The notes beneath the pieces are model-generated. The model did not search any database, was not told the DNA's origin, and saw only the letters and a program-made list of their open reading frames with translations. DNA of 64,000 nucleotides from Rhodococcus coprophilus NBRC 100603 (GTDB taxonomy: Bacteria; Actinomycetota; Actinomycetes; Mycobacteriales; Mycobacteriaceae), in contig NZ_BDAM01000005.1 in NCBI RefSeq assembly GCF_001895045.1, positions 310,001 to 374,000 on the forward strand, written 5' to 3'. Of this stretch, positions 1 through 64,000 are shown piece after piece (the first letter of the stretch is position 1; each line of letters starts with the position of its first letter). The translations under genes were made by a program, and so were the position numbers.

Positions 1-330
1 CGCGTGTGCGGGGTCGGTCAGCACCACCTGACAATCGGCGCGCCGGATGTCGCGTGCCAACCCCTCACCACGCCGAGTGGTGTTGATCCCGACCAGGGGG
101 AATCCGCCGAGTCCTGCGGCTGCCACCGCATGCAGCATGTCGGGTGTATTGCCGAGCAGCGTGCCGACATGCACGGGCCGGGTGCGGTCGAGAAGGGGCA
201 GCAGTGCAGAGGCCTGGGCCGACGCTTCCGCCAGATGTTCACGCCAGGTCCAGCGTCCGGTGTCGTGGACGATTGCGGTGGTGTCGTTCTCGAGTAGTTC
301 GCGAAGCGCCTGCTGAACGGTGTCGGCCAT
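1..330 (-). CDS. Acyl-CoA synthetase (AMP-binding), N-terminal part only
   Basis: This is the first 110 codons of a gene that runs off the left edge. It starts at an ATG (complement of 328-330), 11 bases after the hydrolase stop. The N-terminus has the layout of ANL-superfamily acyl-CoA synthetases: a helix ending in 'TWREHLAEA' (the 'ltyreL' position), then 'HVGTLLGNTPDML' and 'GLGGFPLVGINTTRRG', matching the conserved 'valll.n.pe.l....a....Gav.v.iN.t.rg' region. The AMP-binding P-loop and the adenylate-forming lysine lie outside the window. The family activates carboxylic acids to acyl-CoA with ATP. Its position after the monooxygenase and hydrolase suggests it activates the acid they release. 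The family call is fairly safe; the substrate is unknown. Confidence 0.8.
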   Translation of the reverse strand, partial: MADTVQQALRELLENDTTAIVHDTGRWTWREHLAEASAQASALLPLLDRTRPVHVGTLLGNTPDMLHAVAAAGLGGFPLVGINTTRRGEGLARDIRRADCQVVLTDPAHA

Positions 331-341
331 GGTCGTCGTCC

Positions 342-1310
342 TCAGTGGGGTCGAAGGGGAGAGACGGGGTCGGAAGCCACCGGGGTGTCCGGTGCCGGTG
401 TCGCAGAACCGGCGAGATGTCGTGTGAGGAAGAAGATCTGGTGTGCTACGGCCGGCTCGAACCATTCCTTGCCGGGCCAGACGTCGAAGTGGTCGCACGG
501 ATAGTGGCGTACTTCGGCGCGGGCGCGGAAGGCAGCCTGCGCCGCCGCGTGCGGTGGAGCGCTGCGATCGAAATCCGCGATCTGCACCAGCGCGGGGCAC
601 CGGACGGACGCGGCATGACGACCGGGCCGGTACCTGCCGAGCGACAGCACGATGTCGGCGTCGACTTCGTTGCGCCATGTCGGCCCCGCGAGAGCGAGAT
701 AGTCCTCACGATGCCCGTCGAGGTTCAGCGCAGCGACTTCCCCGGGGTCACCGACCAGAGGAATGGTGTCGGCGCCACGACCGATTCGCGTACTCACCCG
801 GCTTCGTAGCCCTGACGCGGTCGACCGCAGCAGCATGTGTGCGGGTGTGTGCCGCGCCGCCAGCAGTCCCGCGGAAAGCCCGTCGACCATGGGCGTCGAC
901 GCAATCAGCGCGGCGATCCCTGGGTCCTGGGCGGCGATGGTCAGGACGTGGCCGCCCGACAGTGACACACCCCACAGGACGACCCGATCCGGATCCACAC
1001 CGTCGAGGCGGCGCGCTGTGTCGATTGCGGCGCGATAATCGGCGAGCTGGCCGTCGATGTCCACGCGTTGCCGGTGGTCGCCACCCGAGGAACCGAAACC
1101 GCGGTAGTCGAACGCGAGGACGTGCATCCCGGCGTCGGCGAACCGTTCCGCGAACGGGGCGAGGCCCGAATCCTTCGTTCCGCCCAGACCGTGTGCCATG
1201 ACGACGACGGGCGTCCGTCCGGCGACGTCGAACGGACCCGGTCGCGCGGGGAAGTGCCAGGCGTCGATGTCGGCGTCGCCGGACCGGAAATGCAGGGACC
1301 GGAATGTCAT
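342..1310 (-). CDS. Alpha/beta hydrolase (esterase-like)
   Basis: 322 residues. The ATG at 1308-1310 overlaps the stop of the upstream monooxygenase (ATGA), so the two genes are translationally coupled. The oxyanion-hole segment 'AHGLGGTKDSG' and the strand 'AFDYRGFGSSGG' are typical of alpha/beta hydrolases. The nucleophile elbow reads 'LWGVSLSGGH', the Ser-containing turn, with the usual second Gly replaced by Ser. Candidate Asp ('ADFDRSAPP') and His ('PCDHFDVW') complete a triad. No signal peptide is present, so it is cytoplasmic. Lying between a flavin monooxygenase and an acyl-CoA synthetase, it plausibly hydrolyses an ester or lactone intermediate. That role is inference; the fold is clear. 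Confidence 0.85.
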   Translation of the reverse strand: MTFRSLHFRSGDADIDAWHFPARPGPFDVAGRTPVVVMAHGLGGTKDSGLAPFAERFADAGMHVLAFDYRGFGSSGGDHRQRVDIDGQLADYRAAIDTARRLDGVDPDRVVLWGVSLSGGHVLTIAAQDPGIAALIASTPMVDGLSAGLLAARHTPAHMLLRSTASGLRSRVSTRIGRGADTIPLVGDPGEVAALNLDGHREDYLALAGPTWRNEVDADIVLSLGRYRPGRHAASVRCPALVQIADFDRSAPPHAAAQAAFRARAEVRHYPCDHFDVWPGKEWFEPAVAHQIFFLTRHLAGSATPAPDTPVASDPVSPLRPH

Positions 1311-2632
1311 CGGGTACCTCCGCCGGCACGGGCGGTTCCGGCCGGAAGTTCGTGTGTGCGGATGTCGTGCTCGTAGGCGAAGTAGTCCAGTTGCTGCGTG
1401 TGCCGCGGACGATCGAGCATGTGACCGGTGAACTTCTGCTGGTCTGCGGCGATGACGCGTTTCATCTCGTCGTCCGGAGGTAGCGCGTACCGGCCCACGG
1501 CGTATGCCGCGATCACGCGGGCCTGGCATTCGACGAACGGAAACAACGTGGGCGTCGCCTGCGCGAATCCGGCGAAGGCGAGGTCGGGGAGCCCGGGCGC
1601 GAAGATTCGTTTGTAGAGGGAGATGTGATTGTCGGGTGCACTGAGGAAATCCGGATCGAAGAACGGGAAGGTGATGTTGTATCCGGTGGCATACACGGCG
1701 ATATCGATTTCCGTCGAGCTGCCGTCGACGAAATGCACTGTGCGACCGTCGAACCGGGCGACGTCGGGTTTGGGTGTGATGTCGCCGGAACCCAGCCGCA
1801 GCGGCAGCTCCACCGATTGGGTGGGGTGGGCTTCGAAGAATTTGTGGTTCGGGGAGGGAAGACCGTACAGCTCGGGCCTGCCGGAGAGCAGAGGTTGTCC
1901 CCACTGTGCGAGTTTGCGTTGCCAGGACAGCGGTACGTAGGGGACGGTCCGGTAGTACTTGTCGGCGGGACGCCCGGCGATGTACTTGGGGACGATCCAC
2001 GCACTCGACCGAGTCGAGAGGGTGACCTCCGTCTGCAACGTCTTCGACGACAGTTCGACGGCGATGTCCGCAGCGCTGTTGCCGATGCCCACGACCAGGA
2101 TGCGTTTGCCGGCGAAATCGAGCGGGGTCCGGGGGTCGATGTAGTGGTGGGAGTGCATCGCTTCTCCCGTGAACTCGCCCGGGAATTGCGGTACCCGAGG
2201 GTCCCAATGGTGCCCGTTGGCGACGACGAGGAACTCGAATCGCCGTGTGCCGCCGTCGGCCAGGTCGAGTTCCCAGCCCCCACCGGGCATGCGCCGCGCG
2301 TGGCGCACCTCGTTGCCGAACTCGATCTTCTCGCGCAGGCCGAAAGCATCGGTGTATCCGTCGAGGTAGTCCTTGATCTGCGTGTGATGCGGGAAATCGG
2401 GATAGGACTCGGGCATCGGAAAATCCTTGAACGACAGCTGATGCTTCGAGGTGTCGATGTGGAGGGAACGGTAGGCACTACTGCGACCGTTGGGATTTCC
2501 GAACGCCCAGTTCCCTCCGACACGATCGGACATCTCGAAGCACGTGTAGGGCACCCCGTAGTCGGACAGCATCTTGCTCGTGGTCAATCCGCTGATTCCC
2601 GCGCCGATGACAGCGGTGCTCGGTGCCGACAT
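1307..2632 (-). CDS. Flavin-containing monooxygenase (FAD/NADPH)
   Basis: 441 residues, a full-length class B flavoprotein monooxygenase. The N-terminal FAD Rossmann motif is 'GAGISGLTTSK'. The FMO fingerprint appears as 'FTGEAMHSHHY' (FxGxxxHxxxY). The NADPH Rossmann motif is 'VVGIGNSAAD', and the 'YATGYN' motif lies near the C-terminus. The family inserts one oxygen atom into N, S or carbonyl substrates. The Tyr at the end of the fingerprint resembles FMOs more than type I Baeyer-Villiger enzymes, although several FMO-type enzymes do perform Baeyer-Villiger reactions. The gene heads the coupled set with the hydrolase and acyl-CoA synthetase, which supports a ketone-to-ester step. The substrate is unknown. 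Confidence 0.88.
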   Translation of the reverse strand: MSAPSTAVIGAGISGLTTSKMLSDYGVPYTCFEMSDRVGGNWAFGNPNGRSSAYRSLHIDTSKHQLSFKDFPMPESYPDFPHHTQIKDYLDGYTDAFGLREKIEFGNEVRHARRMPGGGWELDLADGGTRRFEFLVVANGHHWDPRVPQFPGEFTGEAMHSHHYIDPRTPLDFAGKRILVVGIGNSAADIAVELSSKTLQTEVTLSTRSSAWIVPKYIAGRPADKYYRTVPYVPLSWQRKLAQWGQPLLSGRPELYGLPSPNHKFFEAHPTQSVELPLRLGSGDITPKPDVARFDGRTVHFVDGSSTEIDIAVYATGYNITFPFFDPDFLSAPDNHISLYKRIFAPGLPDLAFAGFAQATPTLFPFVECQARVIAAYAVGRYALPPDDEMKRVIAADQQKFTGHMLDRPRHTQQLDYFAYEHDIRTHELPAGTARAGGGTR

Positions 2633-2788
2633 GTGACCTTCCTGATTTCTTGGTGACGTCGGTCACAATGTAGAACACGTTCCCAGGGAGAGCCATGCTT
2701 CACCGGTGTCGGGCGAGTGCGCCGTCGTGGAGGCGGCTCACGACGCTCGTCGAATCCCGTTCTTCGGGCTCACGACGGGGAGCGCCGT

Positions 2789-3589
2789 TCACGTCGCCGC
2801 TTCCGGGGTCGCGGGCTCCGGCGTCGCCATCGCGGCAAGGTGGGGGAGAAGATCGGGGTAGCGGCGCGTATGCGCACCCCCGTTGAGATCGATGGTCGCA
2901 CCGGTCATCCAGGACGCGGCGTCCGAGACGACGAACCCCACCACCTCTGCGACCTCCTCAGGACGTCCCGCACGGCCGAGAGGTGTGTTCTCGAGATAGT
3001 CCTCCCGCAAGCCCGGGACCAGAGCGACCCCGGCCGTGAGCGGGGTATCGACCAACCCGGGGGAGACGGCGTTCACGCGCACTCCACGCGCGCCGAGTTC
3101 GAGCGCCGCGACCTCGGTGAGCATGAGGACGCCTGCCTTCGCCGCGCAGTACGCAGCCATCCCGGGTGCGGGCTGCCGCCCGTTGAGCGAGGCGATCGTG
3201 ACGATGCTGCCACCGTCGCGCACCACCCGCCCGGCATGTTTCATCACCAGGAACGCACCGGTCAGGCACACATCGAGGGTGGCCTGCCAGCCCTCCACCG
3301 TGAGATCGGTGATGGCCCCCGGCACCGACACCCCCGCACATTCCACGACCACATCGGGCGCACCCTCGGATGCCGTCACGTCTGCGAAGAGTGCTTCGAC
3401 GCTGTTTTCGTCGGTGACATCGACGGGCATCGCCCGCGACCTGCTGCCGAGTTCGGCGGCTCGTGCCTCGGCAGCGCCCCCGTCGATGTCCGCTATCACC
3501 ACACTCGCGCCGCGATCGTGGAGCAGACGAGCCGTGGCCCATCCGATCCCCGAAGCTCCGCCGATCACCACTGCAGTCCTGTCGTCCAT
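2789..3589 (-). CDS. SDR family NAD(P)-dependent oxidoreductase
   Basis: 266 residues, the normal length of a classical short-chain dehydrogenase. The cofactor motif is 'GGASGIG'. The catalytic Ser lies in 'TIASLNG' and the catalytic pair in 'YCAAKAG' (YxxxK). The usual NNAG reads 'ECAG'. The C-terminal 'NAVSPGLVDTPL' and 'ATIDLNGG' are canonical. The ATG at 3587-3589 gives the usual short N-terminus before the beta-alpha-beta fold. It lies about 156 bp upstream of the flavin monooxygenase on the same strand and could supply it with a ketone by oxidising an alcohol. Whether it shares their transcript is uncertain because of the gap. Confidence 0.88.
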   Translation of the reverse strand: MDDRTAVVIGGASGIGWATARLLHDRGASVVIADIDGGAAEARAAELGSRSRAMPVDVTDENSVEALFADVTASEGAPDVVVECAGVSVPGAITDLTVEGWQATLDVCLTGAFLVMKHAGRVVRDGGSIVTIASLNGRQPAPGMAAYCAAKAGVLMLTEVAALELGARGVRVNAVSPGLVDTPLTAGVALVPGLREDYLENTPLGRAGRPEEVAEVVGFVVSDAASWMTGATIDLNGGAHTRRYPDLLPHLAAMATPEPATPEAAT

Positions 3590-3640
3590 TCGACCCGACC
3601 CTCCCCGCCGACACCGGAACACGCCTACCCCGCAGAGTCT

Positions 3641-3652
3641 GGACACTTGTCC
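3641..3652. promoter_or_regulatory. Palindrome GGACA-CT-TGTCC between divergent genes
   Basis: Five-base perfect arms with a two-base spacer lie in the 146-bp gap between the divergently transcribed SDR gene and the LLM oxidoreductase gene. The position suits an operator, but no regulator gene lies beside it and a site this short can occur by chance. Confidence 0.25.
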
Positions 3653-3735
3653 GGTGATTGGGCAAGGTATTCGCCCACAGCGTGAAATTCCGACGCCGCA
3701 GTCGTGGCCCGGGCCGGAGAGAAACGAGTAGTGCA

Positions 3736-4767
3736 GTGACCCGACCTTTGTTCGCGACCCGATTCGACTTCCGTGCGCCCGGCGCCGCACCGCGCGAGCG
3801 GCAGGCGATGTTCACCCGCGCGCTGGACATGGTCGAGTATGCGGAGTCCACCGGGCACGACGCCGTCATGCTGTCGGAACACCACGGGTCGGAGGACGGA
3901 TACCTGCCCAGCCCGCTTCCGGTCGCGGCGGCGTTCGCCGCCCGGACCCACACGATCCCGATCACCGTCTCCGCGCTCATAGTCAACCTCTACGACCCCG
4001 TTCGTCTCGCCGAGGACATCGCCGTGGTCGACCTGCTGTCCGGCGGCCGCGTGTCGTACGTCTTCGCGCTCGGCTACCGCCCCGAGGAATACGCGCTCTA
4101 CCGCCGGCCGTGGACCAGTCGCGGGCAGGACACGGAAGCCGCGCTCGAACTCGTGCTCGAGGCACTGCGTACCCAGCGTGTGGATCGTGCAGGACGAGTC
4201 GGCGCCGTGACCCCGGCCCCGCTGTCCCGCCCACATCCCTTCGCCTACTACGGAGGCGGCACGCCGACCGCCGCGCGCCGGGCAGCACGTCTCGGACTGA
4301 ACTTCCAACCGCAGATCGCCGACGAGTCGCTGCGCGACCTCTACCGCGCCGAATGCGAGCGGCTCGGCCGTCGGCCCGGGCACGTGATGATGCCGCCCCC
4401 CGGTCCGGCGACGGTCTTCTGCGCCGCCGACCCCGACGAGTTCTGGGCACGGTACGGACACCACCTGCTCGCGGACGCGCGCGGCTACGCGGCCTGGCAC
4501 CAGAGCGGCACCGCCCTGTCGCACGTGTTCGACCGGTCCACGACCACCGAGGAACTGCGCGCCGTCGGCACCTATCTCGTGGACACACCCGACGGGCTGA
4601 TCCGCCGGTGCGGGGAGGGCGCTCTCCCCGTAATCACTGCTCATCCCTTGTGCGCGGGCATGCCGGAGGAACCCTCGTGGGAGAGCATGCGACTGCTCGG
4701 GGAGAAGGTCGTCCCGGCAGTGCGTGAGAATCGGAAACCAATCGCCGAGAACCGCTCCGCGGGATAG
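3736..4767 (+). CDS. LLM-class (luciferase-like) flavin-dependent oxidoreductase
   Basis: 343 residues from the GTG at 3736, which has GGAGAG about 14 bases upstream. An open frame extends further 5' but its sequence is Arg-rich and unlike the family. The segment 'ESTGHDAVMLSEHHGSEDGY' is the F420/FMN-barrel luciferase signature, followed by 'SALIVNLYDPVRLAEDIAVVD' and 'GGRVSYVFALGYRPEEYALY'. These enzymes use reduced FMN or F420 to oxygenate or reduce small organic molecules. It is divergent from the SDR/monooxygenase cluster and may belong to the same catabolic locus. The substrate is unknown. Confidence 0.82.
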   Translation: MTRPLFATRFDFRAPGAAPRERQAMFTRALDMVEYAESTGHDAVMLSEHHGSEDGYLPSPLPVAAAFAARTHTIPITVSALIVNLYDPVRLAEDIAVVDLLSGGRVSYVFALGYRPEEYALYRRPWTSRGQDTEAALELVLEALRTQRVDRAGRVGAVTPAPLSRPHPFAYYGGGTPTAARRAARLGLNFQPQIADESLRDLYRAECERLGRRPGHVMMPPPGPATVFCAADPDEFWARYGHHLLADARGYAAWHQSGTALSHVFDRSTTTEELRAVGTYLVDTPDGLIRRCGEGALPVITAHPLCAGMPEEPSWESMRLLGEKVVPAVRENRKPIAENRSAG

Positions 4768-4888
4768 GTGCACGCCTTAGTCTGGGATCCATCTGCTTGC
4801 CCCGCAGTCTGACGACGCGCGCCGTTCGGGTGCGCGTGGCTCGGTCTGCATCGTCGAGATCGTCGCTTGGGCGGCGTGAGGAGGCCCG

Positions 4889-6646
4889 ATGAACGCGGTG
4901 ATTGCTCCGGTCGAGGCGACACGGCCGTATCCCCCTCGACGCAAGCCGAAGGGCGCGGTCATACGCGACCTGATCACCACGACGGATCCGAAGACCCTCG
5001 GATTGATGTACATCGTCACCTCCTTCGTCTTCTTCCTCGTCGGCGGCTTGCTGGCGCTGCTGATGCGCGCCGAGCTCGCGCGTCCGGGCCTGCAGTTCCT
5101 GTCCAACGAGCAGTACAACCAGCTGTTCACCGTGCACGGCGGCATCATGCTGCTGATGTACGCGACCCCGGTGGTGTTCGGGTTCGCGAACTACATCCTC
5201 CCGCTGCAGATCGGCGCGCCCGACGTCGCCTTTCCCCGGCTGAACGCGTTCAGCTACTGGCTCTTCCTGTTCGGCTCTCTCTGCGTCGTGTACAGCTTGA
5301 TCACACCCGGGGGTGCTGCCGACTTCGGCTGGACGTCGTACATGCCGTTGGCTTCGGAAGAGCACGCCCCCGGCGTCGGCGCGAATCTCTGGTTCCTCGG
5401 ACTGGTCATCACGGGTCTCGGCACCATCCTCGGCGCCGTCAACATGATCACCACGGTGGTCTGCATGCGCGCTCCGGGTATGACGATGTTCCGCATGCCG
5501 ATCTTCACCTGGAACATCTTCATCACGATGATCCTGGTGCTGCTGGTGTTCCCGCTGCTCGCGGCTGCGTTCATGGGTGCGATCGTCGACAGGGTGCTCG
5601 GAGGTCACATCTACGATCCCGCGACCGGTGGTGCGATGCTCTGGCAGCACCTGTTCTGGTTCTTCGGCCACCCGGAGGTATACGTCATCGCGCTGCCGTT
5701 CTTCGGCATCGTCTCGGAGATCTTCCCTGTCTTCAGCCGCAAGCCGATCTTCGGCTACAGCGGTCTGGTGTACGCGACGATCGCCATCGCGGCCCTCTCG
5801 ATCGCGGTGTGGGCGCACCACATGTACGCGACCGGCGCGGTGCTGCTGCCGTTCTTCGCCTTCATGACGTTCCTGATCGCCGTCCCGACGGGCGTGAAGT
5901 TCTTCAACTGGATAGGCACGCTGTGGAAAGGGCAGATCACCTTCGAGACACCGATGCTGTTCGCCGTCGGCTTCATCATCACGTTCCTCTTCGGTGGCCT
6001 GTCCGGCATCATCCTGGCGAGCCCGCCGCTCGACTTCCACCTGCACGACTCCTACTTCGTCGTGGCTCACTTCCACTACGTGCTCTTCGGCACCATCGTG
6101 TTCGCGACGTATGCCGGCATCTACTTCTGGTTCCCGAAGATGACCGGCCGGATGCTCGACGAGCGTCTCGGCAAGTGGCACTTCTGGCTGACCTTCGTCG
6201 GCTTCCACACCACGTTCCTGGTCCAGCACTGGCTCGGTAACGAGGGCATGCCGCGTCGCTACGCCGACTACCTGCCGTCGGACGGGTTCACCACGCTCAA
6301 CACGATCTCGACCGTCGGTGCGTTCGTCGTGGGTGCCTCGACGCTGCCGTTCCTGTGGAACGTCTTCAAGAGCTACCGCTACGGTCAGGTCGTCACGGTC
6401 GACGACCCGTGGGGCTTCGGCAACTCGCTCGAATGGGCCACCAGCTGCCCGCCGCCGCGGCACAACTTCACCTCGTTGCCGCGCATCCGGTCCGAGCGCC
6501 CGGCGTTCGAGCTCCACTATCCGCATATGTCCGAGAAGATGCGAGCCGAGGCCCACGTCGGTCCCGGCAGCAACAAGCGCGAGGTCAATGTGCTCGAAGG
6601 CGCCGATCGCTCTCCGTCGGACACGACCGACGACGAGACACGGTGA
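4889..6646 (+). CDS. ctaD: Cytochrome c oxidase subunit I (aa3-type)
   Basis: 585 residues, the usual length for actinobacterial CtaD. It is the haem a / a3-CuB subunit of the terminal oxidase, with about 12 membrane helices. Visible ligand motifs are '[15 protein letters not shown]' (haem a His), '[13 protein letters not shown]' (CuB His and cross-linked Tyr), '[10 protein letters not shown]' (CuB His pair) and '[16 protein letters not shown]' (haem a3 and haem a His). The C-terminal tail is polar and charged, as is common in this group. The start ATG is preceded by GAGGAGG. It stands alone here; in many actinobacteria ctaD is likewise separate from ctaC/ctaE. Confidence 0.97.
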
Positions 6647-6653
6647 CCCGGCC

Positions 6654-6674
6654 TCCCGGCATCAGATACCGGGA
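6654..6674. terminator. Short hairpin between convergent ctaD and TetR genes
   Basis: TCCCGG and CCGGGA arms separated by nine bases, just after the ctaD stop and overlapping the last codons of the convergent TetR gene. It has no T-run. It is a possible weak terminator for ctaD. Confidence 0.3.
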
Positions 6675-7309
6675 ACGCCGATCACGAGGGCGCGAGCACG
6701 ACGCTTGACGGCGGCGATGTCACCGACGTTGAGCACCTCGAGCGACGCGGTGGCCAGCACCTCGGGAAGCTGCGCGTCGACGAGTTCGTTGTCGGCGCGG
6801 CTCGCGATCGCCGACTCGACGAGACGGAACGGTAGTTCTGCCCTGGGGTCACGCGGACCGACTATCGCAGTAGCCAGGTCCCGGTAGCGTTCCGCCAGTT
6901 CGTCGCGCTCGGCGCGGAAACGTCCGAACTGTTCCGCGCGCACCTCGGGCAGCAGATACAGCGCACCGAGATTCCATCGGTGCGCGCACAGCTGGGCCGT
7001 GTCGAACCATGCCAGCGCACACAATCGCACCGCCGCCGGTTGGTCGGCGTCGAGATTCGCGTCGAACTCGATCGTGGGCTCGACGGTGCCCTCCAGCAAC
7101 GCGAGGAGGATGTCGTTCTTCGTCGCGAAGTGGTTGTAGAGCGATGCCTGCCTGATGCCCACGGCGTCGGCGATGAGCCGGGTGGACGTCGAAGCGAATC
7201 CTCTGGTGGTGAAGAGTTCTGCTGCGGCATCGAGGATTTCGGCGCGAGCTGTGGCGCCGGGGCGTCGAGGTTCTCGTAGCCGGGGTCGGCCCGGTCCTGC
7301 TTGGGTCAC
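6662..7309 (-). CDS. TetR/AcrR family transcriptional regulator
   Basis: 215 residues from the GTG at 7307-7309; an open frame extends 12 codons further up. The N-terminal helix-turn-helix is typical: 'ILDAAAELFTTRGFASTSTR', then 'IADAVGIRQASLYNHFATKNDIL'. The C-terminal ligand domain is not recognisable from sequence. The gene is transcribed away from the nitrogen operon starting at 7485. TetR repressors usually control the divergent neighbour, and an inverted repeat at 7437-7461 is a suitable site. The inducer is likely a substrate or intermediate of that operon (inference). Confidence 0.9.
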   Translation of the reverse strand: MTQAGPGRPRLREPRRPGATARAEILDAAAELFTTRGFASTSTRLIADAVGIRQASLYNHFATKNDILLALLEGTVEPTIEFDANLDADQPAAVRLCALAWFDTAQLCAHRWNLGALYLLPEVRAEQFGRFRAERDELAERYRDLATAIVGPRDPRAELPFRLVESAIASRADNELVDAQLPEVLATASLEVLNVGDIAAVKRRARALVIGVPGI

Positions 7310-7436
7310 CCACCCACCATGACACAGCCGAGGCGTGCGCCACACGCCCGAATTCGGGCGTGAGAACTCCGAAATCCGCCTGAAACATGCGTCACGGAGA
7401 CGTTACGCCGCGGCAATTCGCCGAATATGCGCGATC

Positions 7437-7461
7437 GGAAAACTGTCGAGTGACAGTTTCC
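7437..7461. promoter_or_regulatory. Inverted repeat, candidate TetR operator
   Basis: AAACTGTC (7440-7447), a four-base spacer, then GACAGTTT (7452-7459) form perfect eight-base arms. The outer bases GGAA and TTCC extend the symmetry with a one-base slip. It ends 24 bases before the start codon at 7485 and lies in the TetR / nitrogen-operon intergenic region. There is no T-run, so an operator is more likely than a terminator. Confidence 0.6.
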
Positions 7462-7484
7462 CCGAGCGCCACGATCGGAGCACC

Positions 7485-8327
7485 ATGACCGAGACCCTCG
7501 CGACGGCCACCACCCACGCCGCACGCGCCCATGCCAGGGCGCAGTCGGGCACCGTCACCGACGGAATGCCGATCGTTCCCGCGTCGGCATGGCCGGCGGC
7601 CCCCTCCGGGCGTGCCGCGTCCCTCGTCTGGGCCGAAACCGTGCCCGGAGGCCGGTACACGAGCAAGGTGCTCGCTCGGGGAACCCGGCTGCGGCTCCGC
7701 GACATCCACGGTGCGGCGTGTGCGAACCTGCTGCTGTTCCGCGCCGACGCCCCCCACGAACGGCTCAATGTCGCCGATACGCTGAAGGTGCCCTGGCAGG
7801 CGTATCTCGGTGTCGGACATCCTCTTCTGTCGGATCAGGGCCGGGTGCTCGCGACCGTCGTCGCCGACACCTCCGGTCGCCACGATGCTCTGTGCGGCAC
7901 CACCCACCTGGCAGGCAATACCGCGAAGTACGGTGGCGGGGAACTGCACTCGCAATCACCCGCGGGCCGTGAGTTGTTCACCGTCGCCGCCGCCAAGCAC
8001 GATCTCGCCCCGCGCGACCTCCCGCCGTCGCTGTCCTTCTTTCACGGCGTACGCGTCGAGGACGACGGCACGTTGACCAGCACCGGCTCGGCCGGACCCG
8101 ACACCTGCGTCGAGTTGATCCTCCACCTGCCGGTGATCGCGCTGATCGCCAACACCGCGCATCCGCTCGACCCCGCAGCAGAGTTCCCGACGACGACACT
8201 CGAAGTCCTCGCGTGGCGTGCACCCGCCGACCTCGACTCACTACCCGCGGCCGACCCCGAGTATCAGCGCGCGGTACTCAATACCGAAGATGCCTGGGCT
8301 GCAGCTACTTCCGGAATGGAGAACTGA
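7485..8327 (+). CDS. Urea-carboxylase-associated protein 1 / carboxyguanidine deiminase subunit-like (DUF1989)
   Basis: 280 residues from the ATG at 7485; the frame is open 50 codons upstream but that part is Arg-rich and non-homologous. The core belongs to the DUF1989 family: 'SKVLARGTRLRLRDIHGAACANLLLF', 'TSGRHDALCGTTH', 'NTAKYGGGELHS' and 'PPSLSFFHGVRVEDDGT'. In characterised bacteria two DUF1989 subunits (CgdA and CgdB) form carboxyguanidine deiminase, acting between guanidine carboxylase and allophanate hydrolase. It is the first gene of the operon and its stop is one base before the next ATG. The substrate here is unproven because the partner carboxylase is incomplete. Confidence 0.82.
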   Translation: MTETLATATTHAARAHARAQSGTVTDGMPIVPASAWPAAPSGRAASLVWAETVPGGRYTSKVLARGTRLRLRDIHGAACANLLLFRADAPHERLNVADTLKVPWQAYLGVGHPLLSDQGRVLATVVADTSGRHDALCGTTHLAGNTAKYGGGELHSQSPAGRELFTVAAAKHDLAPRDLPPSLSFFHGVRVEDDGTLTSTGSAGPDTCVELILHLPVIALIANTAHPLDPAAEFPTTTLEVLAWRAPADLDSLPAADPEYQRAVLNTEDAWAAATSGMEN

Positions 8328-8328
8328 C

Positions 8329-8985
8329 ATGACCGCCACGCTCGACACCACGGACCTCGCTCTCGTCCCCGGACGCGTTCTGCTCGACGAAGTCGTCGGA
8401 GTGCGCGGCCCCTGGTCTACCGTCGTCGCCGCGGGTGACGTGCTGACCATCGTCGACCTCCACGGAAACCAGGCCGTCGACACCCTGGTCTACGATGCCC
8501 ACGACCACACCTCCCGGTACAGCGCCGCGGCGACGGTCGCCGGCCAGGGAAACCTGTTCCTCACCACCGGATCGGTACTGCGCGACTCCGACGGTGCGCC
8601 GCTGATGACCCTCGTCGCCGACGAGGTAGGCATTCACGACACCGTCGGCGGCGCCTGCTCGCAGGAATCGAACACGCTGCGCTACGGGCACCACACCAAG
8701 CACCAGCACGCATGCGTCGAGAACTTCCTCATCGAGGGCGCGAAATGGGGCCTCGGAAAACGAGATCTGGTCTCCAACATCAACTTCTTCATGAACGTCC
8801 CCGTCGAAGCCGACGGTACGCTCGGCATCGTCGACGGTCTCTCGGCACCCGGGAAGCGTCTCGCGATCCGTGCCGAACGCGACGTACTCGTCCTCGTCTC
8901 GAACTGCCCCCAGATCAACAATCCCTGTAACGGCTTCGATCCGACTCCCGTGCGGATGATCGTCACACGGCCCGAGGAGGCATGA
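8329..8985 (+). CDS. Urea-carboxylase-associated protein 2 / carboxyguanidine deiminase subunit-like (DUF1989)
   Basis: 218 residues, the second DUF1989 subunit. It begins one base after the stop of subunit 1, which indicates translational coupling; the longer open frame overlaps subunit 1 and is not used. Family features are 'VVAAGDVLTIVDLHGNQAVD', 'DEVGIHDTVGGACSQESNT' with the conserved Cys, 'HACVENFLIEGAKWGLGKRD' and 'INFFMNVPVEADGTL'. The C-terminus holds 'SNCPQINNPCNGFDPTPVR', the Cys-containing hallmark of this subunit. Together with subunit 1 it should form a metal-dependent deiminase that releases ammonia from a carboxylated guanidino compound. The family call is strong; the exact substrate is inferred. 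Confidence 0.85.
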   Translation: MTATLDTTDLALVPGRVLLDEVVGVRGPWSTVVAAGDVLTIVDLHGNQAVDTLVYDAHDHTSRYSAAATVAGQGNLFLTTGSVLRDSDGAPLMTLVADEVGIHDTVGGACSQESNTLRYGHHTKHQHACVENFLIEGAKWGLGKRDLVSNINFFMNVPVEADGTLGIVDGLSAPGKRLAIRAERDVLVLVSNCPQINNPCNGFDPTPVRMIVTRPEEA

Positions 8986-8992
8986 GACGCCC

Positions 8993-10963
8993 ATGACCAC
9001 CAAGATCACGATCGAACGTCCGGGAATGCTGACCACCGTCCAGGACTATCCCGGCCGCACCGGGTACTGGCAGGTGGGAGTGCCCCCGTCCGGTCCGATG
9101 GACGACCTGTCGTTCCGTCTCGGCAACGTCGCTCTCGGAAACAGCGAAGGCGCGCCCGGACTCGAGACCACCATGGCGGGTCCTGCTCTCCGGTTCACCG
9201 AACCGACCGAAGTCTGCGTCACCGGCGCACCCGTCACGGTCCGGGTCGACGGCGTGCCCGTCCCGCAGTGGCGTCCCGTCACCGTCCCCGCCGGCGGCCT
9301 GCTCGATGTCGGTGCCGTCACCGGCCCCGGACTGCGTGCCTACGTTCTGGTGCGCGGCGGCCTCGACATCCCCGAATTCCTCGGCAGCGCTTCCACCTTC
9401 ACCTTGGGTACCTTCGGAGGACACGAGGGCCGGACCTTGCGCGACGGCGATGTCCTCGTCGTCGGTGAGGCCGTGGAGGGCAACAGCACTCCCGTTCCGT
9501 CCGAACACGTGCCGGCGCTCAGCGCCCACTGGGAGATCGCAGTGACGGAGGGTCCGCACGGAGCCCCCGAATTCTTCACCCGCGCCGACATCGACGCGCT
9601 CTACGCGACCGAGTACGAGGTGCACTTCAACTCCGATCGCACCGGCGTGCGGCTCATCGGACCCAAGCCGAAGTGGGCGCGCGCCGACGGCGGAGAAGCC
9701 GGGCTGCACCCCTCCAACATCCACGACAACGCGTACTCGATCGGCGCACTCGACTTCACCGGTGACACCCCGATCCTCCTGGGCCCGGACGGTCCGAGCC
9801 TCGGCGGCTTCGTCTGCCCCGTCACGGTCGTGGCGGCGGACCGCTGGAAGCTGGGACAACTCGCACCCGGTAACACCATTCGATTCGTGCCTGTGCGTTC
9901 AGAACACGCGGCGTCGCGCCGGGACCTCGGTGTCGCACGCCGGGCGGGCCTCTCGCTCGTCTCGTCCTCCGGCGGTGACGGCGACGACGGCGTGCTCGCC
10001 CGCCGGGACGGGAACACCGACGTCACCTACCGGCGCAGTGGGGACGACAACGTGCTCGTCGAATACGGCGACATGACACTGGATCTCGCGCTGCGTGCCC
10101 GGGTGCATGCCCTGCACCAGCGACTCGACGCCGAGCGTCCGTCCGGCCTTCTCGAACTCACACCGGGTATCCGGTCGTTGCAGGTCAAGGTCGATCCGGA
10201 CGTGCTGCCCATCCCGAAACTGCTCGGATTGCTGGGCGAGGCCGAAGAGGTCATCGGCGACAGCGACGAACTCGAGGTGCCGAGCCGGCAGGTGCGCCTG
10301 CCGCTGTCGTGGGACGACCCCGCCACCCGGGAAGCCATCCAGCGCTACATGCACGGCGTGCGCGCCGACGCACCGTGGTGCCCGTGGAACATCGAGTTCA
10401 TTCGGCGGATGAACGGCCTCGACACCGTCGCCGACGTGTTCGACACCGTCTTCGCGGCCGACTACATGGTGCTCGGCCTCGGGGACGTCTACCTCGGCGC
10501 ACCCGTCGCGACGCCGCTCGATCCGCGCCATCGTCTGGTGACCACCAAGTACAACCCGGCCCGGACGTGGACTCCGGAGAACGCGGTGGGCATCGGCGGC
10601 GCGTACCTGTGCATCTACGGCATGGAAGGCCCCGGCGGTTACCAGTTCGTCGGCCGCACTACGCAGGTCTGGAACCACCGCCACCCGGAACCGGCGGGAC
10701 CGTTCGAAGACGGCACGCCCTGGCTGCTGCGGTTCTTCGACCGCATCTCCTGGTACCCCGTCGATCCCGAGGAACTGCTCGACCTGCGGGCCGATCTCGC
10801 GGCCGGACGAGGCGGGGGAGTGGACATCACCGAGGGCACGTTCTCGCTCGCCCGGCACCGCGAATTCCTCTCGGAGAACGCCGAATCGATCGATGCCTTC
10901 CAAGCGGTCCAGTCCGTGGCGTTCGCGCAGGAACGGTCTCGTTGGGAAGCCGGCGGCTCATGA
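8993..10963 (+). CDS. 5-oxoprolinase/urea amidolyase family carboxyltransferase protein lacking biotin domains
   Basis: 656 residues. Residues ~1-300 match the KipA/AHS2-type half ('LTTVQDYPGRTGYWQVGVPP', 'PMDDLSFRLGN', 'SNIHDNAYSIGALDFTGD'). Residues ~340-500 match the KipI/AHS1 half ('LVEYGDMTLDLALRARVHAL'). The rest is the urea-carboxylase-specific tail ('GVRADAPWCPWNIEFIRRMN', 'PLDPRHRLVTTKYNPARTWT'). Full urea or guanidine carboxylases are about 1200 residues, with an N-terminal ATP-dependent biotin carboxylase and a C-terminal biotin carrier with an MKM motif. Both are absent: the protein starts cleanly at the carboxyltransferase and ends where the carrier would begin. It either uses biotin components in trans or catalyses a biotin-independent reaction. 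Confidence 0.85.
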   Translation: MTTKITIERPGMLTTVQDYPGRTGYWQVGVPPSGPMDDLSFRLGNVALGNSEGAPGLETTMAGPALRFTEPTEVCVTGAPVTVRVDGVPVPQWRPVTVPAGGLLDVGAVTGPGLRAYVLVRGGLDIPEFLGSASTFTLGTFGGHEGRTLRDGDVLVVGEAVEGNSTPVPSEHVPALSAHWEIAVTEGPHGAPEFFTRADIDALYATEYEVHFNSDRTGVRLIGPKPKWARADGGEAGLHPSNIHDNAYSIGALDFTGDTPILLGPDGPSLGGFVCPVTVVAADRWKLGQLAPGNTIRFVPVRSEHAASRRDLGVARRAGLSLVSSSGGDGDDGVLARRDGNTDVTYRRSGDDNVLVEYGDMTLDLALRARVHALHQRLDAERPSGLLELTPGIRSLQVKVDPDVLPIPKLLGLLGEAEEVIGDSDELEVPSRQVRLPLSWDDPATREAIQRYMHGVRADAPWCPWNIEFIRRMNGLDTVADVFDTVFAADYMVLGLGDVYLGAPVATPLDPRHRLVTTKYNPARTWTPENAVGIGGAYLCIYGMEGPGGYQFVGRTTQVWNHRHPEPAGPFEDGTPWLLRFFDRISWYPVDPEELLDLRADLAAGRGGGVDITEGTFSLARHREFLSENAESIDAFQAVQSVAFAQERSRWEAGGS

Positions 10964-11736
10964 CAACCCTTACGGCCCCCGCAGTCTCGGGCACGCGTCT
11001 GGAGCGCACGCTGCTCGCACGCCCGGGCTCCGCTCCCGACACCACGACGCGCGTGACGTGGCTGCAAGGCAACAGGCTGTACTGCGACCTCCGCCAGCCC
11101 GCGTCCATGCCGCCGGTGCCTGTTCCGTCCTTGGGCGCAGCGAGCATCGGCGACCTCCTGGTCCTTGCAACGCAAGACGGCTTCGCCGGGCGGTTGCTCG
11201 ACCGCGGGACGCATGTGGAATGGGAACGCGCCGTGGCGATCCACCCGGCAGGACCGCATCCGGATGCCGGCACGCTGGGCGTGCTCGACGACACCACGAT
11301 CATCGAACACGGTGTCTTCGAGGACTACCTCGAACACTGGCACATCGCCGCAACCTCCCCGCGCATCGAAGAAGCCCTGCTAGAGGACCTCGACACCGGT
11401 GCCCCTGCTGTCATCGTGCGGGTCGGTGAGGAGTTCGCCTTCGCTCGCGGACGTGTCGCGCCCCTCGGCTCGCGTCCACTCGACGAACAGATCCGCGGGG
11501 CCCGTACGCTCCGGGCAGCCAGAGAGTTGATGGACTGTGAAATATCTGTCGGGGTAATCGAAAACGGAGTCTGGCGCATCGCCGATTCCACCCTTCCGTT
11601 CCGAATCGGTGCACTCCTCGATCCGGCCTCCACCGGGATTCTGTCGACCGGCGACATCGACGTCGTCGGTCGCGCAGTGACCCGGAGATGGCGCCGACTC
11701 GACCTCCCCGAACACGAACCGAAAGGCATGTCGTGA
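10960..11736 (+). CDS. Unidentified operon protein, possible beta-barrel
   Basis: 258 residues. The ATG overlaps the previous stop (ATGA), and its own stop overlaps the next start (GTGA), so it is firmly embedded in the operon. I do not recognise the family with certainty. Visible features are 'TTRVTWLQGNRLYCDLRQP' near the N-terminus, repeated alternating hydrophobic strands ('THVEWERAVAIHP', 'APAVIVRVGEEFAFARGRV'), and 'FEDYLEHWHIA'. These suggest a small-ligand-binding beta-barrel reminiscent of lipocalin-like or HRI1-like proteins. There are no membrane segments, signal peptide or obvious catalytic motif. Its strict coupling to the carboxyltransferase and oxygenase implies a job in the same pathway. 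Confidence 0.8.
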   Translation: MTTLTAPAVSGTRLERTLLARPGSAPDTTTRVTWLQGNRLYCDLRQPASMPPVPVPSLGAASIGDLLVLATQDGFAGRLLDRGTHVEWERAVAIHPAGPHPDAGTLGVLDDTTIIEHGVFEDYLEHWHIAATSPRIEEALLEDLDTGAPAVIVRVGEEFAFARGRVAPLGSRPLDEQIRGARTLRAARELMDCEISVGVIENGVWRIADSTLPFRIGALLDPASTGILSTGDIDVVGRAVTRRWRRLDLPEHEPKGMS

Positions 11737-12764
11737 CGTTCAACAGTATTCCGACCATCGACGTCACTGCACTCGTCGCAGAAGACCCCGTCGGCCGTCG
11801 CGATGTCATCGACGAATTGGGCCGTGCAGCACGAGAAGTGGGTTTTGTGCAGATCGTCGGACACGGAATCGACCCCGAGTCCTTCGCTGCCCTCGAAGAC
11901 GCTGCAAAGCGGTTCTTCGCGCAACCCGACGACGCCAAAATGAAGGTCTACATCGGCAATTCGACGAACCATCGGGGGTACGTTCCCGCAGGTGAAGAAG
12001 TCTTCGCCGGCGCCACCCCGGACCACAAGGAAGCCTACGATCTGTCGATCGACCTTCCGGCCGACGATCCGGACTACCTTGGCGGTAATCCGCTTCTCGG
12101 CCCCAACCAGTGGCCCGATCTGGACGGGTTCGCCGAACCCGTCTCGAAGTATTACGACGAGGTGTTCTCTCTCGGTCGAGTGTTGTTGCGGGCCTTCGCC
12201 GAATCGCTCGGGGAACCCTCCGACCTCTTCGACCGGCACGTGACCACCCCGCCCGCACAATTGCGGTTGATCCACTACCCGCACGACCCGAGCGCCGCCG
12301 ACCGTCCCGGCATCGGCGCCCACACCGACTACGAGGTCTTCACACTGCTGCGCCCCACCGCGCCCGGTCTCGAGGTGGTCAATGCCGAGGGCACGTGGAT
12401 CGACGTTCCGTACACCGAGGACGCTTTCGTGCTGAATATCGGTGACCTGCTGGAGATCTGGACCAACGGAGAGTTTACGGCGACGTCACATCGGGTGCGT
12501 AAGGTATCGCACGAGCGTTATTCGTTCCCGTTGTTCTTCAACGTCGACTACAACACCTGGGTCGAGCCGTTGACTCAGTTCGTCGGCGCAGGCGGACCGC
12601 GATACGACGGAGTGCGGGCAGGCGACCACCTGTTCGCACAAACCGCGCAGAGTTTCACCTATCTGCAGCGCCGACTCGCCTCGGGCGAGATCACCCTGCC
12701 CGACAACGCACGACCCCTCTACTCGCTCGGACGCGAAGCTCAACGCAGCGCTCCTGCCGTCTGA
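11733..12764 (+). CDS. 2-oxoglutarate/Fe(II)-dependent oxygenase (isopenicillin N synthase family)
   Basis: 343 residues. The GTG at 11733 overlaps the upstream stop (GTGA) and has GAAAGG upstream. The N-terminal DIOX_N part includes 'PTIDVTAL' and 'EVGFVQIVGHGI'. Fe(II) ligands are His197 and Asp199 ('GAHTDYEVFTLL') and His253 ('ATSHRV'); the 2-oxoglutarate-binding pair is Arg262/Ser264 ('ERYSFPLF'). All catalytic residues are present. Known members of this superfamily hydroxylate homoarginine or arginine-like compounds with release of guanidine. Beside carboxyguanidine-deiminase-like genes, a role in freeing guanidine or urea from a larger compound is plausible but inferred. Confidence 0.9.
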   Translation: MTFNSIPTIDVTALVAEDPVGRRDVIDELGRAAREVGFVQIVGHGIDPESFAALEDAAKRFFAQPDDAKMKVYIGNSTNHRGYVPAGEEVFAGATPDHKEAYDLSIDLPADDPDYLGGNPLLGPNQWPDLDGFAEPVSKYYDEVFSLGRVLLRAFAESLGEPSDLFDRHVTTPPAQLRLIHYPHDPSAADRPGIGAHTDYEVFTLLRPTAPGLEVVNAEGTWIDVPYTEDAFVLNIGDLLEIWTNGEFTATSHRVRKVSHERYSFPLFFNVDYNTWVEPLTQFVGAGGPRYDGVRAGDHLFAQTAQSFTYLQRRLASGEITLPDNARPLYSLGREAQRSAPAV

Positions 12765-12784
12765 CCTCCTCATCTGGAGTTGCC

Positions 12785-14272
12785 ATGATCATCACCGGTG
12801 TTGCCGTATGCCTGGTCGTCCTTCTCGGCGCGGGCTTCTATTCCACCCGTAAGGTCCGGGGCGATACGGGGAACTTCCTCCTTGCAGGACGTTCGCTCGG
12901 GGCTCCCATCCTCGCGGTGCTGCTCATGTCGCAGGTCATCGACTCAAACGCGACACTCGGAAGCGCCGATCTCGCTGCAGGGTTCGGGTTCTGGGCCGGC
13001 GCGGCGATGCCGCTGGGAATTGCACTGAGCGTGCTGCTCGTCGGTTTGTTCTTCGCCAAGAAGTTGCGAGCCACCGGCGTCGTCACCTTGCCCGAATATT
13101 TCGCGAAGCGATTCGGGCGTGGCACCGAAATCACAGCGTCGGTACTGACAGTCGGTAGCTTCGGCATCCTCCTCGCCGGCAACCTCGTCGCCCTGGGTTA
13201 TCTCCTCGAGTACTTCGTCGGTCTCGACTACACCGTGGCAGTGCTCATCTTGATCCCGTTCGTCCTGGCCTACACGATGGCCGGCGGAATGTTCGCAAGC
13301 GTCTACACCGGTGTCGTGCAGTTCGCGATCATGACGGTCGGCATCGTCTCGCTCCTCGCGTGGGTGGGGTTCGGCCCGGGGTTCTCGGCTCCCGAGGGTC
13401 TCGGTGTCGGCGGACTCGGGCAGCTCACCGACCCGGCGCAGGGCGCCGCAATCAACTGGGCGACGTTGGTCGCGCTCGGGCTCGGCAACATCGTCGCCAT
13501 CGACCTCATGCAGCGGGTGTTCTCGGCGAAGAGCCCCCACGCCGCGCAGCGCGCCTGCTTCTCGGCGGCTACCGGCATCCTCCTGTTGTGTGTGCCGCTC
13601 TCGTTCGTGGCGCTCGCCGCGGTCTCCATCGTCGGCGACAGTGCGGTCGACGGTCCGATCCTCTACGTCCTGCTCGGCGAGTACGCACCGAAGTGGCTGT
13701 CGATCCTCGTCCTGTCCGGCCTCGTGACGGCATCGCTCACCACCATCAGCGGCGTCCTGCTCTCCACCGCAACCGTGCTGGTACGCAACCTCTTCCGCGT
13801 CGGCGGAGAACACGCCGCGATGTCGTCGGACGTCATGAGGGCGACCCGGCTGTGCATGCTCCCTATGGCAGCGTTCGGAGCGATCGTCGCGCTGCGCGTC
13901 CCGCAGACCGGCATCCTGCTCACCCTGACGTTCGACCTGCTGCTGGCATCCCTCGTCGTCCCGTTCATCCTCGGGCTGTTCTGGAAGCGGGGTGACGCCC
14001 GCGCCGTCGCCGCTGCGGCTATCTGCGGTATCGGTGTGCGAGTCGGGTTCTTCGTCCTCACCCCCACGATCTACGGAGTCGACAACACCCTGCTCTACAT
14101 CCCGAACGATCTCGTCACTGCCGCCGCAGACGGCTGGACGACGTTCCTCGGGGGGATCGTCTCCCTCGTCGCATACGTGACGGTGGCGCTGCTCACCCGC
14201 CCCGCGTCGCAGCCGCAGCCGCCGGTGGTCGTGCCGGTCGTGGCACCCGGACGGCAGCCCGTCGCCGTGTAG
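12785..14272 (+). CDS. Sodium:solute symporter (SSS family)
   Basis: 495 residues with about 13 hydrophobic helices. The SSS signature includes 'AYTMAGGMFASVYTGVVQF', and the N-terminus has 'DTGNFLLAGRSLGAPILAVL'. GGAG lies eight bases before the ATG, and the gap to the oxygenase is 20 bp, so it is the last gene of the operon. The family takes up solutes such as proline, pantothenate, urea and purines with sodium. The cargo is most likely the nitrogenous substrate handled by the enzymes upstream. A strong terminator follows within 14 bp. Confidence 0.92.
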   Translation: MIITGVAVCLVVLLGAGFYSTRKVRGDTGNFLLAGRSLGAPILAVLLMSQVIDSNATLGSADLAAGFGFWAGAAMPLGIALSVLLVGLFFAKKLRATGVVTLPEYFAKRFGRGTEITASVLTVGSFGILLAGNLVALGYLLEYFVGLDYTVAVLILIPFVLAYTMAGGMFASVYTGVVQFAIMTVGIVSLLAWVGFGPGFSAPEGLGVGGLGQLTDPAQGAAINWATLVALGLGNIVAIDLMQRVFSAKSPHAAQRACFSAATGILLLCVPLSFVALAAVSIVGDSAVDGPILYVLLGEYAPKWLSILVLSGLVTASLTTISGVLLSTATVLVRNLFRVGGEHAAMSSDVMRATRLCMLPMAAFGAIVALRVPQTGILLTLTFDLLLASLVVPFILGLFWKRGDARAVAAAAICGIGVRVGFFVLTPTIYGVDNTLLYIPNDLVTAAADGWTTFLGGIVSLVAYVTVALLTRPASQPQPPVVVPVVAPGRQPVAV

Positions 14273-14285
14273 ACCTACAGATAGG

Positions 14286-14321
14286 CGAGGGTGCTCACTT
14301 CCGGTGAGCACCCTCGTTTCT
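14286..14321 (+). terminator. Rho-independent terminator of the nitrogen operon
   Basis: CGAGGGTGCTCAC (14286-14298) and GTGAGCACCCTCG (14304-14316) form a perfect 13-bp stem with a five-base loop, followed by TTTCTGTT. It lies 14 bases after the symporter stop and also before the end of the convergent monooxygenase gene, so it may act in both directions. Confidence 0.9.
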
Positions 14322-14336
14322 GTTCGGTGGCGAGGC

Positions 14337-14648
14337 CTACTTCTCGAAGACGATGTCCTCGACCAGCGTGTGCTGCTCGACGGCCGACGGCGCCTGCATA
14401 CCGGGTGCCTGCTCGTCGGAGTGCGCGGCCTTGAACGAGTCGGAGCGCAGCCAGGCGAGGAAGTCGTCCTTCGAGTCGAACTCCATCGTCGACAGGTAGG
14501 GAAGGCCGTCGGCTGCCGGGCGGAGGAGCGTCGTGCGGTTGAGGCCAGGAACGCCCTCGAGGGTCTCACGCATGCTGTCGACGAAGACCTTCTCGAATGC
14601 CTCTGCCGTCTCGGCGGGAACCTCGATGCGGTTGGTGATGACGTACAC
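14337..14648 (-). CDS. Antibiotic-biosynthesis-monooxygenase-fold protein, MhuD-like haem monooxygenase
   Basis: 103 residues from the GTG at 14646-14648, with GAAAGG upstream. It is a ferredoxin-like dimeric alpha/beta barrel of the ABM family. Three residues match the catalytic set of mycobacterial haem-degrading MhuD in position and context: Asn6 ('VITNRIEV'; MhuD Asn7), Trp66 ('FLAWLRSD'; MhuD Trp66) and His76 ('AAHSDEQ'; MhuD His75, the haem ligand). This supports haem degradation for iron recovery rather than a polyketide-tailoring role. The assignment uses remembered MhuD residue numbering and has not been aligned. It stands alone between convergent and same-strand neighbours. Confidence 0.78.
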   Translation of the reverse strand: MYVITNRIEVPAETAEAFEKVFVDSMRETLEGVPGLNRTTLLRPAADGLPYLSTMEFDSKDDFLAWLRSDSFKAAHSDEQAPGMQAPSAVEQHTLVEDIVFEK

Positions 14649-14760
14649 GATGTGCCTTTCTCGGCAGGTGAAACTTCCTGGCGAATTGTACCGCCGCCCT
14701 GCTCGGAATTTGCGCGGTGAGTGGGGATCGGCTCGCGGAGTAACCTGGGCAACTCTCCAC

Positions 14761-15672
14761 TCAGCGCGCGGATACGGCGTTCCGCCCGCGTGCCCGGGCG
14801 ACGGCGCGTGCGAACCGACCGGCAACCACCTCGAACCGATCCAGCTCTGCCCAGTTCCAGCGGACTACTTCCAGTCCCAGGTCGCGCAATGCGTCTTCAC
14901 GTCGTTTCTCGGCGAGGATGTCCCGACGGTCGCGGTACTTGATGTTGCCGTCGAACTCGCCGACGATGCCGTGGCCGTCCCAGAAGAAGTCGAGACGGTA
15001 TCGCCGACCATCGCGCACCACCACCTCGCGTTGCAGATCCGGTGCAGGTAAGCCGGATTCCCGCATACGGATCCGCGACAGCGATTCGCCGACGCTTTCG
15101 CTTCTTCCGTCCAGGAACTCCAGAACCGACGCCGCGGCAGTCGTACCGGTGCGGTGTCGTGCCCGCTCGAGAGCGCGGGCCAACTGCGGGCCTGCATTCG
15201 GGTGAAGGCGTAGAGCGGAGTCTCCGATTGCAACCGCCTGATCGCGCGGAAGCGTCCGGGCAAGATCGACGACCGTCCTGGCGACCGATGTGACTGCGAC
15301 CCCGCGGACAGTGACGAGATCGCCCTCATCCCATGCCGTGGGGTGCGCGTGCAGGTGCGCTGTGACCCGCCCGCTTCGTCTCGGACGAGAGACGTGCACA
15401 CGCGTGAGAGGCACCTTCCAGATGTCGAGGTCGTGGAGAACCGCGGCGGACACATGGCTGATCGCCTCATCCGGTCCGAGACGCGAACCGGCGAAGCGCG
15501 CGCGTACGCGATGATGCCCCGCCTCGTCTAGCGCGTCGTAATCGGCCCGCCGCAGGTAGACACCGCGAGCAAGCATGACGAGTGCACCCGTACGCAGTGA
15601 GTTCCGAAGGTCGTTGTCCGATGTGCCGTTCGCTGTGAGCGACTGCCTCGTCAGTGCTTCCGGCTCGTTCAT
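14761..15672 (-). CDS. AbiEi-type winged-helix / DUF559 protein
   Basis: 303 residues. The N-terminus ('LRTGALVMLARGVYLRRADY') is the AbiEi antitoxin-like winged helix common in actinobacterial proteins. The middle has 'SHVSAAVLHDLDIWKVP' and 'VTSVARTVVDLARTLP'. The C-terminal ~100 residues form a Vsr/DUF559-like domain: 'SESVGESLSRIRMRESGLP', 'YRLDFFWDGHGIVGEFDG' and 'DALRDLGLEVVRWNW', with candidate nuclease residues Glu, Asp and Glu. Proteins of this layout are very common in Mycobacteriales and mostly uncharacterised. No AbiEii toxin lies next to it, so a toxin-antitoxin role is not supported here. Confidence 0.82.
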   Translation of the reverse strand: MNEPEALTRQSLTANGTSDNDLRNSLRTGALVMLARGVYLRRADYDALDEAGHHRVRARFAGSRLGPDEAISHVSAAVLHDLDIWKVPLTRVHVSRPRRSGRVTAHLHAHPTAWDEGDLVTVRGVAVTSVARTVVDLARTLPRDQAVAIGDSALRLHPNAGPQLARALERARHRTGTTAAASVLEFLDGRSESVGESLSRIRMRESGLPAPDLQREVVVRDGRRYRLDFFWDGHGIVGEFDGNIKYRDRRDILAEKRREDALRDLGLEVVRWNWAELDRFEVVAGRFARAVARARGRNAVSAR

Positions 15673-15774
15673 GCGCCAGATCGTGCCCGATCAGCCACAG
15701 GTTCGAGTTTTCGAAGCCGCTTTGCCGGAGCAACTGTGGATAGATCGAATGTCTGCGGACAACGACGGGGAGGA

Positions 15775-16545
15775 TCAGAACAGCCGTGGAGTCGCGTGCG
15801 CCCCGTCACGGGCTTCGACGACACGCGCATGCCACCGGTCGACGAGCCACATCTCGACCAGTTCCGGGCGCGTAGCCATGAGACCTGCCCACGTGTTGAG
15901 GAGTTCGACGTACCGGTGGTAGCGCCGCACGGTGAAGTCGGCAACGGAGGGGTCTTCGAGCCACCCCTCATGGACGAGAGTGGATACTCCGAACTGGTCG
16001 AGCATCTGCGCGGGACCGGTGTCCGTGCGCGCCTCGACCGCCCACAAGTACGTCGCCATCAGCGGCACGCCGACACCCGGAGTGTCGGGCCAGCCCGACC
16101 AAGTCTGACGCGACGTGTCCGGCAGGCTCTTCGTCTTGGCGCAGAAGTCCAGAACCCCTTTGATCTTGGCAAGCGGATCGCGGTCGCCGGCGGCCCGGAC
16201 GTCACGGACATCGGGGAATCGGCGCACGGCCCGTCGACGCGGATGCGCACTCCGCCATGCCGCGCACAGGAACAACAACCCCAGAGCGTCGTGGTCGGTG
16301 TCGATCAATTCGCTGCCGAGCCGAAGATCGTTGCGCTGGACCACCGCATCTCCGGTCGTGACGATACGTCCGTCGAGGTTGCGACCACGCAGCCGAACTG
16401 CATGTCCCGCATGTTCGAGATGCTCGTTCCACCACTGCAAATCGACCGTCACGCCGTCGTCGAGCACCTGAAGGTCGAAGGGCCGTGCCCGACACCAGTC
16501 CGCGCACGCCTTCGGAGGCTCGAATCCCTCGTCGTACAGATGCAT
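15775..16545 (-). CDS. Hypothetical protein, Trp-rich, 256 residues
   Basis: From the ATG at 16543-16545; the frame stays open 15 codons upstream. I do not recognise the family. It is soluble, rich in Trp, Arg and Asp, and has no signal peptide. Distinct segments are 'PKACADWCRARPFDLQVLDD', 'DLQWWNEHLEHAGHAVRLRG' and 'YHRYVELLNTWAGLMATRPE'. GC-rich codon use matches its neighbours, so it looks like a native conserved gene. It has no operon partner: about 100 bp to the gene on its left and 57 bp to the 109-residue protein gene on its right. Confidence 0.7.
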   Translation of the reverse strand: MHLYDEGFEPPKACADWCRARPFDLQVLDDGVTVDLQWWNEHLEHAGHAVRLRGRNLDGRIVTTGDAVVQRNDLRLGSELIDTDHDALGLLFLCAAWRSAHPRRRAVRRFPDVRDVRAAGDRDPLAKIKGVLDFCAKTKSLPDTSRQTWSGWPDTPGVGVPLMATYLWAVEARTDTGPAQMLDQFGVSTLVHEGWLEDPSVADFTVRRYHRYVELLNTWAGLMATRPELVEMWLVDRWHARVVEARDGAHATPRLF

Positions 16546-16602
16546 TCTCCGAGCCTGCCACGGCCGTCCGGCCTCACCGAGCCGACACACGCGGGAGAAT
16601 CG

Positions 16603-16932
16603 TCACAGCTCGATTTCCGCCGACCGGAGTTGTCGTGCCCAATCGAATTCGGCGTCGAGAAATGCCTCCCCTCCGGTAGCAAAGGCGTCGCGAAGGTCGG
16701 TGAGGGTGGCGATGAACTGGTCGATGCGCTCACGTGCGGATTCTGGGGTTCCGGAGGCTTTGCGGGCGAAGCCGGCGGCGAGTTGTCGGGCGGACTCGCA
16801 GTCGCCGAAGCCGTGGGTTTCGCTTAGCCCGTCGGCGATGTCCCGTGTGATGGTGAGCTCATCGAGCATCGTGTTGCAGATGGTGACAATCTCGTCGATG
16901 ACACCAGGCTCAAGGCGGACGAACTCAACCAT
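16603..16932 (-). CDS. Small helical protein, paralogue 1 (ESX/WXG-like size)
   Basis: 109 residues from an ATG with a strong GGAGGGA site upstream. It is predicted all-helical: 'VIDEIVTICNTMLDELTITR', then 'ESARQLAAGFARKASGTPES' and 'RERIDQFIATLTDLRDAFAT'. It is closely similar to the 109-residue protein at 20920-21249, with 'SARQLAAG' and 'GTPESARERI' shared exactly. The size and helical hairpin resemble actinobacterial type VII secretion substrates, but there is no WxG motif, so that is only a possibility. It follows a DUF3558 lipoprotein gene by 28 bp and is probably co-transcribed with it. Confidence 0.8.
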   Translation of the reverse strand: MVEFVRLEPGVIDEIVTICNTMLDELTITRDIADGLSETHGFGDCESARQLAAGFARKASGTPESARERIDQFIATLTDLRDAFATGGEAFLDAEFDWARQLRSAEIEL

Positions 16933-16960
16933 GGATGATCCCTCCGAGTCAGCTATGAGA

Positions 16961-17563
16961 CTAATCGAGAAGCGGTTCGACCGATGAAACAAGCTCTTCG
17001 AGACCGCTGCACCACAGGTCCGTCGGCACGCCACGTGTGTGATCGGGGTAGTACGTGCGGCTGAAGATGACGATGCCGAACTCAGTTTCTACAGCGATTC
17101 CGCATGAATTCTGGTTGTTACTGTCGACTTCCAAGAGTGCGCGACGACCATTGACGGTTGTTTCGGTGGCAATGTGTCGATCTTTAGCGAGTTCCTCTTC
17201 GAGAGTTACGTTCCCAGACAGGACATTGAGCCCATACCTTCGGAGTACCCCAGGAATATGAAGCGTGCCCTTGAACCGGCAACCAACGAACGAGTATGTG
17301 CCCATCGGATAGTCGGCTATTTCTTTGCTCCGCGGGTCGTATCCAGCATCGACCAGCACTTCGTCCGGTATGTCCAGGCACGGGTCGAATGTGATCTGCG
17401 GACGACCCGAGTCGTCCACGACCCGCGGCGTCCTAGTCGTCGAGGTGGGGGTTTCGACAGTCTCCGACTCGCTCGTCCTCGCCGCTCCGGGTGCGCATCC
17501 GGACACTGTCACCACGACAGCCAGCGATACCAACGCTCGCACGACACGATTCCACCCACCCAC
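16961..17563 (-). CDS. DUF3558 lipoprotein, paralogue 1
   Basis: 200 residues from the GTG at 17561-17563, chosen because a GGGGGG site precedes it and the paralogue at 21272 has the same arrangement and the same length. The signal peptide is short and ends in the lipobox 'TVSGC'. A Ser/Thr linker precedes the DUF3558 domain, with 'RVVDDSGRPQITFDPCLDIP', 'LVDAGYDP' and 'TYSFVGCRFKG' containing the paired cysteines. It should be a surface lipoprotein. DUF3558 is largely confined to mycolic-acid actinobacteria and its function is unknown. The 109-residue helical protein follows it. Confidence 0.88.
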   Translation of the reverse strand: MGGWNRVVRALVSLAVVVTVSGCAPGAARTSESETVETPTSTTRTPRVVDDSGRPQITFDPCLDIPDEVLVDAGYDPRSKEIADYPMGTYSFVGCRFKGTLHIPGVLRRYGLNVLSGNVTLEEELAKDRHIATETTVNGRRALLEVDSNNQNSCGIAVETEFGIVIFSRTYYPDHTRGVPTDLWCSGLEELVSSVEPLLD

Positions 17564-17694
17564 GCGACCCCCCGATCCGCTGATTGCAGCAGACGCTAGC
17601 ACAGGAATCGTCACCCCGTGACGCGGCGATCTGCGCGCTCAATCGTGATCTGCGCACGCAATAACGGTGGCAAATAACGCTTTACCGCGCAGAC

Positions 17695-18235
17695 TCATGA
17701 TGATTGTTCGTTGGCAGTGCCAAGCAGATGTGCAATCTCTTCTCCGCTGATCCCGAAGTCACCGAAGCTGAGAACCCGCCCGATCGGCATCGACGCCGCA
17801 ATCGCTATGACGACGGCAGGACGCGGTCGTTCTGCAGCAGCACGACGCTCGCTGCCGTCGCTTCCCGTGCGAGGGCGGCGACCGCTTGATGTTGATCCCC
17901 GGACCGAGGAGTACACCGACCTGCTCGGCGCGGGCTTCGGACCCGAGTGCTCTGCCGATGCGTTCGAGAAGAGGCGCGTCGAACGAGCATCCGAGCGCGA
18001 CGACGGGCGGAAAGCAGGTCGTCGGTATCGAGTCGGTGACCCCGAGATGGTCGCCGCCCTCGTACTGCTTGCGGACGCCGTGCGGTCCGCCGGTAAGCAT
18101 GATCGACGGAATGCCGAGCCGTGTAATCGGTTTGGTGAACCAGGAGTTCAGTCCGCTGGTCGAACCCGCATTCGCTTCGAGGGTTGCTCCGGCGACGCTG
18201 CGGGCGGGGTGGCGATTCGGCGCCTCCTCGGTCAT
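17695..18235 (-). pseudogene. Remnant of a GH3 beta-glucosidase gene with two internal deletions
   Basis: From an ATG at 18233-18235 about 115 codons match the GH3 N-terminus: 'LNSWFTKPITRLGIPSIMLT', 'GGPHGVRKQ', 'PTTCFPPVVALGCSFD' and 'VGVLLGPGINIKRS'. The frame then breaks at about 17885-17895. The next frame carries the central segment 'LAREATAASVVLLQNDRVLP' and stops. A third frame carries the C-terminal end 'ASMPIGRVLSF' with 'EEIAHLLGTANE'. The missing parts amount to most of the catalytic barrel and most of the second domain. The order of the pieces is conserved, so this is a decayed gene rather than chance similarity. Confidence 0.82.
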
Positions 18236-18344
18236 TCGGCTCCTTCGACGGCGCTTCGCAGCAGCGTATGCCGTCGATAGGGTGAGTGTGCGTGTCGGGA
18301 ATTCGGGTACCACGACAGAACCAGCCCCTCTCAGGAGGATGTCG

Positions 18345-18971
18345 ATGGACACCGTGACGAAATTGCTCGCTCGCGCCGGACGAACGTACGCGGAAGATGC
18401 GGGCATCACACTCAAGAACACCCCGAAGCCCCTGTTCGAGCTTCTTGTCCTCACGCTGCTGTCGAGCACGCGGATATCGGCGGACATCGCCGTCGCTGCC
18501 GCGAAGGAACTCTTCCAGGCAGGGTGGCGCACCCCGGAGGCGATGGCGACGGCGCCACGTGCGGACGTAATTGCTGCGCTGGGACGTGGTCACTACGTTC
18601 GGTACGACGAGAGCACCGCAACCCGGTTACGTGAGATGGGCGAACGAGTCGAATCCGAATATCAGGGCGATCTGAGAAAACTGGCACAGCGCGCTGACGG
18701 TGACGCTGCGGCCGCGGCCCGCCTACTGGAGGAATTCGACGGTATCGGACCTGTGGGAGCGGGGATCTTCCTGCGCGAAGTCCAGGACGTGTGGACCTGG
18801 CTGCGGCCCTTCCTCGACAAACGGGCACAGCAAGGCGCCGAAGCGCTCGGATTGCCGACCGACCCAGAAAAATTGGGCAAGCGCGCTGACGGAGGCGGTT
18901 TCTCACCCTTCGCGGCTGCGCTCGTGCGGGTGTCCTTGGACGACAAACTCCTGGACGAAGTGCGCGGCTGA
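18345..18971 (+). CDS. HhH-GPD endonuclease III-like protein
   Basis: 208 residues. The ATG at 18345 sits six bases after AGGAGG; an in-frame ATG at 18339 is too close to that site. The helix-hairpin-helix base-excision fold shows as 'LFELLVLTLLSSTRISADIA' (cf. Nth 'fellva.iLsaqt') and 'LLEEFDGIGPVGAGIFLREV' (HhH). The Nth catalytic Lys (usually in LPGVGxKTA) is not present: the position reads 'PVGAG'. There is also no C-terminal 4Fe-4S cysteine cluster. So it is a divergent, short member of unknown specificity. It lies between a pseudogene and a convergent TetR gene. Confidence 0.75.
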   Translation: MDTVTKLLARAGRTYAEDAGITLKNTPKPLFELLVLTLLSSTRISADIAVAAAKELFQAGWRTPEAMATAPRADVIAALGRGHYVRYDESTATRLREMGERVESEYQGDLRKLAQRADGDAAAAARLLEEFDGIGPVGAGIFLREVQDVWTWLRPFLDKRAQQGAEALGLPTDPEKLGKRADGGGFSPFAAALVRVSLDDKLLDEVRG

Positions 18972-18975
18972 ATCG

Positions 18976-19608
18976 TCACGCACCCTCGACCGCTGCCAAC
19001 AGCATGTGGGCCGCCATTGCGATCAGCTTCTCTCTGTCGGCCCGTGCGGGCCGCAGCAGCGCAACCCGAGAACACAGACTCGCAGTGGCTCCCATGACGA
19101 TGAAGATCAGGTCGTCGAGTGCGTCGTCGTCGAGGTCCGGTCGCAGACGGGTGGGAAGGATCCGCGCCAACGGACGGAGAGGGCCTTCGATCTCGGCCCA
19201 GGCAAGCCCGAATTCGGTCTCGTCGGAGGTGTAGGACACCCGCAGGATTGCAGCGTGTTTCTCGAATGCGGCTGTGAGACCTTCCACGACCGTCACCATC
19301 GAGTCGATCGGCGCTTGATCCATCGCGCGCGCGATGGCTGTCGAGAGAGCCGTGGTGATGTTGTGGACCGCCGTCATTCTCAGTTCGTCGATGATGGTGT
19401 CCATGTCGGGGAAGTACCGGTAGACCGTACCGATACTGACGTGCGCATGTTCTGCGAGAGCGGTCGTGCTCGGGCGTACGGCAGGCCGCCGTTCGAGAAG
19501 CTCGTAGGTAGACGTGAGGAGATGCTTCCGCATTTCTCGACTGCGTCGCTGGATCGGCGACTTCCGGACGCCTTTACCTGCCGGGTTGCCGTTGGGTGCG
19601 GTGGTCAC
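18976..19608 (-). CDS. TetR family transcriptional regulator
   Basis: About 210 residues from the GTG at 19606-19608; an upstream in-frame ATG at 19647 gives 223 residues and cannot be excluded, and neither start has a clear ribosome binding site. The DNA-binding domain contains 'TALAEHAHVSIGTVYRYFPD', the TetR helix-turn-helix with the usual Y-R-Y-F ending. It is divergent from a DUF2236 oxygenase-like gene by about 45 bp, so it probably regulates that gene and itself. In rubber-degrading actinobacteria an Lcp (DUF2236) gene is controlled by a TetR repressor, LcpR, which makes the arrangement suggestive. Confidence 0.87.
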   Translation of the reverse strand: MTTAPNGNPAGKGVRKSPIQRRSREMRKHLLTSTYELLERRPAVRPSTTALAEHAHVSIGTVYRYFPDMDTIIDELRMTAVHNITTALSTAIARAMDQAPIDSMVTVVEGLTAAFEKHAAILRVSYTSDETEFGLAWAEIEGPLRPLARILPTRLRPDLDDDALDDLIFIVMGATASLCSRVALLRPARADREKLIAMAAHMLLAAVEGA

Positions 19609-19654
19609 AAGAAATGAATAGTAAGTGAGGAATTCTCGTGTTTGCATGGAATGT

Positions 19655-20830
19655 ATGAATCGACGCATTCCGAGCGCTCTGGTCAACGCTGATCTCGCCG
19701 TGCGCCGGTACGGCGACCTCGGGACTCGATGGCTCCACGGGATGTGGGAGGCCGACCCGTTGGCCGACGCGGTCGTCGCCGACGAGTTCGGCGCGTCGTC
19801 GGCCACAGTCGAAGTGCGCAAGGCGCTGGTCGACGGAATCGATGCCCTCCCGGACGCACCCGAATCACTCCGGGCGTTGTTCGCGTTCCTCGACGACGAA
19901 CCCGAGTGGCTCGACCACAGCCGTCTCGACAATGCCGCCGACGCACTCATCCGCCACACCCCGGTGATGGGGATGGTGCTCGGCGCGGCGTCGCTGCTCC
20001 GTGGTGCTGCCAGCGAGATAGCCGGCAAACCGCTTGCGTTGACCGGACGCTACGTCAGTCAGCCTGCAGTGCGTTCCGTCGAAGTGGGGGAGTGGTTGCG
20101 ACATGTCATCGCGCGCGGCGGAATGCGCCGTGAGGGTGCGGGATTCGCGTTCACCGTTCGTGTGCGGCTCATCCATGCCCACGTGCGACGCGGAATAGTC
20201 GCGAGTGGACTCTGGGACGAGGATGCGTGGGGAGTGCCGATCCCCCAGCCGTACATGGCTTTCACGATCGCCGAATTCGGGCACATCTGCGTCGAAGCGA
20301 TGCAGACGCTCGGTGTGCGCTTCACCGACACCGAACTCGACGACATCTATCACCTGTGGCGTTACGTCGGGCACGTGATCGGCATGAGCGACGAACTCAA
20401 CCTGTGTAAAGAAGCCGATCACGTGCTCGTCGAGGAGTTGTACCGGTTGACTTCTCCAGGACCGAGCCAGGACGACCGGGATTTCGTGGCCGCGCTCACC
20501 GACGATTATCTCGTCCCGGAACTCGCGAACCTCCTACCCGGAAACAACCGTGTGCGAACATCTCTCGCTCTCACGCTGATGCACAGCCTGCAGCGTGTCT
20601 TCGTAGGTGATGCGGAGGCCGATGCGCTGGGGATCCCGGACAGTCCGCTGAAGCACGTGGTGCGCCGGGCCGGCCCCGCGCTCGCCCTCGTCAACCGGAT
20701 CCAGGAGCGGCGCTACCCGGACAAGGCTCGGACAACAGCGCGGGCGTACAAGGTTCGGGACGCAGCGATGGATCGTATGCGCGTGGACTACGGCGTCGCC
20801 CACGACCTGGTGGACGCCGCTCCCCATTGA
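19655..20830 (+). CDS. DUF2236 / oxygenase MpaB family protein, Lcp-like
   Basis: 391 residues; an ATG three codons earlier (19646) is an alternative. The DUF2236 core includes 'DALIRHTPVMGMVLGAASLL' and 'RVRLIHAHVRRGI', where His174 sits in the R-L-x-H-A segment proposed as the b-type haem ligand region of latex-clearing protein. Then come 'IPQPYMAFTIAEFGHICVEA' and 'YHLWRYVGHVIGMSDELNLC'. Lcp enzymes are haem oxygenases that cleave polyisoprene, but they carry a Tat signal for export. This protein has none, so it should be intracellular and its substrate is unknown. The family is broad and most members are uncharacterised. Confidence 0.83.
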   Translation: MNRRIPSALVNADLAVRRYGDLGTRWLHGMWEADPLADAVVADEFGASSATVEVRKALVDGIDALPDAPESLRALFAFLDDEPEWLDHSRLDNAADALIRHTPVMGMVLGAASLLRGAASEIAGKPLALTGRYVSQPAVRSVEVGEWLRHVIARGGMRREGAGFAFTVRVRLIHAHVRRGIVASGLWDEDAWGVPIPQPYMAFTIAEFGHICVEAMQTLGVRFTDTELDDIYHLWRYVGHVIGMSDELNLCKEADHVLVEELYRLTSPGPSQDDRDFVAALTDDYLVPELANLLPGNNRVRTSLALTLMHSLQRVFVGDAEADALGIPDSPLKHVVRRAGPALALVNRIQERRYPDKARTTARAYKVRDAAMDRMRVDYGVAHDLVDAAPH

Positions 20831-20919
20831 CCACCCTGTAGGGGAGGAAATGCGCGCCGAATGGAGATTTGCGCGGTGAATATCGTGAGCGGATCCCCGT
20901 TCGACGCGCAGATCAGGAT

Positions 20920-21249
20920 CTACACGTCCCTGTCCGCGGTGTCGAGTGCGCGTGCCCAGTCGAATTGCGTGTCGAGGAAGTCCTCGCCTCCCGACGCGAA
21001 CGCGTCGCGCAGTTGGGTCAGAGTGTCGATGAACTGTTCGATCCGCTCGCGCGCGGATTCTGGTGTGCCGGCCGCCTTGCGGCTGTAACCGGCGGCGAGT
21101 TGGCGGGCGGATTCGAGGTCGCCGAAACCGTCGGTGAAGACGAGGTTTTTTGCTCTCACCCTTGCCCTCTCGAGTTCGGCGAGCATCGTCTCGCAAATGG
21201 CGACGATCTCAGCAATGACGGGTGGGTCGAGCCTGACAAATCCTGACAT
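20920..21249 (-). CDS. Small helical protein, paralogue 2 (ESX/WXG-like size)
   Basis: 109 residues, the same length as the paralogue at 16603-16932. The ATG follows AGGGAGCC. Shared segments include 'FGD.ESARQLAAG', 'GTPESARERI' and 'FDWAR' near the C-terminus; the second helix is more charged ('ELERARVRAKNL'). It lies 22 bp downstream of the second DUF3558 lipoprotein gene, the same order and spacing as in the first copy. The function is unknown; it may be a cytoplasmic or secreted partner of the lipoprotein. Confidence 0.8.
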   Translation of the reverse strand: MSGFVRLDPPVIAEIVAICETMLAELERARVRAKNLVFTDGFGDLESARQLAAGYSRKAAGTPESARERIEQFIDTLTQLRDAFASGGEDFLDTQFDWARALDTADRDV

Positions 21250-21271
21250 GGCTCCCTCTGGGGTGGGCGGA

Positions 21272-21874
21272 TCAATTACCGATCAATGGCTCAATCGCTC
21301 GGACGAGAGGTTCCATGTCTGTGCACCAGGCATCCTGTGGAACCGGGCCGGGATGATCCTTGTGGTACATCCTGCTGAACACGACGATTCCGAACGTGCT
21401 CTGCAGAACGTATGTACAAGTGTCCTTGATGTTCGGGTCGAGTTCCAACAGCGCGCTTCGGCCGTTCATGGTGGTGGCTGTAGCGACATGCCCGTTCTTG
21501 GCGACCTCTTCATCGAGGGATACGTTGCCGGCCATGACACTGAGGCTGTATCCCCGTCGCAGACCGGGAATCGGGTCGGACTTCCGGAACGTGCAGCCCA
21601 GGAACGTGTACCAACCCATCGGCAGATCCGAGAACTCTTTGTGCGCCGCGTCGTAACCGGCCTCCGTCATCACCTCGTCGGGGAGGTCGAGGCAGGGATC
21701 GAAGGTGACGGGAGGACGTCCGGAGTCGTCGACAACGCGCGGCGTGCGCATTTCCGACGTCTCGACAACCGTGTCGGGCCGAGCACGTTCGTCGGGGGGT
21801 GGTGCAGACCCGCATCCTGTCGTGACAGCCATTGCGGCCACGAGAGAACACGTCGCCAAACCCCGCCTGCTCAT
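21272..21874 (-). CDS. DUF3558 lipoprotein, paralogue 2
   Basis: 200 residues from the ATG at 21872-21874, preceded by the same GGATCCGGGGGG-type site as the first copy. Signal peptide with lipobox 'AVTTGC', then a short linker. DUF3558 domain: 'PRVVDDSGRPPVTFDPCLDL', 'MTEAGYDAAHKEFSDLPMGW' and 'FLGCTFRK'. It is identical in length to paralogue 1 and shares the 'RVVDDSGRP..TFDPCLD' block, so the two come from duplication of a two-gene unit, now about 3.4 kb apart on the same strand. Confidence 0.88.
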   Translation of the reverse strand: MSRRGLATCSLVAAMAVTTGCGSAPPPDERARPDTVVETSEMRTPRVVDDSGRPPVTFDPCLDLPDEVMTEAGYDAAHKEFSDLPMGWYTFLGCTFRKSDPIPGLRRGYSLSVMAGNVSLDEEVAKNGHVATATTMNGRSALLELDPNIKDTCTYVLQSTFGIVVFSRMYHKDHPGPVPQDAWCTDMEPLVRAIEPLIGN

Positions 21875-21958
21875 GAGCCCCCCGGATCCGTAGTTGGCGC
21901 CAGACGCTAGCACACCCGGTTCGGCGGAGCGGAACGAACTTCGGCGGAGTCCGTGCCC

Positions 21959-23701
21959 TCAGCCTGTTCCCGTGGAGAGGGCATCGAAGACGCGCTGAGT
22001 GAATGCCTGGTCCTCGATTCCCAGGATGTCCGCCCAGAAATACGCTGCTTCGGTGCCGTAGTCATGGCCGTGGCCACTGGGTACGTCAGCGGCGAACACC
22101 ATGTCCAGGGTCACCTGCCAGAACGTCACGAACGGGATCCACGACATGCTCTTGTCGACATCGGCGCCGCGCTCTTCCCGGAGCCAATCGGGGCGGTTCA
22201 GGATCAGGTCGGCGGACCACCAGACGATCGGGTCGCTCGGGTGCTGCCAGTACACGATGCGGGGGATCTCCCATTGGCGCAGTCCGGGGAGGTCGGTGAG
22301 ATCTGCAGGTGTGGCGGCAAAGCGCACATTCTGACCGCCGTAGACGACGGGCAGGATCTCGCGACTGCCCGGATCGCGCGAGTCGGTGATCCTGCGCCAC
22401 TGCTCGGTGAAATTGGGGGTGCCCACCCACAGGGCGCCGTCGGTGCGGGTGATCATGTCCTGTGCCCCGGAGAACGCCGACTGGCCGCCGTACGACCCCA
22501 GGGATTCACCGAAGACCAGAAGCTTCGGCCGTGTGTTCGGGTCCAGGTCGCTCCAGCGGTCGTACACGGCTTCGAACAGTGCGCGTCCGGCGTTGCGTGG
22601 GGAAACCCGGTCGGCGAGGAACGCCAGCGGGCTCGCCAGAAAGGAGTACTGCATCGCGGCGATCGCCGAGTTTCCGTCCGCGAGGTATTCGAGGCTGGAC
22701 GCGACGTCTTCATTGACCCATCCACGTCCCGTTGTGGTGGCGACGGCCAGATACTCCCGATCGAAAGCGTTCGTGCGGTCGAGTTCCGCCACCACACGTG
22801 AAGCCAGGGTGTCCATCTCTTCGGGTTCGGACTGTCCTCCGGCGTTCTCGATCGAGCGGTAACCCGCGTAGACCCGGATCGGCATCATGGCCGGCCTACC
22901 GGTGACCGCACCGATCTCCTCCGGTGTCGGTCCACCGGCGACGAACGTCCGGCCTTCGCGTCCGAGCGAGTCCCACGGTTGTTCCGACGCGTCGGATCCG
23001 GACCGGTCGGGGGACTGCGGTTGCACGACACCGGCTGCGGTGCCCTCGTCGACCACCTTCGCCGACCCGTCGGCGATACGCGTGATCCCGGCCGCGAGCA
23101 GGCCCTCGAGCGCCAGAAATACGACGGCTCCCACCACCACGACACTCACTGCCCGCGCGACGGGCACCGGCAGAATCCGCACGACCTGCCGAGTGACGAA
23201 TTGCGCGACACGACGCAGACCTCGCCCTATGAGAAGGAGGATCAGCGAGAGGAGCAGGGCTACCGCCAGCACGCCGGGATAGTCCCAGTTGCTTCCGCTC
23301 TCGATGCCCACGAGTTCGCGGCTGATGTTCTGCCAGCGCGACCCGAGCGCGAGGAACGTCGGCACCACCACGATCGCGACCAGTGCGAGCAGTATCCAGA
23401 GGACCTTTGCGGCTTTCGGTGGCACTCGGACGTCGAATCCGCATTTGCGTATCCCCCATGCCACCAGGACGCCGATCCCGTAGCCCGTCACGATGCTGAT
23501 TCCGGTGGCGACCCCCTGCAGGTACCACGCACGCGGAAGTAGCGAGGGTGTGAGCGACCAGCAATAGAACAGCAACCCCACCACGAGCCCGAGGAAGCTG
23601 AACCGACTGAGCCACTTCATGATTCCATGCCGCATTCGCACGGGAAGGGAGGCGCGTTCACGAGGGGCAGGGGCCGGAGCGGTGTCGGTCGTCGTGGTCA
23701 C
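21959..23701 (-). CDS. Membrane-anchored alpha/beta hydrolase (Abhydrolase_9-like)
   Basis: About 580 residues from the GTG at 23699-23701; the open frame extends further but that part is Arg-rich. The N-terminal ~230 residues contain about five membrane helices ('FLGLVVGLLFYCWSLTPSLL', 'VLWILLALVAIVVVPTFLAL', 'VSVVVVGAVVFLALEGLLAA'). The C-terminal half is a hydrolase domain with nucleophile 'LLVFGESLGSYGG', then 'IVYWQHPSDPIVWWS' and a late His in 'VPSGHGHDYG'. This architecture is common in mycolic-acid actinobacteria and uncharacterised; the catalytic domain probably faces outside. No operon partner is adjacent. Confidence 0.85.
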   Translation of the reverse strand: MTTTTDTAPAPAPRERASLPVRMRHGIMKWLSRFSFLGLVVGLLFYCWSLTPSLLPRAWYLQGVATGISIVTGYGIGVLVAWGIRKCGFDVRVPPKAAKVLWILLALVAIVVVPTFLALGSRWQNISRELVGIESGSNWDYPGVLAVALLLSLILLLIGRGLRRVAQFVTRQVVRILPVPVARAVSVVVVGAVVFLALEGLLAAGITRIADGSAKVVDEGTAAGVVQPQSPDRSGSDASEQPWDSLGREGRTFVAGGPTPEEIGAVTGRPAMMPIRVYAGYRSIENAGGQSEPEEMDTLASRVVAELDRTNAFDREYLAVATTTGRGWVNEDVASSLEYLADGNSAIAAMQYSFLASPLAFLADRVSPRNAGRALFEAVYDRWSDLDPNTRPKLLVFGESLGSYGGQSAFSGAQDMITRTDGALWVGTPNFTEQWRRITDSRDPGSREILPVVYGGQNVRFAATPADLTDLPGLRQWEIPRIVYWQHPSDPIVWWSADLILNRPDWLREERGADVDKSMSWIPFVTFWQVTLDMVFAADVPSGHGHDYGTEAAYFWADILGIEDQAFTQRVFDALSTGTG

Positions 23702-24192
23702 GGGCGGTCGCTTTCGTCGTAAGGACGTCCTGCCGGGCGGGGCTGTAAAAGTTCGTCCATTCCGTTTCGACTTAGCGCCGGAGCCACGTCGGGGAGACGG
23801 AATTCGTTGCTGTGCGACGAAAACTAGCAGAAAGTGGACGTAATTCTCGGGAGATGAAGGTATGGAATACCAATTGACAGCCACGCTTCCCACAGCCGCA
23901 TCCGGTCACGGTTCGGAGAGGACGGCGCGGCGCGGCATTCCTGGGATTCGCTCGACGCGGACCGGTCCGGTCACGACGGGTACGCGCCGGTAATGAGCAG
24001 TGATCCCGTCCGATACCGGGCGGATGCGTCTCGATGCGGACGGATGCGGCATATCGGCTGCTCCGGGCGGGATTCCGTGTGCCCGGCGCATGCGTGCGGT
24101 CGCGGCCTCCGAAAGTCCGGATATGCCCCGGAGACGTCCCGGCCGGTGTCATTCTGGAGAGTGAATTGCCATCGATCGGCGGGAGGCCGAGG
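23702..24192. other. Intergenic region, 490 bp, between divergent genes
   Basis: No convincing gene. It must hold the promoters of the membrane hydrolase (leftward) and the alcohol dehydrogenase (rightward). A small palindrome GGTAT-GGA-ATACC lies at 23859-23871, followed immediately by a TTGACA-like hexamer at 23874-23879. The second half has weak coding-like frames that I do not support. Confidence 0.4.
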
Positions 24193-25245
24193 ATGAAAGC
24201 ACTGGTATTTCATGGTCCGGGACAACGCGCGTGGGAAGACGTCCCCGACCCAACGATCACCGAACCGACCGACGCGATCGTGCGCGTCGATGCGGTGACG
24301 ATCTGCGGCACCGATCTGCACATACTCGGCGGCGACGTTCCGGCGGTGACGGACGGACGAATTCTCGGGCACGAAGCTGTGGGCACTGTCGTCGAAGTAG
24401 GGGCCGGTGTTCGCAATCTCATGGCAGGTGACCGCGTACTGGTCTCGTGCGTCTCCGCCTGTGGCCGATGCCGATACTGCCGCGAGGCGCGGTACGGCCA
24501 ATGTCTCAACGGAGGCGGCTGGATTCTCGGACATCTGATCGACGGAACCCAGGCCGAACTGGTGCGAGTTCCGTTCGCGGACAACTCGACCTACAAGATC
24601 CCCGAGGGGGTCAGTGACGAGCAGATGCTTATGCTCGCCGACATCCTGCCCACGTCGTACGAAGTGGGAGTGCTCAACGGGTGTGTGCGGCCGGCCGACG
24701 TGGTGGTCATCATCGGCGCCGGGCCCATCGGGCTCGCTGCCATTCTCGGTGCTAAACTGTTCAGCCCGAGTCACATCGTGGTCGTCGACCTCGCCGACAG
24801 TCGCCTGGAAGCCGCGAAATCCTTCGGAGCGGACATCGCTCTGAACGGCGGACGCGACGACGTTGCGGCGGTCGTGCGGGACCTCACCGGTGGGCTCGGA
24901 GCCGACGTCACGATGGAAGCGGTCGGTGTGCCCCAGACGTTCGAGCAGGCGGTGGCGCTGGCTCGACCGGGCGGGCACATCGCGAATTTGGGCGTTCACG
25001 GATCTCCCGCGACACTGCATCTCGAGGACATCTGGATCAAAGATCTCACCATCACCACCGGACTCGTCGACACGTATTCCACGCCCACGCTCATCGGGCT
25101 GGTGGCAAGCGGCCGGCTCGATACGTCGCAGATGATTACGCACCGATTCAACCTCGGCGATTTCATGGAGGCGTACGACGTCTTCAGTCGAGCAGGGGAG
25201 ACGGGCGCGCTGAAGGTGCTGCTCACAGCCCATTCTTCGACTTAA
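24193..25245 (+). CDS. Zinc-dependent alcohol dehydrogenase (MDR family)
   Basis: 350 residues from an ATG preceded by GGAGGCCGAGG. The catalytic zinc site has 'TICGTDLHILGG' and the 'GHEAVGTVVEVGAG' signature. The structural zinc loop is 'SCVSACGRCRYCREARYGQC' with all four cysteines. The NAD(P) motif is 'VIIGAGPIGLAAI'. The sequence resembles glutathione-independent and isopropanol-type dehydrogenases ('WILGHLIDGTQAELVRVPFA'). It is a cytoplasmic oxidoreductase for a small alcohol or aldehyde. It stands alone, about 160 bp from the next gene. Confidence 0.92.
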   Translation: MKALVFHGPGQRAWEDVPDPTITEPTDAIVRVDAVTICGTDLHILGGDVPAVTDGRILGHEAVGTVVEVGAGVRNLMAGDRVLVSCVSACGRCRYCREARYGQCLNGGGWILGHLIDGTQAELVRVPFADNSTYKIPEGVSDEQMLMLADILPTSYEVGVLNGCVRPADVVVIIGAGPIGLAAILGAKLFSPSHIVVVDLADSRLEAAKSFGADIALNGGRDDVAAVVRDLTGGLGADVTMEAVGVPQTFEQAVALARPGGHIANLGVHGSPATLHLEDIWIKDLTITTGLVDTYSTPTLIGLVASGRLDTSQMITHRFNLGDFMEAYDVFSRAGETGALKVLLTAHSST

Positions 25246-25358
25246 TTCCCGGTCGATGAAGCCAGACATATCGACGGAATGAGCGGCGGCGTTACAGGGT
25301 CGACCCGAATTCGGGGCCGAATTTTCACGCGTCGAAACCTCCGGTAAGAATGTCCGAT

Positions 25359-25382
25359 CGGACCGAGTTTCTGCTCGGTCCG
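25359..25382. promoter_or_regulatory. Perfect hairpin upstream of the exonuclease gene
   Basis: CGGACCGAG and CTCGGTCCG form nine-base arms around TTTCTG. It ends 24 bases before the start codon at 25406 and lies about 110 bases after the alcohol dehydrogenase stop. With no T-run it is either a weak terminator for that gene or a 5'-leader structure or protein-binding site for the exonuclease operon. Confidence 0.5.
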
Positions 25383-25405
25383 GAGGGGCATCCGGAGGGG
25401 GAGAC

Positions 25406-26683
25406 GTGATCGATCTTCGTGCGCAGTCCGACAGGGCCGCGATGCTGCCCAGCGGTCATCGCTGGGTAGTGGTGGACGTCGAGACGTCCGGGTTACGTCC
25501 GAACGCGCATCGCGTCCTCAGCGTCGCCGCGCTCGCGCTCCGTGAGGACGGGTCGGTGGAACGCGAATTCTCGTCGCTCATCGATCCCGGCGGTGACCCC
25601 GGCCCGGTGCACGTTCACAACCTCACGCGCGAACGGCTGGCGGGTGCACCGCGCTTCGAGGACATCTCCTCCGAGCTTGCGGAGATTCTCGACGGCGGGA
25701 CCGTCGTCGCCCACAACGCGTCGTTCGATTACGGCTTTCTCGACGCCGAGTTCCGGCGGGCCGGAAAGACACTTCCGGTGCAGCAACGGCTGTGCACGCT
25801 CGCGCTGTCACGCCGCCTCGACCTCGACCTTCCGAACTATCGGCTCTCGACGCTTGCGGAGCACTGGCAGATCCAGCAGCTCCAGGCGCACGATGCGTAC
25901 GACGACGCTCGTGTGCTGACCGAAATCTTCCTGCGCAGCGCCGGAATGGCGGAGACACTGCAACTTCCGCTGCCGGTCGTGAATTGCCGGAGCAGCAAGT
26001 CGGTGTATCCGCCATCGGTGACCCGGGTGCCCTGCCAGTGGAAGAACCCGGGCAAGCTTACGGACGCCGGTCTGGTGCAGGGCATGAAGGTCGTGATCAG
26101 CGGGTCGACCACCACGCCGCGGCTGACGCTCGCCGAGCGCCTCGCCGGAGCCGGGCTCGACGTCCTCAACCAGGTGAGCCGGCAGACCAGTGTGCTGGTG
26201 TGCAACGACCCCGTCGTGCAGACCGCCAAGGTGCGCAAGGCAATGGCCGAAGGCATTCCCGTCATCAGCGAGCGACACCTCGACGACCTTCTCGCCCGGG
26301 TCGCGCCCGGCGAGCCCAAGGTCGCCACCGTCATCGATGTCGTGCCGCAGGCACAGATCCCGGTGGAGACTCCGCAGGTCGTCACCGCCCCCGCCCCCGA
26401 TGACAACGCGCCGGCACAGGGCTGGGCACTGCAGGGCCACAAGCCCAAGCTGTGGTCGGGCCGAAAAGTACTGTTGCTGGGCGGAACCCATCTCGAAGCG
26501 GTGATGATGCGGTCACGCATCGCGCAACTCGGTGCCAGGCCCGCCCTGAACTTCACGGCCGCGGTCACCGACGCGCTGGTCCTCGGCGGCGGCGAAAGCG
26601 ACAAGCGGATGCCCCGGGTGCTGCAACGCGCGCTGCCCGTCCTCACCCCGACGACGTCAACGCCGCGGTGGAGGAGGGTGTGA
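25406..26683 (+). CDS. DEDDh exonuclease with BRCT domains
   Basis: 425 residues from a GTG preceded by GGAGGGGGAG. Residues ~18-180 form a DnaQ-like 3'-5' exonuclease with Asp24/Glu26 ('VVVDVETSGL'), 'VVAHNASFDYGFLD' and the C-terminal 'HDAYDDARV' (DEDDh class). A BRCT domain follows at ~225-295 ('MKVVISGSTTTPRLTLAERL'), and a second BRCT-like unit at ~350-410 ('GRKVLLLGGTHLEAVMMRSR'). The protein ends abruptly after 'RALPVLTP' in a frame that diverges from the following TerD frame. The next ORF begins at the stop (GTGA overlap). It is likely involved in DNA repair or tellurite/stress response together with TerD and the NERD helicase. Confidence 0.87.
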   Translation: MIDLRAQSDRAAMLPSGHRWVVVDVETSGLRPNAHRVLSVAALALREDGSVEREFSSLIDPGGDPGPVHVHNLTRERLAGAPRFEDISSELAEILDGGTVVAHNASFDYGFLDAEFRRAGKTLPVQQRLCTLALSRRLDLDLPNYRLSTLAEHWQIQQLQAHDAYDDARVLTEIFLRSAGMAETLQLPLPVVNCRSSKSVYPPSVTRVPCQWKNPGKLTDAGLVQGMKVVISGSTTTPRLTLAERLAGAGLDVLNQVSRQTSVLVCNDPVVQTAKVRKAMAEGIPVISERHLDDLLARVAPGEPKVATVIDVVPQAQIPVETPQVVTAPAPDDNAPAQGWALQGHKPKLWSGRKVLLLGGTHLEAVMMRSRIAQLGARPALNFTAAVTDALVLGGGESDKRMPRVLQRALPVLTPTTSTPRWRRV

Positions 26684-27246
26684 TCCCACCGCACATGCGG
26701 ACCGAATCCCGAATGACGGCGCCGGTGCTGTCGCTCGGCGAGGTGACCGACCTGTCAGCGAACATCACGTCCTGGTCGGTCAACATCGCGTGGAAAGCCG
26801 AAGCTGTCGACGACGAGTTCGACATCGACATCGTCGCGTTCCTGCTCGGTTCCGACGAAAAGGTCGACACCGATGATGATTTCGTCTTCTACAACAACCC
26901 GCTGTTCGACGACGGGGTGGTCGAACTGACCATCGACGGCAGCAGCGAGCAGTGCGTCCGCGTCGACCTCGCGTCGCTGCCCGCCGAGTGCGAGCGCATC
27001 GCCATCGCGGCGGCCATCGACGGCGACCGTACCTTCGGTGACCTCGGCGCCGTCTCCGTCAGCGTCGACAGCGACGAAGGCACTGCCGCGACCTTCGTCC
27101 TCGACGCCGGGACCACCGAACGCACGATGGTGCTCACCGAGATCTACCGCCGGGCAGGCAAGTGGCGTCTGCGGGCGGTGGGGCAGGGCTACGACGACGG
27201 CCTTGCGGCACTTGCGGTGCGGTACGGGGTCGACGTCGATGCCTGA
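26680..27246 (+). CDS. TerD family protein
   Basis: 188 residues if started at the GTG overlapping the upstream stop; GAGGAGG precedes it but only two bases away. ATGs at 26695 and 26713 are alternatives. The TerD core is clear: 'LSANITSWSVNIAWKAEA', 'FDIDIVAFLLG', 'DDDFVFYNNP' (Ca2+-binding-type loop) and 'GDRTFGDLGAVSVSV'. TerD proteins are calcium-binding stress proteins linked to tellurite, phage and DNA-damage responses. The frame upstream of the GTG continues to look like a linker ('DDVNAAVEEGVIPPHM'), which suggests an originally fused exonuclease-BRCT-TerD protein now split by a frameshift. Confidence 0.85.
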   Translation: MIPPHMRTESRMTAPVLSLGEVTDLSANITSWSVNIAWKAEAVDDEFDIDIVAFLLGSDEKVDTDDDFVFYNNPLFDDGVVELTIDGSSEQCVRVDLASLPAECERIAIAAAIDGDRTFGDLGAVSVSVDSDEGTAATFVLDAGTTERTMVLTEIYRRAGKWRLRAVGQGYDDGLAALAVRYGVDVDA

Positions 27247-27273
27247 TCGGGTACTGACTCCGAGAGACCTGCG

Positions 27274-28932
27274 ATGAGCATTCGCATTCCCCAGGAGCCC
27301 AGGTTCGCGCACGTCACGGAAGAAGTGGTGTGGCGGGCGCTGATCGACCAGCTCGGGCCGAACGACCTCGTGGTCGCGAACCAGCGCGTCACCGACCACT
27401 ACAAGGACCACGAAATCGATTTCGTCGTGGCGCTCGAGGGCTACGGTGTCGTCTGCCTCGAGGTCAAGGGCGGCGAGATCTGGCACGAGAACGACACCTG
27501 GTACCAGCGTCGCCCCGATGGGCCGGCCCCTATCGATCCGGTGGGTCAGGTGCGAGGGGCGATGTACGCGTTGCGTCGCTACGTGGAGAACGATCCGAGG
27601 CGAACCAGCGCATCCGGCCGCGCACGCTGGGACCACGTCGTCGTGTTCCCCAACAGTTCCGTGTCTGCCGATTTCGGGCGCCCGGAGTGTCCACGCTGGA
27701 AGGTCGTCGATCGCGAGGATCTGAAGGGCATCGTTTCCAAACTGAGGCGGGTGCTCTTCGAACAACATGTCGCGCGGACCGGTATCGACGCCGAGTCGAT
27801 TCTCGACCTGGCAGAGGTGCTGTCGGGACGAGGGCTCCCGCAACGTGACGTCGTCGCCCGCGCGCTCGAGAACGAGGACGCCGGTAACCTGCTCACCGAG
27901 CAGCAAGCCGCGATACTCGACGCGGTGCGTCTTCTTCCACGCGTAGAGATTCGCGGGGGAGCAGGAAGCGGAAAGACGTTTCTGGCCATCGAGAAAGCGA
28001 GCAGGCTTACCAAGGAGGGCAAGCGCGTCGCGCTGATCTGCTATTCGCACGGGCTTGCGTCCTACCTCGAACGGGTCACGAGAGCGCTGCCCCGCAAACA
28101 GCGCCCCGCGTATGTCGGTGAATTCCACGAACTGGGCACCCGCTGGGGTGCACCCGAAGGTCCTCCGGAGAGTCTGCGTACCGAGGAGACCGTGAACTTC
28201 TGGGAGCACGTACTCCCGGCCCGCATGGCCGAACTCGCTGCCGAACTTCCGTACGGTCACCGTTTCGACGCCGTCGTCGTCGACGAAGCCCAGGACTTCG
28301 CCGACGACTGGTGGCGGCCGGTACTCGCGATGTTGAAAGACGAGGACGCCGGCGAACTGTACGTGTTCAGCGACGAAGGCCAACGCGTATTCGATCGCGA
28401 AGGTGTTCCCCCGGTCTCCCTGGTTCCGCTGGTGCTCGACCGGAACATGCGCAACACCAAGCAGATCGCCGGATCGTTCACCCCGCTCGTCGGCCAGCGA
28501 ATGCGTTTGCTCGGCGGCGACGGTCCCGAGGTCACCTTCGTTCCGTGCGCACCGGAAGATGCGCTCGATCGCGCCGACGACGCGATCGAGATGTTGCTCG
28601 AAAGCGGTTGGCGTCCCGAAGATGTCGCACTCCTCGCTACCGGCAGTCGTCATCCGGAGCAGGTCGAGCGGCAGCAAGCCGGGCCTCAGGCGTACTGGGA
28701 GAGTTTCTGGGACAGCGACCAGGTGTTCTACGGTCACGTCCTGGGATTCAAAGGACTCGAGCGTCGGGCCGTCGTGCTTGCCGTCAACGAATCACGTCCC
28801 CAGGAGCGATCGCGGGAACGATTGTATGTGGGGCTGTCCCGGGCCCGTGACCAGTTGATCGTGTGTGGGGACCCGACATTCCTACGGACGGTCGGTGGAG
28901 GGGAGTTGCTGAAACGGCTGGGCGGGGTGTGA
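27274..28932 (+). CDS. NERD nuclease-domain protein with UvrD-like SF1 helicase
   Basis: 552 residues, 27 bp after the TerD gene and probably in its operon. The N-terminal NERD domain has a PD-(D/E)xK-like core: Asp49 ('HEIDFVV'), Glu63 and Lys65 ('CLEVKGG'). The SF1 helicase domain has Walker A 'GGAGSGKT' (~228-235), the Walker B box 'DEAQDF' at ~336, and C-terminal motifs 'HVLGFKGLERRAVVLAVNE' and 'RERLYVGLSRARDQLIV'. Such proteins are thought to process or unwind damaged or foreign DNA, but are poorly characterised. Association with an exonuclease and TerD favours a DNA-stress role. Confidence 0.9.
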   Translation: MSIRIPQEPRFAHVTEEVVWRALIDQLGPNDLVVANQRVTDHYKDHEIDFVVALEGYGVVCLEVKGGEIWHENDTWYQRRPDGPAPIDPVGQVRGAMYALRRYVENDPRRTSASGRARWDHVVVFPNSSVSADFGRPECPRWKVVDREDLKGIVSKLRRVLFEQHVARTGIDAESILDLAEVLSGRGLPQRDVVARALENEDAGNLLTEQQAAILDAVRLLPRVEIRGGAGSGKTFLAIEKASRLTKEGKRVALICYSHGLASYLERVTRALPRKQRPAYVGEFHELGTRWGAPEGPPESLRTEETVNFWEHVLPARMAELAAELPYGHRFDAVVVDEAQDFADDWWRPVLAMLKDEDAGELYVFSDEGQRVFDREGVPPVSLVPLVLDRNMRNTKQIAGSFTPLVGQRMRLLGGDGPEVTFVPCAPEDALDRADDAIEMLLESGWRPEDVALLATGSRHPEQVERQQAGPQAYWESFWDSDQVFYGHVLGFKGLERRAVVLAVNESRPQERSRERLYVGLSRARDQLIVCGDPTFLRTVGGGELLKRLGGV

Positions 28933-29121
28933 TATCCGCGCGCGGGCGTTCTGCGGGCAGCCTTCGGAGAAACACGTTTGTCGGCCGGAAGATGTCCCCG
29001 GTCGTGAGATAACTGACGTCGTATTCGGATGTGAAAACGATCTCGCCACAAGATGTGTAACAAAGGGGCGTCCGGTCCGATACGTAGTCGTATCGCTTCC
29101 CACGACTTTGGAGTCTGCAGA

Positions 29122-29622
29122 ATGAACCGTCTTCTTTTCGGTGCAGCAATGGCGGTAATTCTGGTGGGGAGCGTGTCGGCGTGTGGAGCCGAATCGGACT
29201 CGCCTGCGGAGATGCTGCCCTCCTCCGGCGCGGTCGCGTCGTCGACGACGACGACCAGCACCGTCGCGGAGACCACGACTGTGAAGCCTTTGCCTGCAAC
29301 GACTTCGAGCACTCCGGAGCAGACGCTCCCGCCCGCCGAAGCCGAGCCCGCCCCGGCCACGGCTGTGCCGGCCGCTGCGCCCGAGGTGACGTCGGTTCCG
29401 ATGCCGCCGGTCGTATGCATGGATCTGCAGTCGGCGCAGAACCTCATTCAGGAACTCGGTGTGTTCTATTCACGCAGCGTCGATGCCACCGGCAAGGGGC
29501 GCAAACAGGTGCTCGACGCGAATTGGATCGTGGTCGGCCAGACGCCGGGCGTCGGAGTTCCGATCGGTGAAGGGGATGCGGTTCTCTCGGTCGTGAAGAT
29601 CGGTGAACCGAACCCCTGCTGA
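29122..29622 (+). CDS. Lipoprotein with Thr/Pro linker and PASTA-like domain
   Basis: 166 residues. The signal peptide 'RLLFGAAMAVILVGSVSACG' ends in a lipobox (VSAC). A long Thr/Ser/Pro/Ala linker spans ~35-95. The C-terminal ~65 residues resemble one PASTA-type repeat: 'VCMDLQSAQNLIQELGVF', 'NWIVVGQTPGVGVPIGEG' and 'VLSVVKIGE'. PASTA repeats bind peptidoglycan fragments or lie in envelope proteins. The start ATG was chosen by the signal peptide. The 189-bp region upstream holds no other gene and presumably its promoter. Confidence 0.8.
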   Translation: MNRLLFGAAMAVILVGSVSACGAESDSPAEMLPSSGAVASSTTTTSTVAETTTVKPLPATTSSTPEQTLPPAEAEPAPATAVPAAAPEVTSVPMPPVVCMDLQSAQNLIQELGVFYSRSVDATGKGRKQVLDANWIVVGQTPGVGVPIGEGDAVLSVVKIGEPNPC

Positions 29623-29723
29623 CACGCGCGTCGTAGCCGGAACGGCGTGGTGGACACGGTCTGCTCGCCAATTCGCGAGACCCCTGTAACGCGGTCGCTC
29701 CTTACCCCGATTGACCCTTCGAC

Positions 29724-29738
29724 ATCATCGAAGATGAT
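29724..29738. promoter_or_regulatory. Palindrome ATCATC-GAA-GATGAT upstream of the DUF262 gene
   Basis: Perfect six-base arms with a three-base spacer, about 80 bp upstream of the DUF262 gene start, following a TTGACC hexamer at 29711-29716. It may be an operator or promoter element at the left border of the defence island. No dedicated regulator gene is adjacent. Confidence 0.35.
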
Positions 29739-29816
29739 CTTCATCGTTGAGTGCGCGGTAGCGCCTGATCCGCTCTTCGACGACTGTACGAACCAGTTTA
29801 GGAAGTGGAGCGTTTC

Positions 29817-31886
29817 GTGGTTGCTGCGCAGGAAACCAATCTTCAGAAGATTCTCGAGGGTACTTCCCAGTACCTCGTCCCGCTCTACCAGCGTCCCTAC
29901 CAATGGGGTCCGGAAAACTTCAAAGAATTGTGGCGTGATGTCACCCAGCTCGCCGAGGATCGTATTGACGACGTCGAGGCCACGCACTTCATCGGCTCAC
30001 TGGTTTTGGCGCCAATTCCCGGTAGCGTCGCAGGTTCGATTACCCGATATTTGGTCGTCGACGGGCAGCAGCGTCTGACCACTCTGACACTTTTGCTTGC
30101 GGCTGTACGTGATCACTTGCTGGAGCAGGGGAGTGCAACCCGTCGGGACACCGATCGCATCCACAATCAGCTGCTCACCAACCAATACGAAGACGACCCG
30201 TACCGGCTCAAGCTGCTGCCGACGCAAGCTGATCGAGAGTCCTACGCTGCCGTTGTCGACTCGCTTCCCACGGCAGGTAGCGATGATAACGTCGGCGCCG
30301 CCTATCGCTTCTTTCGTGCACGTCTTGCGGAGCCGATCGATCCGGACATGCCTGTCGATGCTGTGCAGATCGCACAGGCGGTCACGACGGGATTGTCGGT
30401 GGTGTCGATCAGTACGCATCCGGGCGACAATGTCCATCGGATCTTCCAGTCGCTGAACAATACCGGGCTCAAGCTGACCCAGGGCGATCTGCTCCGAAAC
30501 TACTTGTTCATGCGTCTCCCGACACGCAGCGACGAGGTTTACCGAACCCACTGGTTGCCGCTCCAGAACGCCTTGGAGGACAACGAGCGAATCGAGACTT
30601 TGTTCTGGCTTGATCTGCTACATACCAAGCCCCAGGTCAAACAGACTCAGACGTTCGCCGGCCAGCAGAGTCGGCTCGAGAAGCTTGCGACCGAGGATGA
30701 GATCGTTGGGGAGATCGAGCGTATCGCTGGTCTCGGTCGTCTCTACCGGCTGATGCTGCATCCCCTGGAGGAGGCTGACTCCGCCGTGCGGGAACGGCTT
30801 GTGCACCTATCCGAATGGGACTCGATCACGCCAGCGCCGTTGATATTGCATCTACTGGTGCTCCGAGACCGCGGAGACGCAACGTCCGAACAGGTCGCTC
30901 GAGCATTGTTGTACATCGAGTCGCTGTTGGTGCGTCGGTTCCTGGTCGGGCGCGCTACGACTGGTTTGAATCGTGTGTTCCCCGCTGCGGTTCAGGAATT
31001 GGATGCGGATCTCCCGGTAGATGAAGCGCTCCATCGGTACCTTTCGGAGGGGCGTAAGCACTACGCGACAGACGATAGGCTTGTAGATGCCATCCTGAGC
31101 TCTCCGCTGTATACGACGGGTCGTGCGGCCCAGCGAAAAACAGTCATGGTGTGGATCGAGCGCCTCTTTGCGACAAGGGAGCACGTTGATTCACGGTCGT
31201 TGACTATTGAACATGTAATGCCGCAGACTCTTTCGCCCTCATGGCGGCGAGAATTGGCTGCGGCTTATGGTGACGAGAAGGTTGACACTCTCCACGACCA
31301 GCTCGTGCACACGCTCGGGAACCTCACACTCACCGGCTACAACGAGAGTCTCAGCAACCACGACTTCGGGCGCAAGCGCGAAATTTTGCAGGCAAGCAGT
31401 ATTCGCATGAACCAGGAGATAGCGGTCTATAAAGCCTGGGGTCCCAACGAGATCGAAGAGCGAGGACGTTCCCTCTCCGAGCGCATCATCGCGGCATGGC
31501 CCGGTCCCGCTGACGCAACGCGCACGACCGGTGATGACAACCCTTTGTGGGCATCACTGAATCGATTGCTGACCCTGCTGCCAGCTGGCCGCTGGACCAC
31601 CTACGGTGACCTTGCGAGGGTACTAGGCACCGCGGCGCAGCCGATCGGTAATCGCTTGGCGAACGCTCCGGCACCTAACGCGCACCGCGTACTTAATGCG
31701 CAGGGCGAGATCTCGGCGGCATTCCGTTGGTTGGAACCCCACCGCACCGATGAGCCCCGCGAGATCCTTGCAGAAGAGGGTGTGCGGTTTAGCGGTAACC
31801 GAGCGGACTCGGGACAGCGACTGACGGTTGCGGACCTCGAGCAATTGCGCGTCGAAGTCGAGGAAGACACCGATCCCGCGGAGTGA
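29817..31886 (+). CDS. DUF262-DUF1524 (GmrSD-like) protein with C-terminal alkyltransferase-like domain
   Basis: 689 residues from the GTG at 29817 (GGAG six bases upstream; a GTG at 29805 is too close to the site). The N-terminal DUF262 ParB/GmrS-like domain shows 'YLVPLYQRPYQW' and 'VVDGQQRLTTLTLLL'. The DUF1524 HNH nuclease domain has 'TIEHVMPQTLSPSWR' and 'HTLGNLTLTGYNESLSNHDF' at ~464-510. A third domain at ~580-650 matches the MGMT/ATL DNA-binding fold: 'GRWTTYGDLARVLG' and, where active MGMT has P-C-H-R, 'PNAHRVLN' with Ala for Cys. ATL proteins bind alkylated or bulky guanine without repairing it. The fusion suggests nuclease activity directed by modified guanine in invading DNA. Confidence 0.88.
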   Translation: MVAAQETNLQKILEGTSQYLVPLYQRPYQWGPENFKELWRDVTQLAEDRIDDVEATHFIGSLVLAPIPGSVAGSITRYLVVDGQQRLTTLTLLLAAVRDHLLEQGSATRRDTDRIHNQLLTNQYEDDPYRLKLLPTQADRESYAAVVDSLPTAGSDDNVGAAYRFFRARLAEPIDPDMPVDAVQIAQAVTTGLSVVSISTHPGDNVHRIFQSLNNTGLKLTQGDLLRNYLFMRLPTRSDEVYRTHWLPLQNALEDNERIETLFWLDLLHTKPQVKQTQTFAGQQSRLEKLATEDEIVGEIERIAGLGRLYRLMLHPLEEADSAVRERLVHLSEWDSITPAPLILHLLVLRDRGDATSEQVARALLYIESLLVRRFLVGRATTGLNRVFPAAVQELDADLPVDEALHRYLSEGRKHYATDDRLVDAILSSPLYTTGRAAQRKTVMVWIERLFATREHVDSRSLTIEHVMPQTLSPSWRRELAAAYGDEKVDTLHDQLVHTLGNLTLTGYNESLSNHDFGRKREILQASSIRMNQEIAVYKAWGPNEIEERGRSLSERIIAAWPGPADATRTTGDDNPLWASLNRLLTLLPAGRWTTYGDLARVLGTAAQPIGNRLANAPAPNAHRVLNAQGEISAAFRWLEPHRTDEPREILAEEGVRFSGNRADSGQRLTVADLEQLRVEVEEDTDPAE

Positions 31887-31897
31887 TCCGGGTTCTT

Positions 31898-31930
31898 CGA
31901 CATTGGGGCGGTTACGCCGCCCCAATGTCG
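31898..31930. terminator. Strong 14-bp-arm hairpin after the DUF262 gene
   Basis: CGACATTGGGGCGG (31898-31911) and CCGCCCCAATGTCG (31917-31930) pair perfectly around TTACG, 12 bases after the DUF262 stop. There is no T-run, but the stem is stable enough to terminate. It overlaps the 3' end of a small minus-strand frame, so it could serve both directions. Confidence 0.7.
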
Positions 31931-32163
31931 ACGACTGAGATCGTCCCGAACGGCCGAAGGTCTAGCACGCGAGTTAGGGCTCGGTAATCTCTCACGAGAA
32001 GCTGAATAGCTGTGGTCGTAGGCGGGGACGCATCTATCTTGTCCTCGGGGTATCCGGGGCCGACGAGCACGTCGCACAACTCCTGGGTTCCGGCTGCTGC
32101 CGCGCTCGTCGAAATTTGAACACGCGTCGCCTTCAGCCTGGAGGGGCGCCTATAGTCCGGCAT
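31912..32163 (-). CDS. Possible small protein, 83 residues
   Basis: A minus-strand frame from an ATG at 32161-32163 with moderately GC-rich third positions, ending inside the hairpin. It has no recognised domain; a segment 'AIQLLVRDYRALTRVL' could be a helix. There is no clear ribosome binding site, and the last codons are formed by the terminator stem, which argues against selection on the protein. It is listed because it is the only sizeable frame in the 568-bp gap before the helicase. Confidence 0.3.
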   Translation of the reverse strand: MPDYRRPSRLKATRVQISTSAAAAGTQELCDVLVGPGYPEDKIDASPPTTTAIQLLVRDYRALTRVLDLRPFGTISVVDIGAA

Positions 32164-32353
32164 GTCGCGGTTGTGACTGGATTAAGACGGCGACGCTCAC
32201 AGCACCGTCGCTGGCGGGTTCGGGTCCGGCGCGTGGCTGGTCATCGGCAGCGGGGTGAGGGCCAGAGTTGAGTTGTCTTGATCGCGGCGTCGCGCTTCCG
32301 GAGACCGCGACTGCCATGTGCCCTGAGGGTCTTCTGCACGGACCGAGCGAGTT

Positions 32354-32509
32354 ATGGCGACGGAATTCGATGGATGTGTGCGGGCTGAGGTGGGACCGGA
32401 CGCGGACCCGGCGGAAGCAGTTTCTAAGGTGGTGGGGTCCGTTGCCGTCGGCGGGTGGAAGCAGGGTGTGGAGTGGACGTCGCGTCGAGGGACAACGATC
32501 CCGAACTGA
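32354..32509 (+). CDS. Possible 51-residue ORF or frameshifted N-terminus of the helicase
   Basis: ATG at 32354; it reads 'MATEFDGCVRAEVGPDADPA', continues 'EAVSKVVGSVAVGGWKQGVE', and stops at 32507-32509, overlapping the helicase start in another frame. Codon third positions are GC-rich and the peptide looks protein-like. Its end ('IPN' before 'ELRDRVQRLL' in the helicase frame) lies exactly where the helicase's recognisable N-terminal helix begins. Either it is a short overlapping leader ORF, or the helicase once started here and a frameshift at about 32500 split it. Confidence 0.4.
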   Translation: MATEFDGCVRAEVGPDADPAEAVSKVVGSVAVGGWKQGVEWTSRRGTTIPN

Positions 32510-35500
32510 GGGACCGCGTGCAACGCCTGCTTGCCTTCATGGCAGAGCTCGTCAAAGCCCGCAGCGCACCGGTCCGCATCGTCGACAAGCACCGTGCCGT
32601 GATGTCCCTCGAGGAGGGAAACATCAGGGCCGGTCTGAAGGCGCACGCCGGATCGGGTGAGGTGTTCCTGCGCGCGCGTCGTGCTCAACTCGAAGACCCG
32701 CCACGCCCTTCCGGTGAGTTCGCGACGTACGTTCGCGGAGACATCGGCGACTCCGACGTCGAACCCGCACTCGACCCGACGGCCCCCGACACCGTGGCAG
32801 GCTTCGACGCCTGGCTTACGGGCTGGCGGACATGGGCGGCCGCCGACCGTGAACGACGAGCCGCATCGCATCTGTACACGTTCCTGCAGCGAACGATGCT
32901 GGACCTCGAAGACCAACCTGAATCGCTCGAACTCGTCGTCGCATCGGGTTTGCTGCACCTGTCCGAGCGGGTTGCGGGCGCGCGGGTTCGGACGCACCTG
33001 ATCACGCAATCCGCCCTCATCGAGCGGCACGGCGACTCCGGCGACCTGGTGGTCCGGCTCGATCCCGGCGCCGGCCCGTCGTTGGAAGACGTTCAGATCC
33101 TCACCGGGCTGGAGGTGTTCGACCCGACGAGTGTCCGCGAACTGCACGACTCCCTTGTCACTCAGGTCGCCTCGCCCCTCGATCCCGCCGCCCGGGCGTT
33201 CTTGAAGAGCTGGGCCGAGCGTGCGCTCACCCTGCGCGTCGAGGTCGCCGAACGTGCGGAAGAAGCATCGTCGCCCGACGCATTCGTCACCCCGTCACCC
33301 GCACTCGTCCTGCGCAAGCGTGGTGCCCACGCACTCATCGAGTACTACAACCGCATGACCGAGGCCGCCGCCGACGAAGCTAACCCGGTACCGCTCGGTC
33401 TGGCGCAACTCGTGGAGGCGATCGAACCGGCGGACCGTGTCACATGGCTCGACCGCATCGGCACGCCCTCGGGTCTCTTCACCGGAGATCCGCTGCTTCC
33501 ACTGCCCGCAAACGAGGAACAACGCGAGATCCTCGACCGGCTTTCCGGCGACAGCGGCGTCGTGATCGAAGGCCCACCGGGTACGGGCAAGACCCACACC
33601 ATCGCCAACATCGTGTCCGCGTTGCTGGCGCGTGGCCAGCGGGTACTGGTCACCAGCGAGAAGGCACAGGCGCTACGTGTGCTGCGGGACAAGCTCCCGG
33701 ACGAACTCCAGGACCTGTGTGTGGCGGTGACCGACCCGGTCGACGGCGGGTCTGTGGAACTCACCCGCAGCGTCAGCGAAATCGCCATCCGCAAAGCGCA
33801 ATTCAACGCGCGGCGCGCGCAGGAACGCATCGACGAACTCACCACGCAACGCAACGATGCACTCGGCCGTCGAGCGACGCTGATGGAACAGATCCGGCAG
33901 GCGCGAGCCGAGGAAGCATCGGTCCATGCAGAGGTCGCTGCCGGCTACGAGGGGACGGTTGCCTCGATCGTCCGACGGGTCCGCGCACAACAACCCAAAT
34001 ACGAGTGGCTGCCCGCACCTCTCCTCACCGACACCCCGCCGCTGACGGTCGACGAGCTCGTCACCCTCCATGCGCTCCATCAGCGGTCGAGTGTCGAGCG
34101 TGCGCGACGCCGGCACCAACGCTTCCCGGAACTGTCCCTCCCCACCCAGAGGGAACTGCAGTACGCATGTGCTGCCGTCGCACAGGCATCGAACGGCGCT
34201 GCGAACGATGAGATGCAGGGGTTGCTGCGAATCCTCGAGGGTGCTTCCCTCGAAGCACTCGCCCACATCCGAGACCGGTGCGAGCAGTTGCAGGGCGCTC
34301 TGAAGGATGCAGATCGACTCGACCCTCGAATTCGCCGCGTCGCCGACGACGTGCTGTCGGGCAGAGCTCAGCATCTGTGGGGAAAGACCGCCGAACTCGC
34401 AGGCCTCGTGCAGGACGCGCAAGAGGCCGACCGGATCGTCGGTGCCAGTTCGGTCGAGGTGCCGGTGGTGGGACGGCTCGCCTTCGAGGCCTACGACGCG
34501 CTCGCCCGCAAGCTGGAGGCGGGCGAAACGTGGCGCAGTGGATTCGCTCGGTTCCTGAGAAGCGACGAACAATCAGCCGTCGAGGCGATCGGTGAGCCGG
34601 CGACCGTTGACGGCGTCGCGGCTACCACCGCCCACACGGTGCGCATCGTCGCCGAACACCTCCGTGTGCTCGAGGCGATCCGGGTGGCGGGGGTCGTCCT
34701 CCGCGATCTGGGTATCGACATCCAACTCGACGAGTCGCGCAGCCGTGCCGTCGGCACCCTCGCCTTCATCGACCGAGACCGCGTCATCATCGACGGTCTC
34801 GTGGCACGGGTGCGCGACGTCGAGTCGGCGTTGCGTGAGGTCCACCCCGGTGCGCCGCGGATCGCGAGTGTCGAGCAGGCGCGGTCCATCGCGGAGTCGG
34901 CACGGGCCATCGCCGCGACGGGCACTGCGGAAGCAAGCAAGAACTGGCTCGAATCCATCGGAATGTATGTGCGGGGCCAGACTGCCGGCGGAGCGTCGCC
35001 CGAAGGACGCGCGCTCGCACGAGCCTTCCACGAAGCGGACTTCGACGCGATCAATGCGGCGCTCGACGCGTGGGACCGTGCGGTCGGTGAACAACGCGAG
35101 GAGCTGGAACTCGTATCGCTGCAGGCGCGTTTGACGACCGCTGCACCGGCACTCGCGCAGACGCTCGGAGACAACCCGTTGAGCTTGGCATGGCCGGTTC
35201 GTCTCGCCCACATCGAGGATGCGTGGGCGTGGCGACGCGCCGACGACTGGGTGCGTCGCTTCCACGAACGCGGCGACGACGGGCAGTTCGAACGTGAACT
35301 CGACGCAGTCGAGAAGAACATCACGCGGCTCACGACGCAACTCGTCGAAGAGAAGGCGTGGAGTGCGTGTCTCGCCCGCACGACTGCCGAGCAGGTCCAG
35401 GCACTCCATTCGTACCGCGACCACGTCGCGAGCATCGGTAAAGGAACCGGGCGGTACGCGGAGCGCTATCGGGCAGCGGCGCGCGAGGCCATGCAGGTCG

Positions 35501-36789
35501 CGCAGGGTGCGGTGCCGGCGTGGGTGATGCCCTTGCAGCAGGTTCTCGCTTCGGTTCCACCCGAACAGAATTCGTTCGACGTCGTCATCGTCGACGAATC
35601 GAGCCAGGTCGACATCAGCAGTCTGTTCCTGCTGTGGCTGGCGCCGCGTGTGATCGTCGTCGGCGACGACAAGCAGTGTGCACCCAGCGCGGTGTCGCTG
35701 GGTGCACTCGACGGCGTCTTCACCCGTCTCGATTCGTACCTGCCCGACATTCCGAATTACCTGCGCGACAGCTTCACTCCGCGGTCGAGTCTGTTCTCCT
35801 TGCTGCGGTCACGGTTCGGCAGCATCATCCGGCTGCGGGAACACTTCCGGTCGATGCCGGAGATCATCGCGTGGTCCAGCGAACAGTTCTATGCCGACGA
35901 TCCGCTGGTTCCCCTGCGGCAGTACGGGTCCGATCGTCTACCACCACTGCGCACCACGTACGTCGAGAGTGGTGCCGTCACGGGACAGAACTCCACGTTG
36001 GCGAACCACGCCGAGGCCCATGCCCTCGTCGACACCCTCGTGCAGTGCGTCCAGGACCCCGCCTACGACGGCAAGACGTTCGGCGTGGTCGTTCTGCAGG
36101 GACAGTCGCAAGTCGACGTCATCCAGAACGAACTGCTCGACCGTCTCACCCCGGCCCAGTGGGAGGAACGCAGGCTGCGCGTCGGCACGCCCCCAGACTT
36201 CCAGGGCGACGAGCGGAGTGTGGTCTTCCTGTCGATGGTCGTGGCACCCGACCAGAACATCGCGGCCATGACACGGACCGAATACCAGCGACGGTTCAAC
36301 GTCGCCGCGTCGCGTGCTCAGGACCAACTGTGGCTGTTCCATTCGCGGACGCTCGACACGCTGCGACGCACCGACCTCCGGTATTCGCTGCTCTCCCATA
36401 TGCAGTCGACGTCGACGATGCCCGCCGCACCCATGCCGGACGGAGTGACGCGCGACGAGCGACACGAGGCGTTCGACAGTCTCTTCCAGCAGGAAGTGTT
36501 CCTCGACATCGTCGCCCGGGGATATCACGTGAACCCGCGGGTCGAGGTGGACGGCCACTTCATCGATCTGGTGGTGACCGGTGCAGCGGGGAAGCTGGCG
36601 GTCGCGTGTGACGACGAGCGGTGGCATACGATTCCCGACCGGCAGCGCGCTGATCTGGAGCGGGAGCGGGAGCTGTATCGGAGTGGGTGGAAGTTCTGGC
36701 GGGTACGCGAATCGGAGTACTACCTCGACCCGGTCGCGGCAATGGCGGAGTTGTGGGGCGTGCTCGAGCGGCGTGGTATCGCGCCGTAG
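32455..36789 (+). CDS. Giant SF1 (UPF1-like) helicase with C-terminal restriction-endonuclease-like domain
   Basis: 1444 residues from the GTG at 32455; the GTG at 32473 has a better-spaced AGGG. Walker A is 'GPPGTGKT' at ~373-380 and the Walker B/DExx box 'VIVDESSQ' at ~1045-1052. The roughly 650 residues between them are a long helical, partly coiled-coil insertion. Motif III is 'VVGDDKQCAPS' and motif VI 'RRFNVAASRAQDQ'. The last ~110 residues match the Vsr/MTES_1575-type nuclease: 'GHFIDLVVTG' followed by 'KLAVACDDERWH'. Here the usual catalytic Glu (aVEcDG) is Ala, so cleavage may be lost. Similar helicase-nuclease proteins occur in defence islands. Confidence 0.88.
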   Translation: MEAGCGVDVASRDNDPELRDRVQRLLAFMAELVKARSAPVRIVDKHRAVMSLEEGNIRAGLKAHAGSGEVFLRARRAQLEDPPRPSGEFATYVRGDIGDSDVEPALDPTAPDTVAGFDAWLTGWRTWAAADRERRAASHLYTFLQRTMLDLEDQPESLELVVASGLLHLSERVAGARVRTHLITQSALIERHGDSGDLVVRLDPGAGPSLEDVQILTGLEVFDPTSVRELHDSLVTQVASPLDPAARAFLKSWAERALTLRVEVAERAEEASSPDAFVTPSPALVLRKRGAHALIEYYNRMTEAAADEANPVPLGLAQLVEAIEPADRVTWLDRIGTPSGLFTGDPLLPLPANEEQREILDRLSGDSGVVIEGPPGTGKTHTIANIVSALLARGQRVLVTSEKAQALRVLRDKLPDELQDLCVAVTDPVDGGSVELTRSVSEIAIRKAQFNARRAQERIDELTTQRNDALGRRATLMEQIRQARAEEASVHAEVAAGYEGTVASIVRRVRAQQPKYEWLPAPLLTDTPPLTVDELVTLHALHQRSSVERARRRHQRFPELSLPTQRELQYACAAVAQASNGAANDEMQGLLRILEGASLEALAHIRDRCEQLQGALKDADRLDPRIRRVADDVLSGRAQHLWGKTAELAGLVQDAQEADRIVGASSVEVPVVGRLAFEAYDALARKLEAGETWRSGFARFLRSDEQSAVEAIGEPATVDGVAATTAHTVRIVAEHLRVLEAIRVAGVVLRDLGIDIQLDESRSRAVGTLAFIDRDRVIIDGLVARVRDVESALREVHPGAPRIASVEQARSIAESARAIAATGTAEASKNWLESIGMYVRGQTAGGASPEGRALARAFHEADFDAINAALDAWDRAVGEQREELELVSLQARLTTAAPALAQTLGDNPLSLAWPVRLAHIEDAWAWRRADDWVRRFHERGDDGQFERELDAVEKNITRLTTQLVEEKAWSACLARTTAEQVQALHSYRDHVASIGKGTGRYAERYRAAAREAMQVAQGAVPAWVMPLQQVLASVPPEQNSFDVVIVDESSQVDISSLFLLWLAPRVIVVGDDKQCAPSAVSLGALDGVFTRLDSYLPDIPNYLRDSFTPRSSLFSLLRSRFGSIIRLREHFRSMPEIIAWSSEQFYADDPLVPLRQYGSDRLPPLRTTYVESGAVTGQNSTLANHAEAHALVDTLVQCVQDPAYDGKTFGVVVLQGQSQVDVIQNELLDRLTPAQWEERRLRVGTPPDFQGDERSVVFLSMVVAPDQNIAAMTRTEYQRRFNVAASRAQDQLWLFHSRTLDTLRRTDLRYSLLSHMQSTSTMPAAPMPDGVTRDERHEAFDSLFQQEVFLDIVARGYHVNPRVEVDGHFIDLVVTGAAGKLAVACDDERWHTIPDRQRADLERERELYRSGWKFWRVRESEYYLDPVAAMAELWGVLERRGIAP

Positions 36790-36893
36790 CCGTCTGTGTA
36801 CGCCGCGCGAAGTGATCGGCGGAAATCCCCGCACTGCACGTACCGCTCGGCGAGCTGGATGAGTTCGTCCGGCCGCCCGCGAAATTCGGGCAC
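36720..36893 (-). CDS. Possible 57-residue ORF
   Basis: GTG at 36891-36893; it begins 'VPEFRGRPDELIQLAERYVQ' and continues 'CGDFRRSLRAAYTDG', which looks protein-like. The last third overlaps the helicase 3' end on the other strand. It could be the remnant of a larger gene. Only composition supports it; there is no homology I recognise. Confidence 0.25.
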   Translation of the reverse strand: MPEFRGRPDELIQLAERYVQCGDFRRSLRAAYTDGYGAIPRRSSTPHNSAIAATGSR

Positions 36894-37052
36894 CTCTATC
36901 CTCTACCGCAACCCCTGACCGGTATAGGTCGAGGGCGGAGGACAAGCCTCTGTAGGTAGAACCGGCTGTCCAGCCTGCTCAGGCGGAGAAACCACTCGTT
37001 GCTCATGCGGCTAGCAACTGGCACGAGGGCGCGAAGACCAAAGGCCAAATCG

Positions 37053-38243
37053 CTACTCGTACAGAGCGCTTCCGCCCCGCCAGTCATGATCGTCATCGGT
37101 TGGGGAGCCTAGGAACTCTTCGGGGTGCTGACCGAACGATGCGGTCCCCCAGCCCAAAGAGCTTTGATGCGTGAAACGCACGTCTTGGACGCTAGTGGGA
37201 GGCCCGAACGTGGTGGTGTTGCCATCGTCGGACGGTGTCCTTCTGTTTCGCTTAGTTTGTTTGCCGAGCTGTTTGCCCTTCACCCGTCTGCGGGGACGCG
37301 AAGGTCGTTCGCCCTTGTACTCTCGGTGATGGAAGGTGTGCAGCTTGGGTAGGGAAAGGCGAGAACGCTCGCCACTTGTTATAACCCCAAGTTGTGCACG
37401 CAACGCGCCGTCCAAGTTGCCTGCACATTTCTTGCAGGCGTTCAGCCGGCTTCGGTGAGCTTTCTCAGCAGGACACCAGTATCGGATGGGGTACGTCTCG
37501 CTGCAGTACGGAGTCGTGTGGAAGCGGTCCGGCCGCAGTTCCACGTATACCGGTTGGGACAGGGGCGATTCGGTGTGGGGTCCGCTTCTTTCGGCACGCG
37601 CGCCTCCCCGACTTGCGGACCTTCCTTTAGATCTCGTCGCAATTATCGGCGTATTAGACGGGTCGTTGGAGCGCGGTCGCGCCGGCCTCGGTCGTGCTCG
37701 GGGAGGGACGGAGGGCGACGCGTTCGATCTGGTTTGCACATGATCCGGCGACGTGGAAGATCCCGTGGCGGGCGGGCGTACGGGTTGCGCAACGCTTGGG
37801 CTTGGATCTTTGTGATTGGCTGAAAGGGAACGGCGACCGGCTGCGGTTCCGCTAACATCAGCAACGGCTTGATCCAATCGGCTCCGATAGCCGAAGCTGA
37901 ACTCGTTGTAGCTGTCCCCCAAATTGTGAAAAGCGCACGCGATCGCAATGCACTCCTCTTTGGTCGACCTTTCCAGTACGTGGATTGCGAAGGTGGACGG
38001 TGTTCTGACGCCGACGTCCGACTCGAACTCATAGATCCGAAGCGACCATGAGTTTCCTGTATGGCGGACGGTAAACCGATAGCTTCCCGAATCAGCGCTC
38101 ACGCCCTGGCTTGGAAAGCGTCCTTCTTGGAATCGCAGCGCGCTTGACAGCCTGGGCGGCAGGGTTGGTGCAGTACGACGGGATGAGCGGCGTTTGCGGG
38201 ACACCAACACTCCTAACAAGATCGTCGCGCCGTGAGAAATCAC
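37053..38243 (-). CDS. Hypothetical low-complexity protein with Cys motif, 396 residues
   Basis: The frame opens with a GTG at 38241-38243 followed by a short hydrophobic stretch and Arg/Lys ('TILLGVLVSRKRRSSRR'). Residues ~50-110 look globular ('GSYRFTVRHTGNSWSLRIYE', 'TFAIHVLERSTKEECIAIAC'). Residues ~130-215 are Ser/Pro/Arg-rich and probably disordered. A compact segment at ~225-275 contains 'TTPYCSETYPIRYWCPA' and 'LNACKKCAG', a possible zinc-binding or treble-clef-like unit. The rest is basic and disordered. I do not recognise it. Codon use is less GC-biased than the neighbours, which suits an acquired gene between the helicase and the methyltransferases. Confidence 0.5.
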   Translation of the reverse strand: MISHGATILLGVLVSRKRRSSRRTAPTLPPRLSSALRFQEGRFPSQGVSADSGSYRFTVRHTGNSWSLRIYEFESDVGVRTPSTFAIHVLERSTKEECIAIACAFHNLGDSYNEFSFGYRSRLDQAVADVSGTAAGRRSLSANHKDPSPSVAQPVRPPATGSSTSPDHVQTRSNASPSVPPRARPRPARPRSNDPSNTPIIATRSKGRSASRGGARAERSGPHTESPLSQPVYVELRPDRFHTTPYCSETYPIRYWCPAEKAHRSRLNACKKCAGNLDGALRAQLGVITSGERSRLSLPKLHTFHHREYKGERPSRPRRRVKGKQLGKQTKRNRRTPSDDGNTTTFGPPTSVQDVRFTHQSSLGWGTASFGQHPEEFLGSPTDDDHDWRGGSALYE

Positions 38244-38747
38244 TTGGAGACAGGTACTAGGCAGGCTGATGCAACGCTACTACAGAGTCGCCATCAGGAG
38301 GAAGAGGAATTCGAGTCGCGACGGTGCGATCGCGCCATCGGGTATTAACCAGGCGTCGCAGGTGGTAGCGCTGCTGCAGTCCTCTGATGCACGGGGAAGT
38401 CTGCCGCAGAGGACACTTCGCTGTCGTCCGAACGAATGAAATTGTGTTCGACGTGGTATTGCTGAAAGCGCGGTCCCGTGAATGTGCCCATTTGCCCGTA
38501 ACGCCAGCGCCACCATTCCAGGTATAACCAACTGCTGATGGCAGCCTTGTGAGGGATGCGCGTAGCTCTGTGTGTTCTTCGGACACTGTGACGGCAACGA
38601 GCAGGGATCAGTGCCGCTTCCAGATCGGTTGTGCCGATCCCGGAGACAATGTAGCCCCGCCGGACCGCTGACGGCTCGCAGTTCCATGGAACCCGTTCGA
38701 TAGGCTCGTCGATGAATTGTGGCGGGGCGAAACGAGGAGGCGAATGT
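38244..38747. other. Region without a convincing gene
   Basis: About 500 bp between the divergent hypothetical gene and the first methyltransferase gene. It has lower GC than the flanks. Several short frames (for example 109 residues on the minus strand at 38257-38586) have no homology I recognise, no ribosome binding site and unlikely composition. It presumably holds the promoter for the methyltransferase pair and possibly decayed sequence. Confidence 0.4.
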
Positions 38748-39722
38748 ATGGAGGTGGCAAAGCGCTACTCGTCGATGGTGGTCTGCGCGGGAGCCGGGGG
38801 CTTGGCGCTGGGATTGGAGAAGGCAGGTTTCGATCCGGTACTGCTCTTGGACAATCGAAAAGAAGCCTGTGAAACCCTGCGCACGAATCGGCCGGACTGG
38901 AACGTACTTCATATGGACCTTCAGGATTTCGATCCGATGGATCAAGGGACTCCCGAAGTCGACCTCCTGGCTGCCGGACTTCCGAGGTTGCGGGGATCCG
39001 CAGCTGCCGCCCGAGATCTGGACCCGGACAAAGACTTCGAACTGGTCAAAGCCGCAGTGTGGCTTACGCACGCTGTCCGTCCGCGTGCGGTGCTGCTCGA
39101 CAATGTTCCGGACTTTGTAACTTCTGCTGTATACGCCGAACTTCGTTCGTTCGTACAGGCGGAGCTAGAGCACCTCGGCTACCGTCTCGGTTGGTACGTC
39201 GTCAACGCTGTGGACTATGGCGTGGCGCAACTCCGGAAGCATGGGATCCTTGTTGCTCTGCAGCGATCCGCCTTTGATCAATTCGCGATCCCTCCGAGCA
39301 TCGTGCCGCGTCGCACGGTGGGTGAGGTCTTGCGAGAGTCCATGCGTATGGGTGGGTGGAGCCGTGCCGATGAGTGGGCTGCACTGGCGAACAGGCCGGC
39401 CCCGACGTTGGTGGGCGGGTCCTGGGACCGGGGTGGCGCCGACCTCGGCCCGACTGGTACCAAGCGATCTTGGGAAGAGATGGGGGTCGATGGAGGGACG
39501 ATCTCGGACGCGGTGCCAGGTGTTGACTTCGCGTGGAACCCGTCCGGCGATCGCTCGGAGAGGGTGCGTCTGACTGTTGCACAGGCGGCCATTTTGCAAG
39601 GATTCCCTGAGGAGTGGTATGTGGCGGGTCGGAAGACTGCCATGTACAGGCAGATTGCGAACGCCATGCCGCCCCCGCTCGCGCAGGCACTGGGAACTGC
39701 CCTGGTCGATGCGATCGGGTAG
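38748..39722 (+). CDS. C5-cytosine methyltransferase homologue lacking the catalytic cysteine
   Basis: 324 residues; the ATG at 38748 follows GAGGAGG by seven bases. The C5-MTase fold is clear. Motif I is 'VVCAGAGGLALGLEKAGF' (residues 11-28; usual FAGxGG). Motif VI is 'LLDNVPDFV' (ENV-like) and motif VIII 'VAQLRKHGILVAL' (weak QxRxR). Motifs IX-X are 'LTVAQAAILQGFPEEW' and 'YRQIANAMPPPLAQALG'. Motif IV, normally GPPCQ.FS with the nucleophile, reads 'AAGLPRLRGS': Pro79 is followed by Arg80 instead of Cys. It therefore should not methylate. It precedes an intact methyltransferase and may act as a DNA-binding or regulatory partner. Confidence 0.88.
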   Translation: MEVAKRYSSMVVCAGAGGLALGLEKAGFDPVLLLDNRKEACETLRTNRPDWNVLHMDLQDFDPMDQGTPEVDLLAAGLPRLRGSAAAARDLDPDKDFELVKAAVWLTHAVRPRAVLLDNVPDFVTSAVYAELRSFVQAELEHLGYRLGWYVVNAVDYGVAQLRKHGILVALQRSAFDQFAIPPSIVPRRTVGEVLRESMRMGGWSRADEWAALANRPAPTLVGGSWDRGGADLGPTGTKRSWEEMGVDGGTISDAVPGVDFAWNPSGDRSERVRLTVAQAAILQGFPEEWYVAGRKTAMYRQIANAMPPPLAQALGTALVDAIG

Positions 39723-39794
39723 CACGGTGAGTCTGTACTGTTCAGGGCCCCTCCACGACGAAGCTGTCGTCACCAAGTAATAAGCTCCAGGACC

Positions 39795-40865
39795 ATGGCC
39801 ACCGGTAAGCCCTCACTTGAGACGAAGCATCGCAGCGTCGTCGACCTGTTCGCAGGTCCTGGTGGTCTCGATGTTGCTGCCCATTGGCTGGGCATACCTG
39901 TGCATGGAATCGAGTGGGACACCGATGCGTGTGCAACTCGGAAGGCTGCCGGTCTCTCAACAGATCAAGAGGATGTTCGAGCCGTCGGTCCGGAGCACTT
40001 TCAGGATGCAACTGTCCTCGTGGGTGGGCCGCCATGTCAGACGTTCACACTCGCAGGTGGGGGTGCCGGACGCCGCGCACTCGATCGAGTCCTGCACTTT
40101 GTGAAGCAGATGGCGGCGGGAGTTGATGTCACGGACGCCGTCGCCGCGCTTGACGACGAACGGACGGGCCTGGTCCTCGAACCATTGCGTTGGATCATCC
40201 AAGCGACCGAACTCGGTCTCCCTTATGACGCAGTTATTTTGGAGCAGGTTCCTGCGGTCCTTCCGGTCTGGCAGGCCATGGGTGAGGCACTTGCCGGTCT
40301 CGGTTATCAAATCGACTGTGGAGTTCTGCGTACGGAGCAGTACGGAGTGCCTCAAACCAGGCGACGTGCAATTCTCGTTGCTCACCGTCATCGCACTCCG
40401 TCGCTCCCCGCGCCGACTCACCGGGCGTACCGGAAGGGTGTGCCACGGACAGAAGGTGATCCGACCCTGCTTCCGTGGGTGACAATGGAGGACGTCCTCG
40501 AGCGGGACGGTGATTTTGTTGTCGTTTCCAACTACGGCTCGGGCGGCGACCCGCGTGCCCGTGGGCGACGAACTTCCGACGAGCCTGCAGCGACTGTTAC
40601 CGGAAAGGTGAGCCGTAACAGGGTTATCGGACTCGATGGTGGAGAGCTTCCGCGTTTCACTCAGTCGGAGGCGGGCCGGCTGCAGACGTTCCCGGAGGAC
40701 TACCCGTGGGCCGGCAACGGCATAGCCCAACAGATCGGAAATGCGATTCCGCCACGGTTAGGGGCGCACGTTCTAGCAGCGGCTCTCGGCCTGAGTGTCG
40801 ACGAAGGCTTCTTCGAGACAGCACTGAAGAAACCCTGGCGCGAAAGTCGCCGGGGACTGCTGTGA
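39795..40865 (+). CDS. DNA (cytosine-5-)-methyltransferase
   Basis: 356 residues with all key motifs: I 'VVDLFAGPGGLDVAA' (15-29), IV 'VGGPPCQTFTLAGGGAGR' with catalytic Cys81, VI 'ILEQVPAV' (Glu present, ENV altered to EQV), VIII 'QTRRRAILVA', IX 'FTQSEAGRLQTFPEDYPW' and X 'QQIGNAIPPRLGAHVL'. It should transfer a methyl group from SAM to cytosine C5 in an unknown sequence. It lies 72 bp after the catalytically dead homologue, so the two are probably co-expressed. No cognate restriction endonuclease (Vsr or type II) is adjacent. Its position beside DrmA/DrmB genes suggests the self-marking methylase of a DISARM-like system. Confidence 0.93.
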   Translation: MATGKPSLETKHRSVVDLFAGPGGLDVAAHWLGIPVHGIEWDTDACATRKAAGLSTDQEDVRAVGPEHFQDATVLVGGPPCQTFTLAGGGAGRRALDRVLHFVKQMAAGVDVTDAVAALDDERTGLVLEPLRWIIQATELGLPYDAVILEQVPAVLPVWQAMGEALAGLGYQIDCGVLRTEQYGVPQTRRRAILVAHRHRTPSLPAPTHRAYRKGVPRTEGDPTLLPWVTMEDVLERDGDFVVVSNYGSGGDPRARGRRTSDEPAATVTGKVSRNRVIGLDGGELPRFTQSEAGRLQTFPEDYPWAGNGIAQQIGNAIPPRLGAHVLAAALGLSVDEGFFETALKKPWRESRRGLL

Positions 40866-40893
40866 AGTATAAGGCGGCGCGGAGCGACTGCCT

Positions 40894-41787
40894 CTAAACC
40901 GTATCGATGTTCTCATTCGAGGAATGGCGTGATCGCTTCCGTTTGGGGGCATCCGCGAGCATCTGACCGAACATAGAGGCAAGGGTCTCGATTGAGGTTT
41001 CCGGAACACGTCCATCGGAAGGGCCGTCCGGCAAAATCTCCCACAACACCGGAGCCATGATCTGAGAATCGGTGATCCACTCGATCGTGGCTTCATCGTC
41101 GATCGGCGCGTCGGGTGCAAGAACGTCATACACGAGAGTGCTACCAGCGGCGTTGATGGCGGATGAAAGTGCATTGACCTGGTCGCCGAGGCGAGGTGTA
41201 TCTTCCGTTATGAGGTTTCGGAGCACACGAAGGACAGCCTGTGCAGTAGGTCTGTGGTCGATGATATCCAGACGCATGGTCGTATTCAGCACGTCCTGCA
41301 CTGTGCATGCCAGCTCAACTGGTCGGTAATCATCGCTGTTTCTGAAAAGTTCCGCGGCCCACCACAGTCTCGAAAATGCCTGTGTGTAATGAGGTCCGGT
41401 AAAGCGTGCGGACTGGACGAGGCCCGCATTCTTGTGGCGCCACACGACGTAGTCGGGCGCGACGATAAACGCCAGGTGGTTCCACATCTCGTCATCTGCA
41501 GCCTCACTGCGCGACATTCGTAACGTGGCATGCAGTCGCGGCGCGAGCCATCCGTCCGCGGTTGCGGGCCTCTCGTCGAAACGTTCCATCGCTTCGACAA
41601 GGAGATCGCGTACCGGCCCGACACGCCAGCGCGCGTCGGTCTCGTCCTTCTGTACTGCGGACTTCAGCAGAGTCGCTGTCGGTGGCGCTTCGTCACCGGT
41701 CTGAATTCCGCGGCTGAGGTGCTTCGTTACCACGGCGCTCGGGAGTTGCCCGAGAACCTTCGGGATTTCGTGGGCGGCGGCCATCAT
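40894..41787 (-). CDS. DUF6339-like protein (tentative)
   Basis: 297 residues. Its ATG overlaps the stop of the upstream gene (ATGA), making it the last of three coupled minus-strand genes; it converges on the methyltransferase with only 28 bp between the stops. Recognisable segments are 'LAPRLHATLRMSRSEAADDE', 'WNHLAFIVAPDYVVWRHKN' and 'AFSRLWWAAELFRNSDDYRP', which I associate with the DUF6339 family often seen near DNA methyltransferases and DrmAB genes in actinobacteria. The C-terminus is basic and disordered. The function is unknown; the family name is from memory and unverified. Confidence 0.75.
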   Translation of the reverse strand: MMAAAHEIPKVLGQLPSAVVTKHLSRGIQTGDEAPPTATLLKSAVQKDETDARWRVGPVRDLLVEAMERFDERPATADGWLAPRLHATLRMSRSEAADDEMWNHLAFIVAPDYVVWRHKNAGLVQSARFTGPHYTQAFSRLWWAAELFRNSDDYRPVELACTVQDVLNTTMRLDIIDHRPTAQAVLRVLRNLITEDTPRLGDQVNALSSAINAAGSTLVYDVLAPDAPIDDEATIEWITDSQIMAPVLWEILPDGPSDGRVPETSIETLASMFGQMLADAPKRKRSRHSSNENIDTV

Positions 41788-42749
41788 TCGCCCTTCTGGT
41801 GTGCAGAGCGCACCGCGGTCATAAACTTCCGAGTTAGTTGACTGCGACGTCCAGCCGCGTACTGGATACGTGTCTGTATCTCAGACCATCCGATGCCGTC
41901 GGCTCGTCGTCGTGCGATCTCATACAACGCGTCGGCGGGCTGGCGGTCCGGGATCACATCGGGAAGCATCGTTCGCAATACCGATTCACGCCAGCCATCC
42001 GGCATCAAAGGAGTGCCGTCCTCGTCGACTTCGAGCCCGCTGACAGCGGAATGGAACATCGCGGTCCAAGCGTCCTGCGCGATCTGACTAGCGGCAAGGT
42101 CTCGTACCAGCCGTTCCTCGGCCGAGCCGGCAGAGCCGTTGAGGATATCGACCAGACCTTCGACTGCCGTGGTGTTCAGGTACACGCGTGGTATGTCGCC
42201 GGAAGTATCGACGATCCACGGAGAATCCTTGAACTCCCGAAGCCACTCGGGGCCATCGCGGAAGTCTTCGTCGACGATGTCCACGTCGCGTTGGCGCATC
42301 GGGTTGGAGGCGGCGACATCGACGAACCAATCACGTTCGGTTCCGCCTATCACTCTCCCCGGGACCCCACCGATCGTCGCGGTCACCACCAGGGACAAGC
42401 TGGCTCGCCTTGCGTAGCGGCGACGCGACATTTCGAGCGTGCCGGCCCAGGTCCCGTCTCTTCCACGAACGAGCCGGCGTGTGGTCTGTGCGTTTGTTGC
42501 CTTCTCGGTCAATGCTGCGAGACACACGACGTCAGTCCATTCGCCGTCAGAGATCTCTCGATCCGGCAGTGTGGCCTTCAGATCGAATCGCGCGGTTTCC
42601 CAGACGGCCCGTCCAGATTCATGAAGCGCCACTGCATGTTCGGTAGGTGACACCATCGAGTACGGAAGCGGGTGACCGTCCACAGTCACCGCAGCGATTT
42701 TGAGATCGACGTCCCCGAGGAGGGTTGGATAGGAGTAGACCGGTCTCAC
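41784..42749 (-). CDS. Hypothetical protein of the XRE-GHKL operon, 321 residues
   Basis: The GTG at 42747-42749 overlaps the stop of the GHKL gene (GTGA), and its stop overlaps the next start (ATGA). I do not recognise it. The N-terminal half is strand-rich ('VYSYPTLLGDVDLKIAAVTV', 'AVWETARFDLKATLPDREIS', 'ASLSLVVTATIGGVPGRVIG'), suggesting a beta-sandwich. The C-terminal half is helical ('LVRDLAASQIAQDAWTAMFH', 'DALYEIARRRADGIGWSEIQ'). Strict coupling on both sides implies a stoichiometric partner of the GHKL ATPase and the DUF6339-like protein. Confidence 0.82.
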   Translation of the reverse strand: MRPVYSYPTLLGDVDLKIAAVTVDGHPLPYSMVSPTEHAVALHESGRAVWETARFDLKATLPDREISDGEWTDVVCLAALTEKATNAQTTRRLVRGRDGTWAGTLEMSRRRYARRASLSLVVTATIGGVPGRVIGGTERDWFVDVAASNPMRQRDVDIVDEDFRDGPEWLREFKDSPWIVDTSGDIPRVYLNTTAVEGLVDILNGSAGSAEERLVRDLAASQIAQDAWTAMFHSAVSGLEVDEDGTPLMPDGWRESVLRTMLPDVIPDRQPADALYEIARRRADGIGWSEIQTRIQYAAGRRSQLTRKFMTAVRSAHQKGE

Positions 42750-44842
42750 GACACACCTCCCCGTGCTTTCGGCACCTCGACGACCAAACGTGCAAAGGCG
42801 CCTCGGACCGGATGGCTGGCTGGATCGGTCACCGCGGCGAATGTTGCTTGTCGTACCCCAGCATCGATAGCAAGGTTCGCGCCATCGACCGTGCACCCTT
42901 CGAGCGCTGTCAACTCACTCCACCGAACAGTTGGGCGACCGCCGGAGCGCACATCAAACTTTGCGACAGGCGTGAGAATCCAGGGATTCTCGGAGTCGGG
43001 AAGCTTGATGTCGACCGTGACGTTCCACGCTCCGGAGCCGTCGACACCGCCTTGAACATTGCGCACAGACGGGGCGCCGGAAACCCCCCGTGCACGTACT
43101 CCTGTCGTCCCCTCGAACTGCAGTAGATCTCGCAGCGCTTTTGGACCCCGGTTCCGTTCGACTTCTCGTCGACCGACGACATTACGCACCGCTTTGTCGA
43201 TCTCGGAACGGAACTCGCGGAGCCGTGTCAGCGCGCCCTTTTCATAGGACGAAGTGAGTTCTTCTGTGCGGTCCCACTTGTCGTGTTCCGGAGGCTCGGA
43301 CGCACGAAGGAAAGCTTCGGCCGCTGACGTGGATTCATCCTCCTGCCCGGTCGCGTGGCCGGCGAGCAGAACAGCCTGGAAGGGTGGGGTGCCCAAAGGA
43401 ACCTCCCGGGGCCTGTGCTCGACGATCGTCATTCGGTTGCCCCGCATGCAGATCACTCGGTTGGTAACAGCAGCTGTGTCCGCCGCGGGGGTCACCAACA
43501 GGACGGCTTCGTGCAGAAGACCTTTGCCGAGTCCCCGTCCTTCGCCTCGTCGCGGCGTGACGACGAGTGGGACGTCGACGCGCGCGACCTGCTCCGCCGC
43601 AGTCAGCTCGCTTACCGTCTCGTTGTCGAAATATGCGCGTAGGGCACGACTCAACGCAGGATGGTGGTCATGGGGATCGACCCGCTGTTCCCTGACGACG
43701 ACTTCGTCATTGCGGAGGGCGGTCACACGTGCATCGAGCAGGGGCACTGCCGTTTCCCCGCCTACCATCGCGGCCCAAAAACCGTCTGCAAGTGCGCGGA
43801 CGAGCTTCTCGTGCATCTCCTCCAAGGTTTCGGCATCTCCCGATGCATCATGCGCGCCCACTATCAGGAATGACGTGCCAGGTTCCGTACTATCTCTTGC
43901 GAGGCGCAGATCTCGGACGGTTGGTTCGTCTGCCCACCACGATCGTGAGACTCCACGGTGCTCGGGGTCGGACTCGGGTTCACCGAACCAGGCAGGACCC
44001 GCAAACGCAGAACCGTCGACCTGGTGCCAGGGAAGATCCAGGCGACCGATAACTCGACGCTCTGTGCGGCCCTCATGGGACTCCGACAGAGTGGAGTTGA
44101 CAAGGACGAGACCGAACTTGCTGGTCGCCCATAGCGTTGCTTTACCGAGGCCGTATGAGCCACCTGCCTGTCGGCCAGCCTGCTTGTGGCTGTCGAGCTG
44201 TCGACGGATGACCGCTGCGAAGCGCCCGTCGCCGTACTCCGGACCGGTCAATCCGGCCGCGTTGAAATCGTCGATTCGAAGGAGCACGAGAGAACGGTCT
44301 TGATGAAGGTCATCGAGCGCAGCTCGAAGGCTACGCGCTACCTTCTGATCGGTGGACGCCGCACTCGTGAAATGCGCGGACAGCTCATCCCACTGAATGG
44401 CCGCCAGAAACGATGACAGGCTTTCGCCTGTGAGTTCTTGAAGGGTGAAGGAAACCCTAACGGGGTTGTCGGCGTCCCGTCGCTCATCAAGCGAGTTCTG
44501 GGTCGCTTCTCTTGCGAGGACCGAGAGGTCGGCGTTGAAGGCGAAAGCAGCTGCGTTTCCGTACTCACGACCACCGTCCGAATGAGCGGGGCGATGGTGC
44601 CACCGAAGGTCGCCGAGGGGGCGGTCATGGATCGGCCCGTTGTCGTCTTCCAGAGGGGATACTCCCAAGACGCTGGCTATTTTCTGTTTCATTTCGTTTC
44701 GGGGCTCGGATCGTCCACTGATCCACGCCGAGACTGCGGCATGTGTTACGCCTATCTGCTTGGCAAGTTGCGCTTGGTTGAAAGCCGACGTGCGGAGATG
44801 CCGCCCCAGCCATGGGCCGAAATCCTCTTGCGGCGAACTCAT
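42746..44842 (-). CDS. XRE helix-turn-helix protein fused to a GHKL-type ATPase
   Basis: 698 residues from the ATG at 44840-44842 (AGGAG 11 bases upstream); a longer open frame is unlikely to be used. Residues ~20-60 are an XRE HTH ('AQLAKQIGVTHAAVSAWISG'). A GHKL (Hsp90/MutL/histidine-kinase) nucleotide fold follows. Its N-box is 'LAREATQNSLDERRD' (Glu112, Asn116), the acidic box 'LRIDDFNAAGLTG' (Asp191/192) and the Gly-rich lid 'GGSYGLGKATLWATS' (~227-241). The rest (~400 residues) is a MutL/Hsp90-like middle plus a C-terminal strand-rich domain. It could be both the ATP-dependent sensor and the regulator of the divergent helicase operon. Confidence 0.87.
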   Translation of the reverse strand: MSSPQEDFGPWLGRHLRTSAFNQAQLAKQIGVTHAAVSAWISGRSEPRNEMKQKIASVLGVSPLEDDNGPIHDRPLGDLRWHHRPAHSDGGREYGNAAAFAFNADLSVLAREATQNSLDERRDADNPVRVSFTLQELTGESLSSFLAAIQWDELSAHFTSAASTDQKVARSLRAALDDLHQDRSLVLLRIDDFNAAGLTGPEYGDGRFAAVIRRQLDSHKQAGRQAGGSYGLGKATLWATSKFGLVLVNSTLSESHEGRTERRVIGRLDLPWHQVDGSAFAGPAWFGEPESDPEHRGVSRSWWADEPTVRDLRLARDSTEPGTSFLIVGAHDASGDAETLEEMHEKLVRALADGFWAAMVGGETAVPLLDARVTALRNDEVVVREQRVDPHDHHPALSRALRAYFDNETVSELTAAEQVARVDVPLVVTPRRGEGRGLGKGLLHEAVLLVTPAADTAAVTNRVICMRGNRMTIVEHRPREVPLGTPPFQAVLLAGHATGQEDESTSAAEAFLRASEPPEHDKWDRTEELTSSYEKGALTRLREFRSEIDKAVRNVVGRREVERNRGPKALRDLLQFEGTTGVRARGVSGAPSVRNVQGGVDGSGAWNVTVDIKLPDSENPWILTPVAKFDVRSGGRPTVRWSELTALEGCTVDGANLAIDAGVRQATFAAVTDPASHPVRGAFARLVVEVPKARGGVS

Positions 44843-45162
44843 CGCAGTTATAACTCCTGGGGCGATCGAGGCACGTGGACGGTTGACTCTACCAAGCCGT
44901 AACCGATGCACTTCATGTCGTTCGAACGGATGACACGTGCTGTGGGACTCCGTGATCAAGATGTCGGTGGTTGCGTGCACAATGTCGGGCACGGGGGTGT
45001 CGGGGCACCCGGAGACAGACGCAGCTGAGACAGGGGAGGGCCGCACAACGAGAAGGACGCCGCACACGGTTGGACGTCCGGAGTTCACCTCCCAAAACAA
45101 ATCTCGCTGCACAAACAGCCGACGGCTCGTCGGTTCCCCATTTCGTTTTCAAGGATGTACAC
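44843..45162. promoter_or_regulatory. Divergent promoter region of the two defence operons
   Basis: 320 bp without a credible gene, separating the XRE-GHKL operon from the rightward helicase/GTPase operon. It contains a perfect ten-base palindrome CGTTCGAACG at 44919-44928 and an inverted repeat CCGACG-GCT-CGTCGG at 45119-45133. The repeat lies 30 bp before the ATG of the sacsin-like gene. Both are candidate sites for the XRE domain of the divergent protein. A TTGACT hexamer at 44883-44888 is a possible -35 element. Confidence 0.5.
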
Positions 45163-48100
45163 ATGACCAAAGCTGCGGACAGCACAGTACTGCAGAAGGT
45201 TGCCGAGCTCACCGAACTGGCTCTAGGCACATACGCTTTCAATCCCGCGCGCATCGAGGAAGACGCCAACGGTGAACGCAGGATCCATCAGGGTGGATAT
45301 GGCGACCGGCAGGTCTTCGAGTTGGTCCAGAATGCCGCCGACGAACTGCGCGACGAGCACAAGGGTGGCCGCATCCACGTGATCCTCACCGAGGACATGT
45401 TGTACTGCGCCAACGAGGGATCGCCGATGACGGTCGAAGGCGCCGACACCATCCTGCGAATGGGTGTCTCCAAGAAGCGCGGGGGCCAGATCGGACGGTT
45501 CGGAGTCGGGGTCAAGTCCGTACTTTCGGTGACTCGGGCGCCGCAATTCTTCAGTACTACAGGATCATTCGGTTTCGACGCTGATTGGTCCGCTGAAGAG
45601 ATCCTGCGTGCTGTCAATGCTGCCCGTGAGTCCAAGTCGCTGAGCGTGTTGAATTCCGTCGGAGACACTCCGGTGTTGAGAATGGCGCGGTCGCTGGACG
45701 TGGACATCGAGCGAGTGCGGGACACTGTGCTCGATTCGCTGCTCGGTTGGGCAAGCACAGTTGTTCGGTTACCGCTCATTCCGGGTGCAGCAGAACGGCT
45801 GTCTGCGGACATTCGATACGACAGCGCCCGGCACGTGACCAACCGAGAGTTTCCTCATCTTTTCCAGCTCTTTTCTCCGCAGGTGGGGACCGTGATCCTC
45901 GAGGATCGCAGCGTGATGCCGAAAGTCCGCCGAGAAATCACCTGTGTGCAGAAGGGTGACTTACGGACTATTCATCAGGCGCGAGGGGGAGCGAAGTCCT
46001 CCGCAGAGACATATCGAGTCTTCGGCATTCCTCATGTGGTCAGCGACGAGTCGCGTCAAGGAGCAGGGGAACTCCACGGTCGCGTCACGATAGATGTCTC
46101 TTGGGCAGTGCCGGAGTACTCTCGCGTACGCGACTCTCGCTATTTGACAGTTCCCACTGAGCGTGGCACGTTCTGGTCGTACTTTCCGACCAAGTATCCG
46201 ATGCAGCTCAGCGGAGCGCTCAACGCGGCGTGGAAGACCAACGAGGATCGGCAGAATCTCCTCGCAGGAAGCGAGCTGAATACAGAACTGCTGAAGGTTG
46301 CGGCCAAACTCGTAGTCGGTTCGCTGGAAGAACTTTCACCGAAGGAGGACCCGGCCGCATATCTGCCCTTGCTGCCGGGACGCGCAAGGGAATCCGAGTC
46401 GCCCAACTGGGCGTGCAAGTTCCTGACTGAGAACATCTGGAATCTCACCGCCAGTAACCCATCGTTGCCGGATCAAAACGGTGTACTGCAGATTCCTAAA
46501 TTGTTGCGAATCCACAGGGAGAAAATATCGGACGGAGCGCTCGAGCTCTGGCGCGCGTACGAGGGACGGCCCGTTGACTGGGTGCATCATTCGGTCGAGG
46601 GGCCTGGCTCGCGGCGCGGAAAGATGGTTCACATTCTCGACGCGGCATCACACAATAACCCCGCCTCGTTTCGGGAGTGGCTTGAAGCCCTCGTCGAAGA
46701 CGGCACCGTCGATGCCTCGAAGGCTGCGATTCGAGTGCTGGCCTACTTGCTCGCCAAAGATCTGGATGGATCCAAAGCGGCTGAGGACGCCGCGGATGCC
46801 CGCCGTGCTCGGATCATCCTGACCGATGGGGGAAAACTCGTTGCACCCACTCCCGGCATGGTATTCCGGCGGTCCAGTGAAGACGGGCTGCGCGACGACC
46901 TGATCTATATCGATCAGCGGATCGCCGACGACGTCGAACTACTCCCGATGCTTGATCGCCTCGGTATTCGCGAGGCGGACACCGAAGGTCGATTCCACAG
47001 TGTCCTCGATCAGGGCTTCGAGGGGTATACGGCCGAGTCATGGTCGCGCTTTTGGGAGCTTCTCCACAAGGCAGGCGGAGCCAGTCAAGCCAGGGCGATC
47101 ACAGCCAGGGTCAGAGACGTGTCTACGACATTGCACGCCCGTACCCTTACCGGCAAGTTCGAGCCGCTTCACGCATGTATGCTTCCCGGTCCGGTGGTAC
47201 CTCCCGATGGATCCAGGGATGCAAAACTGGTGATCGACATGGAGTTTCATGCGAACGACCGCTCGATCTTGCGAGAGTTCGGGGTCGCGGACAGGCCGAT
47301 GACCGGATTCAAGCCGGATGGCGACGGATGGTTCGCCTCGTACCGCGATGCGATGTATGAGGCGTATTGCGCATCCCTCCCGGCAACAACTCGGCCGGTA
47401 ATGCCTCAGACTATGCGCCTGGACGGTGGCGCAACGGCGGGCCCGCTGCATCTTTTCAGGCATCTGTCTCCGGAAGGCCGTGCTGCGTTCCTCGCCGCGG
47501 TACCTGAAGAGGGTCTGGTCGAGAATTGGACGCGGCAAATCGGGAAGGCTTCGAACACCCGAGCACAGGTGATTTCACCCATACGATGGCTCTTCAAAGA
47601 GTTCGGATTTGTCAAGACCTCGCTGGGAACAGTGCGGGTGCAGGACGCGGTCGGTCCTCAACTGGCGGCGTATTCCGAGGTACTTCCTGTTGCCGAAATC
47701 AGCGTGGGCAGGGCGCAGCGCCTCCGGCTTCCCTGCCGAGTCGAAGATGTCGCATCAGGTCGCTGGCGTGCCCTTCTCGAGTCGGTGAAGTCCAGCACGG
47801 ACGACCAGTTCGTCGGGCGATCCTATGCCTTGCTTATTCGGGTTGCCGTCGAACTTCTTCTCGGGGAGGACACCGTCCGTTGTCGGGTCGGCGACACTTG
47901 GGATCTATTACCCGACGGATCGATCGCAGTCGCGGTGACCCGCGACGAGTACGAGGAACTCATTCGTGAGAACCACCCCGCACTGCTCGTCGATTCCCCC
48001 GACGACGCGGAGCAGGTCGAGGTGATGATCAACGACTGGGGTATGAGACGCGTCACCGATGTCATCGAGAAGCGGATACGTTCCGTGCCGTCCGGCGATG

Positions 48101-49965
48101 CGACGGCGCTTGCCGACGAGTACCCGGTCCTTCGTCAGCGTCTCGGTTCTCGGGTCAACGGACTGATGATTCAACGTTGCGCTGAACTCGAAGAAGTGAT
48201 CCGCACACCGAACGGCACTCGGCTCAGCGCGCTGTCCAGCGCACTCGACGACTCCACCGTGCTCGTTCCCGACACGGGTTCCTTCGAAGAAGCGCTCTAT
48301 GCTGCCGACCGTGTATTCGGGTTCGGACTCGGTCAGCACGGCTGTCGGCAGGTCATCGAGGCGCATCGTCGGCAATTGGAGGACAAAGCCGTTCGGGCGC
48401 GCACAGACACAGTTCGGAAAGCAGGATCGATACCGGCCAAGTTGGCTGCAATGCTCGAAGAAGATCAGCTGCGCCAGGGGCTTCCTTCGGGCCTGGTGGA
48501 AAGCGAGTTCCATGAATCGGGTTGCGCGCCGGATGTGGACCGGTTGGCTGAGCTTGCTTACAACGCCCACGACGATGGGGTGTTGAAGGTTTATGCGAAA
48601 GAAATCAGCGCCCGAATTCCTGGCACACCGCATCGGTTCGACGGCGGTCCGGCGGCCCTGAAATTCATCACCGATCTGGGCTTTCCCGATTCCTTCGCCG
48701 GTGCCAGCACACCCACTCTTCCGGAACGTGAGGTTGCTCACGGGCCCACAGACTTCCCGGCACTGCACCCCTACCAGGAGGAAATTGCAACGAGATTCGT
48801 CGAGTTGCTCCAAAAGTCGACCCCCCAACGAGCAATGCTGAGTCTTCCCACGGGCGCCGGCAAGACACGTGTCGCTGCTGAAGGAGTCATCCGGTGGATT
48901 CGGGAGTCGGGAACACCTGCGGGCCCGATCCTGTGGATAGCTCAGACAGCGGAGCTTTGCGAACAGGCCGTCCAATCATGGAAGTTCGTATGGGAGAAGG
49001 TCGGTGCAGACCAACCTCTCGTGATCGACCGACTGTGGAGTGGAAACTCGTCGACACCTGTGACCGGACGTCCGCAACTTGTTGTCGCGACCGATGCGAA
49101 ACTGGCCCAACATCTCCACACGGAACCGTACGCCTGGCTGAGGAAGGCATCGCTGGTGATCGTCGACGAGGCCCATGTTGCGATATCCAAGGAGTACACC
49201 AGAATTCTGGAGGCTCTCGAACTCACGCACCACCGCACAACCCGACACCTCGTGGGGCTCACGGCGACACCGTTCCGCAACGATACGGAGCTGACACGAC
49301 GCCTCATTCAGCGCTTCGGTAATCGTCGGCTCGACGAGGGTGTTTTCGGGAGTGAACCGATCAGGGCTCTGCAGGACCTCCGGATTCTATCGGCGGTTGA
49401 GCACCGTGAGCTCAAGGGCGCCGATATGGTTCTGCACAAAGACGAACTGGCAGAGGTCGTCAAGCTCAACGGTTTTCTCCCTCGGAGCGCGGAACGCAGA
49501 CTCGCGGCGAATGAAGATCGAAACAAAGTGCTGGTCGACGAGATCTCGTCTCTTCCGGATGATTGGCCTGTCCTGGTCTTTGCTACTTCGGTCGATCACG
49601 CAAAGCTGCTGGCAGCGAAACTCAGCAATCGTGGGATACGCTCCGTCGCAATTGATTCTGCGACGCCACCGGCGGACCGCCGGCGATGGATCGATGGCTT
49701 CCGGAAGGGGGAAATCCGCGTCATAACCAACTATGGCGTGCTGTCGCAGGGGTTCGATGCTCCCGCAACCCGAGCTGTGTTCATTGCGCGGCCGGTCTAC
49801 AGCGCGAACGCCTACCAACAGATGGTCGGGCGAGGGCTGCGCGGACCGAAGAACGGTGGTAAGGACACCTGCTTGATCCTGGATGTCAAGGACAACATCA
49901 CCAACTTCGACAACAACCTGGCATTCACAGAGTTCGAGTACCTGTGGAAGAAGGAAGCGCGGTGA
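45163..49965 (+). CDS. Sacsin/Hsp90-like ATPase fused to a DEAD/DEAH SF2 helicase
   Basis: 1600 residues; the ATG at 45163 follows AAGGA by seven bases. The N-terminal ~250 residues are a sacsin-type GHKL ATPase. Its N-box is 'VFELVQNAADELRD' (Glu53, Asn57), then 'YCANEGSPMTVEGADTILRM' and the lid 'IGRFGVGVKSVLSVT' (~110-124). About 950 uncharacterised residues follow. The C-terminal ~400 residues are an SF2 helicase with a 'LHPYQEEIATRF' Q-type entry, Walker A 'LPTGAGKT' (~1228-1235), 'DEAH' at 1335-1338, 'LTATPFRND' (motif III) and 'YQQMVGRGLRGP' (motif VI). This is the first and largest gene of a six-gene coupled operon. It probably senses and unwinds DNA or RNA. Confidence 0.9.
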   Translation: MTKAADSTVLQKVAELTELALGTYAFNPARIEEDANGERRIHQGGYGDRQVFELVQNAADELRDEHKGGRIHVILTEDMLYCANEGSPMTVEGADTILRMGVSKKRGGQIGRFGVGVKSVLSVTRAPQFFSTTGSFGFDADWSAEEILRAVNAARESKSLSVLNSVGDTPVLRMARSLDVDIERVRDTVLDSLLGWASTVVRLPLIPGAAERLSADIRYDSARHVTNREFPHLFQLFSPQVGTVILEDRSVMPKVRREITCVQKGDLRTIHQARGGAKSSAETYRVFGIPHVVSDESRQGAGELHGRVTIDVSWAVPEYSRVRDSRYLTVPTERGTFWSYFPTKYPMQLSGALNAAWKTNEDRQNLLAGSELNTELLKVAAKLVVGSLEELSPKEDPAAYLPLLPGRARESESPNWACKFLTENIWNLTASNPSLPDQNGVLQIPKLLRIHREKISDGALELWRAYEGRPVDWVHHSVEGPGSRRGKMVHILDAASHNNPASFREWLEALVEDGTVDASKAAIRVLAYLLAKDLDGSKAAEDAADARRARIILTDGGKLVAPTPGMVFRRSSEDGLRDDLIYIDQRIADDVELLPMLDRLGIREADTEGRFHSVLDQGFEGYTAESWSRFWELLHKAGGASQARAITARVRDVSTTLHARTLTGKFEPLHACMLPGPVVPPDGSRDAKLVIDMEFHANDRSILREFGVADRPMTGFKPDGDGWFASYRDAMYEAYCASLPATTRPVMPQTMRLDGGATAGPLHLFRHLSPEGRAAFLAAVPEEGLVENWTRQIGKASNTRAQVISPIRWLFKEFGFVKTSLGTVRVQDAVGPQLAAYSEVLPVAEISVGRAQRLRLPCRVEDVASGRWRALLESVKSSTDDQFVGRSYALLIRVAVELLLGEDTVRCRVGDTWDLLPDGSIAVAVTRDEYEELIRENHPALLVDSPDDAEQVEVMINDWGMRRVTDVIEKRIRSVPSGDATALADEYPVLRQRLGSRVNGLMIQRCAELEEVIRTPNGTRLSALSSALDDSTVLVPDTGSFEEALYAADRVFGFGLGQHGCRQVIEAHRRQLEDKAVRARTDTVRKAGSIPAKLAAMLEEDQLRQGLPSGLVESEFHESGCAPDVDRLAELAYNAHDDGVLKVYAKEISARIPGTPHRFDGGPAALKFITDLGFPDSFAGASTPTLPEREVAHGPTDFPALHPYQEEIATRFVELLQKSTPQRAMLSLPTGAGKTRVAAEGVIRWIRESGTPAGPILWIAQTAELCEQAVQSWKFVWEKVGADQPLVIDRLWSGNSSTPVTGRPQLVVATDAKLAQHLHTEPYAWLRKASLVIVDEAHVAISKEYTRILEALELTHHRTTRHLVGLTATPFRNDTELTRRLIQRFGNRRLDEGVFGSEPIRALQDLRILSAVEHRELKGADMVLHKDELAEVVKLNGFLPRSAERRLAANEDRNKVLVDEISSLPDDWPVLVFATSVDHAKLLAAKLSNRGIRSVAIDSATPPADRRRWIDGFRKGEIRVITNYGVLSQGFDAPATRAVFIARPVYSANAYQQMVGRGLRGPKNGGKDTCLILDVKDNITNFDNNLAFTEFEYLWKKEAR

Positions 49966-51866
49966 CCGGAACAGTCGAGCCGGGATTCTCTCTCACGCAA
50001 GCGCAGGCGGAGATCGCCGAACAGGATTGGGATGCATGGGTTCTCGTCACAGCTGGAGCTGGTACGGGTAAGACGACCACTCTGCTTCACCGCTTGGAAT
50101 TCTTGACCGGGGTCGAAGAACTCGAGGCTTCCGAGATTCTCGTGTTGAGCTTCTCGCGCGCGGCAGTAAGGGAGTTACGCGATCGCGTGGACAGGCATGC
50201 CGTGAGCGCTCGTCGGGTAAGGGCGCATACATTTGATGGGTGGGCGTCGTCGCTGCTGTACCAGATGGACCCGCATCGGGGGGATCTCGGCGGAACGAGC
50301 TTCGATGACAGGATCCTGATGGCGATCGATGCGATCGATGCTGGAGTTATCGAATCGTTCGAGAATGGGCCTCCGTCGCACATTGTCATCGACGAAGTCC
50401 AAGATCTCGTCGGCGTACGTCGGGAGATGGTCGAGGTGCTACTGGATCGGCTGGGCCGGCACTGCGGATTCACTGTTGTCGGCGACGCGGCTCAATCGAT
50501 CTACGGGTTCCAGATCCCAGACCTCACTCAGCGAGCTGCGGAGACAAACCGCTTCTTCGATTGGGTACGTGCGACCTTCGGGGACGAGCTGCTCGAGGCC
50601 TCTCTCGACGAGAACTTCCGTGCGCGCACACCGGACGCGCGTGCTGCGCTTCACCTCGGACCCAAGCTGCAGGCGTTGCCATCGGCGGGGGATGCCGCCC
50701 GGGCCGAGGGAGTTCGACTGCACACCGAACTACGTCATGTCCTGGGGACAATGCCGAGTTTCGGCAGTCTTGACGACCCGTTCGTGCAGAGCTCTTTGCG
50801 GGAATACGACGGGACCGCTGCGATTCTGTGCCGGACCAATGGTCAGGTTCTGTGGCTATCCGAGCAGCTGAACAAGTATCAAGTGGCGCACCGCATTCAG
50901 CGGTCACCGAGAACTCGGCCAGCGCCTGCATGGGTCACTGAATTGGTGAACGCTACTCGTAGCTCGACCATGACCGAGGCACAGTTCACCGAAATCTACG
51001 GATCACTCCCCGACACTATCGACCAGGCGGGCCGGGTGTGGCGGTCGCTCCGCAAAGTTGCATCGAGTCCGAACAATCGTCTCGATGTGGGCGCGCTCGT
51101 GAAGGCCGTTGCGGAGGAGAGGCTTCCGGACGAGCTGACCGCCATCCCAGTACATCCGCTCGTGTTGTCGACAGTGCACAGAGCCAAGGGGCTCGAATTC
51201 GACAGGGTCATCATCGTCGAACAGGACGCGCTCGATGCCGGAGACAAGGATGCAGACTCACCGTCGGAAGCGAGACTGTTGTATGTAGGGCTGACCCGCG
51301 CTCGTGACGACCTATATCGGTTGAGTCTTCCACGGTTGTGGGAGATGCGGAACGCCCAGAAGAGCACGAAGATCGCTCGTTGGTACGTGGGGGGACGCGA
51401 AAAGTGGATGCGACGGGGAGTCGAAGCGTCCGAACGTGACGTGAACAAGACCGTTCCCCCGGGATATCCCGACGGGGCCGTGGTTCGGGACATCCAGACT
51501 CACCTGCGAGAAGTGGTCCAAATAGGCGACGCCGTCGAGTTACATAGGCTGCACGACTTGCCGATGGCACCGGATCAGACGCCGCCATACGGAATCATTC
51601 ATGAAGAGCGGGAGATCGGGGAGGTCTCCGAATGCTTCCGCCGGGAACTCCACCGCCTTCTGCAGCCCTTCCCGCGGGCCGAGGTGATGTCGTGGCCCGA
51701 AAGCATATCCGGTCTGCGCATCGATCTGGTCGAGAGCGTCGCCGGCTCCGATGTAGTGACAGAACGTGCAGGCTTAATTACTCAAATGTGGCTCGCTCCG
51801 AGACTCGCTGGCCTCGGGCGTTTCCACTGGCGTGGCGACTCCAAGGAAAGCGAAGTTCGAGTATGA
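49962..51866 (+). CDS. UvrD/REP-like SF1 helicase
   Basis: 634 residues. The GTG overlaps the previous stop (GTGA), with AAGGA upstream. UvrD motifs: Walker A 'TAGAGTGKT' at 30-38, motif Ia 'ILVLSFSRAAVRELRDRV', Walker B 'VIDEVQDLVG' near 143, motif III 'VVGDAAQSIYGFQ', motif V 'LVLSTVHRAKGLEFDRVIIV' and motif VI 'RLLYVGLTRARDDLY'. It is a 3'-5' single-strand translocase. The C-terminal ~150 residues have no match I recognise. Its stop overlaps the DrmA-like start, so it is an integral part of the system. Confidence 0.93.
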   Translation: MTGTVEPGFSLTQAQAEIAEQDWDAWVLVTAGAGTGKTTTLLHRLEFLTGVEELEASEILVLSFSRAAVRELRDRVDRHAVSARRVRAHTFDGWASSLLYQMDPHRGDLGGTSFDDRILMAIDAIDAGVIESFENGPPSHIVIDEVQDLVGVRREMVEVLLDRLGRHCGFTVVGDAAQSIYGFQIPDLTQRAAETNRFFDWVRATFGDELLEASLDENFRARTPDARAALHLGPKLQALPSAGDAARAEGVRLHTELRHVLGTMPSFGSLDDPFVQSSLREYDGTAAILCRTNGQVLWLSEQLNKYQVAHRIQRSPRTRPAPAWVTELVNATRSSTMTEAQFTEIYGSLPDTIDQAGRVWRSLRKVASSPNNRLDVGALVKAVAEERLPDELTAIPVHPLVLSTVHRAKGLEFDRVIIVEQDALDAGDKDADSPSEARLLYVGLTRARDDLYRLSLPRLWEMRNAQKSTKIARWYVGGREKWMRRGVEASERDVNKTVPPGYPDGAVVRDIQTHLREVVQIGDAVELHRLHDLPMAPDQTPPYGIIHEEREIGEVSECFRRELHRLLQPFPRAEVMSWPESISGLRIDLVESVAGSDVVTERAGLITQMWLAPRLAGLGRFHWRGDSKESEVRV

Positions 51867-54800
51867 GCAAATCCGAGCCACATCTCGCGCACTACAAGCT
51901 GCGACGAGAGATTCGTGCCGCACTCCGAGACGACCTGCTGGGCCCTCAGGATGGGCCGGAAGAGTTGCTCACCAACGACGCGCCTGTCACCGCGTACCTC
52001 GTGGGCGTCCTGTTCCCGCACGTAGGGCAGGTGCCGACAACAGTTGGGGACGAGGAGGTCGGTGGGGAAGGAACCCCTGATGTCGTCCGGGGTGATGACG
52101 TCGAACAGGGCAATGATGAGCTCGGCGTAACCCTCACCAACCAGCGCAAGCCGTCGTCGATGGGGTTGACATTCGGTGTTGCCACCGAAGTAGCCGACAC
52201 GATCTGCGTGACTGTTCGAACCGCGCGCTATGTCCCCGAGGATGAGAACGGGGTTCCTATCGAACCGACGCGTAGTGAAGCACGCAGCACTGAGCGTCAA
52301 CGTGAGCGGTGGCGTCGCATTCCGATCGAGTGCGAGCCCGTTTCGATCCCCGTCGGTACGCCCGGTGTGCAAGCTCCGCGTCCCTTGAGTCCGGGATTGG
52401 AATTGCGTGTCCTCGCTCGGAAGGCCGACGAACATGGCGTCAGCACGGTGACGGTCACGATTGTGAACACCCTCCGGACCGGCGAGTACGACCTTCAGGA
52501 CGCGTCATGTTTCTTCCAATCCGAGATTGCGGTGGAAGGCCCGGATGGGACCGAACCGTTCGTTGAACGTGTGATCGGAGGGAGGTCGGTGGATGAAGAG
52601 CAGGCTCTGAGCCGGCTCCTACATCGTCATGCTCCGTCCTTCGCTGTCGGTCATGGATGCTCGGTCGCGTGGGAGTGGTCGCCGTCGGCCATCCGGACAC
52701 CGATGCCTGAGCGATGTGCCGTGTCGTCCCTGCGTACGGATTTCATGCCCACGCACGATGTTCTGCTGACCGACTCGAACCCCGAAATCGACGACGCTGC
52801 TCTGGGGATGTGGGGCCTCGGCACGGGCGACCACGAACATGTCATCAGCTCGCTCAATGGGCTACTCGACGGCTACGAAACCTGGATCGAGGACCGAGGG
52901 GCCGACGCTGAGGCACTGGGATCGACCGAGTACGCAGAGGCTGCCCGCAAGCAGGTCGAGGAATGTTCTCGCGCGCTAAGGCGAATGCGGCGTGGACTCG
53001 GACTCTTGTCCGACGGCGCACACCCAGAGGTGCTCCTGGCGTTCCAACTCGCGAATCAAGCGATGGCACAGCAACGTGCACGCAGTGTGTGGATCAAGGC
53101 CGGCCGCACAGGAATTATGGATACCGGCGCAGGGCGTTGGCGGCCTTTCCAGATCGCTTTCGTGTTGCTGTGTTTGGAGGGAATCGTCGAGCCGACGAGC
53201 GACGACAGAAAGACCGCAGATCTGCTCTGGTTTCCCACGGGTGGTGGCAAGACCGAGGCTTATCTCGGTCTGATTGCCTTCTCCGTGTTTCTGCGGCGTC
53301 TTCGCAACGAGGGGGAAACCGGTGCGGGGGTCACGGTGCTCATGCGCTACACCCTCAGGCTCCTGACGCTGCAGCAGTTCGAGCGGGCGACAATTCTGAT
53401 CTGCGCGATGGACCGGATCAGAGAGAAGCATGTGGAGCTCGGCACGACGCCCATTTCGATCGGCATGTGGGTCGGACAATCCGCTACACCGAACAGCCTG
53501 GAGGACGCCGAGGTACAACTCGAGGAACTTCGGAAGAATCCCCACAAGCCTCTGCAGCGAAAGAACCCGGTGCAGCTGAGGCGGTGCCCTTGGTGCGGCG
53601 AACCGTTGGATGCAGACAACTACGAAGTGGACATCGATCGGCAACGCATGCTGATCGTATGCCCAAATCTGCAGTGCGAGTTCAATCGAGGTGACGGTAT
53701 TCCAGCTCACCTCGTCGATCAGGCGGTCTACGACGCGCACCCAACCCTGATCATCGCTACCGTCGACAAGTTCGCGTCCATGCCGTGGCGTCCCGAGACG
53801 TGCACTTTGTTCAACCTTGACCTGCTCGATACCCCGCCGCCCGAACTCGTGGTGCAGGATGAATTGCATCTGATCTCCGGACCGTTGGGAACGCTCACCG
53901 GCCTCTACGAAACGGCAGTCGATCTGCTGGCAGATAAACCGAAGGTGATCGCGTCGACCGCGACCATCCGACGCGCGGGCGACCAGGTCGGAGCATTGTT
54001 CGAGCGGAAAGTCGCGCAGTTCCCCCCGTCCGGGCTCGATTCGAGAGACTCGTGGTTCGCCGTCGAAACACCCCGTGAAAGCAAAGCTTCTCGAAGGTAT
54101 GTGGGACTGTTCACCCCCAACGGAAGTCAGGCGACCCTGCTCGTCCGTACGTACGCAGCACTTCTGAACGCGGCTCACGTTGCGCGCGAGAGTGTCGACC
54201 CTGCGGTGCTCGATGCGTACTGGACGCTGGTCGGGTACTTCAACAGTCTTCGTCTCTTGTCTGCAGCCGAACTCCAGGTGCTGGACGACGTGCAAGATCG
54301 ACTCGAATTATTGGCTGCCACCGCCGGTCTCGAGGAAGCACGCTCTGCCACCGACATCATCGAACTGAGTAGCCGCGCCGATTCCAGTGACATTCCGCAG
54401 CACCTGAAGAAGCTCGATGTTGCCCTGCCGGACAAGAGCGCACTCGATGTGCTTCTCGCGACAAACATGATCTCGGTCGGCGTCGACATCGACCGGTTAG
54501 GTTTGATGGCGGTGATGGGCCAACCACAGACCACCGCCGAGTACATCCAGGCCACGAGCCGTGTCGGTCGTCGGCACCCTGGCTTGGTAGCCATAATGTT
54601 CAACTCGGCTCGGTCACGTGACCGGTCGCACTACGAACGTTTTCCCTCCTTCCACTCGGCGCTATACCGCCAGGTCGAGTCGACCAGCGTTACACCATTC
54701 TCGGCACGTTCGCGCGACCGTGGCCTGCACGCGGTGATCGTCGCTCTGACGAGGCTCACGATTCCCAGTGCGGCTGACAACGACGCGGCGGGCCGAATCG

Positions 54801-55147
54801 TCGACTTCGTCGAGGAGATCGAAGCGCGGATCATCCCCGCGATCGTTGAGCGTGTCACTGGGATCTCGGAAGTCATGCGCGCGGATGGGAAGAAAGTGGA
54901 CGGGAAGGAAGTGGATGCAACTCGTTTGCACTGCTCGGATTTCGTCGATTGGTGGATGCAGGAAGCGCAGGACTATCCGGACTTGTGTTACGAAGCCAAG
55001 AGAGGAACAGGGCGGAGGGCACTCTTGGCAGGATTCGACGCGGGAACCGACGAGGTCACCGGATGGGAAACCCTCTGGAGTCTGCGTGATGTCGACGCTG
55101 AGTCAACTTTGTTCTTGGGCAACAACCGATCAGGAGCTATTCGATGA
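51863..55147 (+). CDS. drmA: DISARM-type helicase, DrmA-like
   Basis: 1094 residues, typical DrmA length; ATGA overlap with the upstream gene. The N-terminal ~450 residues are the DrmA-specific region. The helicase core has Walker A 'LWFPTGGGKTEAYLG' (PTGGGKT at ~458-464), the DExH box 'VVQDELHLISG' (Asp666-His669) and motif VI 'QATSRVGRR' (~897-905). Between motifs I and II lies a zinc ribbon with Cys575 ('RRCPWCGEPLD') and 'IVCPNLQCEFNR'. DrmA with DrmB forms the core DISARM complex that loads on foreign DNA ends and translocates. The next gene is DrmB-like, overlapping by ATGA, exactly as expected. Confidence 0.88.
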   Translation: MSKSEPHLAHYKLRREIRAALRDDLLGPQDGPEELLTNDAPVTAYLVGVLFPHVGQVPTTVGDEEVGGEGTPDVVRGDDVEQGNDELGVTLTNQRKPSSMGLTFGVATEVADTICVTVRTARYVPEDENGVPIEPTRSEARSTERQRERWRRIPIECEPVSIPVGTPGVQAPRPLSPGLELRVLARKADEHGVSTVTVTIVNTLRTGEYDLQDASCFFQSEIAVEGPDGTEPFVERVIGGRSVDEEQALSRLLHRHAPSFAVGHGCSVAWEWSPSAIRTPMPERCAVSSLRTDFMPTHDVLLTDSNPEIDDAALGMWGLGTGDHEHVISSLNGLLDGYETWIEDRGADAEALGSTEYAEAARKQVEECSRALRRMRRGLGLLSDGAHPEVLLAFQLANQAMAQQRARSVWIKAGRTGIMDTGAGRWRPFQIAFVLLCLEGIVEPTSDDRKTADLLWFPTGGGKTEAYLGLIAFSVFLRRLRNEGETGAGVTVLMRYTLRLLTLQQFERATILICAMDRIREKHVELGTTPISIGMWVGQSATPNSLEDAEVQLEELRKNPHKPLQRKNPVQLRRCPWCGEPLDADNYEVDIDRQRMLIVCPNLQCEFNRGDGIPAHLVDQAVYDAHPTLIIATVDKFASMPWRPETCTLFNLDLLDTPPPELVVQDELHLISGPLGTLTGLYETAVDLLADKPKVIASTATIRRAGDQVGALFERKVAQFPPSGLDSRDSWFAVETPRESKASRRYVGLFTPNGSQATLLVRTYAALLNAAHVARESVDPAVLDAYWTLVGYFNSLRLLSAAELQVLDDVQDRLELLAATAGLEEARSATDIIELSSRADSSDIPQHLKKLDVALPDKSALDVLLATNMISVGVDIDRLGLMAVMGQPQTTAEYIQATSRVGRRHPGLVAIMFNSARSRDRSHYERFPSFHSALYRQVESTSVTPFSARSRDRGLHAVIVALTRLTIPSAADNDAAGRIVDFVEEIEARIIPAIVERVTGISEVMRADGKKVDGKEVDATRLHCSDFVDWWMQEAQDYPDLCYEAKRGTGRRALLAGFDAGTDEVTGWETLWSLRDVDAESTLFLGNNRSGAIR

Positions 55148-56997
55148 CCCCACCGCCCAACACCGCACGTCGCCGTAGAGGAGCAGGTACGCCACCGAAG
55201 CCTGCGCCGCGAAAGCTCGGAGCAGTTCGGCGCTCACAGTTGGTTACTACCTACGGTGTCGGGTCAATGGTGGCGGTCGACAACGAGTCGTTCATCATTG
55301 CCGGCATCGATACGTGGGACGTTTCCGAAGCTGTCTCGGTATATGAACGTCGGTTGTCCCACATCCTCGGGGTCGACTCCTTCAAGTTGCCTCCAGCTCC
55401 CGACCCGGATCGTGCGACCGGCGGCGTTGTGGCGCATCGTTTTCCCGACTTCTATTCCTGCCCAGGCTGTAAAGTGCTGCAAAGGTTTTACAAGTTCAAC
55501 TCGGAGAAAGGCCGGGCGCGCTGTGACGAATGCAGCGAGGATTTGGTTCCCTCACGGTTCGTCATTGCCTGCGACTACGGGCATATCGACGACTTTCCGT
55601 ATTGGAAGTGGGCGCACCGCGATGTGGCCAGAGAGCCCGGCAAGTGTGGCGGGACCCTGACGCTCCACACCGATGGAAGTACCGCGTCGCTGAGATCTGT
55701 GGTGATCAAATGTGATTGCGGTGTACCCGATGTATCGATGGAAGGCGCGTTTCGGGCACAGGCCCTGAGGGACCTCGGCATTCGATGTGGAGGTCAGACG
55801 CCGTGGCTGTCGAACTCTCTACCTGAACGATGCGATGAGCGTCCGCGCGTGATGCAGCGAGGCTCGTCGTCGGCATGGCATCCGATCATGAACAGTGCGC
55901 TGTCGATTCCGCCGTGGGGCGAGGGGCTGTACGCGCTGGTCGAGCGGGAGAAGCTCATCGGTGCCTCTGAAGAAATCGTTCGGTTCCACTTCAAGAACCG
56001 CCAGGGTTTGCTCGATAAACTGAATGCGAGTGTTGAAGACGTAATCGAAGTGGTCAAGGCGTTCGAGGAACGTGAAGTGTCACCCGAAGACGGCGACGTT
56101 CCTCCTACCAGGACGTCGAGCACGCTCCGTCAGGATGAGTACAAGGCGTTGGTTCGCGGACGGAAAGAAGAACACGTCGCCGAGTACCAGCCCTTCGTTT
56201 GCGAGGCGCCAGACGGAGACCTTACCGAGGTTCGCGAATTTGGAATTGCGGGCAGCATGCTCGTGAAGCGGCTGCGAGAAGTGCGTGTCTTGTCGTCCTT
56301 CGTTCGTGGGGAGGCACCCTCCGAAGCAGATTCCGAGAATCGCCACGCACGACTTAGTATGAGCGACAAAACGGGCTGGTTGCCTGCGATGGAAGTGATC
56401 GGTGAGGGCGTATTCCTCGAGCTGGACGAAGCTCGGCTGTCGCGGTGGGAAAAGAACGGTGCGGTAAGGGATCGTGCAGACAGGATCCGAGCGAACCACA
56501 CAGCGCTGCTCCGAGAGCGTGCCGGCGTGGGGAAGGCAGGTACCGGCAAGCACGTGGAATCACACGTTACCCCGCGGTTCCTTCTGCTCCATACGCTCGC
56601 GCATGTCCTGATCAACGAGTTCAGCCTCGATGCGGGCTATCCGGCGTCGGCCCTCCGTGAGCGGTTGTACTCGGATGCCGAGATGGCCGGCGTGCTGATC
56701 TACACGGCTACAAGCGACTCGGCTGGGAGTCTCGGCGGGATCGTCGCGCAGGGGGAGCCTGACAAGTTGGCCTCGACGCTGCGTGCGGCTCTTGCCCGTG
56801 CCGAATGGTGCTCGAACGATCCGTTGTGCATGGAGTCGGAATCCAGTGGTGCGGGAAGTGTGAATCTCGCGGCGTGCCACGCTTGTGCGCTGCTTCCCGA
56901 AACGAGCTGTGAATCGATGAACAGCTTCCTGGATCGTGCCATGCTCATCGGAGACCAAACGGGCACGATACCGGGCTACTTTGCAGATCTGCCGTAA
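55144..56997 (+). CDS. drmB: DUF1998 protein, DrmB-like
   Basis: 617 residues, normal DrmB length. The N-terminus carries the family signature 'RRSQLVTTYGVGSMVAVDN', then two zinc pairs Cys106 ('YSCPGCKVLQ') and Cys127 ('RARCDECSEDL') and 'IKCDCGVPDVSMEGAF'. The DUF1998 domain begins at ~480 ('LLHTLAHVLINEFSLDAGYP', 'ALRERLY') and ends in a Cys cluster at ~556-580 ('WCSNDPLCMES', 'ACHACALLPETSC'). DrmB assists DrmA in DNA loading. After it there is a 46-bp gap with an AGGAG site before the GTPase gene, the only non-overlapping junction in the operon. Confidence 0.9.
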   Translation: MTPPPNTARRRRGAGTPPKPAPRKLGAVRRSQLVTTYGVGSMVAVDNESFIIAGIDTWDVSEAVSVYERRLSHILGVDSFKLPPAPDPDRATGGVVAHRFPDFYSCPGCKVLQRFYKFNSEKGRARCDECSEDLVPSRFVIACDYGHIDDFPYWKWAHRDVAREPGKCGGTLTLHTDGSTASLRSVVIKCDCGVPDVSMEGAFRAQALRDLGIRCGGQTPWLSNSLPERCDERPRVMQRGSSSAWHPIMNSALSIPPWGEGLYALVEREKLIGASEEIVRFHFKNRQGLLDKLNASVEDVIEVVKAFEEREVSPEDGDVPPTRTSSTLRQDEYKALVRGRKEEHVAEYQPFVCEAPDGDLTEVREFGIAGSMLVKRLREVRVLSSFVRGEAPSEADSENRHARLSMSDKTGWLPAMEVIGEGVFLELDEARLSRWEKNGAVRDRADRIRANHTALLRERAGVGKAGTGKHVESHVTPRFLLLHTLAHVLINEFSLDAGYPASALRERLYSDAEMAGVLIYTATSDSAGSLGGIVAQGEPDKLASTLRAALARAEWCSNDPLCMESESSGAGSVNLAACHACALLPETSCESMNSFLDRAMLIGDQTGTIPGYFADLP

Positions 56998-57043
56998 CTC
57001 ACCGTCCCCCGCGTAACGGGAATTCAGACAGGAGCAAAATCAC

Positions 57044-60000
57044 GTGCACGAGGACAAGGGTGCGCTCGAGAGTGCGGTTTCGCGTGCAGTGGAAGAAGGA
57101 GTACGTGAGCTCGACTCCCTCGATCGCACGATCGAATCTCTGTCGGAGGAGTTCGACCGCGTAGTCGACTCTGTTGCAGGTGATGGGTCATGCACTGATG
57201 CTGACGCTCTGCGCGAATCCGCGCTCGAATTCAAGCACTCGATCCGGTCCCATCTCGCTCGACAGCGGAAAGTCCTGTCCACGTTCAACATCGCATTCTT
57301 CGGTCGGACGGGTGCTGGAAAGAGCACCCTGCTATCTGCCTTCGGTCGCCTCGATGGGGGGTATGTGTCACCCGGTGAGAGCGACTGGACCACCGATGTC
57401 ACAGAGGTCGAATGGGCAGGATGCAGGTTGTGGGACACCCCCGGAATCAACGGATGGGGGCGGACGCGCAAGAGAAGCGAGCTGGAAAAGGTGGCGCGCG
57501 AAGCCGTCGAGGTTGCAGACGTTGTGATGCTGTGTTTCGACACCCAAAGTCAGCAACCATCGGAGTTCGCGAAGGTTGCAGAATGGGTTCGTGAGTTCGG
57601 GAAACCGGCAATCGCCGTGGTCAACGTCCGGAATCTCCGTTGGCGTCACCCCGCCAAGGTGCCCAGCGACAATGCCCGCAGATCACTCTCCCAAGCCGTT
57701 CGAGAGCACGTTGTGAACATTCGGGCCGAGCTGAGCAACATCGCCCTCGGTGCCACGCCCGTGGTGGCCATCCATAGCCGGCGGGCCCTGTTCGCGCGAG
57801 CTACGACTCCCTTCAAGGGACCGTCCGAATCCAACTTCACGACCGAGCGAAAAAACTTCGGAGTGGAGTCTCTCGCCCAGTGGTCCAACTTCTCGGTACT
57901 CGAGGACCTCGTTGTTGCCTCCATTGTCTCGGGTGGAAGTGATCTGCGTTTGAGAGCACTGAGGGAAGGTGTTCGCGGAATCCTCACTTCACATGCGATG
58001 GACCTCGACGGTCAGGTGCAGGAAATGACACCCCGAATCGAGGAGGCAGAACGGATCATCGAGGGTTTGTTCGACACACTCGGGTATCCAGACGAGCGAA
58101 TCCTGCAGGCGCTTCCGGGTGCTCAGGGGGACAAGAACGACGCGGTGAAGACCCTCGAATCGCTGCGAGGCGTGCCGTTTACCTCGCCGGTTACAGGTCG
58201 CCTCGACAGGCACGTTGCTCGTTTGCTCCGGTCACACCTTGCAGACCCTCGCGCCGACTCTATTGCGGTGTCCGATCGGCTGCTCTATGAAGCATTCGAA
58301 CAGAAAAGGACCCTCGACGAATCGCGCTTCAACGAGATGGTCTACAACCTTGAGGCAATTCAAGCCGCGGTGGAAGAAGTGTGGTCGTCTAAGGCTGAGT
58401 TTCTATCCCGGGATGTGAGCCTCGCCGCGTTCGGCGCTGCTCCTGATCTCTCGGACAGTGATCTGGATTCGGCATCGTTGAACGGCGCCGCAGGTCGAGT
58501 CAAGCTTTCGATCGCCCGTCTTATGCAAGCGGCAGGATTGGCTGCGGGCGCCGGCGCAGGCGTTCTTATTGTGCCGGGCGTTGCGAATATTTGGAATCCG
58601 GCGGGGTGGGTCGCTTCGTCAGCCTCTGTCGCGCTCAGATTAGTGGCGGAAGCTGGGAAGTACGCGGGAAAGAAGATTGAGCATCTCGGTGAAAAGGAGA
58701 AGACTGAGGCGCGGTCCGAGGCGCAAGCGTCCTTTCGTCACGCGGTCGACATGACCTTCGACCGGATGGAACAGGATTTACGCATGCGGAGCCGGGAGTC
58801 GACATGGGACCTTGTCGGCCCCGAGTTGCGTGCGCTTCTCCTGAATGCGATCGCTTTGCGCAAGCAACAGGCGGCGCTGGAACGTCTCGTCGGTCAGTTG
58901 CGGCGTGCGGCATCGAGCTTGCCGATATCGCCCAGCGCGGACGCGACCCTTGCACGCGCGCAATCCGAGGTCCTCGACAGCTACGCCGAGTCTCGGTTGC
59001 CGGATCGCGACCTCGATGCACCGGCGGAACCACTCGCGCAACGAGTTTGGCTCGGCGAGGACTGGATCGAGGACACGGCAACAGAGATTGACATCGAAAA
59101 CCCAGTTCAACACGCAGCTTTCGCTGTTCGTGCCGATAGTGACCAACAACAGCTCAGGGAACTGCTCGATCGAGTGTGGAATCCGCGCTCCCTAGAGCGA
59201 GTAGCCGCCATGACCGCGAGGACTTCTACTGGGTCATCACCTGTTTATGCTGAGGAAGAACCAGCATCTCAGTGTGGCTGCTCACGGCCGAAGATCGTGT
59301 TTCTCGGCGACTACAGCTCGGGCAAGTCCAGTTTGATCAAGCGGATCCTGATTGAAACAGGGGACTTCGATTCTGCCGACATGCCTATCGGGGGTGGTCC
59401 CGTCACCTCCGCTGCGCATGCGTATCACGTCGGCAATGTGTGTCTGATCGACACGCCGGGCTTCCAGAGCAGCAACTCCGAGCACAACGCGCTCGCACTG
59501 CAAGTGGCCGCCGGCGCTGCTCTCGTGGTCTTCGTGTTTCATGTCAATCTCCTTATCGGGGACCTGTCGTTCATCGAATCGATCGCAAACGGAACAGAGA
59601 CATCGGTTTCAAAGAGGGACCGCATTCTCTACCTCGTCAACCGCGCGGATGAACTGGGCGTAGATCCGGTAACGGCACCGGCCGAATTCCTGGCGGCGAA
59701 GGATCGCAAAGAGTCCGAGCTCGTCGCGGCGCTGGCATCTCATGGAATCCAGGTCGACCCCCGTCAGGTGTATTCGATGTCCGGGGACCCCTTCGGAAAG
59801 GTCGGATCACGGATCGATATAGGCCCGTCCGCCTATGGGCAGCATCGGTCTTGGGATGCCGTAGGACCCGTGATCGACGTGATCAACAGTGTCGGGAAAG
59901 ATCACGCACGAGCGGGGGCAGCAAAAGCCGACCTCGATGTGTCGCTGAACAATCTGATGAAACAGCGCATCGACTTGCAGGACGGAATCCGTAATGCGGA

Positions 60001-60874
60001 GGCTGTAACGGATGCAAATCGCGCGGTTATGGAAGCATTGGAAAATGGCGAACGGGACGCTTTGCTTCTGTCGGGCGTGTTGCGCCAGGACGCTAGAGAC
60101 CTTGTCAGCGGCCACGCGAACTTCGCGAAGTCCCGCGTGAGATCGCTCGCCTCCGACGAACTCCACAAGATGGCCGAGATCGCCAACTCCTGGTGGAACG
60201 ACATCGGATTCCAGACGAACATCGAGTCTTTCAGAACGCGTGCAGCGCAAGAGATCGACGATTGGTTCAGGGAACACTCGTCGCAGATCGATCGTGAAAT
60301 CGCCGCTGCAGAGTTCGCACAAAGAGGAATCGTGATCGACCATCGGTTCGAGGGCCCGAACGCGGCAAACGGCGACGGACCGAGGGTGTTTGCAGGTGCG
60401 GCGAAGGGCGGAGCGCGTATCGCAAAGGCCCTGGGGAGACGTGATGAGATTTACCGGGTGGGAAAGATGATTGGGGTGAAGTTCAGGCCGTGGGGAGCAG
60501 TGAGGGCGGCGGGTAGGGCTGCCAAGGTTGCTCCGGTACTGGCAGTAGTGGGCGTGGCAGCCGATGCTTATGGCGTATTCAAGGGTGAGAAAGCCCTTCG
60601 CGACCGTGAGCTGAGTCGGGAGGAGGCCGAAACCTTCATTGCCAAACTTGCCGAGGAGATTCTGGATCAGATTCTTTGTGGGACCGAAGCGGATGGGCCG
60701 ATCCCTGTGCTCGAAGAGCGCCGGACAGCGCTCACCGAGTGCATGCAAGACATGCAGAAAGACGTGAATGCGACGGCGGCCGCTGTCGCCGACCTACAGG
60801 CGTCACTTGAAGAAATCGACGGTTTGCTCGAATCCGGCACCGGTGTACACAGCGCAGACAGGATCGCGCAGTGA
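57044..60874 (+). CDS. Large dynamin-like protein with two GTPase domains
   Basis: 1276 residues; the GTG follows AGGAG. First G domain: G1 'FFGRTGAGKST' (~85-95), G3 'WDTPGING' (~130-137), and a degenerate G4 ('VVNVRNLRW' rather than NKxD). Second G domain: G1 'FLGDYSSGKSS' (~752-762), G3 'IDTPGFQSS' (~802) and G4 'LVNRADELG' (~864-872). Between them lies a long helical region with a hydrophobic stretch at ~497-545 ('AAGAGAGVLIVPGVANIW', 'WVASSASVALRLVAEAG'), a possible membrane-insertion paddle. The C-terminus has Gly/Ala-rich helices and a coiled coil. The layout resembles bacterial dynamin or IRG-type GTPases, some of which act in phage defence. Confidence 0.87.
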   Translation: MHEDKGALESAVSRAVEEGVRELDSLDRTIESLSEEFDRVVDSVAGDGSCTDADALRESALEFKHSIRSHLARQRKVLSTFNIAFFGRTGAGKSTLLSAFGRLDGGYVSPGESDWTTDVTEVEWAGCRLWDTPGINGWGRTRKRSELEKVAREAVEVADVVMLCFDTQSQQPSEFAKVAEWVREFGKPAIAVVNVRNLRWRHPAKVPSDNARRSLSQAVREHVVNIRAELSNIALGATPVVAIHSRRALFARATTPFKGPSESNFTTERKNFGVESLAQWSNFSVLEDLVVASIVSGGSDLRLRALREGVRGILTSHAMDLDGQVQEMTPRIEEAERIIEGLFDTLGYPDERILQALPGAQGDKNDAVKTLESLRGVPFTSPVTGRLDRHVARLLRSHLADPRADSIAVSDRLLYEAFEQKRTLDESRFNEMVYNLEAIQAAVEEVWSSKAEFLSRDVSLAAFGAAPDLSDSDLDSASLNGAAGRVKLSIARLMQAAGLAAGAGAGVLIVPGVANIWNPAGWVASSASVALRLVAEAGKYAGKKIEHLGEKEKTEARSEAQASFRHAVDMTFDRMEQDLRMRSRESTWDLVGPELRALLLNAIALRKQQAALERLVGQLRRAASSLPISPSADATLARAQSEVLDSYAESRLPDRDLDAPAEPLAQRVWLGEDWIEDTATEIDIENPVQHAAFAVRADSDQQQLRELLDRVWNPRSLERVAAMTARTSTGSSPVYAEEEPASQCGCSRPKIVFLGDYSSGKSSLIKRILIETGDFDSADMPIGGGPVTSAAHAYHVGNVCLIDTPGFQSSNSEHNALALQVAAGAALVVFVFHVNLLIGDLSFIESIANGTETSVSKRDRILYLVNRADELGVDPVTAPAEFLAAKDRKESELVAALASHGIQVDPRQVYSMSGDPFGKVGSRIDIGPSAYGQHRSWDAVGPVIDVINSVGKDHARAGAAKADLDVSLNNLMKQRIDLQDGIRNAEAVTDANRAVMEALENGERDALLLSGVLRQDARDLVSGHANFAKSRVRSLASDELHKMAEIANSWWNDIGFQTNIESFRTRAAQEIDDWFREHSSQIDREIAAAEFAQRGIVIDHRFEGPNAANGDGPRVFAGAAKGGARIAKALGRRDEIYRVGKMIGVKFRPWGAVRAAGRAAKVAPVLAVVGVAADAYGVFKGEKALRDRELSREEAETFIAKLAEEILDQILCGTEADGPIPVLEERRTALTECMQDMQKDVNATAAAVADLQASLEEIDGLLESGTGVHSADRIAQ

Positions 60875-62484
60875 CCGATCTGGACTCGAACCGCGTCATG
60901 GAATGGCTCGCAACCATGCCAGGTGAGTCCAACCCCAGCCGGCTGAAGTCGCGCTGGGACGACTTCAACATGTTCGATAAGCCGGTCGTCACTGTGTTCG
61001 GCTCATACGACACCGGAAAAAGCTCTCTGATTCGCCGCATCCTTGTTGACGCGGGCACGCCGGTACCGGGGTGGTTGACGATCAGCGGCCGGCACGAAAC
61101 CTTTGAGGTCAATGGTGTCGAGTGTCAGGGCTGTCTCCTGCGAGACACCCCTGGCTTGGCGGTGGGGGCGGAAGATGTTCGTGGCGTAGCGAATACACAT
61201 GCGGCCGTTGCGGCGCTCGAACTGACGGATATTGCCATCGTCGTGGTTTCACCGCAGTTGGCGACAGGTGAGCGGGGACTCCTTCGGGCCCTACTCGACG
61301 GAACCTGGACGCCTCGGGACCTATGGTTTGTGGTTTCTCGGTTCGATGAGGCAGGAATCGATCCGGAAGACGATCTCGAGGGCTATTTCGAATTGAGGGA
61401 TCGAAAGACCGCAGAGTTGAGAGAGTCGCTGGATCTCGCTGCGGATTTTCCCATTCATGTGGTCGTACCGGATTTCGCCCAGTTCGCAGGTTCGTCACTC
61501 TCGGTGGAGGCTGCGACGTGGGATGACTTCCGTGCATGGGACGGCATGAACGAACTCGAACAGGCGATTGCGCATATTGGAAGTAGCGCTCTCACACATG
61601 CGCGGGCTGCGACGGAGGAGCGGTACTGGCGCCGAATACTGATTCGCGAAGTCTCTCGCTTGAAATCGCAACTTGCGGAAGCAGAACCGCTCGCTGCGGA
61701 AGCCGAGGCTGCGGAGTCTCGACACGAGCACTGGTCGCACGAATTACGCGAGATCGATCTCGCAGCTCGGGCCGATCTCAGTGCTCTCAGAGAGAAATTG
61801 ACCGCCGTTCTACTGTCGGACTGGGAGGCAGCGACCGGAGACAGATCACTGCTTCTGAGCGGGGTGGAGAGTGCCATCAGTGGGTGGTCCGACACGTACC
61901 AGCAGCACGTTGACCGATTCTTGCAAAGTGTCGGCCGAGCATCGGCTCGTCAATCCGGACGTCAGTCATGGCGGAACCTGCAGGAGATTGTCACAGTAAT
62001 CGAGGAGATGGAGCCGACATCAATCGAGTCTGCCCGAGTAGGTAAGCATGTAAAGACTGTCGGGGGAGCGGTGATCGCGGCGCTTCAAGATATTTCGCGA
62101 GTTCGACCGGCTAAGTCCGCGCGGATGAAGAATCCCGGCTCGGAGTCCTCCAGTGGGGGGGTGGGTGACTGGTCGCCCTCCGAAGTGCTCGCCGCAGCCA
62201 CTGCAGTGTGGAAGCTTGCGCAAGTGGTTCTGGACGAGTGGGAGGATTACCGCGCTGCTCGTGAAACTGCCTTGCATAGCGAGAAACTGGCGAAAGCACG
62301 GGCCGAGAAGCTCGCTGTAGACCTAGTAGCGATCGCCCAAACCGTGTGGGACAAGGTGATGGTCGAGACGGAGCATAGGCTGCGAGTCGTCGATTTCTCG
62401 AAACCGGAGATCACGGACGGCCTACGCGAATCCGTCGATCAATTGCGCAAAGCTATCAATGCTGCGGAGACGCTCTTGGCGTAA
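60871..62484 (+). CDS. Single-domain dynamin-like/Era-like GTPase
   Basis: 537 residues; GTGA overlap with the large GTPase gene, so the two are made together. Its G domain is N-terminal: G1 'VFGSYDTGKSSLIRR' (~41-55), G3 'LRDTPGLAVG' (~90-99) and G4 'VVSRFDEAG' (~154-162). Residues ~260-537 are helical with coiled-coil segments ('LKSQLAEAEPLAAEAEAAES'), like a dynamin stalk but without an obvious hydrophobic paddle. A paired large/small GTPase arrangement is typical of bacterial dynamin-like modules. It is the last gene of the operon, followed by a strong terminator. Confidence 0.87.
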   Translation: MTDLDSNRVMEWLATMPGESNPSRLKSRWDDFNMFDKPVVTVFGSYDTGKSSLIRRILVDAGTPVPGWLTISGRHETFEVNGVECQGCLLRDTPGLAVGAEDVRGVANTHAAVAALELTDIAIVVVSPQLATGERGLLRALLDGTWTPRDLWFVVSRFDEAGIDPEDDLEGYFELRDRKTAELRESLDLAADFPIHVVVPDFAQFAGSSLSVEAATWDDFRAWDGMNELEQAIAHIGSSALTHARAATEERYWRRILIREVSRLKSQLAEAEPLAAEAEAAESRHEHWSHELREIDLAARADLSALREKLTAVLLSDWEAATGDRSLLLSGVESAISGWSDTYQQHVDRFLQSVGRASARQSGRQSWRNLQEIVTVIEEMEPTSIESARVGKHVKTVGGAVIAALQDISRVRPAKSARMKNPGSESSSGGVGDWSPSEVLAAATAVWKLAQVVLDEWEDYRAARETALHSEKLAKARAEKLAVDLVAIAQTVWDKVMVETEHRLRVVDFSKPEITDGLRESVDQLRKAINAAETLLA

Positions 62485-62514
62485 GTCGGGTGCCGCGCTG
62501 GGTCGAGTTGGGAC

Positions 62515-62560
62515 TACGGGGTGTGTGCGGTTGACCCTAGTCGGCCGCACACACCCCGTA
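62515..62560. terminator. Bidirectional terminator, perfect 16-bp arms
   Basis: TACGGGGTGTGTGCGG (62515-62530) and CCGCACACACCCCGTA (62545-62560) pair perfectly around a 14-base loop. It lies 30 bases after the GTPase stop and four bases before the stop of the convergent gene on the minus strand, so it can end both transcripts. Confidence 0.85.
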
Positions 62561-62564
62561 CGCG

Positions 62565-64000
62565 TTAGTCTTCTAGCTCCGGTGCGTCCTGAACCGTGGT
62601 GACACCGAAGAATTCGGTCACCCGATTCAGGGTGTGCTCGTCGCGGAGCCTGCAAGCGGAATTCTGGTTCGCGAACAACCCCGCTTCGCGGAGAGCCGAC
62701 TCGCGGTCGACCGTCCGCTCCCAGATGACCGGGACGATCCACTCCTGGTAGTCCTCTTCGGGGTCCGGGTTATCGATCTCGTGCGTGTAAGGCCCGACGA
62801 GATCGAGGCTGCGGAAGTCCACCTGCATGCCGTCGACCTCGAGAGTCGCCTGGTCCGCAGGCGCGGCAGACCCCGCAACTGTACCGGCACCGACATACCC
62901 GACCTTCGGGACATAGACGAAAACGCGGTCGCCTACGTGGAGGTTCTTGAGGGTGTCCGAGTACCAGCGGCCGCCGCCGGCCGAGACGAACCCGTACTTG
63001 CGCGCGTCGTCCCAGTTGCGGGAATCGTTGACTTCGTCCAGGCAGACGTACCAGTCTTGTCCATTCCAGGCGGGCTTCTTCGAGGGAGATTCGGCGCTCT
63101 CGCCGTTGCCGTTGGGTGAATTCGGCGATGTGTTGGTGGAATGAGACGGCGTCCGTGTGGATGAGCTGGGCGAATAGCCGAACTGGGTGAGGCGATGCCG
63201 GGCGACGTCGAGCTCTGCGTCGGTGAACAGCGGTTCGAAGACAGGCTCGACGACAACGGCCTCGATGGTGAGATCGATGCGTCCTCGTTCCCACAACTCG
63301 GAGAATCCGTCCGAGATGGTCCTCGCGGCGAGGAGCTTCTTCGCCGTGGCCAAGGGACCTATGTTGGCGACCATGCTGATGAACTGGGTGGCGTTGTAGC
63401 CGGCCTCGCGCCGAGCTCGGTCATACAGTTCGCGGACCCGTGACCCGAATTCGGACTCGAGCTCCGTCGTGTTGTCGATGGTCGCTGCCGGGGGAACCTC
63501 GGTTTCGGTAGTCTCTGAGACTCCTGCCGCTGCCTCGTTCAGGTTGTTGACGAAGCCGAGCAATGCGTCGACCGACGTAAAGACCTTGTAGCCCAGTTCT
63601 TCGAGTCGTGGGAGATCGGCTTCGTCCGGATCGAGTTCGAGGATGACGGGGTCACCGAGTCCGTGCTGCAGTCCGTCGGACCAGAACGCTTCTGCCATGG
63701 ACAGGAAGCGCCCGCTCGCGGGCTCGGTGATCTCGGTATCGACTTCCGGTTCGGCGAACCCGAGGTCATGAAGCTCCGCTATCATGGCCTGAATCTGCAG
63801 GGTTCTGGGATCGTCGGGTTCTGTTTCAGTGACGGCGATCGGTTGTAGAGACTCTTCGGTGCTTTGTGAACCCGACCGCAGTTCTTCGAGGAATGACTGA
63901 GCGGCCTCGGCGAGCAGTTCACGTCGGGCGGCAAGGAAGTCGGGGTAGCGATCGACGGTCCAGAGCGCAGGGTCGGTCGGGATCCACTGAGAGGCAAGCA
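62565..64000 (-). CDS. EVE/PUA-like modified-base-reader candidate, 5' end beyond window
   Basis: At least 478 codons; the frame stays open to the right edge, where the first visible residues are 'LASQWIPTDPALWTVDRYPD', so the true start is outside. An internal ATG at 63785 is probably not the start. The N-terminal visible part is acidic with 'LGDPVILELDPDEADLPRLE' and 'ELGYKVFTSVDALLGFV'. A Ser/Thr/Asn-rich linker follows. The C-terminal ~200 residues contain 'WYVCLDEVNDSRNWDDARKY', 'GFVSAGGGRWYSD' and 'LKNLHVGDRVFVYVPKVGYV', the layout of EVE/PUA-like domains that bind modified bases. It converges on the GTPase operon and is a likely further defence gene. Confidence 0.7.
   Translation of the reverse strand, partial: LASQWIPTDPALWTVDRYPDFLAARRELLAEAAQSFLEELRSGSQSTEESLQPIAVTETEPDDPRTLQIQAMIAELHDLGFAEPEVDTEITEPASGRFLSMAEAFWSDGLQHGLGDPVILELDPDEADLPRLEELGYKVFTSVDALLGFVNNLNEAAAGVSETTETEVPPAATIDNTTELESEFGSRVRELYDRARREAGYNATQFISMVANIGPLATAKKLLAARTISDGFSELWERGRIDLTIEAVVVEPVFEPLFTDAELDVARHRLTQFGYSPSSSTRTPSHSTNTSPNSPNGNGESAESPSKKPAWNGQDWYVCLDEVNDSRNWDDARKYGFVSAGGGRWYSDTLKNLHVGDRVFVYVPKVGYVGAGTVAGSAAPADQATLEVDGMQVDFRSLDLVGPYTHEIDNPDPEEDYQEWIVPVIWERTVDRESALREAGLFANQNSACRLRDEHTLNRVTEFFGVTTVQDAPELED

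Follow-up and report, generated by a model that had tools for sequence, protein, structure and literature searches.

DISARM, the paraMORC/MORC restriction-modification systems and Mza are among the closest known systems to the locus described here. According to PMC10270631, the PLD nuclease DrmC is common to both DISARM subtypes, and PMC9142583 describes binding of single-stranded DNA by DrmAB together with an ATPase activity that is reduced with 5-methylcytosine DNA. GHKL proteins of the paraMORC type are described as partners of SF2 helicases and cytosine methylases in restriction-modification systems, and the same source states that E. coli MutL contacts UvrD (PMC2292703). For ARMADA type II, a GajB-like UvrD helicase is described (PMC12458937).

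The locus is located in a stretch of 64,000 nucleotides from Rhodococcus coprophilus NBRC 100603 (hereafter the window). Judged from homology, its nine genes very probably encode a virus-defence machine, and they are best read as a class derived from DISARM, apparently not described before, in combination with a restriction-modification module of the paraMORC type. It is rather probable that they form one Actinomycetota defence system of two coupled operons which works in the way proposed below. With DISARM, the locus shares orthologous DrmA and DrmB, the valine proposed to sense methylation and a cytosine methylation module. It differs in having a shorter DrmA N-terminus, in lacking recognised DrmC, DrmD, DrmE and DrmMI, and in the addition of SacHel, UvrD, a GHKL triad and a dead methyltransferase.

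As originally predicted, neither DrmC, DrmD nor DrmE was found among the PADLOC matches listed for the window proteins, and DrmMI was likewise absent from them (best 25 for MT1, MT2, UvrD, and SacHel). In the 80 best loci by similarity to the SacHel of the window, which served as comparison set, neither DrmD nor DrmC was detected (0/80 each; one DrmC reference, with about 3 kb 3′ of DrmB covered in most loci). DrmE was also considered as the SF1 helicase or as a neighboring gene in other loci, where no match was found among those listed. Under the strict drmABC definition, the nine-gene locus is not DISARM.

The features shared with paraMORC-type restriction-modification systems are a GHKL ATPase with intact motifs and an SF2 helicase and a DNA methylase in its neighborhood; no restriction endonuclease was recognised among the nine genes. 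M33A and M33C match the A and C models of the PADLOC candidate PDC-M33, although weakly (4.5e-25 and 2.6e-10), whereas M33B has no match, and these matches imply nothing about the DrmAB half. Tiamat is a one-gene system. Its TmtA resembles SacHel in the N-terminal GHKL part (residues 72-625 of the long ORF, 1.8e-40), but the TmtA models listed miss the RadD-like half, and the best one is matched at 8-508 of 1538 only, so that membership was rejected on a partial match. With ARMADA, a YprA-family helicase is shared, but neither a BrxHII-like helicase nor a PglX-like methylase was recognised among the matches listed for the genes scanned, and DrmA and DrmB are encoded separately, like those of DISARM; membership was rejected here as well. 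Druantia was unsupported, with strong matches only to its methyltransferase models.

Genes and motifs of the two operons

Genes of the window between 37053 and 63998 were scanned with profiles, and the start codons given are the analyst's choice. The locus is a low-G+C island with about 0.60 compared to 0.65 upstream. The first gene of the core operon, SacHel (45163-49965, + strand), codes for an N-terminal sacsin-type GHKL ATPase followed by a C-terminal RadD-like SF2 helicase. It exceeds the cut-off of NCBIfam P_loop_sacsin (68.2, cut-off 50) but reaches only 19.4 in Pfam SACS, under the cut-off of 32.8; the sacsin part matches PDB sacsin 5v47 (5.6e-8), and the helicase part matches NCBIfam RadD (2.9e-33) and PDB RadD 6jde (5.6e-36). 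The key GHKL and SF2 residues are invariant in 17/17 sequences. It is followed by UvrD (49962-51866, + strand), an SF1 helicase of the UvrD family (Pfam UvrD-helicase, 4.7e-24), whose C-terminal region has no family assignment. Sister-type proteins, of which four were scanned, all combine the SF1 helicase with a NERD nuclease domain in one fusion protein.

The genes DrmA (short form, 51863-55147, + strand) and DrmB (55144-56997, + strand), the latter coding for an MZB/DUF1998 Zn-binding protein, were identified securely, since both exceed curated NCBIfam cut-offs (DISARM_DrmAS, NF038325, 1015 bits, cut-off 950; DrmB_fam, NF038324, 470 bits, cut-off 240). The PADLOC profiles are matched at 2.3e-245 and 2e-74, and the solved DrmAB structure from Serratia (7s9v) at 1.1e-179 by DrmA and 7e-74 by DrmB (7s9v_B). 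In this alignment, DrmA of the window is about 120 residues short of the Serratia protein at the N-terminus, and V1077 corresponds to Serratia V1296. This valine and the helicase motifs are conserved in 73/73 aligned DrmA sequences. DrmB of the window contains 16 cysteines, of which 12 are conserved in 77/77 aligned sequences and one more in 76/77. In a DrmA tree of 57 sequences, built without a class 2 DISARM reference, the SacHel-linked rows form two starred groups; 15 of the 80 loci were included, two further ones have no delimited DrmA and L029 was omitted as a duplicate of L074.

A divergent intergenic region of 320 bp (44843-45162, no strand) separates the core operon from the operon M33ABC. 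M33A (42746-44842, - strand) codes for an XRE helix-turn-helix domain (HTH_3, 1.4e-9) joined to a paraMORC-like GHKL ATPase, the GHKL residues of which are intact and kept in 69-71 of 71 aligned sequences. M33B (41784-42749, - strand) is a conserved protein without a recognised fold that is translationally coupled to both neighbors, and M33C (40894-41787, - strand) is a DUF6339 protein (Pfam PF19866, 7.7e-14). No family match was obtained for M33B in Pfam, PADLOC or NCBIfam, Pfam searches with 42 M33B members gave scattered weak matches only, and a PDB sequence search with M33B and M33C found no match up to E = 1. The XRE domain of M33A possibly acts at the intergenic region, where the operator search yielded solely a weak palindrome of 13 nt with 77% complementarity (44946-44965).

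Next to M33C, two C5-methyltransferase genes are located, both above the Pfam cut-off: MT1 (38748-39722, + strand; PF00145, 8.1e-37) and MT2 (39795-40865, + strand; PF00145, 1e-28). Motif IV of MT1 reads G-L-P-R, without a cysteine at the PC position, and this residue is missing in 72/72 orthologues (69 aligned, including the window, and 3 more). MT2 retains the PPCQ, EQV, and QxRxR motifs, and among 59 aligned sequences its catalytic position is a cysteine in 56, a gap in 2 and an isoleucine in 1. It is thus MT1 and not MT2 that lacks the catalytic cysteine, despite its higher score in NCBIfam dcm (111.7 and 92.0, respectively, above and below the cut-off of 100.65). These motifs indicate that MT1 is a conserved, catalytically dead pseudo-methyltransferase. 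The original prediction had pointed out neither the loss of this residue nor the presence of a complete class 1 DISARM, which begins about 10 kb 3′ of the last dynamin gene and downstream of the window. That prediction had named the DrmA-like helicase, the DrmB-like DUF1998 protein, the extra helicases, the GHKL and DUF6339 proteins, the divergent operon of XRE-GHKL, unassigned and DUF6339 genes (borne out by Pfam and PADLOC), the methyltransferase pair and the dynamins, and each was found where it had been placed.

Conservation of the locus and position of the dynamin pair

Presence of the genes in the best 80 loci was scored by tblastn. UvrD was detected in 78 (in one of them 12 kb away on the opposite strand), DrmA in 75, DrmB in 76, M33A and M33B in 71 each, M33C in 70, MT1 in 68 and MT2 in 61. 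Alignments for residue conservation, co-variation and overlap counts were based on delimited gene sets, comprising out of 80 loci 79 sequences for SacHel, 77 for UvrD, 72 for DrmA, 76 for DrmB, 70 each for M33A, M33B, and M33C, 68 for MT1 and 58 for MT2. The four core genes are joined by 4-base stop/start overlaps in the window, and the same overlap recurs in 69/75 loci for SacHel-UvrD, 58/71 for UvrD-DrmA, 49/72 for DrmA-DrmB, 49/70 for M33A-M33B, and 60/70 for M33B-M33C, counts which may be favored by the choice of the start codon nearest to that of the window. The exact strand pattern of the nine genes was found again in 48/79 loci. One example of a complete nine-gene locus in Streptomyces is that of S. 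ardesiacus (L120). Pairwise distances co-vary with r of 0.95-0.97 in the core, 0.94-0.96 in the triad and 0.84-0.93 between core and triad.

The nine-gene arrangement is beyond chance, and the predicted association of extra helicases, GHKL triad and methyltransferases with DrmAB is conserved in these loci; neither rare co-occurrence nor a helicase outside DrmA was found for the nine genes. Of 298 genomes drawn from the order, that of the window among them, 57 match SacHel up to 1e-20, of which 41 with the GHKL or the helicase half only were excluded. The remaining 16/298 genomes carry a two-halved SacHel, and 16/17 such loci adjoin DrmA. In the draw from the phylum, one of five SacHel matches covers one half only and was excluded.

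Following DrmB, the window contains two genes for dynamin-like GTPases, a typical Leo pair (LeoABC, DynA-type) outside the nine-gene system. The first (57044-60874, + strand) codes for a tandem protein of LeoBC fused to a LeoA-like half (PADLOC LeoBC 3e-152, LeoA 1.1e-75), the second (60871-62484, + strand) for LeoA (1.4e-85). The two GTPases expected here are two genes but contain three GTPase domains. A six-gene operon with overlaps throughout 45163-62484 had been described; the overlaps hold from SacHel to DrmB and, with 4 bases, between the dynamin genes, but a gap of 46 bp follows DrmB. No promoter-like or terminator-like site was found at 56800-57300 with simple sigma-70 and terminator patterns. 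As the genes are co-directional and close to DrmB, co-transcription is therefore likely.

This proximity favors the original proposal of an eleven-gene system with the dynamin pair as a second, abortive layer, which we nevertheless hold to be highly improbable. Leo genes occur in 0/80 of the best loci (flanks searched; about 3 kb 3′ of DrmB covered in most), and homology to the two closest relatives of the locus halts at the DrmB stop. In 239 genomes, the Leo pair is intact in 6/6 other Leo loci, and none of these has DrmA or DrmB within the 17-18 kb searched around it. Membership of the pair was rejected on these grounds; the set of eleven therefore reduces to nine, which do co-occur. The dynamin pair looks like a separate co-directional add-on. 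One of the other Leo loci, L323, has a DrmD-like helicase nearby.

Proposed mechanism and competing explanations

Beyond the observed gene content, order, coupling, co-variation and motif states, we propose a mechanism in which SacHel, UvrD, DrmA, and DrmB would act as core operon and M33A, M33B, and M33C as divergent operon, usually beside two C5-methyltransferase genes. MT2 would mark the host DNA with 5-methylcytosine, and MT1 might read DNA or act as a partner without catalysis of its own. As in DISARM, invading DNA that is unmethylated and exposed in single-stranded form may be sensed by DrmAB, in which the valine proposed to sense methylation is conserved. The GHKL proteins are envisaged as ATP-gated, MutL-like clamps, the closure of which would deliver the DNA to RadD and UvrD as motors; these would unwind or strip the invading DNA and thereby block its replication, presumably assisted by a nuclease that acts in trans or has escaped recognition. 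The XRE domain of M33A probably also controls the shared divergent promoter region. It is possible that GHKL ATPases stand in for missing sensors or effectors, as had been suggested. More tentatively, and with less than even confidence, the locus may represent a third, undescribed DrmAB-based immunity class, widespread in Actinomycetota, in which two different ATP-gated GHKL clamps and the RadD-like, UvrD, and DrmA helicases would make up a single machine for handling DNA without a dedicated nuclease, and in which self-recognition would rely on the conserved dead MT1 as a base-flipping reader of the site written by MT2.

The two halves could instead be two defence systems linked by position only in a shared island, a paraMORC-type restriction-modification module (MT1, MT2, M33A-C) and SacHel/UvrD/DrmA/DrmB. 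They do occur singly: M33A was found in 6/298 genomes, two of which (G272 and G200) lack both a two-halved SacHel and a DrmA match, the triad of G263 lies about 15 kb from SacHel-DrmAB, and among the SacHel loci that are linked to DrmA in the draw from the order, 13/16 are without the M33 triad in the flanks searched. But the divergent order is fixed in 48/79 loci, M33A accompanies SacHel in 71/80, and core and triad remain correlated, so that we consider positional linkage alone unlikely, if a serious competitor. A true class 2 DISARM, in which MT1 and MT2 take the place of DrmMII and DrmC and DrmE were replaced or missed, would agree with the DISARM scores of DrmA and DrmB and with the presence of C5-methyltransferases that match DrmMII weakly (MT1 7.7e-24, MT2 3.9e-20). 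It is very unlikely, as DruM2 (MT1, 1.4e-87) and a type II model (MT2, 9.2e-86) are far better PADLOC fits, and DrmC and DrmE are absent among the matches listed for the nine proteins and for SF1 and neighboring genes elsewhere. The earlier designation as a DISARM variant holds for the DrmAB core and the lack of recognised DrmC, DrmD, and DrmE, but not for the dynamin layer or under the drmABC definition. Repair helicases include RadD, UvrD, and YprA/MrfA relatives (for the role of MrfA, PMC12458937), a relation that could make SacHel, UvrD, and DrmAB a RadD/MrfA-like repair complex; the patchy spread, with DrmB in 0/17 other genomes of the genus and two-halved SacHel as rare in the order as given above, the low-G+C island with other defence genes and the attached methyltransferases and GHKL triad leave DNA repair hardly credible.

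For the preferred nine-gene system, the retention of DrmAB with all surroundings swapped would distinguish the core of DISARM from its exchangeable parts, and the conservation of quartet and triad is sufficient for gene-by-gene testing. How such systems read methylation can be approached directly through the conserved pairing of a dead methyltransferase with one whose motifs are intact. The sacsin-RadD fusion would tie a chaperone-like ATPase to DNA defence; the human relative of this ATPase is described as mutated in a spastic ataxia (PMC3710099).

Matches to SacHel also occur in plasmid and viral records. Among 26 matching plasmid records, 25 match in the helicase half only, one covers 60% from the N-terminus and none exceeds 80% of the protein. 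Viral contigs contain at least one full-length match (L229), which is among the best 80.

Gene content of the locus

Re-examination of the window confirmed the genes and coordinates of the original prediction, an eleven-gene DISARM-like system around DrmAB. The right-hand operon (plus strand) starts with SacHel (45163-49965), coding for a sacsin-type GHKL domain joined to a RadD-like SF2 helicase, followed by UvrD (49962-51866), DrmA (51863-55147) and DrmB (55144-56997), with a 4-base overlap at each junction of this quartet. DrmA and DrmB match the solved Serratia DrmAB, and their predicted identity held in the profile check, as both exceed the curated NCBIfam cut-offs (1015 against 950 and 470 against 240, respectively). 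Two dynamin-like genes follow on the same strand, one (57044-60874) after a gap of 46 bp and the other (60871-62484) directly behind it. The left-hand divergent operon (minus strand) comprises the triad M33A (44842-42746; XRE plus GHKL), M33B (42749-41784) and M33C (41787-40894; DUF6339), of which M33A and M33C match the PADLOC candidate PDC-M33. The C5-methyltransferase genes MT1 (38748-39722) and MT2 (39795-40865), both on the plus strand, run towards this operon. The ATPase and helicase motifs are intact, and the catalytic cysteine is missing from MT1.

Residue 13 of the window's DrmA pairs with residue 136 of Serratia DrmA and the alignment runs onward from there; therefore, about 120 N-terminal residues are missing. 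An EVE-like domain is found at the N-terminus of class 1 DrmA (PMC12458937). Serratia V1296, a proposed methylation sensor (PMC9142583), aligns with V1077 in the window, and valine is present in 73 of 73 aligned proteins.

Conserved core and variable modules

In 298 genomes of the order, including the window's own and not ranked by likeness, SacHel was matched (up to 1e-20) in 57, with one half only in 41 of these. Two-halved SacHel was found at 17 loci in 16 genomes (in genome G254 split over two contigs), and DrmA adjoins 16 of them, the sole exception being genome G022 (same coordinates as locus L099). At 15 of these 16 loci SacHel and DrmA are separated by an SF1 helicase; none was seen there in genome G048. 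The M33 triad is located beside 3 of the 16 (genomes G000, G110 and G325), and the examined flanks of 10 of the other 13 contain a C5-methyltransferase. The core is thus formed by the quartet, whereas the triad together with MT1 marks a subtype, which prevails among the best 80 loci by likeness to the window's SacHel (mostly Streptomyces). DrmA itself occurs in 57 of the 298 genomes, 42 of them without two-halved SacHel beside it. A draw of 396 genomes from the phylum, likewise not ranked by likeness, yielded four two-halved SacHel loci, three with DrmA adjoining by coordinates; G000 and G022 had already come up in the order draw.

Among the best 80 loci, 4-base overlaps are frequent in the core (SacHel-UvrD 69/75, UvrD-DrmA 58/71, DrmA-DrmB 49/72) and in the triad (M33A-M33B 49/70, M33B-M33C 60/70), and MT1-MT2 overlap in this way in only 1 of 50. 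Correlations of pairwise protein distances, in which shared species descent is left in, are 0.95-0.97 within the quartet and 0.94-0.96 within the triad; between quartet and triad they are 0.84-0.93. MT1 reaches 0.71-0.79 with the proteins of quartet and triad, and MT2 0.48-0.64 with any of the other eight. MT2, the methyltransferase with intact motifs, is thus the more freely exchanged of the two.

A quick tree was built from 57 DrmA of examined loci, 15 of them from the best 80; its midpoint root serves drawing only, and one long-branch warning (locus L209) lies outside the SacHel-linked groups. The SacHel-linked DrmA form two starred groups. The first is made up of 24 UvrD-bearing rows, the window and G022 among them, and joins the class 1 DISARM DrmA group with support 89 (not starred) on this tree, which holds no class 2 DISARM reference. 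The second consists of 9 rows, in four of which the SF1 helicase carries a NERD nuclease domain (Pfam). SacHel linkage requires 3 changes on the tree (starred branches force 3), against a mean of 19.0 after shuffling, with 0 of 500 shuffles as low.

Other arrangements were also observed. Five loci (L027, L204, L207, L208 and L024; L206 is similar) have DrmAB without SacHel, mostly as proteins of ~350 and ~510 aa, a NERD/UvrD-like helicase, DrmA and DrmB, with a C5-methyltransferase nearby in several. No PADLOC model matched the two upstream proteins of L027, and the DrmA of these loci form their own group on the tree of 57. In loci L071 and L078 (genomes G212 and G295), a DrmD/BrxH-like helicase and a type IIG-like methyltransferase lie directly 3′ of SacHel-SF1-DrmA-DrmB, which is another modification-module swap; the L071 pair was checked with PADLOC, the L078 pair by similarity matches only.

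Known systems and proposed mechanism

In the proposed mechanism, MT2 would write a methylation mark, which MT1 and DrmAB would read. GHKL proteins function as ATP-gated clamps; M33A and SacHel may clamp the DNA, and the RadD and UvrD motors may unwind it. Known DrmAB is an ssDNA binder that shows lower ATPase activity on 5mC DNA (PMC9142583), and MutL contacts UvrD (PMC2292703). No nuclease was recognised in the window's nine genes. In sister systems the SF1 helicase bears a NERD domain, and DISARM has been described as apparently not requiring DrmC (PMC9142583), which makes a helicase-driven block or the use of a host nuclease plausible.

DISARM is defined by two subtypes with drmABC common to all (PMC10270631). 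DrmC was not found at the nine-gene locus, and the set is therefore not DISARM by that definition. ARMADA was rejected as well, since it requires BrxHII-like and PglX-like proteins (PMC12458937). Literature searches, with most subscription papers outside their reach, found, among the matches listed, no published description of the nine-gene set, none pairing sacsin with DUF1998 and no paper on DUF6339. The word sacsin occurs in none of the DISARM literature among the matches listed, nor in the main text of PMC12458937 and PMC11090510.

The 3′ end and neighbouring defence genes

The window and its two closest relatives, Prescottella subtropica (locus L124) and Rhodococcus koreensis (L092), are homologous at the nucleotide level from the methyltransferase genes up to the stop codon of DrmB and no further. 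Among 239 order genomes, the fusion gene of the dynamin (Leo) pair was found in 6 others, with its LeoA partner adjoining in all six (weakly in locus L326), and DrmA and DrmB were absent from the examined flanks of all six. The pair thus looks like an independent cassette, and the GTPases predicted as a second layer were not borne out. The eleven-gene neighbourhood stands for the nine genes, whose complete strand pattern recurs in 48 of 79 loci, but not for the dynamins. Since a simple pattern search gave no promoter-like or terminator-like site between DrmB and the Leo genes, they may be co-transcribed. Leo proteins belong to the bacterial dynamins, and a role against phages is reported for DynA (PMC4159319, PMC8844932). 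One Leo locus (L323) has a DrmD-like helicase nearby. In genome G110 (SacHel 61% identical), SWIM/PDC-S62-like and GmrSD_C proteins (locus L066, 7758-11950) take the dynamins' place 3′ of DrmB, which suggests a slot for exchangeable cargo.

Within the window, a 396-aa minus-strand ORF near MT1 (37053-38243) matched nothing in Pfam or PADLOC. The gene at 32455-36789, a further candidate for defence, codes for an SF1-type helicase of 1444 aa that also carries an MTES_1575 nuclease domain (PDC-S37-like in PADLOC). Right after the dynamins, a PDC-S11-like protein is encoded on the minus strand (62565-63998), its full ORF of 692 aa extending past the window end. Beyond the window, the same genome encodes a complete class 1 DISARM with DrmD, DrmMI, DrmA, DrmB and DrmC (C5:382459-396666; loci L015, 12459-16052, and L016, 542-11666), which begins ~10 kb beyond the second dynamin gene and 15 kb beyond DrmB of the window. 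One defence island thus holds two DrmAB systems, whose DrmA are ~34% identical overall.
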